Source: Paramecium tetraurelia
Taxonomy: Eukaryota > Ciliophora > Oligohymenophorea > Peniculida > Parameciidae
Direction of reading: 5' to 3'
Assembly: GCF_000165425.1 (NCBI RefSeq)
Contig: NW_001799111.1
Location: 133,779 to 197,778 of the forward strand
DNA: 64,000 nt
A program made the translations under genes and the position numbers. Below the pieces are notes generated by a model that was not told the DNA's origin, made no database searches, and saw only the letters and a list, made by a program, of their open reading frames with translations. This document shows positions 1 through 64,000 of the stretch, piece after piece; position 1 is the first letter of the stretch; each line of letters starts with the position of its first letter.

Positions 1-37
1 CTTGTTATTGGTATTGTAACTTATTTGCCTGATCCAT
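1..37 (-). CDS. 5' end of a gene running off the left edge (partial)
   Basis: On the minus strand an ATG at 37 opens a Gln-rich start (MDQANKLQYQQQ) that runs off the window with no TGA. The AT-rich stretch before it and the composition look like a Paramecium N-terminus. A competing plus-strand reading is open from base 1 to a TGA at 103-105 (34 codons, beginning LVIGIVTYL). With so little sequence I cannot decide between them. Confidence 0.28.
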
Positions 38-193
38 AAGTTATACTTTTTAATTCCAGAATATATTAATAATTTAATACTCAAAATAAACAAGCAATAA
101 ATTGAATGGACTCTGGATGCAAATATTGCACTCGCACAATTTAAACATCATTAATATTATATAATTAAGATTGCCAATTCAATCAAATGCTCC

Positions 194-718
194 TCATTCA
201 ACCTCTGAACTTTAATCTGAATCTAATCCATTAATAAAAAATTCTTGATCCTACTTCTCAACCATAGATTGATTTCCATTTTCCCTCTTCTCTATAGCTT
301 GAACATTCTTAAGCAGCTTTTGTCTCAACTCCTCATCCGCCTCATTGTAACTGTCTTCTCTCCTTGAATAATCTTGCTTCCTTTCATCATAATCATCATA
401 AGGTGTACTTTATTTTGTTGAGAGTTCATTTTTTGAAGTATAATTTTCCTAAATATGATACTTCTTTATGTGATTCCTCAAAGGCATTTTGCTAGTATAT
501 TGTTTACCGCAGTATTGACAATTCGTTTTTTCCTTGTTTGAATTATACAAGTAATCCTGGTTGTGCGACCTCTTCTTCAAATTTAATTGGGGACCACTGC
601 TTTTGTTGAAACTGCTATCTCCAAGTTTGATCTGATTGAAAAGTCGAGTGTATTTCTCAGTTAATAGTTTCTATTCATTGAGGTAATTGCTAATGAAGTC
701 TGCCAACTTATAGTTCAT
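194..718 (-). CDS. Small C2H2 zinc-finger protein (174 aa)
   Basis: One uninterrupted frame from ATG at 718 to TGA at 194-196, with TAG and TAA read as Gln. One classical C2H2 finger is visible: C67-x2-C70-x12-H83-x4-H88, with the usual Lys/Arg-rich helix. Around it are a hydrophilic N-terminus (MNYKLADFI..) and an acidic, charged tail with many Glu, Asp and Arg residues. A single finger can bind DNA, RNA or protein, so the target cannot be told. No intron is needed. The nearest gene upstream on this strand begins beyond 718. The next one downstream may be the partial gene at 1-37. The gene call is fairly secure; the function is only inferred from the finger. Confidence 0.72.
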
Positions 719-780
719 AAAAATAATAACAAATTCTAAAAGGATTTCTGAAATAAGCTCAAGACCAATTATTTATATGA

Positions 781-1149
781 TTATAAAAATAAAGGACTTA
801 ATTAATAATCTCAACTCTTTTAAAGGTTTTCACCTTTCAAAAGGCGAACGATTATAACTACATTATTGGAAGGGATCTCATTCTATTAATACAATAATTG
901 ATAAGCAATCCCTTTGAACCACTCATCAATTATTGGATTAATTAAGAGTAAATGTTAAACACTTTCTTGCTTAAATATTTTTTATTTAATCTTTCCGCAT
1001 GTGATTCAGAGGAATTTGAATTAGCATCTATTGTTCTAAATAGGAAGAATTAAGCAGACCCTATGAAATCTGAATTTTTCAATTTATATAATTTAATTTA
1101 AATATAAGGATTATTATAACAAATATCGATTCTTTTCAAGCCTTTTTGA
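781..1149 (+). other. Orphan open frame, possible gene relic
   Basis: A plus-strand frame is open from 781 to the TGA at 1147-1149 and reads like protein (for example YIIGRDLILLIQQLI, then an ATG at 952 followed by MLNTFLLKYFLF). It has no ATG before 952. A second frame starting at an ATG near 776 (MIIKIKDLINNL) is also open for about 46 codons. Neither gives a complete gene, and I found no convincing intron joining them. It may be a decayed gene, or chance in a code with one stop codon. The rest of 719-1524 is AT-rich with nothing else supportable. Confidence 0.22.
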
Positions 1150-1524
1150 AATTATAAAATTAATTAGCGTGATTATTTGAAGACCAAATTCTTTAACTCT
1201 TTTTAAATTATTAAATTTTTATCAAATGCTAATAAACATTTAAACTAGAATTGATTTATCATTAAATTTAAAGTTGATATTTGATTGATTATTAAGTCTA
1301 ATTTTATTGAAAACTTTATACATTATTAAAGTATATTAGGTAAAAGTTTATTTTCCAGTAAATAATTTAAGGATATACATTCAATAATTATTTGTAAATA
1401 GAAATAAGATTTTATTTATTGTGGTAAAATTACATTTTTTTCATCAAAATTATAAGATAATATAAATGGTTTATCACAAATTGTTAAAACACAAAATAAA
1501 TCAAACATTAGAAAGCTATCTAAG

Positions 1525-1902
1525 ATGAAAAATTATTAATTTGAAGAAGACTAGTCAAATTATCATTATACTATCTAAGATATCTCCTTAGACACTATAA
1601 AATTGACCGTTTACATAAAATTAAATTTAGTGAACTTTATTGAATTAACTTATCAATTCTCTATACTTTCAACTTTATGTGCTAATATATAATTAGAATT
1701 AATTTAATTATTAAATAACTCTCCCAAGATGCAATAATTATTTAAAAACTCTAATAATCAAATTAAATTTGATACCAAATATATCCTACTTTGCTTTGCT
1801 TTTTATTTTATTATTTCGATTAAATAATTATTTAACAATATATTTTATTTTTAAAGTAAGATAATTTATTATAAAAAATTATTCAAGTCGATGATGATTT
1901 GA
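1525..1902 (+). CDS. Hypothetical protein (125 aa), uncertain
   Basis: ATG at 1525 to TGA at 1900-1902 without a break. The N-terminal third is hydrophilic (MKNYQFEEDQSNYHY..). The C-terminal half has a hydrophobic run (ILLCFAFYFIISI) that could be one membrane segment, followed by Lys-rich residues. No family is recognised. Because TGA is the only stop and the region is very AT-rich, an ORF of this size can arise by chance, so the call is weak. It lies just before the more convincing gene at 1990. Confidence 0.28.
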
Positions 1903-1989
1903 ATTCAAAGATATATTTCATGTTTAAGACTTTTATAATTTCTGATTCAGAACTGAAAATTAATTAGTCAAATTTATTTTATTATTATT

Positions 1990-2352
1990 ATGCAAAAACA
2001 AGCAATCGGAATGACTAGGTCTGTAAATCTCAGTCGATAATCATCTATCTCATCTCAAACATCAAATTCAGATAAAAAACCTAAAATTAACTCGTACATT
2101 TCATTATCACCTCGCTTTGATCCAGAAAAAGGTTTGGCTTTTGAGAACAGTATCAAGGAAGTTAAAATAAAAGAAGATGAACCAGAATCTCCATAATAAT
2201 AGCTCTAGGAGAGTTAGAGTTTATAAAAAATTGGAAAGATCAGGAAATAATCAAGTTTCACTTTAAAAGCATAAAAAGATGAATAAATGAAAAAAAGTCA
2301 ATTCAGTAGAACATAAAGAGCAGATAGCTTAAATCCTTAGAAAAATCAATGA
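1990..2352 (+). CDS. Small basic Ser/Gln-rich protein (120 aa)
   Basis: One frame from ATG at 1990 to TGA at 2350-2352. The start MQKQAIGMTRS is followed by a Ser-rich stretch, a short more ordered piece (YISLSPRFDPEKGLAFENS), then an alternating Lys/Glu/Gln and Ser tail. No domain is recognised. The composition suggests an intrinsically disordered protein. It has no intron and sits on the same strand as the Rab gene 500 bases downstream. Codon choice and composition look coding; the function is unknown. Confidence 0.55.
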
Positions 2353-2395
2353 ATTTTAATTTATTCTTTTTCATTATAAAGAAAATATTGTTAAA

Positions 2396-2737
2396 ATGAA
2401 ATCTATAATGTATGGCTTATGTATCCTTAAACTTAAGATTCCTTTACATATATTTTTAGAAGGTTTGTTTTTTGAGCAATTCATTTCTAATAAATTTAGG
2501 TACACTTTAATTGTTGATTAAATAATTAATAATAAATTTCATTGTTTTGTGGCTTTGCATAATTAAAGATATTACTAAATGAACTATCCAATCTTCATTT
2601 AAGCTTAAAAAATTTATTATCAACCTTATTCAAGTATATCTAGAGTGATGTTTAAGTTATTTTTTGTAAAATAAACTCTTGGAAACTCGAAATTCTTCAT
2701 AAATTGTCCAATGGAATAGGATACCAAATAACAATGA
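2396..2737 (+). CDS. Hypothetical protein (113 aa), uncertain
   Basis: ATG at 2396 to TGA at 2735-2737 in one frame. It is rich in aromatic and hydrophobic residues (for example CFVALHNQRYYQMNYPIFIQ) and ends with a polar tail (MEQDTKQQ). There is no recognisable domain and no clear signal peptide, though residues 5-25 are fairly hydrophobic. It occupies the otherwise empty stretch before the Rab gene. It could be a real short gene or chance reading of AT-rich intergenic DNA. Confidence 0.28.
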
Positions 2738-2854
2738 ATAGGGTTTGAGGACTTTAAGTTTATAGCCAACTAAATTTGCATATTTGAATCGATTATAAAT
2801 ATATATTTATATAGAATCTGTTCTATTCTGTGTTAATAATATTTAAATATAAAA

Positions 2855-3544
2855 ATGAGTTTGTAATAGGAATATGATTACCTTTTCAAGATACTTTTGA
2901 TTGGAAACTCAGCTGTAGGAAAATCGTCTTTGTTACTTCGATTTGCTGACAATGTGTTCAATGAAAGTTTTTTGCCTACAATTGGTGTAGATTTCAAGAT
3001 TCGTACTTTTGATTTGAATGGGAAGACAGTAAAGTTGTAGGTACTTTTGGGATTTAAATTTAGATTTGGGACACTGCAGGATAAGAAAGATTCAAAACAA
3101 TAACAAATTCTTATTACAAAGGAGCTCATGGAATTATATTGGTTTACGATGTGACTGATAAGTAATCATTCAAGGATGTGGAAAATTGGTTAGCAGGTAA
3201 TTCTATTAAATACATCATCTAGAGGTGGAAAAGTACGCAAATGAAAATGTTGTAAGAGTACTTGTGGGCAATAAGGTTGATTTAGAAAGTAAGAGAGAAG
3301 TAACATCTGAAGAAGGAAAAGAACTTGCAGATTCTTTGAATATCCGTTTTATAGGTAGTTATGTAAATTAACAAAAGAAACATCTGCAAAGAACTCATCA
3401 AATGTGGAGAAAGCTTTTATTACTCTAGCAAATGAAATCAAAGCAAAAGTAGCAAAGAGCAGTGAAGCTATCCCAGTAAAAACAGGACCTCGCATCACTC
3501 CTGATCAATAATAGAATACGGTCAAAGATACTGGATGCTGTTGA
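2855..3544 (+). CDS. Rab-family small GTPase (205 aa)
   Basis: A Rab1/Rab8-like GTPase that would switch between GTP and GDP to direct vesicle transport. Visible motifs in order: P-loop GNSAVGKS (residues 17-24), switch I around [12 protein letters not shown], switch II WDTAGQERFK, the guanine-specificity box NKVD, and the ETSAK box. The C-terminus ends in DTGCC, the usual double-geranylgeranylation signal. Three tiny introns (3041-3063, 3197-3222, 3355-3377) restore the frame exactly; 618 coding bases remain. The start keeps the typical [11 protein letters not shown] lead. It converges with the coiled-coil gene on the other strand, with only 28 bases between the two stops. Which Rab subfamily is uncertain. 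Confidence 0.93.
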
Positions 3545-3572
3545 CACACATTATAACCATATTATTATTTAT

Positions 3573-6208
3573 TCAATTTGTGGGTTTGTATTACGATACA
3601 ATTATTTAAGGAGCTTAATAACTGGTATAGTCTCTAGATCCAACTCTATCAATAATTTATGATGACACATTATCTTCTTTTGGATATAAATTTCTATGAT
3701 AGAATTATTACATTACTTCTCAAGATTATTAGTGATAATCACCTACTTTGTTGTTGTTGTTGTACTGTTCTACAAAGGCTAAAATTAATAATTCTAAGAA
3801 ATGGGAGTGGGCGACGGTAGATTTTATGTTGAAGATTAATAAACATTAGAAGTTGTACTCTTTTAAACATAGCTTGTAGTTTAAACGATAGGCTATTGCT
3901 ATTGAATTAGAGTGGTTGATGTTGTGATTTGTTATTGTTATTATGGTAATTTTTTGGATTATCTTAATTTTACTTCTTCTAGAATATTGATTTGAGATTC
4001 ATATTCAGTAATCTAGATAAGAATATACTATTACCTTCTAAATCATGTTGTTTATTCTGACTTCTTGGTCTCTCTTTAGATTTTATAATCTTTCAATTTC
4101 TAATTAGAGAGTTTCAATTTAAGCTTCCAGTTCTCTTATTCTTAATTCTTTTGTTCTTACTTATTCCTTAATTACTAAAACAGTATTTGTATTAACAGAA
4201 CTTGAATTAGAATTTAAAGTCATTTCTAATTCAATTATTTTTTGATTCTTTTGTTAAATAATATCAGTGAGTTCTTTAATCTTAGGTTCATCTGTAAGTA
4301 CAACAGTTTTTTCAATTAATGATTGGGTATTCCTTGTTTCATATTCCTTAGTTCTTATTTCAAATTCCCTAATTCTAGTTTCGTAAATTGATATTTTATT
4401 CTGTTGTTCTTTAAGTTTTGCTTCCAAATCTCTAACTTTTGAGTCATCATAACTAAATTTAAGCGATTATGATTGGAATTATTGAGATTATAATTCTTTG
4501 ATTCTTAATTCTAATTCCTAAATTTATCTATAGTAATTGTCTCTCTCTCTTCTTAAAGCATCATCCTATGAATTTCTAATAGAAGTTGTTTACAACTCTC
4601 TGACTTTCATTTCTAATTCTTATACTTATCTCTAAAAGTTATCTCTTTCTCTTTTTAAAGAGAGGTATTGAATATCATTCTCAATGTTAATAGTTGTTAT
4701 ATTAGTAACAGATTTATTTCCCTACTTGATCAAAGCATCATATTCAATTCTCAATTGATCATATTCCTTCAACCTAATTTCAGTCTAAAAGTAACGATTC
4801 TTCCAAACTTCTAGTTCTTGTTAAATATTTTACAACTCCTTAGATAAGTTTTCAACACTCTTATATTTTGAAGAATTTGATTCTACAATATCTTTGTATC
4901 TAAGATAATTTGCATTTTGTTCATTGTATTTAATTGATAATTCTGAATATGTTTCTTCAAGTTCTTTGATTCTCAACATAAATGTATCACAATCTTTTTC
5001 TAATTCTTCAATTTAAATCTCCAATTTCCACTTTTATTCTTCTATTTCCTCAAATCTTTCTGAATTAAACACATTAGCTGATAATCTGAATCCTTCCATT
5101 TCCTAATTTTATTGTTCAATTTTAGATTGTGCTGCTTCCAATTACCTTCTCAATTGATCTAATTCACTTTCATAATTAGCAATTTGTTGTTATTATTGAG
5201 ACATTTTGGATGATTATTATAAACTCATCTACTAAGTCATTTACTAAGTCATAGTGAGACGAGTCCTTTGCATTTCCTACTCTTTTTCTCCTAATAAACG
5301 ATTCAATTAATCAATTCTAGCTAATAACTTAGATTCATCTGATGTTTATTGACGTGCTTCTAATACTTTACATCTATCCTTCCATACTCCCAATTCATGA
5401 ATTAATGCTTCTATATCAGCTTCTAATGAATTGACTCTATCATTCTACGATAATTTCACTCTTATTTCTTGGCTTTCCAAAATAACAGCATCATATTTTT
5501 CTTTCCACCTTTGAATTTCTAATCGCAACTCTTCAATCAATGATTCCTAATCACTTAATTGTTAGGATATTAAATCAACACTTTGATACTTCTCAAATTT
5601 CTTCTTTGCTTCTAATTCAAATAATTTCAATTTATTTTAATAATACGCTAGCTGTTTTAATTATTCAGCATTATCTTTATCTTTTTGTTCAAGTTCTGAG
5701 TATTTGCGTTTCCATGACTCTATCTCAATCATTAACTTCTCTATTTCTGTTCTGCTCTTTAACTCACTTTCACTTCGTAACATCATTAATTCCTTCTGAG
5801 TGGCTTCCAATTCCTATTACGTGATTAACAGTTCTTTTCTGAGAATGGTTACATCAGAGCTTGAACTTGATTTGTAAGTGGCTACTTCCCTCTTTAATTA
5901 CTCAATGACTTCTCTAAATATGTGCATCTTAACTACCTCATTCTTAAATTATCTTAGATCAACTCTTCATAATGATGTTGTCTTTCTGCTTCTGACTTCT
6001 CGTAAGTTTTAGTGCGTTGTACCACCATGAAATCTTTGTCATCTACTTTCCCAAGCAACTAGGTTGAAGACCAATTGGCTTATTGAGGAGCCACTTAAAA
6101 GCTTTCTTCCTTATATCTTATTTGTTAGGTTTCATTATATGATGTTGTCTAAATGGTTTATTATTATCCTTATTGATTCATTGTCTAAAATGTTCTGCTA
6201 TAATTCAT
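3573..6208 (-). CDS. Large coiled-coil protein (855 aa)
   Basis: ATG at 6208 to TGA at 3573-3575, with introns at 5914-5936, 4013-4034 and 3694-3716. The remaining 2568 bases divide exactly by three. The first ~90 residues are Gln-rich and disordered (MNYSRTFQTMNQQG). A ~600-residue heptad-like region rich in Glu, Lys, Leu and Ile follows, for example KVRDLEAKLKEQQNKI. The C-terminal ~120 residues are low in charge and rich in Thr, Pro and Gln (poly-Q, then PSPTPISQ). Long coiled coils of this kind are common in ciliate cytoskeleton and basal-body proteins, but no specific family is identified. Its start lies 13 bases from that of the PGM gene on the other strand. A 24-base intron-like stretch near 3717-3740 leaves the frame unchanged either way. 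Confidence 0.8.
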
Positions 6209-6221
6209 TATTATTTTATTT

Positions 6222-7452
6222 ATGAAGATACTTTTTGTAATAATCGATGGGGTTGCTGATGTTGGTACTCCTGAGACTTAATTTAAAACCCCCCTTCGAA
6301 TTGGCTTAAATACCAACTATGAATCAAATTGCCTCAACTGGACTTGCTGGCTTGATGGATCCAGTCGAACCAGGGCTATCTTGTGGAAGTGACACAGCTC
6401 ACATGAGCATTTTTGGTTATGATCCATTTACATTTTACAGAGGCAGAGGAGCATTTGAAACAATGGGCTCTGGAATTGATATGGAAGTAGGAGACATAGC
6501 ATTCAAATGTAATTTCGCATATATCGAAAATGGAATTGTGAAATTAAGAAGAGTAGACAGAGAATTCCCTGAATGGGGTCTTCCTTTGATTGATGCTCTC
6601 AACACTCAACTAAAGACTCCCATTTAAATACAAGCAAATCACGCAACAGAACATCGAATTGGATTGAAAGTAGTGTCAAATCATTATTCGGGTGAATTGT
6701 CAGATGAAATCATAGGCACTGATCCACTCAAAGATAATCTACCCTTGAGATAAGCTAAACCAAAAGTACAATGCGAAAAGGCTATCAGGACTGCCAAAAT
6801 TATAAATGAACTATCCGATTCCATACATTAAATGCTATCTGAACATCCTATTAATATACAAAGATAATAGTAAGGACTACCCACAGCTAACATTGTACTC
6901 TTGAGAGGATGTGGATAAAGAATTAAAGTTCAAAGCTTCTAAGAGAAGTATGGTTGGAAGGGGGCAGTCATTGCTCCTACAGCCATTATCTAAGGATTAG
7001 GAAAGACCATTGGTTTGGAATGGCATCATGTTGAGGGTGCTACAGGAGACTATAATAGCAATTTCATTAACAAAGCAAAAAAAGCAAGTGAATTATTAGA
7101 AAATGATTATGACTTTGTATTCTTACACATCAAAGCAGTTGATGATGCAGGACATGACAAAAATAAAGATCTCAAAATTAAGTATATATAGAAGGTGGAT
7201 GAAATGCTTAATTATTTTGTGGATAACACTAAACTGCAAGATGCTGTGATAGCTGTTACTGGTGATCATACTACTCCATATGCTTATGGAGATCACACTT
7301 TTTAGAGTGTTCCATTTATCGTTAGCAAATTGAGTTTATTGAATGGAAAGAAGAATGATGTTTAATTTAATGAGATTTCATGTTTAAAAGGGTCTTTGGG
7401 TAGATTTTGTGGAAAATAAGTGATGTAAATTATAAAATAGTATAGTTCATGA
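6222..7452 (+). CDS. apgM: Archaeal-type cofactor-independent phosphoglycerate mutase, one-base frame break
   Basis: An alkaline-phosphatase-superfamily enzyme of the ApgM type, which interconverts 3- and 2-phosphoglycerate in glycolysis using two metal ions. Visible: N-terminal IIDG (residues 7-10) with the metal-binding Asp, GSDTAHMSIFGYDP with the presumed catalytic Ser, GRGAFETMGSG, DDAGHDKN and TGDHTTP. These match family landmarks in order. The frame beginning at ATG 6222 and the frame used from about 6300 differ by one base. The break falls on a run of six C at 6289-6294; with five C the family sequence continues smoothly (..KTPFELAQIPTM). No GT..AG intron of suitable length can bridge it. 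So it is either an assembly error or an inactivating insertion. About 409 residues if joined. Confidence 0.88.
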
Positions 7453-7485
7453 TTATAATTAAATAAATATAAAATATTTTCTGTT

Positions 7486-8209
7486 ATGAGTTTATTTGAA
7501 GAAGTTAACAACCTTTTAGACACAGAAAAAGATAAAATGGCACATGAGTAATATATTTAATATCCTTAAGTACTTATAATTCATTACTTGACTTATAAAG
7601 GGAAAACTATGGGTTCTATGAAATTAATGAAGTATTCTTCGGCAACACCCATTCAAATTTAGACAAATACCTTAAAAAGATTAAGGAAACAATAGCTAAA
7701 AATACTAGGAATATTGAGAATTTTAAGAATGCTTATGACTTTGGAAGTATGCTTAGTGTTAAGGAAAAATTCAAATTGTTGAGCATTGATAAATTTTACA
7801 AGGGCTAAAACAAATTGCCAAAATGGTTTGATGAATATAAAATGGAATAATTAGAGAGGGCAAGGGAATACATTAATAATTTTGCTTTGCGTTCCTATAA
7901 AAATAGAGTTAATGAGACAGTAATGGCTGAAAGGAAACGACTCGAAAAAAAAGTACTTAATTTGATTGATGAAATTCATACTTCTTATACTGTAGAACTT
8001 AAATTGGAACCACCCATTTTAAAAATTTAAGAGTTACAACATTGTAAATAATGTAATTTTACATATTAGTACTTGAGGAAATGCAAGAATATGATCGCAT
8101 AATATCTGAATTAGTTATAGTTGTTATGCATAAGGTGGATGAGGCATGCGCTTAGATAGTCAGAAACTTCCTTGAATTTCAGTCAAAATGTGAAACACTA
8201 TTTAAATGA
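7486..8209 (+). CDS. Hypothetical protein, partly coiled coil (224 aa)
   Basis: ATG at 7486 to TGA at 8207-8209 with two introns, 7548-7570 and 8044-8069, leaving 675 coding bases. The protein is hydrophilic and mostly helical in appearance: a Lys/Asn-rich first half with KLPKWFDEYKMEQLERAREYI, then a basic helix KNRVNETVMAERKRLEKKVLNLIDEI, and a Cys-containing C-terminal helix (CAQIVRNFLEFQSKC). No known domain is recognised and there is no signal peptide or membrane segment. It lies between the PGM and WD-repeat genes on the same strand, with 33 and 46 bases of spacing. The gene structure is well supported; the function is unknown. Confidence 0.7.
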
Positions 8210-8255
8210 ATTCATTTCATAAATTTATAATAACCAAATTTTTACTTGAAAATTT

Positions 8256-9383
8256 ATGGACGAAGAAAAACCAGGTTTTTTTGAGTAGTTAAGATAACTC
8301 TATCAGAACAGGGAGAAAATAGAGTCCAAGATTGTGGGATTTCATATGCAAAAACAATTTAAGATTTCTCACCTCTATGGCAATGAAGAGCAAATAAATT
8401 GCATGGACTTAATTGACATTTCTGAGACTGAATCATTTATTATAGTATGTTCTGATGCTAAAATCAAATTATATTCACACACTACCAAATTAGATAAATT
8501 ATTTGAGTTTGTCATTCAATTTGAAGCCAATGAACATCTTGATTATGATGGACTGAAAAATGAGAAACAAAAAAAGTTTCTAAGACATTCTAAACAACTA
8601 ACAACAGGATCTGTTAAAGAACTCATAATGTTCTGCCATTTCGCATACATTCATGATCAATTATATGTATTTGCAGGTGGAGACCTAGGATATGTCTACC
8701 AAATTGAAATCAAAGAAAATCCTGAATATTTCTTACTTGAAGGACATCACAATGTGATCACAGGATTAGCTAGTAACAACAAAGGAGCATTTTCATCATC
8801 TAAAGATGGTTCAATTATTTAGTGGGATGTCACTAATAGATAAATTGTTTAAGTGCTTAGAGATGGAGATACGCCAGAAGCAGAAGTCTTGTGTGTTTCA
8901 GCTAATTAAGAACATGTGATTGGAGCATACTCTGATGGGAAATTGAAGTTGTGGACAATCTAGGATTATAAAAATGATAGTTGGACTTATAAAATTAATA
9001 AATCGCCTACTATCATATTTTAAGGTCCGTTGTAAGATATTTATCCTCATATAACTTAAATATTCTTATTAAAATAAACTATTGTAACAAAACATCTAAA
9101 TGGTATTTTGAATTACTTTGTGTTCGATTTGTAAGGCAGAACCATATCACTTAGAGATTGGGAGATGTCAAATGAGAATTATTGGGAAAGCATAGATGTG
9201 AAATTTCCATACCTGATCTATACTTGTTTTAATCGTATGCAAGTGATAACCCTTAAAAAAAACAAACTCACTTATGAAGCTGAATTAGATGTTTTGCCAT
9301 CTAGCAAACTGACAATATCCAAAATATCAAATAGATTGATTGTTATTGGAAGGATGAATTAATACACAATTTTATAATAATGA
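8256..9383 (+). CDS. WD40-repeat beta-propeller protein (375 aa)
   Basis: One intronless frame, ATG 8256 to TGA 9381-9383. The N-terminus (MDEEKPGFFEQLRQLYQ) is a short helix. The body shows degenerate WD repeats: LYVFAGGDLGYVYQIE, then FLLEGHHNVITGLA...SKDGSIIQWDV, then HVIGAYSDGKLKLWTI. GH and WD dipeptides are at the right spacing in at least two repeats, and weaker strands fill the rest. Such propellers act as protein-interaction scaffolds in many complexes, so the fold is clear but the partner is not. It is short for a seven-bladed propeller plus N-terminal helix, so one or two blades may be very divergent. Confidence 0.82.
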
Positions 9384-9662
9384 TATATATGTATATTCAT
9401 TGCAAGATTATTATCTATTAGTATTTTAAATAAATTTGTTCTTTAATATCAACTCATAAAGCAATTCCAAAAATTAATTCATTCTAATGGCGTTTTTAAA
9501 TAATTAATATTAAAATAGCTAAATTTTGGATTATTATCATGGTGATTAACTAAATGAAAAATGCGTCATTTAGTATTAATTTATTACATAATGCGCATGA
9601 AAATAGGCATTAATTAACCAAATTCTTTAAATTCATGATCTAATTTATTAAATATCCAGCAA

Positions 9663-10656
9663 ATGCACTCCCAACATGTTAAGTTAAGTGATGACCCAGA
9701 ACTATCTGCAGTATGTTCAGCCCTCCTTCTTGCCTTCATAGAGAATTCTCGTGTTTTAAGATATTGTTCCGGAGGTGGAGACTACACAAACACTCAAAAT
9801 GATTTTGGAGATCATTAATTAGAAATGGATGTTTAATGCGAATTAAATGTTAACACAGAATTGAAGAAGACAGGCTTCGTCAGTCATTCAGCAAGTGAGG
9901 AAACACCAGAAGTACAATTATCAATTAATCCATTTTTAGATGAAGCTTCTATCTGAAGGTGGAAAGTTCATAGTCACATTTGACCCATTGGATGGAAGTT
10001 CAATTATCGGAACCAACTTTGCAGTCGGAACAATTGTGGCCATATGGAAATCTGATGAAAATCTATTGATCGGAAAGAGAGGAAGAGACATGGTATCAGC
10101 CTGCTGCTGTCTCTATGGTAGTCGTACTAATGTTGTCTTCTGGAATGAAAAAGAATAAAAAATTTAAGAATACACATTGTTTGGTATCATAATAATTTTA
10201 TCATTAGATGGAGACAAATAAGGTCATTGGGAATTGACAAAGGATAACATCAAGATTAAGCCAAAAGGTAAATTGTTCAGTCCAGGAAATACAAGATGCA
10301 TTGTCGATCATATCCCCTATAGAGAAGTTGTTGATTATTGGATTCACAATGGCTATACTCTTAGATACTCTGGTGGCATGGCTCCAGATATTTGCTAAAT
10401 CTTCCTAAAAGAAGTTGGCGTCTTCTCATGTTTTGGAGATGCAAAAAATCCATCTAAACTCAGATATCTTTATGAGTGCGCTCCACTCTCCTTCTTAATC
10501 GAGAAGGCTGAAGGAAAATCATTTAATGGTAAACATTCAGTTTTAGACACTGAAATTACAGGATATCAACAAAAAAGTGAAATTATTGTTGGAAGTGCAG
10601 ATGAAATCGAATTTTTCAAATCAATCTGGAAGAAGCATGGTATTTTAAAGGAATGA
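9663..10656 (+). CDS. Sedoheptulose-1,7-bisphosphatase / fructose-bisphosphatase family (313 aa)
   Basis: A metal-dependent sugar bisphosphatase. The active-site block GGKFIVTFDPLDGSSI and the following TNFAVGTI are clear. GKLFSPGN and YTLRYSGGMAPD are closer to the sedoheptulose enzyme than to ordinary fructose-1,6-bisphosphatase. APLSFLIEKAEGKS is the usual C-terminal metal or substrate segment. Introns at 9912-9939 and 10184-10207 leave 942 coding bases. The second intron is 24 bases with no in-frame TGA, so an unspliced product would just carry eight extra residues. The start follows an in-frame TGA at 9636-9638, and no plastid or mitochondrial leader is obvious, so it is probably cytosolic. 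In a non-photosynthetic cell it would act in the pentose phosphate or related sugar pathways. Substrate specificity is inferred. Confidence 0.9.
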
Positions 10657-10984
10657 TGATGTAATATATATAAAATTTTATTATAAATTTATTTTTAAGG
10701 ATAAATAATCATTATTTGTATTAATTTTTATAAAAATGTTTAATATATAATAATTATAATTCATTATTTTCATTAATCAAACTTAAATGTTCTATTAAAT
10801 AATAAATATTTGAGAAATCTCAGAATAAAATTAGATAAAGAAAATTGATTTTATATTTTCTTATTTCCAGAATTTTTAGAAAATAAAATTACGATAACCA
10901 AAAAATTAATTCTGAATCATAAATTTATAAAATTGTCAAACATTAATTAGTATAATCATACTCCTCATATAAATAGAAATTATC
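10657..10984. other. AT-rich intergenic stretch between convergent genes
   Basis: This stretch separates the stop of the bisphosphatase gene (+) from the stop of the giant coiled-coil gene (-). It is long for this window. I see only AT-rich sequence with short T and A runs, no protein-like frame, no RNA gene and no repeat. Confidence 0.5.
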
Positions 10985-13900
10985 TCAATGATTCTAATAA
11001 TTGATGGCCAATTCATCTAGTTTAGGAACTTTCTTAGTTTATTCATAAACCATTTCTCTTAACTTATCATTCAATCCTTAGATTTACAGCTATTATAATT
11101 TGATTTTATGAGCATAATCTTTTTCCATATCTAATAATAGTTGATGCAAATGAGTATTTTCATTTTGTAGTTGTTTTACTTTAAATTCTAAAGGGGAAGA
11201 ATTCTTAGAATCATCAAAAAATGTTACCTCTTAGACAAATGATGATTGTATATTATTTTACTAAGACAATTAGGATATAACCTGTTCCTATCTGGATATT
11301 TCTTATTTAAGATAATGTATTGTATTTTATTAATTTGCTAATTATTCTTATTATTATTAAATTTGATCGTTGATTATTCTCTTTTCATCATGAATTTATT
11401 TTTATTATTATAAACTGGCGTCTAGTTTGGTCTATACTTTTTTGAGTTATTATTATAGATTGCTATCTGATTAATTCTTAAATTCCTAAACCTATTTTTA
11501 TAATCTATCAACCTATAGTTTAAATTAAATATTTTCATTTTTGTGTTTTTCAGAACTTTCTTGAATTTATCTACTCTCTCTCTAAAATCTTTGTAACTCT
11601 TATTCTTTCTCTTCTTTTAATATATTGTTACTATTTGACATTTATAACAATCGCTAATATAATCTTTAAGCCTCTTGCTTTAGCTGCGTATATTCCTCTT
11701 AATTTTATATGTATATGAGTTTTTGTTCTTCTATTAAATCTTATTATTTTTGTAATACAGATTATAGATTAGATATATCCTGTTTTAATGTACTATTTTC
11801 TTAATTAAGTTGGTTAAATTTTTCCCCTTGCAACTAATTTTCTACTATTTAATTATTCAATCTTGTAATCTCTTCCAAATGTTGTTTCTATTCTTAATCA
11901 ATGTAATTTTATAAGTCTTAAATCTACTGTGATTATTCTTCAATTTAAAGTTCTTACTTATATATTTTATCATTTAATTGTTCAAAATGAATTAATTTGA
12001 TTATTTTAAATTCATTTTTATTATTAATTTGCTAATACTCCTTCGTTATACTGTCAAGTGCAGATCCTTATTTGTAATACTCATCCTGTAATTATATTAA
12101 CAGGTGTTAGTATTAATTTGCTTTCTAATTTAACTTATCATTCTCAACCATTAATTCTTTATATTGCTCTTCATAATTAGTCTAAATAGAACTATTTTCT
12201 TTTTGTTTAACATTTTCTTATTTTTTCAAGGTCTAATTTTACAACTGAATTGATGCAGCTATACTGTTAGTATCACCTAATAATTACTTAATCTTTTCAG
12301 TAATCTAAACAATTTATGAATTAAGCTATATATGATCCCCTATGCTTATAATTAATGCTTAAATTATTTATGATATTTCATCTACCTTTTAGTTATGCTA
12401 ATTTTATGGAAACTTTTACTCATTACTTTTTTTAATTTTATCTTCATCTTTTTTTTATATCCTGAGTTATTAAACATAAATAGCTTGTTGTTTTAATTTC
12501 TGGATCTAATTCTATAAATCTTGTTTTGTTTTCTGAATCCTAAAGTTCAAATCATCAAATTCCTCTAATTTAACCAAAGCCGCAGAAATTTTACTACTCA
12601 AATCCCAAATTTTGTTTTATTCAATATAAAACTTATTTTATTTTACTTAATCTTATTCCTCATTTTTATTATTTTAAGTTATAATTTGAGATTATTGTAT
12701 TTGTTGAAACTGGGTTTCTTGCACTTAATTTTAATAATTAAAGATCTTTTCTAACCTATTTTTCTCCTCTGTCATATAGAATAGAGCATCTTTCAGTTTT
12801 TGGCATTCTTAAATTAAAGTTTAATTCTCTTATTTCAATTTTGTAATATCAAATGAAAGTGATTCATTTTAATTTTTATAAGTTTTTTATTCATTATAAA
12901 TGAACCCTTCCTTTTAATTTGAAGAATATTCAATAATATTATATTGTCTCATATTTTTTTGTAATTATTCAATATCATTCTGTTATTTGAATATTTAATT
13001 CTACAATTATAAATTTTCTTCTTGCATTTATTTGATATGTCCATCTAAAATAGTTTTATTCTAAATAATAATTTTTTTTTCTCGTTATTCAAACTATATT
13101 TAACTTTATAAATAATTTATATCTCTTTATTGAATAAAAAATTATGAGTTTAGATCATCAATTTGTTTTCGTAATTTGTTAATTTAATCATTTTAACAGC
13201 CTTCAAAATCCTCTATGTCTAATTTTAAATTTTGTCTTAGCTTTTGTAAATCAATTTGATTTTGATGATTTTCTTATTCCAAAATAATGATTTGTTATTG
13301 TTATTAATTAAGCAAATGAGTTTAGTTGGTATATTGTTTTTATAATTATAAGTGTAGCAATTATTTTGTTTCAAAATCTTTGACTTGCTCTTAATAATTT
13401 TAATTTTAATTAGTCAGTTCAGTAATTTATTATTTAAGTTGATTTAACTCTAATTCAAATGATTAAACCAACCTTTCTTTTTGTTATTGCAATAGCTATT
13501 ACTAATTTGATAATTAAAATATCTGTTCTTTTAAATCATTTGCTTTACCTTAAGATAGTTGATTTTGAGAACCTTGAAATTACTTTTCAAGTTGAATTAT
13601 TTTAATATTTGCTTATTCTTTTAATACTTTTTCTGTTGATAATTGTTTTTCTAATAGCGCAATTTTTGAGGATAAAACAGTATTTTAAGCCGATATTTAT
13701 ACTTCGCTATTTTATTGCATTTAAGATAACTAATTTTAAAGAAATGAGTTAAGTTATTTCATATCTTCTATTTAAAAGTTTAAATTCTAAATGACATCCA
13801 TATTTTATATTTATTCACTATTTTGATTACAATCTTTTTATTTTTACATTTAATCAAGTTACTCTTTTAATGATAAATATTTGATCTAAATCATTTTTAA

Positions 13901-16900
13901 TTATTAAGCTATTTCGATTTTCTCTTTTGTTAAATTTTGAATTTCTTCAAATTGATTTGAATTACTTAATTTCTATTATTAAAGTAATTATTCTTAAGTT
14001 TAAATTTACTATTAAAGTTCAGAAATAGAATCATTTAGTTGATTAGATAATTCTTATTCAAAAAATAACTTTTATTTTAGATTTTCTATTTCAATCTAAT
14101 CATTATTAAGTGATTATTTATTTTCTATTGATATAGTTTAAGTCTCTTTATTTTAGTTTATTGTTTACTTTTTTGAGTTTGATTAAATTTCCAATAAAAA
14201 TTATTCTGTTTTCTTAAGTTGCTATTCTAAATTTGTATTTCGCTTTTAAATCTCTTCTATTGTATTTTATTAAGTATTAGTCTCTTTTTACAACGATTGA
14301 ACTACATGCTTTGTGAACTGATGTTAATCTTGTTCAAATTTCAATTTTAATTGAATATCCCGCAAATCCTTCATATAATCCTGCAGTTAGTGTTATAAAG
14401 AAGAATTTTATTATTCAAGGTGACTAATTTCTTCTGATTATTTTTATAATCTTGTTAAATTTAACATTTAATTTTCATGATCTTATTTTATTTTAAATAC
14501 TTCTTTGTTTAATTCTGATTCTCTTTAATATAACTAAGATACTAAAGGTTCATAGTAATTTTGAATTTCATCTTATATTTAAATTAATTGTAAAAAATGA
14601 GTTTATTATTCATTAAGCAATTTCTTCTGTGAAGCAATTTGTAATAAAAAATCATTAGATTCATTAACCTATGTTTGGTTATCTAATTTATTATGATCAG
14701 AATTTGGCTATTAAATTTTATAATTTTGATATTCTTAAGAAATTCTATTAAATTTATTATCTCTTTAATTCTAAACTTTTTATTATTTTTCATTGATCAA
14801 AACTAAAATTTAGTTCTCTAGATTTTATAATTGCTCCAAAGAGTTTGAATATGTTTTTTTAATTTCCAATTCCGACCTTTATAGTTTCTGCTTGAATATC
14901 AATCGAAAATCTTGAAATTATTTGTAAATTAGATATAAACTATCATTCTCTTTAATCTTTTCTTCTGATTATTGTTAACTATCGAACTTCTACTTTACAA
15001 TAGACACAGGTTCTTACAAGGTTATTTTATTAAAAATATGTAAATCTTAGATTTCAAATGACTTTTAGGATATCGAATCATTTTCATTAAAATGAGCCGT
15101 ATTTCGAGGTAATCTCCTATCTAATTCATAGTTTTACTTTTGAGATTTGACATTTGCATCTATAGCTTTTAATCAATAAATACCCTATTTATTTTGAAAA
15201 TTTTTTTAGTTAGATACTTCGTTATTTATGTTTTCTTAAGAATTAACTTAGAATTCGGTTGTATAAACATCAAATTGTGGTTGATGGGAGTTTTCCAAGA
15301 GTGTTTATTCCTATCTCTCGAAAACTCTTAAATTAGGTTGGTTAACGTTTATTCTAAATAGTAAATGACATACTTAATAGGCTTACAAAATTAAGCAGTC
15401 TCATTAGGATATATTCCTCTTACAAAGTATGGTGGATTCTGAAAGTTCTATTTTACTACAGTTTTTTGAATTGGTGAAAAATGATAATGAATCTAAGGTC
15501 CCTGTCTAGATTAAGGATAAGCGACTACATTTTATGGCTTTTAATGAATGAATTATTTATACCATCATAACTACTGGAGCCAACTATTATTTAAAAATGT
15601 TTTAATAGGAAAGAATTGTAGTCTCAGTCTTTATTCCATAAGAATGTTAATAAACTCGACTTCTTAAATGAGGCTATAAAATAGCATAAGGTTAAGAATA
15701 ACAGTTATTTGGAGACACACTATAATATTTATGGAATCTCTTTAATTTTGGATTAGTAATAATTTAAGGTGACTTTGACAAATTATGATTGATGACATAA
15801 ATGCTAAGGTTTCTAATTAATAAACTTTTTACTTGTTTTAGCACAGATATTATGACATTTCTTGTTACTTTATATTCAAAACTCTATTTAATAAAGAAAT
15901 TTGATTGTTTATACTCTATTTTGATTAGATTTTTTGATTTTAAATCAATAAAATTTATTACAGCAGGTCATTAATTAAATTGATATTTTGATAATTTTGT
16001 GTTTCTCGTTATTCTTAAGATAAAGACTAAAAATTTATAGATATTTATTATGGTTAAGGAGTATTTGGTCTTTTAAAAAATTAATTTACTTTTGTATTTA
16101 TTTATTACCTTCTAGGGGTTTCATTTCTTTAGTCATTTTCTTATATAAATTTATTAGGATTTGTTGGTTAATAATAGTTTTTAGTTTAAATATCTTCCTA
16201 TTTAACTGTTTGATGATCATTACTAATTAATAGCAAATTTAATTTGTCATTCAAGAATTTAAGGTCTTTTGTTAATCTTTGGTTTTCATGAATTAAATTA
16301 CTTTATTAAGAGCTATATTACCATTCCTATAATTCTAATTCTTTTTATTCTAAGAGTTAATTAAGAGTTGCTAATTAGGAATTTTTAAGTGAAAGTTGTG
16401 GATTATTTTATCTCAATTGCTGTATTTCTTCATTTTTTTGTATCAACAGTTATGAGTATAATTATTCTAAATCATTTAATTATTTCCTTAATTATGGAGC
16501 ATCATCAAATTAGTAGTGAAGTTCCTAAATTTCCTTTTATAATTATAAATTTCTCAACAAAGAATTTTTGAGTTCTTGTTCAAATTAGAGACACTATTGA
16601 GTTATAAGCATATTCATTTCTTATTAAGAGCTACATAACTAATTCCTTATACTTTTCTAAAAAAATTTTAGATATCAAGGCATTTTTCTCTAGAATTTAT
16701 TAATTCAATTCAGTATTCTGTTACAAGTATTCAACAATTTATCCCTTATAAAATAACTCTAAGTTTTACATATAATTTTAACCTCTCTTAATATAGTCTT
16801 ACATTTTTTAGTTGTAGTAATCTATTTTTGAGTTTAAGATTGAATTTAATCGTTCAATTTCAATTGCCATTAAAATTATTCTCATTTTGTTGCCTTATAA

Positions 16901-16978
16901 TTCATTTTAAGATTCTAAGGATTTATCTTGGTTTTCAGAAAAATTTGTATTCACTTCTTTTTAAAAAGCTGATAACAT
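10985..16978 (-). CDS. Giant coiled-coil protein (about 1960 aa)
   Basis: Read from ATG 16978 to TGA 10985-10987 with introns at about 16641-16662, 15813-15832, 15538-15562, 15354-15373 and 15160-15183. The 5883 coding bases left divide by three. Residues 1-300 are coiled coil containing EIERLNSILNSK. Then comes a ~250-residue Pro/Tyr/Asn-rich linker (VSPNNCYSQPYAIL, PPYFVRGIYPNETAQF), followed by more than 1200 residues of nearly uninterrupted heptad repeats rich in Gln, Glu, Lys, Asn and Leu. No enzyme domain is seen. Such architecture fits a structural protein of basal bodies, cilia or cortex, but that is inference. A 54-codon reading starting at 17244 is in the same frame except for one TGA (see findings), so the true start could lie further upstream. 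Confidence 0.75.
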
Positions 16979-17079
16979 AAATAAAAATTATTTTAAGAAT
17001 TTTTATTCAGAAATAAAATTAGTGAAATGGAAATTATGAATTCTTTATTAAAGTATTCTTGTATTTGGTTATCGTATAT

Positions 17080-17244
17080 TCAATCAGGTTTATAGTTTGA
17101 GGTATTTTATTTAATAACTTTCAATATCTTATTTATATATCTTATAATTGTTTGGCTCATTCTTTTTTGATGAATTTTTTGAATTGATTATGCTTCATAT
17201 CTTAAATATTCTTATTGATTTCTTCTCCCATTATTCTTGGACAT
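17080..17244 (-). CDS. 54-codon ORF upstream of the giant coiled-coil gene
   Basis: ATG 17244 to TGA 17080-17082. The residues (MSKNNGRRNQQEYLRYEAQ..) look like a genuine ciliate N-terminus: basic, Gln/Asn-rich, predicted helical. The frame continues open after the TGA. With one extra 20-base intron (about 16954-16973) it leads into the coiled-coil gene, giving exactly 2043 codons with a single internal TGA. It may be the real N-terminus of that gene, a separate tiny gene, or chance. An overlapping alternative, ATG 17399 to TGA 17157-17159 (80 codons, MKVINNIYQEQ..), is equally open. The interval 17245-17601 shows nothing better. Confidence 0.3.
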
Positions 17245-17601
17245 CCATAAAAGACATGAATTTAAAAATAAGGTAAGTTTAGAATCAGATCTTAGGCATA
17301 ATTATTACAATTTTCTTTGATAAATTCATTTTATATATTAATTTTGATTATATTGCTTTCACAATATTGTTCTTAGTATATATTATTGATTACTTTCATA
17401 AAATTAATCAATACTTTTTAATTTAATAAATATATTGGAGTTAGTTAAATTTAAAGATTTGTTTCCATGGTTTTAGATGAAAAATTTATGTGTAATTTGA
17501 TTGTGCTCTATCATTCTGAATTAAATTTGTTTTTTTAAACAGCCTGTAATTTATTGAAAGAATAATTTATCGAATAATTAACTTTTATATTAATTATTTA
17601 G

Positions 17602-18916
17602 ATGTAATTAGACATAAGTTATTTGAGACCTAAAAGTTAGTCATTTCCAAATAAGCACTCAAGTAACGTAATAAAATATAAAATCTAGAATTCTATATTA
17701 AATCTGGAACGGAAGGCATGATAGTTAGAAACATTTACGAAAAAGTTGATTATGAAGAATATGAAATCAAATCGATTGATGATTTCAAAACAAAAATATA
17801 AGTACAGTTACCCGATTCATGGAAGACAAGTGATTATTTAAAAATGCTTATAATAGCAGATTTTTCCATCCAGGGTGCATTATAAGTAATTCAAAATATG
17901 TAATTAGAGAATTTATAAATTCATCTAAGTTGGCTTAATTTATATTAAAACATGGAACCAAATATGGACTAATTGAAATGCGGAGAATTTTATATTTTCG
18001 GAATAGATAAGTAATCAAGGCCGGTCATAATAATAAAGCGCCTTGAGAATGAAAACTTTTAAACCTTTCAATATTTACTGGAAATAGTAAAGCGACAAGT
18101 GTTGATACCTTACTTCATTGAAAATTGGACAATCATTTATGATTGCTAAAATTAAGAGTACAATTTTTATGAAATTGACGTAAGCTATCTTAATAATTTA
18201 AGTTCGACTTTGATCACATAAAGGAGTTAATGATTAATTTTTGTGGAAATTTAAATAACCTTCTCATTGTGAATTCTAAATTAAATTTTTCATAAATTCT
18301 TAATTACTTACCAAACAGAAATCAAATTCATTCAAAGATTAAACTAATAAACAATCTCGATAATTTACAATAATATATTTCGAAAGAATATTTAGAAGAA
18401 AAATATAATGGAGAATGCTCAAATGTTACAACCTTCTGGTAAGGCATTTTAAATGATTTTAGGCCTCCTTAAATACCATAAGTTTCTGAATTGTTAAAAT
18501 AATTCACATATGATTGTTACGAAGATTACTAATATGGATTAAGGAAACTTTAGGATTTTAAATGTAGAAATTTAAGAAAGTTTTCATCCTTGGGGAGGCT
18601 ATCACATTAGCACTCAAAGTCAACAAGTATGAAAAAATCAATAGAATCTGCTACATCTGCTAGCCACATAAAAATATTTGTTCATGAGGAAAATGGAAAT
18701 GAACTTATACAGGAGGAGATTGAGGTTCTTAATAATAAAGGAGATTCTGAGGTTGATAATTTAGGAAAAGTTGGTATAGATTTATATAAAACTGAATCAG
18801 TTGGTTTATAATTATTAGAAGAGAACAATAAAGGTTAAATATAAGTAATCCTTGAGAATGAAAATGAAATTGAACACAAATGCTGCTCAGAGAAATTTAA
18901 TTGTATGATATTCTGA
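17602..18916 (+). CDS. CRAL-TRIO (SEC14-like) lipid-binding protein (421 aa)
   Basis: Introns at 17663-17688 and 18180-18202 leave 1266 coding bases from ATG 17602 to TGA 18914-18916. Residues ~60-110 resemble the short helical CRAL-TRIO N region. The core follows: a strand around FGIDKQSRPVIIIKR, a helical piece LLEIVKRQVLIPYF, WTIIYDCQNQEYNFYEID and FDHIKELMINFCGNLNNLLIVNSKLNF, ending near GECSNVTTFWQGI. This pattern of private-cavity lipid-binding proteins suggests phosphoinositide or other lipid transfer. The C-terminal ~150 residues are charged, Ser-rich and probably disordered. The exact ligand is unknown, and the match is by pattern rather than by strongly conserved residues. Confidence 0.68.
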
Positions 18917-19156
18917 TTAATTATATACTTATTATTCAATTTAATTTATGATTTAAATCTACTAAGTAAATTAAAGAATGTAATTATTCTTCTATTTAAA
19001 GTTGAGAATTAATAACAATGATTAAATTGATAATGTATCCAATTTATTATAGATTGTGAAATGCTAGTACTTAAATACTAATAAAATAATTATAGATGAG
19101 AGAATGCAACTTTCATTTAATTATTTATTTTCCAATATTTCTATAATTTTATAAAA

Positions 19157-20413
19157 ATGGAAGATGAACTAATATGGTATTATGTCGATACAAGTGAGCA
19201 AGAAACAGAGAAACAAACTAAAGGGCCAATATCAATAAGAGATATCGATGTTATGTTAAGAACTAGCATTATTACATCACGTAATTAATGATCTTAACAT
19301 TAGATACCTATGTTTATAAAGAAGGATTCACAGATTGGAAACCAATTTTCTTAGTAGAAGAATTAAAGAGTTTTTTAGATGAGCAAGAGCACGAAATGTT
19401 TTAAATCACTTGTGGCAAAGAAATAAAATCAGAAGATTAATAAGCATAACAATTATAGTAATAGAATGAAAAGGATAATGAGGCGCCGGTTGAAGAATTG
19501 GAGGATGAAGAATCATTTGAATAATTGAATGATGAGTAGAGAATGGAAATTTTGAAAAAGAAAATAGAAAAGAATAGGAAGAAATCGCAAAAGGAAAAAG
19601 AAAAAAAAAAGAATTAATGGTACACACCCAAAATAAATACAAATGTATATGTTGAAGGATTACCTTAAGATATAACTATGGAAGAGATGAAAGTCTTCTT
19701 TAGCAAAGCAGGAATAATTAGAATCAATCCAGAAACTTTACAACCTACGATTAAAATATATAGAGATTAAAATGGAAATTGTAAAGGTGATGGATTGATA
19801 TCATATAAAATGGTTGAAAGCGTATAGACTGCAAGAGAAATGTTAGATGGACTTCATATTAGGCCAGATGTAATTGTCAAAGTAACAGAAGCAGTTTTTG
19901 AATAGAAAGGATAATATCGTAAAAGGGAAAATAAAAAGGTCGATAAACTTTAAAAGGCATTGGCTAGACAGAAAGAAATGACATAGATGGCAGAGGAAGG
20001 GTAGGAAGATGATGGAAAAGGATTAAAAATACTAATATTCAAAAATTTATATAGTCCTACATAAGCTTAAAATCCAGAATTTATGAACTAATTATATGGT
20101 GAATTGTTGTTGAAAATAGAGTCTCTGTAAATCTTTGTCCAAAAGTTAGAGTTTTTTAAAGATCATCCTTAAGGTAATAATTACAATATGTTTAGGTGTG
20201 TGTAAGGTGAGATTTCACTCTTCTTATGATGCTGAGATTTGTTTAACAAGCCTAAGTGGAATTGAATTTAATGGTAGAAAAATTCATATTTAATATTGGG
20301 ATGGGAAGGAAAATTTCAAATCTAATATCGAGAGTAAGGAAGTTGAAGAGCAGAGACTAGAAGAATTCGGTCAATGGTTAGAGGGATAGGAGGATAGTGA
20401 TAAGGATGAATGA
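19157..20413 (+). CDS. Tat-SF1 / Cus2-like splicing factor with two RRMs (403 aa)
   Basis: Two introns, 19281-19303 and 20174-20195, leave 1212 bases. The N-terminus resembles the GYF-like head of Tat-SF1 (WYYVDTSEQ..GPISIRDID, then TYVYKEGFTDWKPIF). An acidic and basic linker precedes RRM1 (NVYVEGLPQDITMEEMKVFF..KGDGLISYKMVESVQ). The second RRM-like half is U2AF-homology-motif-like (GLKILIFKNLYSP...VQKLEFFKDHPQGVCKVRF...GRKIHIQYWDG). The tail is acidic. The family helps load U2 snRNP and links splicing with transcription elongation in the nucleus. Order, spacing and the IQYWDG end match Tat-SF1. Assignment is by motif order, and confidence is high. Confidence 0.88.
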
Positions 20414-20498
20414 AATGAGAAAAATGAATGAGTGTATGATAATTGAAATTTATTTATTTAACTCCTAAATTTTTTAATAATTTGATTTTGAATAAGGA

Positions 20499-22177
20499 AT
20501 GAATAGAGAAAATGCAAACTAATATCGATCACCTTAACAAATACCATCTTCAAAAAAACCCAACATGGAAAATTTACAACCCCATAGAAACACTAATGAA
20601 TTTATTAAATAGATGAAAAAAAGAGTAGATCAACCACCTCTTAGTGTTGTGTCTTAAAACTCTTAAATATAAGATGCATAATCAATTTTTATAGATGTTT
20701 CAAGGATTGAACAATAGTCTAACCATTCAAATAACAGTTTCTTGGACCCCTTAAAATAACCTATATTACCATAATGTCATAGATCAAATCAACCTTCCAA
20801 TTGCACTACATAAAGAACAAACAGGTATGAAATGCAGAGAAATAGCAAGCCCTATTTAGATCAAACAGACAATATGGGATTATTATTGATTTAACAACAA
20901 ATGCTATAATTGTAAAATGAAAACATGATTTTAAAATAGCAATTAGAGAAGCAGGAGAGTTAAAGATTACTGTTTTAATAATAATTGCTTTAACAATTCT
21001 AGTCCTAGCAATAACAATAATAATAACAACCAATAGTTATTAATAATAATATAACGTAGTCTGAAAAGCAATTATAATAATAATAATAGTCAAAGTCTAT
21101 TCCTCCTCAAAACAATTAAGAAGAAACAGAATCTCCTCCAAAGAAAATACAACGTAAAAAGCAGCAATCACAAGCTATTTAAACTGATAAATCCGTTTAA
21201 GATTAATCAATTATAAACATTAATGAATCGTATCATAATTAATCCCTATGTAATAAACCAAAGCAAATATCATAATAGCAACAAATCAAATCTCACCAAC
21301 AAGAAAAGCATAGTGTAGAATCTCTAACATTTGGTACTTAATTATCTCAAAGAAATTTGATATCTTAATAATCCTAATAAGAATTGCAAATCTAAACTCA
21401 TGAATCCTAAAGCAAAAATTAAAGTTATCAACAAATTAATACAAATTCAATTGAGTTCTAAATAGACAATGAATAGAGAGATGTCTAAAATCAAAATAAA
21501 AAGGATGTTTAAAGAAAATATTCATAAATTGACTTAATTAATTCTTCTGTTTAGTAAGATAAAACTTACAGTATACATAATCCAGAAGTACGAAAACAGT
21601 CTCAACCAAGTGTTAAATTAGAATTTAATTTTGAAGATGGAACAAATGAATTAAGTAAAAAGTGTCTCGCAGATTATTTCTCATAAAGAAAGAAAACAGC
21701 CAATGTCGAAAGAAGAGTTTCAGTTTAGATGCCAATATAAGAGGAGGATTAGAGTTGGATAGTGAATGTTAAATAAAGAAGTAAGGAAGAATAGATCAAA
21801 TTGAGAAAAGAAATGATGGAATATGGAAGAAGTAAAAGATAACAAAATAAAAGTCAAACTCCAATAAACGAAGACAAAAACAGTGGCCAAAAAGAATAAG
21901 TCAAGAGAGTGAAAAGTCCATTGATGGAAAGATTAGCCATGGGATAAAAGGCAAAAGTAATTTTGAACTTATTTAGGTTGAAGAAAAGGAGATGTTTGCA
22001 TTAACAAAAAAAAATTATGAAAATTTACCTGAAGTAAAAAGCAAGAAGACTTAAGAGGAAGTTAACAAATAAAAGTAGCTTTTCATGAAAGAAAGATAAA
22101 ATAAATTAAAAGAATTGGATGATGTAATAATTTTGTATTAATCTTAGAAAATTAAAGAAAAAATGAAAAAGGCATGA
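20499..22177 (+). CDS. Gln/Asn-rich protein with C-terminal ALMS-like motif (544 aa)
   Basis: ATG 20499 to TGA 22175-22177 with introns 21957-21976 and 22124-22147. The first ~400 residues are low complexity: Gln, Asn and Ser repeats from CAA/TAA runs with one Leu/Gln coiled coil. The C-terminal ~70 residues are ordered: SPLMERLAMGQ, then LTKKNYENLPEVKSKK and a basic helix ending KELDDKIKEKMKKA. The segment (K/R)xxYxxLPEVxxKK followed by a long basic helix is how I recall the ALMS motif of ALMS1, CEP295 and C10orf90, which act at centrioles and basal bodies. The second intron is 24 bases with no TGA, so its removal is uncertain. Basal-body localisation is inference from the motif. Confidence 0.72.
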
Positions 22178-22288
22178 ATTGATAGTTAATAAATTTTCTA
22201 TAAGTCTACTATATCTATATATATATATCATAATTTTGGAATATATCCTATTTGCGGGAGTTCTCTTAGTGTGCATAGAGTTCTAATT

Positions 22289-23722
22289 TCAGAGGCTAAT
22301 TTAATTTCTTGTTTGAGTTTATCTTTTGAGGTCTGAGACAGGTTTCTAAATATATTTCTAAATTTATTACCCTTGTTGTGCTAGATCTTAAAATACTGGT
22401 TAATATGGGAAAATGGGAGTAATATAGGATAAATCACAAATCACACCTTCAACCGAATGGCAAATATTAAAGGAAATAATCCCCAATAATTATCCATATT
22501 AATTATAAAGTCCCCCTCCACTATAACCATTATGAATGAAACAATCTGTTACAATTGACACCATCTAATTGAATTAGTCATAAATTATTTTAATAACCGA
22601 CCCCTTGGATATGCAAGGCTTGTATTAAAATAGAGTATATAAATACCCGACAGCGTAAACTGTAGATCCTACTGCAGGAACTTCTGAAAATATAACCCCA
22701 TCCTCTATATTTAAACCTTATGATATATAATTCGTTGCTTTTCCTAAAGAAAAATCCATATTATTTGAAGTGTCCTCCAAGATGTACGCCTCATGTTATT
22801 CTTCTCCAATGAATAACTTTGAGCCCTTCAAATTATTTGACAAGACATGGTTGGCTGTTAATATATAGCTTTATTTATTTAATTGATCATTTACTAAGAT
22901 GCCACTTCCAAATTAACCAGCCCCTTAGGATATGTATTTTGTTGCATTTAGTATTTAATTTATGAAATCAGATCTGAAATAAGGAGGACTGAGTTAAGGG
23001 GAATTTTTATTAAAAATTGAGTTGATAGTTACCCAATTAACGCAAAATGTAAAATATCTATGATTTAATCTTGCAATTTTAATGTTTTAAAGTAGAATCC
23101 CTATATACTCTCCTTTAGAATTAAATATAGCTCCACCTTCTTGTCCTATTTAACTGACCAATCCCAACATTATAAGCTATTTTTATTGATTTTAATTTGT
23201 AAATATTTATGAGACATATCCCTTTCGACAATATTACTTCTGCATCACTTTACCTTTCAAAAAGGGAGATTAATTTATTGTTAAGACTTCCTACCCTTAT
23301 GACAAAAGTGAGCTGCAATATTTTTATATGTATTTGATATCATTTGTGTTAGGAATTTCAAAATACATAATAAACCCCAATTCTATTTCGATAAAGCAAT
23401 TGTTTAATTTCTCCGCAATCCAATCATCGAAATTTAGACAAATTAGATTTAATTTTATCTCCTTATCCTCTTATTACAATAAGCTAAATTTAATATGCTA
23501 ATTTATTAAATTAATATTATAGGAATTTATGGCCTAAGCGAATTTGGCAATCACATAACCTGTTGAAACTATCAGATTATGATTTTCTTAAAATTTGTGA
23601 AAAGTGCAATTTTATTAATGAAATGTTTTCGATTAAGTGCCTATAGGATCTAAACTCTGAAGGACACTAAGGAATTTTGGATGTTAGGATTTAATTCTAA
23701 TTATTCCTCCGCATTATTCCAT
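22289..23722 (-). CDS. Trypsin-like serine protease, TYSND1/DEG15-like (477 aa)
   Basis: One intronless frame, ATG 23722 to TGA 22289-22291, 478 codons including the stop. The C-terminal half carries the chymotrypsin-fold landmarks: GSGILVN, the His motif ILTANHV, an Asp site in NMDFSLGKA, and the Ser motif GYSGGGLYNQYGQLLGII. The N-terminal ~220 residues look like a degenerate copy of the same fold (GLVSQIGQEGGAIFNSKGEYIGILL), as in the peroxisomal leader-peptide processing protease. The last three residues are ISL, which is not a canonical PTS1 signal, so peroxisomal location is open. No signal peptide is seen. Convergent with the ALMS gene (111 bases between stops). Family level is well supported; subfamily is likely but not certain. 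Confidence 0.8.
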
Positions 23723-23879
23723 TAGAGATATAATATAAAAATTATTAATTAATTTAGTTAATTAGAAATATTATCTAAAAATGAAATGCAAGAAAATAAG
23801 TACCGTTTTTATTTTTTATTTTGTATTAATTTAATAGAATTTATGAAACATATAGTTTACTTATAATTTCAAATTTATA

Positions 23880-26800
23880 TCAATTCTTTGGATAATGTTA
23901 TTTGGCAGATTGTTTGTCTTAATGAATAGTTTTTTTTCGTTTATAGTGATTATATTATCTAATATTGTTTAGCTTTTCAGCTTAATCTTTTTCTATCTAA
24001 CTATATCGTGTTAAGGATGCTTCCATTGACAATATATTTAGCTATCATTTATATTCTAGATATACATCAAAACTAATTTTTTGTAGTTGAGATATCTAAA
24101 ATTCAAATAGTGGAGACTTTTCTGAAAAATTTTGATCAATATAACTTTGGATCTTCAATAGTTTTCCAAGATCTAACTTCATTTTTAGTTTTTTTGGTAT
24201 TATCTTAAAATTATCCTTATATTGCCATCCACTCAATCCCAAAAGCTGTTCAAATGAAGGCGCATACATCTCAATATCAAAGCTTTCTAAAATTTAATAA
24301 AATCTAAAATTACCTGCATTTAACAAATTTCCTTTAACAAGTGTTGAGTCATTAGATTAACCACTGATTTCATAATCAACTCGAACAAAAAGAAAATTAC
24401 CTTTTATTTCCGTAACAAAGATATCCTGCAATTCTAATTTATTATCAATTGTTTTTGAAAATTTATCTTCATAATCAATCAATAATTTTTAATTTAAGAT
24501 GTCAGTTTTCTAGTCAAATATATCTGGTATTTTTGAGAATATCTTACCTTTTCTAATCTTTAAGTCTGCTTAATCAAACATTATTTTAATTAGATTTTTA
24601 TCTGAAGAGGATTGTGGAATAATGATCTAAGAATTTTTAATCAATATTTAATAATTGAATTATTCTTTATTTAACTCAAAATTTTCTTATTGCTTTAATT
24701 GCAATTAGAGTTCAAAGTCATTTTAATAGCGTTCAGCCAAATCTTATTTATTTTTTTCCAAAATTCTTTCAATTTATAATTTAAATGCATATAACTCATT
24801 TAGATATCTTGATATCATATAAAATTAGATATTTTCAATATGAATGATATTGTTCTCCAAAGATATTTTCATTTCATTTTATCCATTTTATTATATTAAA
24901 TTTGGGTATTGCCCATATTCCCCCTTACAATATTAAGGCTTTAATTCAATTTATTTGATTGAAAGTTCCAATTCTTGATTAAATCTCTTTTTCATTTAAA
25001 TCTAAAAGAAATTCAACTCAAAAAAATCACTCTCCTTTTCTTGAAGTGAAATCTACAAGTCTTCAATTTTAAGATCTAAGAATAAGTTGAGTGACGATTA
25101 ATTAGATCTATCATCCTTAATATACAAATTTACAATTTAAGGTTGCTCCAAACCTAAAATTTCTAATTCTTGTAAAAAGATGTATTTTATTAAGTGCTGT
25201 CTTAGTGAAATAGATTCCTCAATATTGATGAGATAAAAACTATTAATTGCAATAAGTAAATCTTATACTCTCTTTTAGGATAATAAAATTTAGCCTTATT
25301 GAATTTACAAATTAACTTTTGGGTTAAGATTTTGAAATTCTAGAGTTATTGATATTGCAACAGGCTTATCAACCTTTCTATTATTCTCTTACTGGAAATT
25401 TGATTTATTTATTGTCTGTTTGTCTTTTTTTGGCATAGTTAATAAATTTTCTCTCTGTTTTGTGTTATTATTAATAATACTTATAGAAATGTCTTCAACT
25501 TAAAATTATAATGCATCAGATAATTTTGAAATATGAAGTAGTCTCATATCCACAATACTCACTTAATTAAAGCTAAACATAATGGAATGACACTTCATAA
25601 TAAGTAAATCATCAAATTAAAATACTTAAGTTTGGTTTGTTTTTAATTTTGAATGGCTTTCTAGCATTGAAAGACTAGAATTTTTGTTATGCACACTTGT
25701 TTTAATGGGATTTAGAACTACATTCAATAATTCTATATTGAGCATAATCTTTAGCATCTGTAATTTAAAAAAGGATTCGTTGGATTTTAAATATATTTAT
25801 TGAATGCTAGCTGAAACAATCATATCGTCTAAGAGCTTAATGGGGGTTTCTTTTAGTTTATTACTTAAAACTTAGTCATCAATACTGGTAAAATAATAAA
25901 CATTGTCATGTACTTTTTAGATAATTGATGAAATTTTATTGATATTCTTAAAAGTTGTTAAAATGTTGCAAGCAGCATATTAATTTTAAAAAATAGCCTT
26001 GATAGTTTACAAAGAGAAAAATAATTTCGTTTTTGAATTTTTATCATTTCTGAAATAAATGTCTCTGCTTTAAATTAATTCACTTCTTATTGGTTTATTA
26101 TAGTACAATAAAATATATAGAGATTGATCTGGTTGTTTGATAAGATTTTCATCTGATTATAAAATAATGTCTCCTTGTTTGTCGTCTAGATCTTAAAGAC
26201 TGATTTCAGACTTAAACATATCTTTTTCGTTGTTTCTACAATAAAAGATGAATTTATCATCAAGCTTTTACCAAAATGTTTGTTGATCCTTTACCTTATA
26301 ACCAGGGTCTATCAAAATATAATTTGTTTCCCTTCTCAGTCTTTCAGGTATATTGGATTAGCCAGATTCCCTTTTAGAAGGAGGTCGAAACTTTGAAAAT
26401 AAATTATCTCCCAAATTGTGTTTTTCAAATTAGTTTCCTGAGCTGTCAATTTCCTAATCTAACTTTTAGGCGCTCCTGACTATGGCTCCATTATCTTTGA
26501 ACTTAGAGGCTGAGCAATGAATCATAAGATTATCTTTAAAATATCCGACATCCCTGGTAATAATAAAAATTGGGAAGGCAATAATGGATTTGTAATATCC
26601 ATGATTAGTTCCCTTGGGAGTGCTCTAGAATGTAATTTTTATTCCTTGACCCTTTTTTGTTGGTTGAAGATCTTCCAGTTTGCCAAACTTTGCACATTCT
26701 TAATTTAATATGTGAAACCATGAGTTTATGGATGGTGAATTATTTATATTTTCGATTCTTCCAAATAGAATATTTAGCAACTTAATAGTTTTCCTGTATT

Positions 26801-29800
26801 TGAGTATACAATGTTTACAATCAGAACTTTGTTCTTTGTGATCATGAAATAAAGTGTCCAGTTCTGCCTTTAATAGACTGTCCTATCCTATTCTTGTCTT
26901 TTGTAGAGGTAGAGTGGAAAATTCAACATTATTTTTTAAGATCAAAAGGAACTCTATAAAACATGTGAATGAATCATTGACTTTTAAATTGAATGAAGGT
27001 ATTTGGATATATAATTTCTGATCAGTTAGCAAGGCATGATTTTCAATATTAGAAATTAATTAAAGAGCTACTATTTAGGTTTTAAGAATAGTTTATTTTA
27101 TTCCTTTTATGTGAAATTTACTATCCCTTGGCTTTTTAGGTTACTACTAGTTTTATTATTAGGACTGTGCTTAAGAAGTCTGCTTAGCAGTTTTGTAAAG
27201 CTATCTAACATCAATACTCTTGGAAGTTTATTTTGAAAATTATTCAGATGATGGTTAGTTGGTATTTTATTTACTGATTGGTTATTTGATATTGGACAAT
27301 GGAGTTTTTTTATCATCTTAATGGTATTCTTTTTCATAAGATTTAAGTTCCTCGTTTTTGGACTTATAATCAGGGGAGTAATACTTATGAGCTATTTTAA
27401 ATTAAGCAATTGACAGCTTTAAGGCTGAGTAAAACTTATAGTGTTATTGAAAGAGAGTTTACTCATTCTTATTTTATACAAGAGAGAATAAATCATCAAT
27501 TTTTGTGGTTGTAAAAGTCATACTTTTGATCTAAAATTTTAATTCAGTTTTAATTAAATTTGATATTTGATCAGATACAATTCTTACCTTAAGTTTATCT
27601 TTTAATTAGGCTAAAAATTTGATTTAATGGATTCTATAATGTTCTTATGCTAATGGCTTTGATTTTAAGATGCATTCTAATAGTTTATGATCTTGTGAGA
27701 CATAAAATTATCTTTGATTCATCAACCTAGAATCTAAGCCTTTGGAAAAATCTAATAAGGATATCAAACTTTTAGTAGATAGGAAAAGTGAAAATCGTTA
27801 AAAATGAATAGTAATGTGTTGATTGGATTATTCATCCATGGATTGCTGAGTTGAAATCTTCTTCCTTTTTTCACTGTTTGGGGATATTTTATATTCTGAC
27901 TTTTGACCTTCTAGATATAGTGATATTACTAAATTGTGAGATGTGCTTTCAGTTGAATAGGTCAATTTATCTTTAAGATTAATGATACACAATGGGAATA
28001 TCTTATCACCAAATTCTTCAATAAATGATGCAAATAAAGATTTCTTAATGATATCAATTAATTTATTATGAACTTCTTGTAAGAATCGATGTTTATTTGA
28101 GCAAGTTTGCCAATATTATTCATTTTCCCCCATTGCTTGGTTTTATTTATCCTAATTTTGCATTGCTGCTTACTTTAACAATGCCCATCTATTTTCGTTT
28201 TTCTAATGTTTAATAACATGCAATAACATAGAGTCATCGATTTCATCTTTTTCCTCTTTGTCATTATATATGAAGTATTTATCATAGCTTTTAAATTGAT
28301 CTTAGGCAAAATCTTGAAAGGCATGCTTATCATTTTCATAATCAATCAAAAAACATTTTATATTATTCATTTGATTCTGAACCAAAAATTCACATAAAGT
28401 TTAAAAACATATTTCGCTACTTGAAAAATATTACTAATCCTTTGTAACTGATACTTCAAATATATCATTTACAAACTCAGATAACTTTGCTCTAGTAAAG
28501 TTTTTAGTTTAATTTTACTATTTTCCTTGTGATTTGGAATCATCCCATTTATTATTTTTTCTTTCAAATAAGGGAGACTATCTATCTGCTTGATCTTCGG
28601 AATCTGCTGTTTCCTCCATTAGTTTTGGCATCATTCCTGGAGATAACATTTTGATTTCTCCAACAATGATTGCCTTACCTTCCTTCTCATTAGTTTTGAT
28701 TCTTCCATTTTAATAAATAGAAATAGGTATTTTAATTCCTATCATACTCATAATGAGGATTAGCTTATTGCTTTTATTCGATTCCATATTATATTTGGTT
28801 AATGAATTATTATTTTTTTAATCTTAACTTGATACAAGAGAAGATTAAGAGTCATCTTTATTAAGATCTTCCATATCTTCAAAAAAACTATCTATTTCTT
28901 TAGCAGTATGAAAGGATCCTTCGTCATTCCCCTTCTGAGTTTGTTTAATAACTTCTGATATTGAGTAACTTTGACTAAATTATGAACTCTTTTTTTTATC
29001 TTATTATGGTCTTTTAATTAATTGAATGCATCTTTTGCATTAGCAAGAAGAGAATATTTTTGTGTTTTTAGGGCAATAAGCAGCAACATTTGGAGGACGG
29101 TTTTCTAAGATTATCAAAAAAATGGAATGAATATTTATTGAAATCCATGTTTTAACTTAATCAGGATCATTGTTTTAGCCTTTTAAATAACTAGAAAGTA
29201 CTTGTGTTTTATCTCTCTCAAGGATTTCATATAAGTTAATTTTTTCATCATCCTCCAATTCAATAGGAATATCATCATCCCTTTTTTTCTAATCTTTAAA
29301 AGAATTCTGATTATTTATGGTATTTGTCCATATTTCCAATACAGGCTTTACACTCTATTGATTTTATCCATCTTTTGAAGAATGATAATACCGTTTGGCT
29401 TCAATTCTAATTTCTTAGAATGCCCATTCCCTGTATTTTAATAAATCCTTCAGAGACATTTGCTCCTCGCATTTCTTAAATTTGGTTTCATCCTATATAG
29501 TCCAACTTGTTAACCAAGGAACCAATATTATAGTCTGCTTCCTCTTATACAATTCAATGTATCTCTTCATCAATACTAATCTTCTTGAGCTGTAACCTAA
29601 GTCCAATTTGTGATTCTTTTGATTTTGCATAACAGCATTGATCAAGTATTTCCACCATTCAGAATAATTAGCTTTGACTTCGCATTTTGGGCGGAAATGG
29701 AAATTATCTTAAACAATTTCTAAATTTTATAGTACTTCATTTAATTTCACTAAATAATTCTTTGATTCCTTATTGATTTAAAATATGATAGGGTTATCAA

Positions 29801-30617
29801 CTGTAACCTCTATGCTTTAAATAGGTTATGACAGCTCTTCTTAATTCTTGTACATGGTTAATTTTACTGTGATATCAATAGAACTCAGTAGATGCTATTC
29901 TTCCTTCTTCTTTGGAATTTTCAAATAAGTGATCCCAAGTTTCTTAATTTCTATTAATTTGTAGATGCAATTTAAATCGCTATTAAATTTTTGCTGAAAC
30001 TATTTGTCAGTAGCCTTTATATTGATATCTGCCTTTATTTTTAATTAAGTCTCGTAACCAAAAATTGAGAAATTATAAAATCTTAAGAAGAATGATTTCA
30101 CCTAAACTGACATATTATTGTAAATTCCATCAACTATCTTTTGTATCCAATTGGGCGGAGATAATTATTCAAAATATTTCGCCATTTATTCCTCCCAAAT
30201 TTTTAATTTGTGCTTCTTCAAATTCTCTACTCCTTATTATGATTGTTATTCTTTATTTGACACAAATTAGTTGGCTTCTTAAATTGTGCACACCTATAAG
30301 TCTATCCCTTCAATTATCATTTCTGGCTATTAGGATTTATAGTTCAAAGGCATCTAGAATAGTAGTACTTAATACATTTATAGTTATTGAATTTATCTTT
30401 CCATCAATGATATACATAGGGAATGAAAAATTCAGTAAGGCTTATTTCTTAATTTACAAATTCTTTAGGATGATGTTTGATGAAATTCCCAAAGAAAACT
30501 ATGATATTTAGCTTAACTTTATACTTTAGCCATATTATTTTGGGAGAAATCTTGCAAGTATTCCAATAAGTATGATTAAAGTCTTTTCACAAAATATTCT
30601 TCAATTTCTTTAGCCAT
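23880..30617 (-). CDS. VPS13-family bridge-like lipid-transfer protein (about 2220 aa)
   Basis: ATG 30617 to TGA 23880-23882. Introns found at 30499-30524, 30354-30375 and 24042-24065 leave 6666 bases, divisible by three. The N-terminus is chorein-like: a helical lead, then FSLGISSNIILKNLQIKKQAL, MYIIDGKINSITI and a segment KIWEEQMAKYF..IVDGIYNNMSVQV. Long amphipathic beta-rich stretches with alternating hydrophobic residues follow, as expected of the lipid-conducting groove. VPS13 proteins sit at organelle contact sites and move bulk phospholipid between membranes. At ~2220 residues it is shorter than typical VPS13 (over 3000), and I could not place the VAB or ATG_C regions. The C-terminus ends in a basic tail. 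Antisense frames of up to 148 codons here are shadows. Confidence 0.83.
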
Positions 30618-30675
30618 GTCAATAATAATAATAAATAATTATATATATTAAACATACATATTGATCAATATTTCA

Positions 30676-31632
30676 TCATGAGACTTATTTAATTTAAGAA
30701 CCTCTTGTGCTTTTTCTTACGATTGGTTGAGGTGGCTAATTGCTTGATTATTTATTGTTTTTTTTATCCTTCATGCTTTTGATGAACTTCCTAGCCATCA
30801 TCATAATCCATAGTTTATTTTCATCTTATTTAGTAGCCCCTTTGTTTGGTTGGGATCTGTTCTTCACTATTTCATAATGTCTTTCCTTCTATTTATTGAA
30901 ATCCATTTATTTTCTTCTCATTTCTTCGACTTCATTCTGTAATCTCATAAAAGTATGAATATCCTAGCAATCCATATCAACCACAATCTCCCTATCGATC
31001 TTATATTCCTCCAAAGTAGCTAATTCATTATTGAGAAAATCTTAGTTTTATTTTAAACTTCGTAACAATTGAAAATCTTTTTTTATCAGTGCTGGTCTGA
31101 ATGCTTTTAACACTTTTTATTTTTTTGTTATGACTGAATGTTTTTAAGATTTGTTGCTATTCACTAATTATAGAGTGTTTTACGATTATAAACTGATATT
31201 ATGAGAAAAAGCCAAATTTTTGAGATTTTGGCAAGCATTTTAATGTTGTTCTTGATTCGAATTCGCATTTTATTCAGAATGTTAATCATTTTCTAAATCA
31301 GAATCAAAACTTTCTGAGCTACTGAAATCAGAAACTTCAAATACAAATTCTTATTTTTTTTTCTTTCGATATTCTAATAATTAAGCATCATCCATTTAAC
31401 TATCTGAACTATCTTATTCATCCACTTCGGTTTAAAACTTTTCTTTGCCTTCCACGTCTTAATTCTTATGTGCATACTTTTTCTTAGAATTTTAGAATTA
31501 AAACTTGCATTTCTCCTAAATGGATTTTCGAGATTGGGATCGAATTCTTGTTTTATGTTCAGGATCTTTAGTTATCTTCATCTCATTGCTTACTAAATTT
31601 TAAAACTTAAAAGCTCCAATTCCAATATCCAT
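30676..31632 (-). CDS. Charged, partly coiled-coil protein (318 aa)
   Basis: A single frame of 319 codons including the stop, from ATG 31632 to TGA 30676-30678, no intron. An N-terminal conserved-looking patch (MDIGIGAFKFQNLVSNEM) is followed by a basic stretch, a strongly acidic Ser/Asp-rich patch (SDFSSSESFDSDLEND), then a helical region with LLRSLKQNQDFLNNELATLEEYKIDREI and MRLQNEVEEMRRKQMDF. The C-terminus is Lys/Gln-rich. No family is recognised. It is probably a structural or regulatory protein with acidic segments that could be casein-kinase targets (inference). Its start lies 22 bases from that of the ankyrin gene on the other strand. Confidence 0.72.
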
Positions 31633-31654
31633 TATAATTTTAATTTATATTATT

Positions 31655-32700
31655 ATGCATAAATTCGTGACTCCAGAAACATTTGTACACAAAGTTGAGA
31701 ATGATTATTTCATCAAGAAGAAGCACAGTCCTGATTTAAAAACGCAGGAAAAGAAATAAAATGAATTGAATTTTGAACTCTACCAAAACCTTAAAGATTT
31801 GAGAAACAATAATTAATTAATACAGAATAAACAAGGCTCACTTAAAATCATCAACCCTTTGAATAAGTAAATCAACATGATGGAAACCAAAAAATAGCAG
31901 CAAGAGAAGAAAATGAGGGATACCCAATTCGAATTGAAAAAAAAGAGTATGCTAAATGAAAATCAATAAAATTTACAATCTGACTTAAAGAATTTAGACA
32001 AAATAAGTGTTAGCGCCTTTAAAGATTTTAAAGAACAAGTTAATCTTTATAATAAATATTATAGCAACAGCATTGGATAGGAACCAGAAATCAGTGACAT
32101 TCAGTATGAGGACTTAAACATTCCTTATCAATTTGTAGACAATGGAAGTAGATATGCTTACAGAGAAAAATTAAATCATGAAATACCAGAAATTAATTAT
32201 TAGAATAACCAAGCATAAACCATAATTGAGTAAATTGTATCCTACTATAAAATCTTAGAACCATTCCCTAATTGAAATTCTCGGATGAACAATTGGAGAA
32301 CAAATTGCTAAACAGATTAAAATAACATATTGTGGTAAGACAGTTAGATTAAATGGAAAATGATTATTTGATTGCAATAAGAAATAACGATTTATCAGGG
32401 CTAAAACTGATGTTGATTTCAGATGAAACTTTCATTCAGACAAAGGATTTTGTAATATTACGATAATATTGTAGATAGGGTAAACAGGCTTGCATTTGGC
32501 TGTCAAACGCAACTACTATGATATATGTTAAGAGCTGATAAATCATTAGGTTGACGTCTTTGCAATTGATTATGTAAATTCAAAGTCTATAATAGGGAAA
32601 CAGAACAGGTAGGTAAATGGCAGAGAAGTACAATTATTTTAAGGTGGCGAAGTTAATACAGATGGAGGAGGATTAGATCAGGAGAAATTTATAATCATGA
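31655..32700 (+). CDS. Ankyrin-repeat protein (323 aa)
   Basis: ATG 31655 to TGA 32698-32700 with introns 32230-32258, 32452-32474 and 32574-32595; 972 coding bases. Residues 1-200 are Lys/Gln/Asn-rich and partly coiled coil. After LKFSDEQLENKLLNRL the C-terminal part holds ankyrin repeats: MENDYLIAIRNNDLSGLKLML, then DFIGQTGLHLAVKRNYYDICQELI, then VDVFAIDYGNRTGRQMAEKYNYFKVAKLI. The GQTGLHLA turn is diagnostic. Without the three introns the frame breaks in the middle of this domain, which supports them strongly. Ankyrin repeats are protein-binding modules; the partner is unknown. Short for the class, with about three repeats at the extreme C-terminus. Confidence 0.85.
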
Positions 32701-32877
32701 AATACTTTTATTATTAAATATAATTTAAAATTAATATTTAATTGTAATAAAAATCAGTGATTTAGTTGGTGATAATTGCAAAATAGGTATTTATTTTATC
32801 GAATCATATATATTATAAATGAATTATAAAAGAAATACTTCAAAAAATGATTATTTTTCTAATTTATATTAAAAATA

Positions 32878-35441
<2,564 letters not shown>

Positions 35442-35574
35442 AATTTTAATTTTGTATAAAATATATATTTACTTCTCAAACTACTAGTTTTTATTCTAGC
35501 TCCCCTAAATATCTTCTAGATATATTATTGAAACAAGGGTTTTAAGGGAGGTCTGTATATTTAAGAAAATTTGA

Positions 35575-35877
35575 GTACATTTAAATGAACACTTAAAACC
35601 TTATCCTAAAGATTTTCAAAAAAGTCTCTCAGATAAAGGTTCATATGTTGATGCAACTAAAATAAAAATGGCAAAAGTAGAAAGATTATAAGTGTGCAGA
35701 TTTGCTGTAGCATCTAGGTTATAAGTTCTGAGATTGCAAATGCTGTTACAACTACTCTTAAAATTGAATCATTAGAATGTTTGTTCAACATTTTCAATGA
35801 ACAAAAATTCTAATTGTTTATAAAATTTTTCATAGTATTAAGATTATGATGTTTTAGGTTTAGGATAATAAGGCTGA
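35575..35877 (+). other. Orphan open frame in a 526-base gap, possible relic
   Basis: Between the start of the reductase and the next gene lies DNA with protein-like frames but no complete gene. The best one is open for 100 codons up to a TGA at 35875-35877 (contains KGSYVDATKIKMAKVERLQ), with an internal ATG near 35669. A different frame from an ATG near 35584 runs 49 codons (MNTQNLILKIF). No intron that I can see joins them and no domain is recognised. It may be a decayed gene or chance. Confidence 0.22.
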
Positions 35878-35967
35878 TTAATTTGCAATGTAATGTCAAT
35901 TGTTGTAATTTTAATAGCAACTCCTTTTTATGAGAGTGATTAGTTTTAATTCATAAATTTTTATTTA

Positions 35968-37763
35968 ATGTATTCTCTTATTTTTTTAGTCTACATTTTT
36001 CTCCAAGTGGCATCCCATCGATAGACATCTCCTACTAGTAGAATCATTAAAGAAGTGATTAATGAAGAACAATATTCTACTAATGTCAATTCCTCTTTCT
36101 TAATTCAATTTGCAAAGTATGTATTAAAATCATTAGTTACTTTGACATTATTGATATATCATTATCGTCCTTAAATTAAGATAATTTTATTAAAGTAACT
36201 AAAGATGATCCATAAACTTCTCATTTAAGTCATGGATGTCGACCTTATGATAGAGAAATATTGTATAAAAAATTATTTCATTTCATTCCATTATTTGATA
36301 ATGAGACTATAGAAACTATCCAAGGGAACATTAGTTCACTTTACTCATCTACTTAGAATATATTTATAGTAAGAAGCGATCTCAAATTGATCATAATGAA
36401 ATTGTTATATGACTAAGAGTTATAAGAGATTATCGATTTGTAAGACGTATAACATATAAACTTAAATTCTGTTCTAACTAAATAGTCTGGAACTTAGTAA
36501 ATATTAGATCCTGTAATCAAATGTTATGAATATAACATTTAGTTTGTATATTGTTATGTGTTGACATAACTAGGTACAATACATTTTTAATATAACTAAG
36601 ATGAGTAAATTATGTTAACATATGAAGAAATAAAATTTTGATTGTTAAAAAAGTGACAGTAGAATTAAGTTCTAAAGTGTTGGATGTCTATTTAGAGAAT
36701 AAAAATAGAATGCTATTAGTTTTGAGCTAAGGAGAAGTTTAAGTGTTTTAATCGCTTCTTGATGGAAGTTTAACTTTAATTTAAAAATTGACACCAATTC
36801 AAGAAGCAAATTTGCTGCAAGTTAAGACTAATGAAAATGGAACGCACATCTTTATTCTTGATTAACAATATGGCATTTATATATATTAAATTGATAAATC
36901 GGATGGTGAAATAACTCTGAGTGAACAGAACATTTAGATTAAAGGGGGCAGAGCATTTGATATTTCTGGAAATAGAATGTTTATTCTGTTGGAAACTGAG
37001 GATGAGCTTCCATATGTTTTAGAGTTGTTTTATGATTTAGAGAAGAGAGAACATTATTTGAATAAGATTACATCGTATGAGTAAGAGGTATACGATTTGT
37101 ATGTGAGTGAGAAATTAACCATTTTAATAGGGAATGATGTGCACTCAATAATTGAAAACTCTATTTATCATAGGTTTTATGAAAAGGAAAGTGAAAAAGA
37201 GTAATACTTCAATCAAGTTGACTTAATTTAGGTGGATAGCTTGAATTTGCCTTGGGGTAACTAAATAAAACTGGGTTATCCATTTGAAAGTGGTCTCTTC
37301 TCTTCTATGAAGTTATTGTATGATGAAACATATATGGTGTCCATTTCAGGGAAGGAAGTTAACGTATTTGTATTGAATTCTGTATCTCCTTGGGTTTTAT
37401 GCATGGCTGAGAATACTACAAAAGAAGTATGAAATGCTTAGAATGTAGTTTTATTAATTGAGATTGAAGGCATAGAAATGTCCATCCATGAACTATGAAA
37501 ATGAGAATCCTTTCATTATATGTGAATCCAGTAGAAATTTTAGTTTCTAGGGGTTGGAAATATATTTTTATGAAGACAATTCGAAATTATTCTTGGCCAT
37601 AATCTTAGGTGTAATATTAACAATAATTGGGTTATCGATTGTGTTGATGTTTTATAAAAATAGATATTAATAACTCAATATTTAAGAGGAGTATGGAAGC
37701 GTTGAGATAACATAACAGCAGGAAAATGAACTGAAAACAGAAAATCTGCCAACAATAGTATGA
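35968..37763 (+). CDS. Type I membrane protein with beta-rich ectodomain (576 aa)
   Basis: ATG 35968 to TGA 37761-37763 with introns 36117-36136, 36605-36627 and 37427-37448; 1731 coding bases. The start MYSLIFLVYIFLQVAS is a clear signal peptide. The ~500-residue ectodomain is built of repeated short hydrophobic strands and turns (VLDVYLENKNRMLLVLSQGEVQVF, GTHIFILDQQYGIYIY, GRAFDISGNRMFILLE), suggesting a beta-propeller. A single membrane segment LFLAIILGVILTIIGLSIVLMF is followed by a ~40-residue polar cytoplasmic tail. A few Cys (KCPSMNY..FIICESS) lie near the membrane. Similar architectures occur in ciliate surface proteins, but no named family is recognised. Placed between an unassigned gap and the channel gene. 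Confidence 0.75.
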
Positions 37764-37806
37764 ATTGATAGTATTAAAATGAGTTTTATATATATAAATC
37801 AAATTA

Positions 37807-38712
37807 ATGTCAGAAGAGAGGCTCTTACAAGAAGAAACTCTTTACTCACATGGCCAATAGTATTCGTAATAGAAGTAGAACTAAGGGAATGTAGACGAGC
37901 ATTAATTTGAAGTTTAGGAAAACGAGAAGGATGAATTATTAAAGAAATTAGAAGCGTTAGAATCTAAATTGAAAAATACCATAGACGACAAGCCTTATAG
38001 TGAATTGATGAGGATATTAATATGGGAAGCATTGGGAACTGCATTTTTTGCTTATGGGATAGTGTGTTCAAGAGGAAATGATGTCATGTTAAGTGTATAT
38101 CTGTTTGGAGCAATATTTTTGATCGGTAAGATTACAGGAGGCCATGTGAATCCTGCGGTTTCGATGTCATTTTATAGTTCGAATGAGATAAGTGCATTTA
38201 CGATGAGAGTCTATTGGGCAGCTCAAGTGGGTGGGGCAATTGCAGGAGCTTTGGCTGCTTTTGTGATAGTAGGAAGAGTCACCTCTCCATACATTGAGAC
38301 ACAGCCAATTCAATGGATGGTGGCTGATTTTTGCGGAGAAGTACATTATATCTTGTGATCCATTAAGGCTTTGGGTACATTTGTATTTTGTTTGTTTATT
38401 CATATTCAAGTGCACCCACAAACGTAATTAACTGAAAACAACTTGATAGGGATTGGCATTATAGCAACTGCACTCTATTTTGGTAGAATATTGACATTTC
38501 ATACTGGAGGTATCTTTAATTTTTCTATGTACATAGGTTGTTTGAATCCAGCGATGGGAGTTGGATTAGGTATCTTCGAGTCACTATAGGATGGTAATTG
38601 GGATCGATTGATTAATATTTGGATCTATATCTTTGGACCTCTTTCAGGAGCCTCTTTGGCTTCGGAGTTTTACAGAAGCGTTTATGTAGGTTTATTGCCT
38701 AAGAAAAAATGA
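37807..38712 (+). CDS. Aquaporin / major intrinsic protein channel (283 aa)
   Basis: Introns 38341-38367 and 38510-38536 (both 27 bases) leave 852 bases. After a ~60-residue acidic cytoplasmic N-terminus come the MIP hallmarks: helix 1 ILIWEALGTAFFAYGIV, first half-helix GGHVNPAVS, helix 3 WAAQVGGAIAGALAAFV, helix 4 EALGTFVFCLFIHIQ, second half-helix GCLNPAMGVGLG, helix 6 IWIYIFGPLSGASLA. Both NPA boxes are intact. In the selectivity region no Arg follows the second NPA directly (MGVG), so water selectivity is uncertain. The channel would pass water or small neutral solutes such as glycerol. The first intron carries an in-frame TGA; the second has none. Confidence 0.92.
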
Positions 38713-38732
38713 ATATTAAATTTAATATATAC

Positions 38733-41700
38733 ATGAAGATAATCTTAGGCCTTTTAGCCATCCTCTATGGGTTAGGTTAATGCAATATTATTGAAACTTC
38801 AAGACCTTGTACTTGCCAATAACTATCTCAAAATGATTGCATAAAAAATAATTCTTGTGCTTGGAATAAAACATGCGATGTCAAAACTATAACTTAATCC
38901 AAACCAAATACTTATTGTAGCTACTTAAATGAAGCGTAATGTCAATTAGACGACGTCTGTTAGTGGGTCAGCAGCCAATGTACCTTTTTTACAGGGTGCA
39001 CTGCTTATAAATTTACAACTGATAGGGACTGTAGAAGCATGAATAAGAGATGCTATAAATCCGATCTTAAAAAATGTATTGAGTTAAGTGAATGTATCGA
39101 TTACACAGATTAAATTGTGTGTTTTATGGATGTAAATAATAGATATTGTTATTGGGATACAAAACTCAATAAATGTTCCAAGGCTATGGATTGCCCATCT
39201 TAACCGTCTGCTTTGGATACTGATGCCTAATGCAGATCCTAAATTCCTACTTGCACAACCAAACCAGGTGGTGGGTGCATTGACGCATAATCGAGTTGTT
39301 CTGACATCACTCTTGAAATCTAATGTTTCTATAATAAAGACCAATCTGCATAATGTTTTTGGGATAGTTCTCTCAATCCTCCTTAGTGTAAAGTAAAGAC
39401 CTGTGAAAATGCTCCAGTGACTTTGAAAACAGAAGATCAATGCAAATAATTTTTAGAATAATGTACAACTCAAAAGGATGGTGGTTGTGTATTAAGATCA
39501 TCTTGTGATGCTGCAAACACATAAAACGCATGCATTAAAGATTATTACGGAAATGATTGTTTTTGGGTGGATGGCTATTGCAAATAAAAACTGTGTAGCA
39601 ATGCCACCAAAGATATTGTTACTAATGTCGGTTGTTAAGCAATTAGTGCAAATTGTATAACCAAATCTGGTGGTGGTTGTATGACCAATGGGGAATGCTC
39701 AATTGCTAATGTGGATTACGCATGCAAAAAGAACTTAAGGGGAGAACAATGCTTTTGGGATTCCATCACTCAATCATGCAAAGATAGAACTTGTAGCAAT
39801 GCCCCTTAAAGTCTATCAACATTCGAATAATGTAGTAAATTTTTATCTACTTGCACTGTTAACTCACTTAAATAAGGATGTGAAAATAGAACTTGTGAAA
39901 ATGCACCCGTATTTGTCACTACTCTGATTGGATGTCAAGAATACCATAATGTATCTTGTATTCCCAAAAAGGATGGTGGATGTGTTACTATCAATACATG
40001 TGAAGAAGTTCAGTTAGAAATTGGTTGTATCGTCGATAATTTGTAACGTCCTTGTTTTTGGAATGATGGTAAATGCTTACTAAAAGTATGTACCAATATT
40101 CCTAAAACTGTCTACGACCAAGAATCATAAAGTTAACAACCTGTCACTCTCGACCATTCCAAATGTAATGAGTTTATGTAAACTTGCACAATCAATTAAT
40201 TAGCTACGAATTGCATTAATTACACATGTGACAATGTTTAAGATTATAACATATGTCTCTAAAACCAAAAGTGTTATTATCGTTCAACATGCTTCACCAA
40301 AACATGTTTCACTGCTCCTTTATCATATACTACTCATTAATAATGTTCTCAATATAAGAACGTATGTACTATTGCTCCATCAGGATAAGGATGTTCTCTT
40401 ATGTTATAAGCATGCAACCTATATAAAATTAAGACACAATGTGTTTAATCAGCTACTAGTGCTTGTGAATGGCAAGGGAATACTTGTGTTGTGAGATAAT
40501 GTAATTTAGCTGATACTTCATATAATACAACTTAAAAATGTCAGTCGTATCTATCTGGATGTGTAGTCAATAATTAAGAAAAAGGATGCACTCCTGAATT
40601 TACAAGATGTGAGGATAGTCAGATTCAATAGAACTGTACTTTGGATGTATGCGAATGGAAAAATAATAAATGTGTTACTAAATCATGTAGTAACCAAAAG
40701 ACTAATTGCACATCATATAAAACTCCTAAGAAGTGTATCAATAATGATTCCAAAAATTTATGTATAGATGTTCCAGCCACCTGTACATTATTACCAAAGG
40801 AATATTGCTAAGAAAATATCTCTTATGACTTGATTAGTAAATATTGCTATTTGGATGGTAGTAATGCTTGTACAGAACTTACACTATAAAATGAGTGTAG
40901 TAGTTACACTTATTAGATTTCATGCATTAAAAGGATCAACAATAAAGGTAATTGTGTTTGGGTTAGTGGAATTTGTTATAATGATGACTGTGCTGCTTTG
41001 CCAAATACTTATACTACATCTTCATAGTGTAAACTAGCAATTTCAAGGTGTATCTTAAACAACACAGGCTCAGGATGTATGAATAAAGATGAATGCTCAT
41101 CTTATAATGATAAAAATTGTGATTAATTAGATAGAAATGGTTAAGACTGTGTTTATAAGAATAGTCAATGTCAAAGGAAGTCTTGTGCAACAAGTTCTGA
41201 TACTAGTCATATTGATTGCTATAAATACATGTCAACAGGACTAAAATGCACTGTAAATAATAACAGTAATGGCTGTGTTGAATTGACATCATGTACTAAT
41301 TATAAAAAAGAATCATAATGCGTTATAAGTAACACTCAAAAGGATTGCTATTGGTCTAATAATAATTGTTATGAGAAGAGCTGTTCTTTGAATACTACTT
41401 CAACAACCCATGATTAATGTTAATCATTCATGAGCAGTTGCACTCTAAATACAAATACAAATCTGGGATGTATGGAATTTCCTGAATGTTAATTGATTTC
41501 AGATCCATCAATATGTAGTTCCAGTTCTAAATGTGTCTATCTTTCTACCAATTGCATTGTAAAGACTTGTGAAAATGCAGTATTAACTGAATATAATAAT
41601 AAAAATTGTAGCGATTTGCCTTTTGAGGGCTGTTCTTATGATAGTAACTTTTGTAGCACAAAGACATGCTCATAATATGAATTCAGTACTGATGAAGAAT

Positions 41701-43430
41701 GCATTTAATAGAATTAATATTGCACTACCAATGGAAAGACTTGTACAGAAAGATTAGACTGCAGTAAGGCTGTTGCAGAATAAGGATGTAAAAAAGATAT
41801 GTATGGCAATCTTTGTCAGTGGATTGAAATATCAAATATATGTACATTGAGGAATTGTTCTACTGCACCCACGTCATTAACAACTGAAATCTAATGTGCA
41901 TAATATTATGATGGGTGCACAACTAAATAAGGTGGAGGATGTACAGTTAAATCTACTTGTTCAGCTGCAAATGTCTAAGCAGCATGTAACATTTCAAAAT
42001 ATGGAGATATATGCAGTTGGGATGATACCATCTAACAATGTAGAAATTAATCATGTGTTGATTTCAATGGGTTTGAATACAAATCCTGCAATAAACAAAT
42101 GAGTAAATGCACCACCAATGGGTTTGGTAAATGCACAGATATTGTCAATTGTAATTCATATTTAAATGCATAATCCTGCATAATCGGAGCAGATGGCCCC
42201 TGTCTTTGGGTTACTGGAAAATGTTATTTATACAGAGACTGCACTAGCATCAAATTCAAAACACATGAACTATGTCAACAGGTTAGTGATAAATGTACCA
42301 CAGATGGGAGCAGATGTGTCTCTATCACTGAATGCAGTCAATCTAATATTTATGGAGGATGTTTCTTGGGAATTGATGGCAAATGCATCATGACATTAAA
42401 TGATAAAAATGTTAAAGTTTGCACTAATTTCACTAAATGTGCTGATGCCAAATTCAAAACTCATGCAGATTGCTATGCAGCTAATCCTGGATGTACAACT
42501 GATGGAACATAATGCATTGAACTACTCGTTTGTAAAGATTACAAGATATAGGAATAATGTTATTTGGATATCAAGGGACCTATCTATGTAAACAATAAAA
42601 TTTAAGCTACTGGAGTTTGTAAATGGGATGGATCCTGTAGACCATAAATTTGTGAAGATCTGGTAGGAACTACACATTCTATTTGCAATAATCAAATGAT
42701 GACCTGTACTACAAATGGTACTATTTGTTATACTATGGACAAGTGCTCAACTTACTCTTTAAAGGATTTATGTACTAATGGTCTTGGTACTGATGGAAAA
42801 TGCATATATTCAACAGAAAATACAAAATGTTAACTTATGACATGTAGTGACATTACTAACAATATTTGTAATATTCTAGATAATTGTATTACAGATGGTA
42901 CAAAATGCATTTCTAAAACAACGTGCGCTTCTTATACTAGTTAAGTAGCTTGTGAAATTTCGGGAACCGATGGAACATGCCTTTGGAATGCAACTACTAA
43001 GAAATGTTCGTTATTTTCAGCTTGTTCAAATGCTCTGGATGAAAATCAGTGCAATAAGATGAATACAGTCTGTTATTGGAATGCTGATTCCACAAAATGT
43101 GTTGACTTAACTTGCGATTTGTAATTTAAATCTAAAAATAATTGTATCAACATTTCTACCTGGAGTCCTTCTTAAATTAGAGCCTGCAGTCTTGTAAATG
43201 GTGTTTGCTCAGAAATAGATCCTTAAGCTTATGGATCAAGTGAATGCTACTAGTTAACATTGTTTACTTACACATACAACACTTCCACATAAAAATGCAT
43301 GTAATGTTCAACTTCAAACAATAATTAAACAAATAACACTATTAATGACACTATTAACAACAATACAGCAGATAGCTTTTAATAGTTAATTGTCCTGGGA
43401 CTTTAAATATTATCGTTATTCTTAATATGA
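38733..43430 (+). CDS. Giant Cys-rich surface-antigen-like protein (1565 aa)
   Basis: One intronless 4698-base frame, ATG 38733 to TGA 43428-43430. It starts with a signal peptide (MKIILGLLAILYGLGQC) and ends in a hydrophobic tail (LIVLGLQILSLFLI) typical of a GPI-anchor or membrane signal. In between are dozens of Cys at regular spacing, in repeating units with recurring pieces such as CTTKPGGGCI, CTTQKDGGCV, KTCENAP, CSNAP and CFWD. Units of roughly 60-75 residues repeat. This is the layout of Paramecium surface (immobilization) antigens and related Cys-rich cell-surface proteins. Each unit probably folds through disulfides on the outside of the cell and ciliary membrane. In known antigens expression is mutually exclusive; nothing in this sequence shows how this gene is controlled. 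Confidence 0.85.
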
Positions 43431-43468
43431 TAATTTTTAGCTTTATACATAATATAAATAATAGGACA

Positions 43469-44805
43469 TCATTAGATTATTCCTAATTTATCCCACAAAT
43501 TCTCATCACATTTGTATCCATTTACTGGGTATGTCTATGTTTATTACTCTGTCTCATAAATTTGGTCTATCGTTAATTTAAATGCATCGTCTAAGTTAAA
43601 TCATTTATTTACTAAGCATTCTTGGTATCAGTTATTTGAGGAGAGGACTACTCTCTTCAATACAAGGATTTGTATTAACTTCAATTAGCCAAACATGTCC
43701 ATTTTTATCTATCATAAAATCATAGCCTAAAATTTCAAACTAAAAATTCTTTCTGCATTCATTCAATCTATGATAACCTGAATCTATTGTTAGTTTAACT
43801 ATTCTTTTCATTTCTTAGATTATTGTGTTCAATTAAGGTTTTTAAAATTTTAAATAGCGTTACATGTCGCCAAAACTGATTTAATTACCAATTTCATATT
43901 TCCCATAATATGGATGATGCTTTTAAATTGCATTGTTAGTCAGATGTATGTAGAGATTACGAATATTATTAATGTCAAATCTTTCAGTTGCTAATCTAAA
44001 ATAACCTTCACGAAAGAAATAATAATTTAATTTGTGATCTATTAACACCCATACTCTGATGTCAAATTTACGCTAATTATATAATAATGGGGTTTCGAGA
44101 TATTTTTAAAGCACAATTTATTTATCTTGATCATCTATAGATAATTTGATCTTCCTTTTATTATCCAATGTCAGTGTTATCGATTTTTATTATTTAACTG
44201 AAGTCTACCCTTTTTTATTAAGATTCTCCATCAACTCAACAAATTAATCTAAATCATTAAATAATTTAATTCCATTCCCTCTATTTAAATCTGGTGGTTT
44301 CATTAGCCATATATTTAAAGATTATTTACTGCACTAAGTAAAATATTCCAAAAATTTCATCAAATCAGTTTAAACATGCGCTGAGTCCAAATTTATAATA
44401 AAAGTCTTTGGAACAAGATCGTCCATATTCATCTTAGTTTTCTATACTGAATCATATGCTATCTTACATTGCAATAATTTTCGAGAGTGTGAAATAAATT
44501 ATTCTTGTTGGTAATCACATAATGGTGTTCTAAATGATTAATGGTCACTTTTTTGCTCTTGAGCTGTCCCAATTAAAAATAATTAAAATATTTATTGCTT
44601 TGCTTCCAGATTAAATGAGCACTAATATAAGTATCTCTTACTTGAAAGGAGTTCTCTATTCTTAAAAATTCGGTCTTTTAGATAGAATCTACCTAACTAA
44701 TTCTCCATTATTCCCTTCTCCCACATAAAAAAATGTCTATCTTTTAAGCGTAGTAAAGGTTGACCGTAAATCCTAGGTGCTCGAGAATTATTATTGACTT
44801 TTCAT
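43469..44805 (-). CDS. Tubulin tyrosine ligase-like (TTLL) enzyme (422 aa)
   Basis: Introns 44622-44641, 44442-44467 and 43591-43612 leave 1269 bases from ATG 44805 to TGA 43469-43471. TTL-domain landmarks in order: INHLEHHYVITNKNNL, NIWLMKPPDLNRGNGI (ATP-grasp loop), KFDIRVWVLI, YIHLTNNAIQK and EVNTNPCIEESSPLL with the metal-binding residues. The family ligates Tyr, Glu or Gly chains to tubulin tails. The short C-terminus and LTNNA..K pattern fit the ciliate-expanded TTLL group, but substrate type cannot be told. It would act on ciliary or cortical microtubules. The frame is closed by TGA in several places if any of the three introns is ignored. A coiled-coil gene on the same strand lies 62 bases upstream. 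Confidence 0.9.
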
Positions 44806-44867
44806 ATAATTAATATTATTTTATAACAATTTTGACATTAAGAGAAACAAAATTAAATATCTCATAT

Positions 44868-45852
44868 TCATTCATTAAATTCATTTGCTATGTGATTCCG
44901 ATAAAACGTACTTCTCATTTTCATATCCTTGATGCTGCTATTCCCTAACTTGATATTATTATAATGATCAACATAATATTAGTTTCGATTAAAAATACTG
45001 TTATTACTCTCCTTGTCATTCATCGGAGTTATCTCACTTGATTTTGAATAATCTAACATTTGTGATTGATTTAACAATTGAGTTTATTCCTCCTATCTTC
45101 TTTTTATTGTAGGGTTTACTCCCTCTAAAGTCGTATAGTACATCTCTAATTTATCTTTTACGTTATATAGTTTCCGTCTATCTCTCTCCATTTACTTTTC
45201 CTCTTAATCCAACTCTTTTCTACTTTTTAATTTGGATTTCTGAGGCGATCTAACTATTACTCCAAAATGGTTTTTCAAAAATGTTATGGTCTCATCTGGA
45301 CTTCGCATTCTCAATCCTCCCTTTATCAAGACCTCTGAATCACTTTGAATTTATGATGTATCTAGTAATTTCTATTCATTTATCAATTTATTTTAGTCTT
45401 CAAATAATGAATCTTTTTTTTGGAGTAACTGTTAAGTTTTTAAATTTTGAGTTTTATTTAGCTATTTTTCTAAAAATTCTCTTAACCCTTATTTTTTTAA
45501 TTCAAATATTTTTTCTTATTTATAAAGAGGCATTGAACTCAATACTTTTGTTAATACCAAATTATCTTTATTACATGAATTACTTAATACTTCTGTTCTA
45601 TATTTTGAATACTAAAACTATCTTCTTTAAATGTTATCAATTATTGGAAATACTCTATCACTCTCTTACTCTTTGATTCGATTTTATTCAATCTTATATT
45701 TTTATAAACTCAAAATAACTTACCTACCCAAATAATTCATCCACCCTCAATAAAATGTCCTTGTTTTACACCTTAACTTTTTCCTTTTTGCCACGAGTTT
45801 CAAGCGTATTTTGAAAAAAATTAATATTTCTTTCCCTTACATCTGAATTCAT
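44868..45852 (-). CDS. Gln/Lys-rich coiled-coil protein (317 aa)
   Basis: ATG 45852 to TGA 44868-44870 with one 31-base intron (45693-45723); 954 coding bases. The N-terminus (MNSDVRERNINFF..) is followed by Gln/Lys-rich helices such as KIFELKKQGLREFLEKQ. Then comes a short conserved-looking patch (GGLRMRSPDETITFLKNHFGV) and another helix (RKELDQEEKQMERDRRKLYNVKDKLEMYY). No family is recognised. It sits between the TTLL gene and the sorting-nexin gene, all three on the minus strand with very short spacers. The neighbouring genes suggest nothing about function beyond possible cytoskeletal use. Confidence 0.7.
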
Positions 45853-45886
45853 ATTAAAATAATATTATATTTATATTCACTCACAT

Positions 45887-47678
45887 TCAATTGTTGCAAT
45901 AAATAATCAAGTACTTTTTTTAATTAGTTATTTTGGATGTTGTAAATTAGTCAAGTTTACAATACTTTGATCCCATATGAGTTTTTGCTAATTACATATA
46001 AAATTAGTTTACTTCAGCTATTTATTCTTTTTGAAGACTACAAAATTTTGTAAAATGCTGTGAGAATTCTGATACTGTATTCTCAAATAACTTTGTTACC
46101 TCCAAATATGATTAATTATTAAAGTAAGCAAAAATATTTTTTAAATCTTCTTAAATTATGGTCTCTTATGGTAACATAATTTAAAAACTAAATTCTTTAT
46201 TCTAAGTCAAGTTGCTATCTTAAAAGGCTTTAAGTTCAACAGCTGAAATTTCCCATCTGCTATAATCCTAAGATGTAAATAGTTTATTCTTTTTATATTC
46301 TAATCGAGACTTGAATTTTTCATACTCCTATTAAGCATGTTCTTTCTATTTCATAAACTAAAATAAGAGGATTAATTTACTTCTTTTAATACCAAAACTG
46401 AATGATGATGGAATTTAAAAAAGTGACACAATTCCTCCTAAACAATCTAGATTTGAGATGTTAAATTATTTCCCCACTAAACAAGCATGTTGTTCATTGA
46501 TATATACAATATATCTAATTATGATATCTTACCTTAAGAAATGGATTAATTAAATTTATTTGATAATTGATAGAGTTCTGCGCAGGTTGATCCCATATTA
46601 AAAATAGTATTTGATAGTTAATCAAAATCAAGCAATAATTGCTTAGAGTCCTTTCTTAATTTTTTATAACAGATATCAACAGAATTAACCAATTAAGTTG
46701 CTTCTAAATTGTAAGTATTTAAGTTGTCATTTATTTCTAATTAAATTTTACCATCAATAGAAATAATCTATTCTAGTTTAGTTACTTTTTGAACTTAAGT
46801 ACTCAATTTTTAAATTTACTTCAAATCTTTTTCTTCTTTGGATGATAGAAAAGCATAAAACCATTTATCATGCCTTAGTAATTCACAATTAAATATTGAT
46901 TTTAGGAATTTCTAATTTGATTTGAAATAATTACTTCTAAAAATTTCATACGCTTTTGAAGATATAATTCTTTCTCGTTCTTCAGAACGGTCTTTTTTGG
47001 TAGAGGAGGAATCTAATCTAATATTAAATTATACATTAATGCCAGGATAAATTTTGCAAAATAATTCCCTTAACCATAAGAAATCACTATATCTTCGCTA
47101 TACAATCCAACCTATTGGATCTGTTTATACAGTATAAGAATAATATGAAGATGTGAAAATACCTCCAGGAATTCTTTAATATTTGGTTATTTAGACATTT
47201 ATTCCACTTTATAAAAATAGATCTTTTTTGTCTTGAGTTTTGCATAAATGGATTTTAGAAAAGTTTGATTTGACATCGCTAATCTCTTTGATCAGTTCAT
47301 TCTAAAGCTAAGATTATGATTGCTCTTTCATTAAGCTCTAGGATGTTGAATTTAAATTTTATTCATTTTATTCTACATTTTACAAGTTTTTCTCATCAAC
47401 ATCCGATGATTTACCAAAACCTACATTTTGCATCTATTAATCTTATTATGGTTAATTTATCTATTAAAATTAAGCAATTGCTAAAGATAATTCTTGATAT
47501 GTCCACATGTCGATGTCTTATCCACCTAATCGTAAATTTATGTTTGGAGTGTACCGTTCTCTTTCTATTATTCCATGTAACTAATAAATGCTTCACTATC
47601 ATATCCTTTATCAAGTATTTCTGCTTTTAATAGCTTTTCCTTTTATTGTACTTCATCACAATTGTTTTATTAATCCAT
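45887..47678 (-). CDS. PX-domain sorting nexin, SNX-BAR-like (about 560 aa)
   Basis: ATG 47678 to TGA 45887-45889. Introns 47526-47554, 47013-47034, 46912-46934 and 46358-46380 restore one frame; a fifth, 46515-46532, would be only 18 bases and leaves the frame unchanged. The N-terminal module (EKLLKAEILDKGYDSEAFISYMEQQKENG then DIDMWTYQELSLAIAQF) is a helical motif common in ciliate trafficking proteins. The PX domain follows: YYSYTVQTDPIGWIVQRRYSDFLWLR and IPPLPKK, with the phosphoinositide-binding RRYSDF. The C-terminal ~250 residues are helical and BAR-like. The family binds PI3P and curves endosomal membranes for retrieval. It fits with the adjacent FYVE/RUN gene in endosomal traffic. 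Confidence 0.87.
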
Positions 47679-47693
47679 TAATAATATTTAATA

Positions 47694-48080
47694 ATGGAAT
47701 ATTATACAGATATTCAAAATGAGCTAAAACAAAAATATAATCAGCACTATAATCTATATTAGGTATAATAACTTTTTAATCATTAGAAATAATAATTGGA
47801 ACGCAAGATACTTTGCTATAAAAATAATAGTGAAGACCCTCTTAAGTATCAACAATGCATTGAAGATTTGAATACAAGAATGAATATGAATTCCACTACA
47901 CTTAGAAATAGATTCAATCAAATAGAAATAGATGATAAAGATTGTTAAGGTAAATGCTATGATGACTCTAAATGCATTTAACGATGTGAAGAATAATCAA
48001 GAAAAAAAGCAATTTAATTATAAGAATAATTTTATAAATTAATGTTATAAGAAAATCCAGAATACAAAAAATTGTAATGA
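47694..48080 (+). CDS. Small Cys-containing coiled-coil protein (128 aa)
   Basis: One frame, ATG 47694 to TGA 48078-48080, no intron. It is mostly hydrophilic helix (MEYYTDIQNELKQKYNQH..). In the second half is a compact Cys cluster DCQGKCYDDSKCIQRCEEQ (C-x3-C-x5-C-x3-C), with two more Cys near the middle. Twin C-x3-C motifs recall small mitochondrial intermembrane-space proteins, but the 5-residue spacing is shorter than the 11-16 usual for small TIMs, so I do not assign it. Its ATG is 15 bases from that of the sorting nexin on the other strand. Confidence 0.68.
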
Positions 48081-48108
48081 AATGTATTATATAATATAAT
48101 CTATAAAC

Positions 48109-50805
48109 TCAGAATATTGTGCAATCATCAGTTTATGTAACACTTTATTCTTATTATTGTTCATCAATAATTTGCTTTTCTTAATTAGGTTAACTTTCTT
48201 TAAAATATTAGTGCTGATTTGTAGTTTGTTACTCCAATTAGTATGGTTGATTTTATTAAAATTATGATAACAATCGATTCATTTATTCTTCATGAGTTGA
48301 TTCTAGTAATGAGATCTTTTCTTCATAAAAAGACTTTAATTAATGAATTTCCTATCCCTCATATTATTTAAGACTTTGATTAATTTCTTTATTAATTCGC
48401 TCATAACTCTACATCTAATCAAAGTACTCAATTTTTAATTGATTCACTTCTACAAACTTCTGTTTTAAATTAAATAATTCTTTCTCCTTATGCAAAAGAT
48501 TATTTCTAATTTAAATATTGTTTTCTTATAATTCTTTGTTAATACTAGTTTAATTATGAGTTTAAGCATTAGTTTAATTGTTATTTTAATCAAATTCTTT
48601 TCTTTTCAAACCTAAAATTTGAACATTTAAATCATCTATATGCTTATTTAATTTATCTGATTGTTCATTTTATTTGGCATACAGCAATCTCATTTCTTCT
48701 GTATTTTTTTTTTACTCTTCAAGCTATTTCTTTAACTCTTATGTTTCTTATTCTTTCTCTTCGAGTTTTACAGTAAAGAAGGAATTTTATTATTGTAAAA
48801 ATGAAGTTTTTTTTAATAATGAAACCCTATCTTCTGTTAGTCGATATACTTCTTATTCATATTCACTATTTATTTTCTCCTTCAACTAGTTTTCGAATTC
48901 AGTTTTGTTTTTTTAATTTTACTGTAATTGGATTTATAAATTGTTTATCTCAAATTTTAACCCACTTATTTCTGAGTGTAAATTAGAAATTTGATTTCTA
49001 TAATTCTCCTCTTTCTATTCAAAAGCCTTAGTTTAGATTTCTTTGTTGTCTGCTGTCATCTAATTGTTATTTGATAATTAAGCTTTTAAACTACTAACAG
49101 TGTTATAATTATCCATTTCACTTTATTATTGTTAATCAATATATCTTTGAATTAACTCTTTTTATTATGAGACTTTTTCTTCTAACTCCTTTATCAAATT
49201 AGATTTTTCTTATAATTCTCTTTGAAAAAATGTTCTTTCAGGATCATCTAATTTCACTGAACTTCTACTTATCCTTGAATTATTAGCATCATATTCTAAA
49301 TCTTGATCCTATTTTGCATAACTGATTGAATTTCTTAAGCCTGACAATTCTTCATTTTGCCTTTTGATTGCTTAATATAACTCCTTAATTTAATTCTTAT
49401 TGCTATCGTACTTTTCGTTCTGTATCATATACTCTATTTTAGAATGTTAATTATCTTTTAAGAATCCTATAAATGAATCCAATAAATATTGTAGTGCATT
49501 ATCACAGCTTGATTATCTTTGTTGTTATTATTCCTCTTTCTTCACCTATGATTATTATTATGTGATAATATTTGAAGATTATTGTGGTAGTTACTCCTTG
49601 CTTGTCAAACTAGTCCTGTATTTTCTTTTTTGCGTATCTTCCATTTATAAGAAAGTCGTTAATTACTCCAATTAAATGTTCTTCATAATTTAGTGTGGAA
49701 TTTCATCTATTTGTACCTCTGCAATGACCTTCTGTAATTCCAAACAGATATTAGCTAAGAATTTCTCGTAAATAGAAAACTATTTTAAGTAGATACAATA
49801 AATATACTTCTCTATTGATGAGCAATTGATTAAAGAGAAAATATCCAACATAGAATTCTATGTGATTAAACATAAGAGTTGTAAGGATATCAGATGAATA
49901 AGTATCCAAAAATACTTTTAATTTAGATCTCAATAAAGAATCGATTTTAGAATTCGATTATTCTGTTATACAATCTAATAAAAATTTGACTTCTTAATCA
50001 ATAGGCTTGTTTTCTTCGACATCCAATTTATGGTATTGAAATCTTGAAGGTAGTACCTTTTGATGTAAAAACAATAATAGTAATAAGCAGATGGCCTCAT
50101 CGCAAAAATACAAGATGTAGGTAGTTATAAAGACCAGATTTCTAGTTAATTTAATAGGGTTTGTTTAAAAGAAACAATGCAAGACATTTGATATCTTTGT
50201 CAATAATGAAATTTCCTATTCTCCTACACACATTTTATAGTTCCATTCATATAGAGAATAGTTTAAGGTTTTTTTATTCTAAGTGGATAATAATGGAATT
50301 CACATACCTCTTTAAAATATCTCTGAAGATTGGTTTAAATTTAATTTTTTGTTTCGTTGCTAGCATTTTTCAAAATTTAAGATAAAGATTTTTAATATTC
50401 TTCTTATGCCTTATCTATTGCAAAGCTGAAAAATGAATAAAATAATACTCATCTCCCTGAGCCAGATATGCCCACCTTTTTCCAATTCCAGACAAATGTC
50501 CAAACTTGCATTTTTCTACTTCCATCTACTATGTTTAATGCTTTGAATCATCTTTGCAATTCTTACAAATTCTATGAGGAGTTTTTAAATCATGAGATGC
50601 AATAATTGCCTTATCAGGAGCACAGTTGTAACACACATATCTAAGACATCTTTTGCATTGATGTTATTTGTGTTTCCTTTGATACTTGTAAAACTAGTTA
50701 ATACCAATCGAAAGTTTAGTTGCATAATTCACAAACCTCATTTTTGTTAGTTGAACTTCCAACAAATGTTTTATAAGTGAATTTAGAACCAATCTTTTCC
50801 AACAT
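48109..50805 (-). CDS. FYVE + RUN + coiled-coil protein (862 aa)
   Basis: Four introns (50677-50704, 50426-50448, 50279-50307, 49780-49807) leave 2589 bases from ATG 50805 to TGA 48109-48111. A FYVE-like zinc finger opens the protein: VCELCNQTFDW, then HKQHQCKRCLRYVCYNCA and RICKNC, giving about eight zinc-ligand Cys. A helical RUN-like domain follows (ICLLLLLFLHQKVLPSRFQYHKLDVEENK, DSLLRSKLKVFLDTYSSDILTTLMFNH). The C-terminal ~450 residues are coiled coil. FYVE binds PI3P and RUN binds small GTPases, so a Rab effector on endosomes is likely. RUFY/FYCO proteins carry RUN first and FYVE last; here the order is reversed. The FYVE match lacks the perfect RRHHCR core (KHKQHQCK). Confidence 0.83.
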
Positions 50806-50908
50806 TTATCTATATTTTATATTATATTAATAATTCAATAAGTTTGAAGCAATTAACATCAAAATTCAATTTAGAGATTATGTTTTGAATAATATATATA
50901 TTTATTAA

Positions 50909-52670
50909 ATGTCTTAAGATCGAGGCTATGATCATGGATTATCAGGGTAATCCTCGCAATCCCCTTCTCATTAGCAGACTTAGAAAAGAATGGATTAATT
51001 TTCCCTTGATTTTTTTATTGAAAAGAGATTTATCACTTAGGAGGATTTGAAACCAATTTTGGAAGATGTTAGAGTAATCAATCAACTAGAATAACTTAGT
51101 GCCAATATAATGTTGAGTCCATCAACTTGAATCCCAAGAATTAAATTCCAGCCTTGGAAGGAACAGCTTTTTCTATAATTGATCATGATGAAAATAAATT
51201 AAATGCAAGATGTGATGCAGTCAATAAAATCTTTTAATTAATAGAACAAAGAAGTAAACAAATCCTAGAAATAATTATGTTGATTCCTGAAGGTAAAATC
51301 AATTAATAACCCAGGGACTGTCTCATATGTAATTGGAACCCAAGGGAAATAAATTGAGCACATTAAATTAGAGACCAAAGCCCATCTCGTAATTAATTAA
51401 CCAATCTATGAGTTCAAATTAAGAACAGTGACAATTATTGGTAAATGCTATTTCAATATCATAGGGGAGTCTTCTCGCATCTTTTATGCAATTAAATTGA
51501 TCATAAAGCAATTGCAAGAAAGAGGAATTTCAAATGAAGATTATGCTAAAAAGGCAGAACCCCTAGATCCGAGAAGAGTCATGACAAAAGTATTTTGAAT
51601 TATTATTAGAGGCCAAATTTGCTTTTTCGAATGTGATAATAGAATATATATTAAAAAATAGAGAATTAGAGAAAAAGTACTCTGTGAGATTAAAGGGCAA
51701 ATCTATTAATGATATAAAAATAAAAGTATTGATCAAAAAGATAATTAGAAAAACAAATTGAAAAAGGATGAAGGAATATTATAAATTGATGGGACATTAT
51801 TCAATGTTTAAGAGGCAATTTAAAATATAATAAAGAAAGTGACTCAGCAATTCAAGAAGAACGAGTTCGATATAAGAATAGTAATGCCTGCTAATTTTGC
51901 ATCTAAATTAATTGGAGCGAGTAAAGAATCCTTTTATAATATATAATAGAGGGATGTTAGATTAAGGAATTAGCCAATAAAGCTAGAGGGGCATAAATAA
52001 AGGTGCTTTCAGATAAGGATGACACTGATGTCGGCTAAGGTTAGAATCCTAAGGAATTTTAGATTGTTTGGTATAAGTGACAGGATCAATGGAAAATAAA
52101 TAGGAAGCAACAATCTTGATTTTGGAATAGATTGAATGTTTCAAGAATGGAGGACCTGTATATAAATAATTAATAAGATCCTTGAAAGTGGAAAGTACAT
52201 AAATGAAAACTTCGCATAATAATACAAAAACTCAGTGCAGGTCTAAGACATGAAGCAAAGAAGGTTAGAGTGGAAGCATTAATTAGGTAGACAATAGTCA
52301 TCTTCCTCGCGTTCAGATAGAAGGCAGAGATCAAGGTCGTCGAATAAAAGGTAGAAACATGCCAGAAGATCCAGGTCTTCAAGGTACTTAAAGATTATAA
52401 TCAAGTTCCCATAAACACAAGTCCAGATAGTAAGTCCTCAAGACAAAAATAGTTGTCAAGCAATCTCTAATTGATATGATGCATAAATATTTAATTAGAT
52501 TTTGTCAGGATTTTAATGTGAAGGTACACACTCTTCCTTCTGTATATTATATATTTGATAAATAGGAAATAGGACAAGAGACTATTGTTAAGATAAGTGG
52601 AGATGTTAGAGGTTGTATAGCTGTGATCTAATATATATTAAGTGAGTAATGTAAATTGTCCAAAAGATGA
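50909..52670 (+). CDS. Multi-KH RNA-binding protein with RS region (516 aa)
   Basis: Nine introns (51074-51099, 51293-51314, 51441-51464, 51590-51611, 51726-51748, 51921-51949, 52040-52062, 52158-52177, 52384-52405) leave 1551 bases. The start MSQDRGYDHGLSGQSSQS is disordered. KH-type folds then appear: LIPEGTVSYVIGTQGKQIEHIK, IVMPANFASKLIGAKGCQIKELANKARGAQIKVL with VQVTGSMENKQEA, and a C-terminal KH-like piece (TKIVVKQSLIDMMHKYLI..ISGDVRGCIAVIQYIL). Before the last one is an Arg/Ser-rich stretch (SSSSRSDRRQRSRSS). The GxxG loops are GTQG and GAKG. This suggests a splicing or mRNA-fate regulator. Intron density is the highest in the window. Confidence 0.86.
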
Positions 52671-52699
52671 AAGTTAAAATAAAAAAATACATAATTCTC

Positions 52700-52969
52700 A
52701 TCATATTAATAAGATTAATTTCAATTTCTGAATTTCTCGATTTCAAATTGGATTCATCTACCTTTGTGTAATTTATAGAATCAATAAAAATAAAGTTTTA
52801 TTACTATTCACACTAACAATGTTATATATCAAAGGAGAATCATCTTTTTATTTATATTCATTTTTGATATATTCCCCTTTCATTGTATGTATTAATGTTT
52901 TTAAGGCATAATTTCTAAGAATATAAGAATTTCATAAGCATATCGTGTTGGTTTTATTTTTTAAACCAT
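52700..52969 (-). pseudogene. Probable decayed protein gene
   Basis: In the 567-base gap after the KH gene the minus strand shows protein-like text spread over three frames. ATG 52969 gives MVQKIKPTRYAYEIL, the next frame gives RNYALKTLIHTMKGEYIKNE and DDSPLIYNIVSVN, and another gives IDSINYTKVDESNLKSRNS. The pieces follow each other without gaps but need at least two one-base shifts, and no GT..AG intron fits. This looks like a recently dead gene whose 3' part runs toward the KH gene on the other strand. No family is recognised. The rest of 52671-53237 is AT-rich and empty. Confidence 0.35.
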
Positions 52970-53237
52970 TCCTATTATTTATTGTTGTATTTTAGTTTTC
53001 GAATATTTTGTTCTTATTTTAGAATCCAGAATGATTATTTCTAATATATAATTTATATTTATTATTATATTTAATAATACGTAATTGTACTTAATATGTT
53101 TACGCAATAATCAGTTGAATTTGCCATATATTTATTTATAGAAATTAGTAATATGATTTATAAGATTAATAAATAGTGACGTATGAAATGCTGCTAATAC
53201 CTAAATTGATTGTCGAATTAATACTTTAAAAAATTAA

Positions 53238-54249
53238 ATGTCTGATTTTATTCAATGGACATATGATAATAGACTTCAGATCTCTATAGACTTAGCAGCT
53301 GGTTCAGTTAGTGGAATGTATTTGATAATTAATTACTCTAAATAGAGCAAATTGTATATCAAGTCATCCATTAGACACTGTTAAAGTTAGGATGCAAATG
53401 TCTAATGATGGAGTGTTGTCAACTTTAAGGAATATTTTCAAAAATGAAGGAACAAAGGGTTTCTATAAAGGAATGTCATTTCCTATACTTTCCATACCTA
53501 TTACAAACGCGATAGTTTTTTCTGTCTATGAATTTTGGAGATCATTTTTTATTGGAAATTCGAACAAATAACTAACATACTTTTAAACGTAATTTTTTTC
53601 GAGATAATTATTAGTGCTTTTTGTGGAAGTATTGCAGGCAGCTCAGCAGCCTTTTTTTCATGTCCAATAGAGCTGACCAAGTGCAAATTGTAGATGCAAT
53701 CAACAGAAAAAATATATAAAAATCCTATGGACTGCATTCAATAAGTAAGTTTTTGTACGACAATATTTTTAGATATATAAAAAGGAAGGTTTTAAGTCCT
53801 TATTTCGTGGAATGTGTGCTACTCAATAAAGAGAAATTCTAGGTTATTCGGCTTAGTTTGCAGTCTATGAATTGATCAAAGACTTCTTATGTGGTTTGTC
53901 TTAAAAGGCAGAACCATCCACAACAAATCTTTTAATTTCAGGAGGTTTAGCCGGAGTTTCATGCTGGACGATAGGATATCCTTAGGATGTATTTGTCCTT
54001 ATTAAAATTTAGACTATAAAGACTATTTTGTAATGCTAAAAATCAACAGATTAAGGCATTTATAAAGTTAGATTTTATGATGGGGGTTTTTTAGATTGCT
54101 TAAGAAAAAAAATAATCTCGGAAGGACTTAGATCAATATGGAAAGGATATTCTGTTTGTATTTTGAGATCATTCTATGCCAACGCTATCGGATTTTATGC
54201 ATACGAATTAGCAAAAGAAAATATTACTTCGTACTATTAATAATATTGA
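53238..54249 (+). CDS. Mitochondrial carrier family transporter (301 aa)
   Basis: Introns 53318-53345, 53589-53614, 53745-53772 and 53989-54012 leave 906 bases. The three-fold carrier repeat is complete. Each repeat has the Px(D/E)xx(K/R) signature after its odd helix: SSHPLDTVKVRMQ, SCPIELTKCKLQMQ and GYPQDTIKT. Second-helix ends GFYKGM, SLFRGM and SIWKGY follow. The third signature only appears after removing the 24-base intron at 53989, which has no stop and would otherwise add eight residues inside the motif. Six membrane helices in the inner mitochondrial membrane are expected. The substrate-contact residues suggest a solute carrier of the carnitine/amino-acid type, but that is a guess. 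Confidence 0.92.
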
Positions 54250-54306
54250 AATCTGTGAATAATTTCATTGTTTATATTATACTCAATTCAAAAGAAAGTT
54301 ATGAAT

Positions 54307-54546
54307 TCAGTTTACAAACATCTTGTCCTAGTCGATATCATCAAGTTTTTCTTTGGATTTATTCATTCTCCTAAGTATGATAGGATTTTTGGAAATTTAA
54401 TAAGGGACCTTTCCTCTTCTAATTTCGTTGAATTCAGCCAATGAGCCCACACTCTTTAGATATTGCTCAAAGTTGTCGTTTGTTGTTTTAGTACTATTAA
54501 TAGAAGTAGAGCAGGATAATTTTTTCTTATTTATCGAACATCCCAT
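54307..54546 (-). CDS. Small MGC-start protein (79 aa), possibly N-myristoylated
   Basis: An 80-codon frame from ATG 54546 to TGA 54307-54309. It starts MGCSINKKKLSCST: Gly2, Cys3, Ser6-like spacing and downstream Lys residues match an N-myristoylation plus palmitoylation signal. The rest is a polar helix (NFEQYLKSVGSLAEFNEIRRGK..) and a basic/acidic tail. No domain is recognised. If real, it would be a small membrane-tethered adaptor. Short length limits confidence, but composition and the clean N-terminal signal favour a gene. Confidence 0.55.
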
Positions 54547-54761
54547 TTATTAATATAAAGTATGTAATTTAATTTTAAACATTCATTGATTAATAATATA
54601 AAAACATTTATTTCGATTTAAACATAATTACTTGAATTTAATTATCAACATTTTTCTAATATATATATAATATTATGATAATAACTTAAATAGTATTATT
54701 TAAAAGCAAAAAAGGTAAGGAATTTCTAAAATAAAGCCAAAATTGATTTTATTGATATTAT

Positions 54762-56118
54762 TCATTCAAAGGCAGGATCACAGAACAGAACTGTAGGCAA
54801 TTTAGGTGCTTAAGAACAGTTCTAATAATATTTGATTTATAATAAGAATTCAGTAAATGGGTTTATTAGATCTTTATATAACCTATAACTAACATGATCC
54901 ATTTCATCTGCTAAATGCATGATGCATTAACTTGCCTAGCAATTTTCTAATTTATATGTAAGAAAATACTGTATAATTCCTGTGCCTAAGTATATGGAAT
55001 GATGTTGTCAGCTTTACCATGTAGAATAAAGGTAGGGATCTTAACTTTTTTAATTTGATCTAAATTGTCAAATCTCTATCTGATAAGATATTAGGCCCAT
55101 GATCCTACATAATCTCTGACAGCTGCTTTTAATGATGTAAATGGAGACATCAAAGCTAGACAGGCCGGCTTGTATTTACTAGCAAGATAGGTGGCAGGTC
55201 CACTACCTATGCTTCGACCAAAAATAATGATACGATTTTCATTATAACCCAATCTTTTGGTAAGATAATTGTAAACGTATTCAGCATCTTTCAATATGAA
55301 TTCTGCATTAGGCTATTCGTTTTTGTACTTACCATATCCTGGGTATTCCATGGCTATGGCTGATACCTAGGGCTAATTATGGTATAAGTACTTGTAAGTT
55401 GTCTCTGAGATGAATAAGGAACTTATATGATTAAGTTATATCTTCGCAATTGGCATGGAAATACATTACAATGTTGGGAGAATGAATTTTTGAATCTACG
55501 TACATGCATGGGATATGTCCGAAGATATGATGCGATTCTCTGGAGTTGGATCTTTGAGGGATGGGTTCATCTTCTAACAATTTTTCTTTCTTTTTATCCA
55601 TTAATTCTTTGGGTAATTTAATGAGAGGTTGACTGAAACAGATGCTTTTTTCGTATTTGGTTTTTTTGATTGGATAAAAATTGGATGACATCCTACACAA
55701 TTAAGGCTTTTTGGTTGTAATTTAAATGGATTGCATGTTTAATTTTTACAATTTGGACGAAACATCAGGACTTCCCTCGTTAGAATCAAATGAGGGGGAA
55801 TTAATTTCACTAGTTTATCTTCTTCTCTACCTCTAAGTAAGAGGTTTGCAAGGAAAATTAGGGATGGGTTATAATTGAGATTCGCTATTGGAGTTGAATA
55901 AATAAAGATTACGTGGGTTCTTCATTAAAGAAATGTTCATCTTCAAATTCCAATTCGCTCTACTTAAAGTACATTCCTCTTTTTTTTGTTGTTCTGGGGA
56001 CGTAATTTTAGAAGGTTGGATAGAGTTTTTTGTACTTAGGAATCCATAATATTTGTCCTTGTTCATGCTCATTGGATATTTGTTTTGGAGCAGGGAAAAA
56101 AATGAAGTCTAGGTCCAT
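54762..56118 (-). CDS. ABHD17-type alpha/beta hydrolase (426 aa)
   Basis: Introns 55885-55912, 55367-55391 and 54947-54969 leave 1281 bases. The N-terminus MDLDFIFFPAPKQ and WIPKY match the usual start of this group. A ~150-residue disordered insertion follows, then the hydrolase core: IVMYFHANCEDI (oxyanion strand), AIAMEYPGYGKY, the nucleophile elbow IIIFGRSIGSGPATYLAS with Ser in GRSIG, SPFTSLKAAVRD, the acid strand FILHGKADNIIP, and the His in DEMDHVSY. Relatives remove palmitate from membrane proteins. A second ATG at 56072 opens another long frame (MSMNKDKYYG), but only the 56118 start plus the 28-base intron gives the family N-terminus. Its ATG is 21 bases from that of the next gene on the other strand. 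Confidence 0.9.
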
Positions 56119-56139
56119 TAATTAATATTATTGTAATTA

Positions 56140-56797
56140 ATGAATAAAGAGAGTGAGAAATAATTAAATGAAAAAGGAGCAACCAAACAATTGCAAAAGA
56201 TAATTGGAGTAAGAACACACATCATTATTATAAGTCTAGGCCCATGCCCAATTACATAATGTTTGATGGGGAAGGCAATTATGGGAGAAAGTAACTGTAA
56301 GGTAATTTTACAAAAACGAAGACTTAGATCACAAGAATTTGAAAGTGTAAATAAATTTGCATTGGAAAGGGGAGGAGAATGTTGAGGAGTAGAATAAGAA
56401 TTGTGAAACTGAAAATAAGCAAATCTTACCCAAAATTTTGAATTTAAAAGTTATTTTTATGTATTATCTAATAAGAAGTCCTAAGATGTTGAACCAATGA
56501 AGACAACAATCAGTATAGGTAGTTTAATATTTGAGAATTTAAGAACATCAAAAGAGATTTGGTAAATACAGTCTGAGGTATTTACAAAAAACAAACCCAT
56601 TTGGCAACAAGGATGGTTTGCAGGATGATAAATTTGAAGTAAGCTCAGCGAGATATGGGAAATTCTATACAAATGAGAGCGACCATAAAAATTTATTACG
56701 GGAATTTGATAATAAATACTGCGTCATCCCTGTCTAATAACCTATATTAAAGTATCATAGTTTGAAATCATCATTATTCAATAATAAAAATTAATGA
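56140..56797 (+). CDS. Hypothetical protein (186 aa)
   Basis: ATG 56140 to TGA 56795-56797. Four introns (56209-56234, 56302-56321, 56450-56475, 56519-56543) leave 561 bases and join pieces that otherwise hit TGA. The protein is polar: KQLQKIIGSRPMPNYIMFDGEGNYGRKQLQ, then an acidic stretch and EHQKRFGKYSLRYLQKTNPFGNKDGLQDD, ending KYCVIPVQQPILKYHSLKS. No family is recognised and no membrane segment is seen. Its stop overlaps the ATG of the next gene (ATGA at 56794-56797), an arrangement that is rare in eukaryotes. Confidence 0.68.
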
Positions 56798-57648
56798 GAG
56801 GATTTATAATACGCTTTGCATTCGCTGAATAAGTCTCCATACAATCTCAGACTTATTTAAAAAGATCATACAAGGAAGCCACTGTGGAAATGGCCATAAA
56901 CCCAATCAACCCATATCACCAATGGTTCATCAAAGTAATCTTAAATTTTATATTTTTAGCTTGATGGCAAAAGTGCAAAGACTCAGCAACGCAACATCTT
57001 GGCAGTCCCTTCTCCATAATTGGCTGCCTGCATTGCATCAGAATTCAATCGACAGAAGGAATACTTGAGTTTCAAGCAAATGCCTCTTTTAATGCTCGCT
57101 AGAAATGCTATTGATTTAGATTACGATGCAACCAATAGAGAATACATCGAAAAAGCTATTGTTAACCATTTAGAAAATGATGTTATTCTACATCGTAAAA
57201 ACTAAAAGTCGTAACTTCTCCAAATTCAGTAACAATAATTGGATCCACAATTGAGATTCTTCAATTCTAAATTCGGAATGGACATTTAATCAAATGATGG
57301 AGTTCAGATTGGATCACTTAGCCAACAAAATATAGTCAAAATTGAATCCTTAATCAGAGGATTGAATAATTGGTAATTAGTCAGTCTCAGTTCTCAAGCA
57401 GGTATAAAATTAATATTATATTATTAGATAATCTAAAATCTTGTATATTGGCTATCCAACTATCCTATGGTCAAGTTGATTTAGAGAAAGCCTTGTCTCT
57501 ATGCGATATTGAAAATTAATTTAATAAGAAAGTCATTGAAAATGAGAATCCACAAGAATCGGATAGTGAAGATAACATAATTTCCATGAATGTAAAAGCT
57601 GCCCAACTCTTCTCATCGCTAATTTATTCCTAAAGTATCCTCTATTGA
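56794..57648 (+). CDS. atp12: ATP12-type F1-ATPase assembly chaperone (267 aa)
   Basis: Introns 56935-56959 and 57402-57427 leave 804 bases. Visible family pieces in order: RSYKEATVE near the start, then LDGKSAKTQQRNILAVPSPQLAACIASEFNRQ, the core KQMPLLMLARNAIDLDYDATNREYIEKAIVNHLENDVILHRKN, LDPQLRFFNSKFGMDI, and LVSLSSQADNLKSCILAIQL. ATP12 chaperones the alpha subunit while the mitochondrial F1 sector is assembled. The first ~20 residues (MRGFIIRFAFAEQVS) are a plausible mitochondrial presequence, which supports this start. It begins inside the stop codon of the preceding gene. The next in-frame Met lies after conserved residues, so a later start is unlikely. Confidence 0.88.
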
Positions 57649-57731
57649 TATTTCTGTTTATTGTATATAGAATGAAATAATTTCATTAAGATTTTTAATT
57701 ACACAAATAAATAAATGTCAACTAAAATCAA

Positions 57732-58483
57732 TCAGGACTTAAAGGCTTTCGGCTAGAATGTAGATATTGATTATGAAACTCTTGTTAAGATTTCTGTATG
57801 TGTCTTCCTATCTACTCTCGCAACCGGTGAGGGACCAGGAACTTACTTAAGTGGGAGACTTTTCCTTAGATCCACTTTAGGCTAAGGCTTATATTGAGGT
57901 TCTCTTTAAATGTCAAACGGAGTCAGGTCTGGTCCCAAGTTGCTTGTGATGCATCCATATAACATTCTACGCTCACAACAATTAATTACGTTTCATAATC
58001 GAGTAATTACAGTAAGAACCCTGGGTTTGGCCTTACATATGGTCTTTTTTATTTTAGAAATCTTAATGCTTGTTCTACTGTATATTGATAGCTTTTCATG
58101 AGATAGGCCAGTACAAGGGTAGCTGATCTCGAGATGCCTGCTGCACAATGAACAAGAACATTTTATTAAGATTTCAATGCTTTTTCGATGAATAAGAAAG
58201 ATCTTTCGAAAACATTACTGATTTGAGAATTCATATTGTCATGAATGTCCAAGTAAATTTATTTGTATTTAGGACCCATCATGATTTCTATGTATTGAAA
58301 CTTATTACTTTCTTCTGTGCAGATGGACAAAATGCAATTTACGTTATTGATTTCCAAAATTTATTAATTATGTAAGCAATCCAAATTTCCAAGAAATAAC
58401 TTTCCTCTTTCTTTCTCTGACAACACTAAACTAATTGGTTACTCTCCAGGTAAGGTGTATTTAAGCATATGCAAACCCTTCAT
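57732..58483 (-). CDS. Dual-specificity protein phosphatase (242 aa)
   Basis: ATG 58483 to TGA 57732-57734 with one intron (57967-57989), 729 coding bases. The catalytic loop [19 protein letters not shown] is the DSP signature (HCxxGxSRS), with the nucleophilic Cys and the phosphate-binding Arg. The general acid Asp lies in YLDIHDNM. Upstream, [19 protein letters not shown] begins the domain, and [35 protein letters not shown] ends it, as in MAPK phosphatases and small atypical DSPs. The C-terminal ~70 residues are Pro/Gln-rich and unstructured. A plus-strand frame starting at 57718 is the complement of this tail and is a shadow. Confidence 0.93.
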
Positions 58484-58617
58484 TATAAATAAAATTTATT
58501 TAATTATTTGAATGCATTTCACTACAATAAAATATAATCATAAGTATATTTATGTTAATATCCACAATACTATTGAAGGAAAGGAATCAAAACATATATT
58601 ATTTTTTATCTTTTAAA

Positions 58618-59021
58618 TCAATTTTGACCGTCTTATAAGTCCTTCTAGATGCAATAGCACAACCCTAATTTATCGCATATGACACCTTCGCAATTCAATA
58701 CGAAACCCTTGCAACAAGGACAATCTTTATATTTTTCTAATAAATCCATCATCTAATCCGGGTCCTCAGGATCGATATCGAAGAATAGCTGATTATATTA
58801 TGGCAATTCAATACTTCTTTTTGTTTTTGAAGCACATTAATTTCATATTCTTCAATTTGTTTATCAGTAAGCTCCTTTGGAATCTATTATTATTCCTGTG
58901 GTTTACTACAGAATGGGCAATTTTAGATGCCATGAAGATGATAAAAATTGAGTTTGAATTCGATACAATCAGGAGATGGCTTAATTTGAGGTTCTTGCTA
59001 AATTTCCTCTTATTATGACAT
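58618..59021 (-). CDS. Small Cys-rich, probably zinc-binding protein (125 aa)
   Basis: ATG 59021 to TGA 58618-58620 with one 26-base intron (58789-58814); 378 bases. Cys pairs occur as CPFC, then CPCC, CEGVIC and CYC, enough for one or two zinc sites. The first part is Gln/Glu/Pro-rich (MSQQEEIQQEPQIKPS) with LNFYHLHGIQNCPFC. The middle is a charged helix with KELTDKQIEEYEINVLQ. No named family is recognised. The start is only 11 bases from that of the divergent gene at 59033, the tightest pair in the window. Confidence 0.72.
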
Positions 59022-59032
59022 TAAATTAATAA

Positions 59033-59506
59033 ATGATAAAAAGAACCTTTTTTGGACTTTCTCTAAGGGACAAACAGAAATTTACCTACAAAGAGGAAAA
59101 TGGGTTGCTCTGTTATACATTTACTTAAATAATTTTAGTTGGCTAAGGCGAAGCAAAGATTTATGGACTTTCTAGTAATAAGAAGATTTTGATTGCTTCT
59201 TTGAAAGGAAAACAAAACTAATGCCAATGCAAATTTATCATGGATGAAAATAACTTTACTCATTTAATATGTGTTGGGGATGAATCTGCTTCGGTCCATG
59301 TGTTGGGATATAAGTTAGGAAAATAGGTTTAGGAAATAGAGGAAAATTATTAACAAGAAAATTTGGTGTTCTAAGATGAATTTAGAGCATTACAACCAGT
59401 TGAAGAGAGGGAATTAGACTCAGATGAGTTTGAGTTGCTTTCTAAGAAAGATAAAAAAGAATATAAAAAAAAACAAAAGCAAAAGTAAAAATAGGAAAAT
59501 TATTGA
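59033..59506 (+). CDS. Hypothetical protein (157 aa)
   Basis: An intronless frame, ATG 59033 to TGA 59504-59506. The first ~110 residues look like a beta-rich fold (GLLCYTFTQIILVGQGEAKIYGLSSNKKILIASL, FTHLICVGDESASVHVLGYKL). The last ~50 are an acidic then Lys/Gln-rich tail (EFELLSKKDKKEYKKKQKQ). The family is not recognised. It may be a single propeller-like or PH-like module. Transcribed away from the zinc-binding protein gene across an 11-base gap. Confidence 0.68.
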
Positions 59507-59562
59507 GTAATAGTGTTTTGTTGTGATATATTAAAAATTATTAGTTAAATATTTTCTTTGAA

Positions 59563-61163
59563 ATGTTCAAATCAATCTAAAAATGGAGAATGAGAAATTA
59601 GCTTAAGCTCTACTTTTTACTGTTGTCTCTATTCTCTACATTATTGATTGGGATTATTCTAGTCGTCACTCAGAATATTGTGTATTAAGAGTTAGTTTAG
59701 ATTACATAATAGATATCAACCAAATTGACAGAAAATTAAATTTCAAATTAGTTTGAAGCACAAATGCATATGTTTTTCGATGTTATTAATAAAAGTACAA
59801 TATCCTCATATTGAAGATTATAGAGCTCTTGATACTATTGCAAATTTATTTAAATTTGTGTAATCTGAAATGACTTTCGTAAGCTCCAAATGCGATTAAT
59901 GTCCAGTAAACTAAACTTAGAACTATAGGTAATCAAATATTTGCTATAATATTTTCAACTAAAAGAGTGGATAGGAGTTGAATTAAATACAACAAAAACA
60001 TTTATTCTACTATTTGAAACATTAGGGTTTGTTGTAGGAACTGTTGTTGCTTTTTGATCCTGAATAATTTATTATTGGAAATTGGTCCATAGGATAAAGT
60101 AAGGAATCCTATTTTTCTGCCTACTAGGCTATAGGTTATTATTCTACCTTTGATATTGCAACAAGGCCATTTTACATTAATCATATCAAAAAGGCTAATT
60201 CATCTCATTATATTTTTAGTGATGTGTTTTTTAACTTTGAAAAAGAATATAAAGTCACAATCTCAAAAAACATTACAACTGACGTAACAGATGGAATTGT
60301 AGGCACGTAATTTGAATTTAAAATAATTAAGAAGTTCTTTTAAGAAAACTTCCTAATTCTCAACTAAGACGGATTAATATTGATTGGAAATGTATAAATG
60401 TATTTTTAACCAAACAGAACTAATGTTTATTTTTTTAATGAAAGTTTGACAGGTTTTAATGAATATGATTGGAGCTCCGTAAAGAATTACATGGATAACA
60501 ATGTTTTGGATTCTAATTGTACAACTAACAATTCTTAATATTTATGTAGATAAAATAAAATTACTTAGATAAATGTTATGATATTTGGGAAATTTTTGCG
60601 GTTTTCCAATTTAATATTGATTATGTAAAAAAGTGTTTATTTTAAGATTAAAGAATATAGAGCAGGACAAAGATCTAGAAGACCAGTTACTTTGGATAAG
60701 GGATCAGAAGAACAATCAAATCGCAACATTACTCATTATTCAATTATCAGCTGCCTTTGGAACAAGTGTAATTGCCATTTTGATTTTGAGATACATTTGC
60801 AGATACATGACATATCTAGAGAGATTGGCCAATTCCCATATTCAAAACAAGCCTGTTGACTTTCAGGTGTATGCATTTCTAAGAGAAATAAAACAACACT
60901 AAAGATCAAGCTCCACAAACATCACACTAAATCTATCGGATTCCTATTACAAATTAATCTCATAGTTAACAGCAAGACCATTTATAAAGAATGAGGAATG
61001 CAAGAATTTTGAATCTTTTCAATTTCCATACTATAAAAAAAAGATAAATCTATCCAAGTGGAACATTGTTACTTCACAATTAAATAATAAGAACGAGAGA
61101 ATTAAATCAAGTTACAAGGCTCTAATATTGAATCTTTTAAGATAATCATATTAAACTTGTTGA
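59563..61163 (+). CDS. Two-TM receptor-like membrane protein (515 aa)
   Basis: Introns 59795-59825 and 60625-60646 leave 1548 bases. After a short basic N-terminus (MFKSIQKWRMRNQ) is a membrane segment LKLYFLLLSLFSTLLIGIILVV. Then comes a ~290-residue outside region with Cys pairs (SKCDQCPVN) and strands such as YYSTFDIATRPFYI and NFLILNQDGLILI. A second membrane segment IATLLIIQLSAAFGTSVIAILILRYICRYM is followed by a ~150-residue cytoplasmic tail. This layout (TM, Cache-like sensor, TM, tail) resembles ciliate ligand-sensing receptors, but no HAMP, kinase or cyclase domain is visible. A Cache fold is inferred from the pattern, not proven. Confidence 0.72.
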
Positions 61164-61233
61164 TCCAATATAATACCTATTGTTCTCTTTATTTAAATTT
61201 AATTAATAATCCACGTATATTAAATTAATTAAA

Positions 61234-63955
61234 ATGGAAAAAAAATAAGGAGCAGTAAAGTAAATAGTATCCTCGAATTGTGTGTTAATATCTGGACCAA
61301 TTAATAATGAGACAGGAGTGCCAATGACTAAATTCTTGACTTTGTAAGGAATTCAGGCACCAGAATTCTCATTGACTGATAAGGAGAATCCAAAATAAGA
61401 GCCCTTTGGATTTTTAGCAAGGGAATTCTTGAGAAAGTAAGTATTAGGATAATAAATTGAATTCACAATCGAACACAAGATCAAAGACTAAAATGATAAA
61501 GTCATTGGTAGAATCTTTAAAAATGGTCAAGATATTGGGGAATTGTAATTAAGAGAAGGATTGGCCCAATTAAGACAATAAGGAAAGCCAAGTCAGGAAT
61601 ATGAGAATGCATAAAATTTGGCTAAATAGAATGGAAAGGGTATATGGTCAAAGAGAGAAGAATTAGTCAAATATAATAAAATTGATTTGAAGGATGTCAA
61701 ACCTAAATAATACACCTAATGTTTTGTTGAAGATGTACAAGGATTGTTTGTATTTTATGCTTACATCCCAGAATTACAAGGCTTAGTGAAATGCTCATAC
61801 GGAGAAGTCTTTATGCCAACATCAGTTTCATAAGTGTTGTAAAATAGAGCTAAATGGACAATCTAAGAGTTGATCCTCCAATAAGAGGTCACTTTGACAG
61901 TCCAAGGACAAGATGAAAAGTTTTAGTCTTTGAGAGTAGATATCAAAAAGAAAGATTTAGATGTAAAGAAAGAACTTGTGAGTTTGGGATACTTTAGATT
62001 ATCACCAAATGCATTTTAATTAAATCATGATCAAAAGAGGTATATAATTAATCAAATTTTATTAGATACAATGAATTGAAAGAGACTTAAAGTCAAGCTG
62101 AAATCAAATTGATTGGAATATGGAAAGATGCCCCATGAAAATATTAACAATTATAATAAGCAGTTGTCTTGTAAGGAGGAAAATAGACATATTAAGCCAA
62201 AATTATCGAAGTCCATTCAGGAGATCAATTGACGGTCATGAATGTCAACAATAGATAATAATCAAGAGTGTTATTGGCATCAGTCAAGGCTCCAAAATAT
62301 TCATTAAAGGAGACTTAACCATTTGGATATGAAGCTAAAGAATTTGTTAGAAAACATGCTATTGGTAAAACAGTTAAAGTGGAAGTTGAATACGAGAAGA
62401 AAATTAAACCAAAGGATATTGAAGGATTAGCTGATGAAGATGATAAGAAAAAGTTATAATAAGAATTGAATATGATCTTCGTTAACATTATATTAACAGA
62501 AGATGGAGACTAAAATTTAGCAGCTTTAGTTGTAGGAGCAGGATATGCAACTGTTCAACCTCCAAGAGGAGATGATGGAGTTTCTAGATATATTGATGAA
62601 TTAACAGGTGCTTAAGAATCTGCAAGTAAGGCTAAAAAGGGACTTCATGGTAAACCAGTTTAATTGCCTAAAACTACTGATTTATCTGTTAATCCTAATT
62701 TATAAAGATCTAGAGATGCCTTCGATTCTTTAAGAACATTAAGAAAACTATCTGGAGTTGTTGAATTAGTGTTGAATGGATCAAGATTAAAATTGAAATT
62801 CCATGAATAAAACTTCACATCTATTGTTGTACTTGCTGGAGTCAAATGTTTACCAAACGAGTAAAATCTACCAGAATTTTAAAAATTCTCAAATATTGCT
62901 TTGTAATATGTCAAAGAAAATGCTCTTCAAAGAGATGTTGATATCGAATTGACATCCATCGATAAAAAGGGTATCTTCCACGGACATGTTTTCATTGGCA
63001 AATAAAGAACCAACTTAGGATTAACACTTCTTGAATTAGGATTAGCAGTTACATTTAACCCAGTTGCTAATAGTCATGCATATCAAGCATTATTTGCTGA
63101 TGCTGAATCAAAGGCTAAATTAAAGAGAGAAGGTTTATGGGATATCAAAGGATTAGATTTAACTATTGTAAAGGGTGATGATGATGTACCTGTTAGATCT
63201 GAAATCAAACTGTTGAATGGAGAAGTAATTTATAAACTTATCATTTTAGTTGAAAAAACTTATATTGGTTGAAATCGCAGATAGCAATACTCTTTACTTC
63301 TAAGACCCAACAGATAAATTGTTAGGATAAATTGAAAAGAGTCTTGGATCATTTACAGCTACTGAAGCTAATAAATTGATTCCACCTTTCAAAAAGGGAT
63401 TACTTTGTGTTGCTAAATTCTCTGTTGATGGCAACTGGTATAGAGCTAAAATTACAAGAGAATTAAAGAATAGATTTGAAGTCTTATTTGTTGATTATGG
63501 AAATGTTGATATTGTCTCACAAAATGATATCAGAAAACTTCCTGAAAATTTGGCTGCATTACCTCCTTAAGCTATTAGATGTAGTTTAGCCTATATTAAT
63601 GGACCTACTATAAGTCATGAGTTAGGCAATAAAGTATTTATTTTGAGTAATTTCAAGGTTGGACAATTCATCAGAGACTAAATCTTCGAAAAGGAAGTCG
63701 TTGTTTCTTTTGAGTATTAGGATGATGTTAGCAAAGGAGTCATTGCCTATTTGACCAAAGAGAATCAACCCAATAAATCACTTAACATTCTTTTGTTATC
63801 TTAAGGTTTTGCAAAGCTTGATAAAACAGTAAATGAATGATTTTAATTTGTAGGCTCCTCCTTTACCATAAAAATTAGAGGAATGGCTTAAGGCAAGTCA
63901 AGATGCTGAAAATAATAGCAAGGGATTGTGGAATTACGATGAGGAAACTGAGTGA
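61234..63955 (+). CDS. SND1: Tudor-SN / SND1 staphylococcal-nuclease protein with an internal TGA (873 aa)
   Basis: Introns 62040-62065, 63225-63249, 63634-63657 and 63829-63853 leave 2622 bases. Four staphylococcal-nuclease-like domains are recognisable: KQIVSSNCVLISGP..LQGIQAPE at the start; a second with QGLFVFYAYIPELQGLVKC; a third, SGDQLTVMNVNNRQQSRVLLASVKAPK with FGYEAKEFVRKHAIGK; and a fourth, GVVELVLNGSRLKLKFHEQN. The Tudor domain follows (FSVDGNWYRAKITRE..EVLFVDYGNVDIV). The family binds structured or methylated-partner RNA complexes in splicing, RNAi and transcription. At 62136-62138 an in-frame TGA follows KDAP, just before the third domain. No intron or other frame removes it, so the product would be truncated unless TGA is read through or the base is wrong. 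Confidence 0.9.
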
Positions 63956-64000
63956 TGAATTGTATTTTAAAATAATATAATAAATTTATGTAAATAACAC

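Follow-up and report, generated by a model that had tools for sequence, protein, structure and literature searches.

The window, a 64,000-nucleotide stretch of Paramecium tetraurelia DNA, carries five pairs of back-to-back genes whose start codons are only 13, 22, 15, 21 and 11 bp apart (Table 1). These five divergent ATG-ATG gaps, first listed in a preliminary description made from the letters alone, were confirmed with exactly the same coordinates. In every pair the two genes lie close together on opposite strands and point outward, the layout of a bidirectional promoter pair, a class defined by head-to-head genes whose start sites are at most 1 kb apart, with 11-22 bp between the ATGs. Four of the five gaps are 100% A+T and the 21-bp gap has a single G. 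The dinucleotide AG was found in none of the five gaps when either strand was searched and therefore no splice acceptor lies within them.

Table 1. Genes and ATG-ATG gaps of the five divergent pairs (positions of the window).
Feature	Position	Strand	Description	Borders of gap or basis of gene
Pair 1 left gene	3573..6208	-	855 aa, 4 exons; coiled-coil look by eye	gene finder
Pair 1 gap	6209..6221		13 bp, all A/T	CAT end 6208 / ATG 6222
Pair 1 right gene	6222..7452	+	2,3-BPG-independent phosphoglycerate mutase	Pfam PF10143 + PF01676
Pair 2 left gene	30676..31632	-	318 aa	gene finder
Pair 2 gap	31633..31654		22 bp, all A/T	CAT end 31632 / ATG 31655
Pair 2 right gene	31655..32700	+	323 aa, 4 exons, ankyrin repeats	gene finder, Pfam
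Pair 3 left gene	45907..47678	-	549 aa, PX domain	gene finder, Pfam
Pair 3 gap	47679..47693		15 bp, all A/T	CAT end 47678 / ATG 47694
Pair 3 right gene	47694..48080	+	120 aa, 2 exons	gene finder
Pair 4 left gene	54762..56118	-	426 aa, alpha/beta hydrolase	gene finder, Pfam
Pair 4 gap	56119..56139		21 bp, one G	CAT end 56118 / ATG 56140
Pair 4 right gene	56140..56731	+	small, five predicted exons, end uncertain	gene finder
Pair 5 left gene	58618..59021	-	125 aa	gene finder; duplicate C192:134201(-) aligned from residue 1
Pair 5 gap	59022..59032		11 bp, all A/T	CAT end 59021 / ATG 59033
Pair 5 right gene	59033..59506	+	157 aa, single exon	gene finder; duplicate C192:134214(+) aligned from residue 1

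Pfam searches gave no family above cut-off for the left gene of pair 1 (first 566 residues searched) and for the right genes of pairs 3 and 5, and no family for the left genes of pairs 2 and 5; a tRNA scan with the bacterial code found none. The right gene of pair 3, whose duplicate (C192:122731) aligns from residue 1, also has more diverged paralogues on C211 and C2. Weak paralogues of the right gene of pair 4 were detected on C108 (E=1e-5) and C121 (E=7e-4). The model predicted at 56140 is probably a fusion of this small gene and the ATP12 gene that follows it, whose start is probably 56794.

A self-trained gene finder, from whose training the window was excluded, recovered nine of the ten starts, and seven when its start-context score was switched off. 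Independent support for the frames of all ten genes, as claimed in the preliminary description, is nearly right. The start at 6222 was missed because the mutase gene switches frame after some 70 bp, where there is a run of six C. The match of its frame (two pieces joined by X) to the Pfam Metalloenzyme family (PF01676) begins at residue 1. Deleting any of the nine recovered starts costs 3.1-16 nats, and the alternative parse always begins downstream, never upstream. In-frame ATGs are present upstream of eight of the ten starts. The weakest of the ten is 56140, whose deletion costs 3.7 nats; no duplicate covering it was found in a DNA search that took in 56,000 of the 64,000 window bases. One round of training also yielded a sixth pair in the window (35954/35968, 13 bp), which did not survive retraining and was dropped.

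Pairs 1, 3 and 5 have duplicates that retain both starts, the gaps in window and copy measuring 13/13 bp (L022; 12 of 13 positions identical), 15/14 bp (L037) and 11/12 bp (L036), respectively. That the gap length differs by 1 bp between window and copy in pairs 3 and 5 speaks against a coding gap. The left start of pair 1 is kept in L022, with a related start in the more diverged copy L023, where the gap is 10 bp, and the left start of pair 3 is kept in L037. In L024, the right start of pair 2 is kept and 21 of the 22 gap positions beside it are identical, while no left gene is predicted there; a paralogue of this left gene in L027 has a similar N-terminus and a predicted start four residues further out. 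For pair 4, the left N-terminus and start are kept in L029 and L030, two more diverged copies in which the gap is not kept and the right gene is not adjacent. The duplicates thus firmly support the predicted starts of pairs 1, 3 and 5. Such support is mainly on the right side for pair 2 and on the left side for pair 4. A further short-gap pair occurs in two related contigs (L026/L027), with a 22-bp gap identical at 22 of 22 positions.

When pairs 1, 2, 3 and 5 were compared with their close duplicates (two single-base indels set aside; pair 4 omitted, no close duplicate having been found), 56 of 60 gap positions were identical. This is higher than at third codon positions (2481/3386, p=0.0002) and in introns (390/471, p=0.04) but not significantly higher than in other aligned intergenic DNA (681/795, p=0.12). 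Over the 20 bp before the ATG, identity between duplicates was 150/158 for eight short-gap starts, a count that is not independent since both starts of a pair share the gap, and one in which, for gaps <20 bp, part of the upstream sequence is coding DNA of the other gene. The right start of pair 2, whose partner was not found in the copy, gave 19/20, and four control genes gave 74/80, like the short-gap starts (a fifth, at 59780, was omitted because it has no counterpart in L036). At the predicted starts, an AT-rich stretch of about 20 nt lies directly before the ATG, as in the Paramecium type of short leader: GC over -20 to -1 is 5-15% in four gene classes, a low value to which the gene finder itself contributes, as AT-rich start contexts enter its score.

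The promoters and leaders of two such genes cannot sit side by side and, as had been proposed, they must either be common to both genes or extend into the coding DNA of the opposite gene. The preliminary description also regarded the gaps as too small for two ordinary promoters and 5′ UTRs, which is true of side-by-side placement but is no sign of abnormality: 5′ UTRs mapped by Cap-Seq in P. tetraurelia have a median of 19 nt and a mean of 21.7 nt (n=10,087; PMC5485702), so that two ordinary leaders fit the gaps if they overlap. Nor are the nearly leaderless mRNAs that it suggested implied, since the leader of a transcript starting within the neighbouring gene must span the whole gap or more, a length near the Paramecium norm; leaders of 11-22 nt or more are compatible with the gaps and leaderless mRNA is not needed. 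Mean ATG-ATG distances are given as 388 nt in P. tetraurelia and 121 nt in P. caudatum, alternative starts in P. tetraurelia are described as rare and overlapping UTRs are mentioned (PMC5485702). Paramecium intergenic regions are called "extremely small" and "sometimes simply absent", the macronucleus has a ploidy of 800n, and the usual set of general transcription factors is difficult to detect by homology (PMC12716044).

The best reading of the arrangement is ordinary genome compaction. From the sequence, we consider it likely that these are ordinary divergent pairs in a macronuclear genome that is of the Paramecium type and highly compact, with one start module, AT-rich and about 20 bp long, serving both directions. 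Each gene would need only such a module before its ATG, containing the leader and probably also the site of initiation, and in back-to-back genes a single module of 11-22 bp would be common to both. Pol II would start each way within the gap or at most about 10 bp into the first codons of the other gene, the 5′ ends of the two mRNAs would meet or overlap, and additional contacts of the promoter may lie in the opposite coding DNA. With hundreds of gene copies, mutually exclusive firing would presumably be harmless. By simple arithmetic, with a leader of 19 nt transcription would begin 3 bp short of the far edge in the longest gap (22 bp) and 8 bp into the neighbouring gene in the shortest (11 bp). 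If an AT-rich stretch of 11-22 bp does drive two genes, it would be close to the smallest promoter space of a eukaryote, Paramecium would be well suited to finding the minimal requirements of Pol II, and the copies left by whole-genome duplication, some of them seemingly without one partner, would be natural deletion tests.

Three alternatives were weighed, whose likelihoods are not mutually exclusive. Two separate directional promoters could overlap, each lying mostly in the N-terminal coding sequence of the opposite gene, with the gap serving as leader DNA only. We hold this to be improbable, even if leaders of about 19 nt place each start near or beyond the far edge of the gap and regulatory capacity seems, according to a review, to have shifted into gene bodies (PMC12716044). 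Codons 2-6 of short-gap genes are better kept than codons 22-41 (111/120 vs 401/475, p=0.026), as overlapping promoters would lead one to expect, but not significantly better than codons 2-6 of control genes (52/60, p=0.28). Furthermore, conservation at third positions is not raised within the first 21 codons (77/101 in short-gap genes vs 77/99 in others), and these counts therefore do not demonstrate that a promoter constrains the opposite coding sequence. The persistence of the pair 2 right gene in L024, where the left gene was not found, also speaks against separate promoters; the gap kept beside it was counted for the shared module.

Chance, by which dense genes and AT-rich spacers would bring some divergent pairs this close with no shared element, is slightly less probable still. 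In this genome, short gaps between divergent genes are not exotic but recur in a minority of pairs: gaps ≤25 bp separate seven of 41 predicted divergent pairs in 304 kb (eight if pair 1 is taken as 13 bp). Outside the window they separate three of 32 (3/32 to 5/34 over six gene-finder settings), so that the sample holds further short-gap pairs beyond it. Within the window, which was chosen post hoc, they make up five of nine divergent pairs (pair 1 taken as 13 bp; Fisher p=0.007). An additive null with independent upstream spaces, the result of which depends on the choice among three assumptions on 3′ space, predicts 5.0 (p=0.23), 4.3 (p=0.13) or 1.5 (p=0.0008) gaps ≤25 bp where seven are observed; for gaps ≤50 bp (12 observed), the corresponding values are p=0.08, 0.03 and <0.001. 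Since this null suffices for gaps ≤25 bp under two of the three assumptions, shared modules are not statistically required. Against chance stands the survival of the spacing through duplication in three pairs and in L026/L027, although shared descent alone also preserves spacing temporarily. Genome-wide, all-A/T CAT-W(k)-ATG arrangements are in excess at k=13 (ratio 2.31, z=3.2) and k=19 (4.24, z=4.5) compared to 1.77 for the phase-matched 4-bp spacing, but this excess is weak as support because the ratio is also raised (2.37) at k=8, in a different codon phase.

Very improbable is a misassignment of some starts, the true start being the next downstream ATG or an in-frame ATG within the opposite gene, with wider spacing or overlapping genes as the result: TGA as sole stop leaves frames open far upstream, past the in-frame ATGs noted above, deletion costs are small, 56140 is without duplicate support and the L027 paralogue has a predicted start four residues away, but the alternative parses all lie downstream, the duplicates of pairs 1, 3 and 5 use the same ATGs on both sides, the 1-bp changes in pairs 3 and 5 interrupt continuous reading and the mutase domain begins at residue 1.

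The shared start module may also be one of two discrete designs of divergent pairs, either a fused start of 11-46 bp with a single module firing both ways or two separate starts at a distance of more than about 160 bp, pairs of intermediate spacing being few; we regard this as doubtful. Equally tentative is the part of this reading by which the AT-rich module of a fused start would be partly written into the first codons of both genes. Gaps of 51-160 bp are rare in divergent pairs (3/41) compared to tandem (30/89, p=0.001) and convergent ones (11/41, p=0.04), a comparison chosen after the data had been seen. Across six settings of the gene finder, four to eight divergent gaps fell in this range, with p<0.011 in five of the six; with the start-context score off, significance was lost (8/41 vs 28/91, p=0.21). 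If the two designs are real, the empty range would approximate one nucleosome, and a pair would either share one open start or need a nucleosome between two.

A title-level search on start spacing, intergenic DNA and bidirectional promoters found, among the titles listed, none on short ATG-ATG gaps in Paramecium, which is not proof of absence in print. The closest known case is P. tetraurelia itself, for which a Cap-Seq study reports short leaders and mentions overlapping UTRs; the part of that study used here gives mean ATG-ATG distances, without the short tail or pairs traced through duplication (PMC5485702). The microsporidian Encephalitozoon cuniculi, which is not a ciliate, is also gene-dense; according to the portion cited, it has very short leaders in its intracellular stage and its transcripts often begin in upstream genes, an overlap reported for the extracellular spore stage (PMC3629993). 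Giardia lamblia, an unrelated diplomonad, likewise has a compact genome, with 5′ UTRs mostly <20 nt and an AT-rich initiator; its start sites were measured, whereas ours are inferred from sequence. In the part of their report considered here, the Giardia authors point out that apparent bidirectional transcription may consist of nearby unidirectional events, which matches the alternative of separate promoters, and they describe some adjacent genes that start both ways at the same nucleotide (PMC3792122).

The gaps between the outward-facing ATGs of the five divergent pairs, read directly off the sequence (Table), have exactly the sizes and places given in the preliminary description, and the five pairs are real. 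The genome containing the window comprises 69.07 Mb in 231 contigs; the GC content of the window is 27.9%, and reading TGA as the sole stop yields long open frames in it. A gene finder was trained, using no annotation, on the window plus four stretches of 50 kb, and 40 kb were added later; across 304 kb it predicted 177 genes with 387 introns. These introns measure about 25 nt, the commonest lengths being 23, 25 and 26 nt (68, 70 and 66 of the 387 introns); the lower counts at 24 and 27 nt (30 and 29) match the shortage of 3n-length introns that PMC5485702 describes for Paramecium. Together, such traits suggest a Paramecium resembling the aurelia complex, in keeping with the preliminary description.

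Table. Positions of the short divergent gaps and of the genes discussed with them (window coordinates unless another stretch, L026 or L027, is named)
Feature	Position	Strand	Gap (bp)	Gap in duplicate (bp)
Pair 1	6209-6221		13	13
Pair 2	31633-31654		22	
Pair 3	47679-47693		15	14
Pair 4	56119-56139		21	
Pair 5	59022-59032		11	12
Further divergent pair (contigs C215/C187)	L026 2321/2344; L027 2511/2534		22	22
2,3-BPG-independent phosphoglycerate mutase (pair 1, right)	6222-7452	+		
Predicted eight-exon gene (pair 4, right)	56140-57648	+		
ATP12 chaperone gene, probable start	56794			

With the window held out of training, the gene finder recovered nine of the ten claimed starts; seven of the ten were recovered when the start-context score was switched off. 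Forbidding each of the nine in turn cost 3.1-16 nats, the alternative always being a downstream ATG. The earlier statement that all ten genes have independently supported frames comes close to the truth: the start at 6222 is missed, and that at 56140 is the least certain of the ten, since the latter gene has weak paralogues only and its predicted model runs into the ATP12 gene. This model is probably a small gene merged with the ATP12 gene; the roughly 45 bp preceding the ATP12 ATG look, by eye, like the corresponding part of L029, a more diverged copy. The only start missed opens the mutase, which leaves its initial reading frame where six C stand in a row, near 6290; once the two frame pieces are joined by an X at the break, the Pfam Metalloenzyme match begins at residue 1. 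This break may be an assembly error, or else a real lesion or a sign of decaying copies. The mutase duplicate (in L022) carries a 22-nt intron-like insert just before the place of the six-C run, and shows local scrambling at the place that reads CGSDTAHMSIFG in the window.

Duplicated copies provide the best test of the starts. Contig C192 is collinear with the window at an identity of 86-87% at best, and C155, C189, C204 and other contigs match it at 65-83%; these identities suggest that C192 stems from the most recent whole-genome duplication, the other matches being older copies. Both starts of pairs 1, 3 and 5 are present in the duplicate, and the 1-bp changes of gap length between copies argue against coding through the gap. 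The gene finder placed the starts of pair 1 at 4355/4369 in L022 and those of pair 5 at 1488/1501 in L036; in a previous round of training, the right start in L022 had come out at 4394. The duplicate L024 of pair 2 retains the right start, and 21 of the 22 gap letters persist beside it (around 1520-1552), a region where the gene finder predicts no left gene; a paralogue of this left gene on C187 has a similar N-terminus and a predicted start four residues further out. The left start of pair 4 is kept in two older copies, in which the right gene is not adjacent to it. In the older copy on C204 (L023, around 1330-1350), about 30 bp adjoining the left gene's start resemble the mutase start (CAT, 10 bp, ATG), the rest of the mutase being seen there neither by DNA alignment nor by the gene finder. 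In the further pair on C215/C187, all 22 gap letters are identical, within a block of near-perfect identity spanning the first codons of both genes, and the right start in L027 has one extra ATG triplet.

The preliminary description held that ordinary leaders cannot fit in such gaps. This fails for Paramecium, according to the Cap-Seq data of PMC5485702: the median length of 10,087 P. tetraurelia leaders is 19 nt and their mean 21.7 nt. In gaps of 11-22 bp, two 19-nt leaders would overlap by 16-27 nt, with calculated start sites lying from 3 bp inside the gap to 8 bp inside the opposite gene. In the sample, the 20 bp before predicted ATGs have a GC content of 5-15% in four gene classes, with short or long upstream gaps, a low value that is partly an effect of the gene finder, whose scoring includes AT-rich start contexts. 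Between duplicates, identity at -20 to -1 is 95% (150/158) for eight short-gap starts (four pairs, each gap counted twice, using the second of two adjacent L027 ATGs) and 93% (74/80) for four control genes, compared to 87% (139/160) and 79% (62/78) at -40 to -21. This AT-rich start module thus looks alike in both groups, and in short-gap pairs a single one would serve both genes. The gaps of pairs 1, 2, 3 and 5 are identical to their duplicates at 56 of 60 letters, two single-base indels set aside, compared to 73% for third codon positions, 83% for introns and 86% for other aligned intergenic DNA, the last difference being no clear excess (p = 0.12). Third positions of the first 21 codons (77/101 in short-gap genes versus 77/99 in others) bear no clear trace of constraint in the opposite coding sequence; codons 2-6 give a hint of promoter constraint there (111/120 versus 401/475 at codons 22-41, p = 0.026; p = 0.28 against controls).

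Gaps of at most 25 bp separate 7 of the 41 divergent pairs predicted in 304 kb, or 8 of 41 with pair 1 taken as 13 bp. They amount to 5 of 9 in the window on the latter count (p = 0.007, for a window chosen after the fact) and 3 of 32 outside it (95% interval 2-25%; up to 5 of 34 under alternative settings). With the 36,000-40,000 protein-coding genes given for three aurelia species in passages of PMC5485702, and about a quarter of neighbours taken as divergent, extrapolation leads us to expect roughly 200-2,500 such pairs genome-wide. Divergent genes in the sample lie 437 bp apart on average, in agreement with the means from v2 annotations quoted there (388, 410 and 501 bp). For gaps up to 25 bp, an additive model in which the upstream spaces are independent survives under two assumptions (p = 0.23 and 0.13) but not under a third (p = 0.0008); up to 50 bp, the corresponding values are 0.08, 0.03 and <0.001. 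Genome-wide counts point to a surplus of all-A/T CAT-ATG spacings of 13 bp (z = 3.2) and 19 bp (z = 4.5), but the number for k = 8, taken at another codon phase, is raised as well. The sole unexpected hint is that divergent gaps may follow a two-design distribution with few at 51-160 bp (3/41 versus 30/89 for tandem neighbours in the 304-kb sample including the window), a scarcity that depends on gene-finder settings.

The odds of the best reading and of its rivals are not mutually exclusive. Intergenic regions of Paramecium are described, in the excerpted text of PMC12716044, as extremely small and sometimes entirely absent, and the five pairs agree with what has been reported for this genus, namely short leaders and dense gene packing (PMC5485702; PMC12716044).
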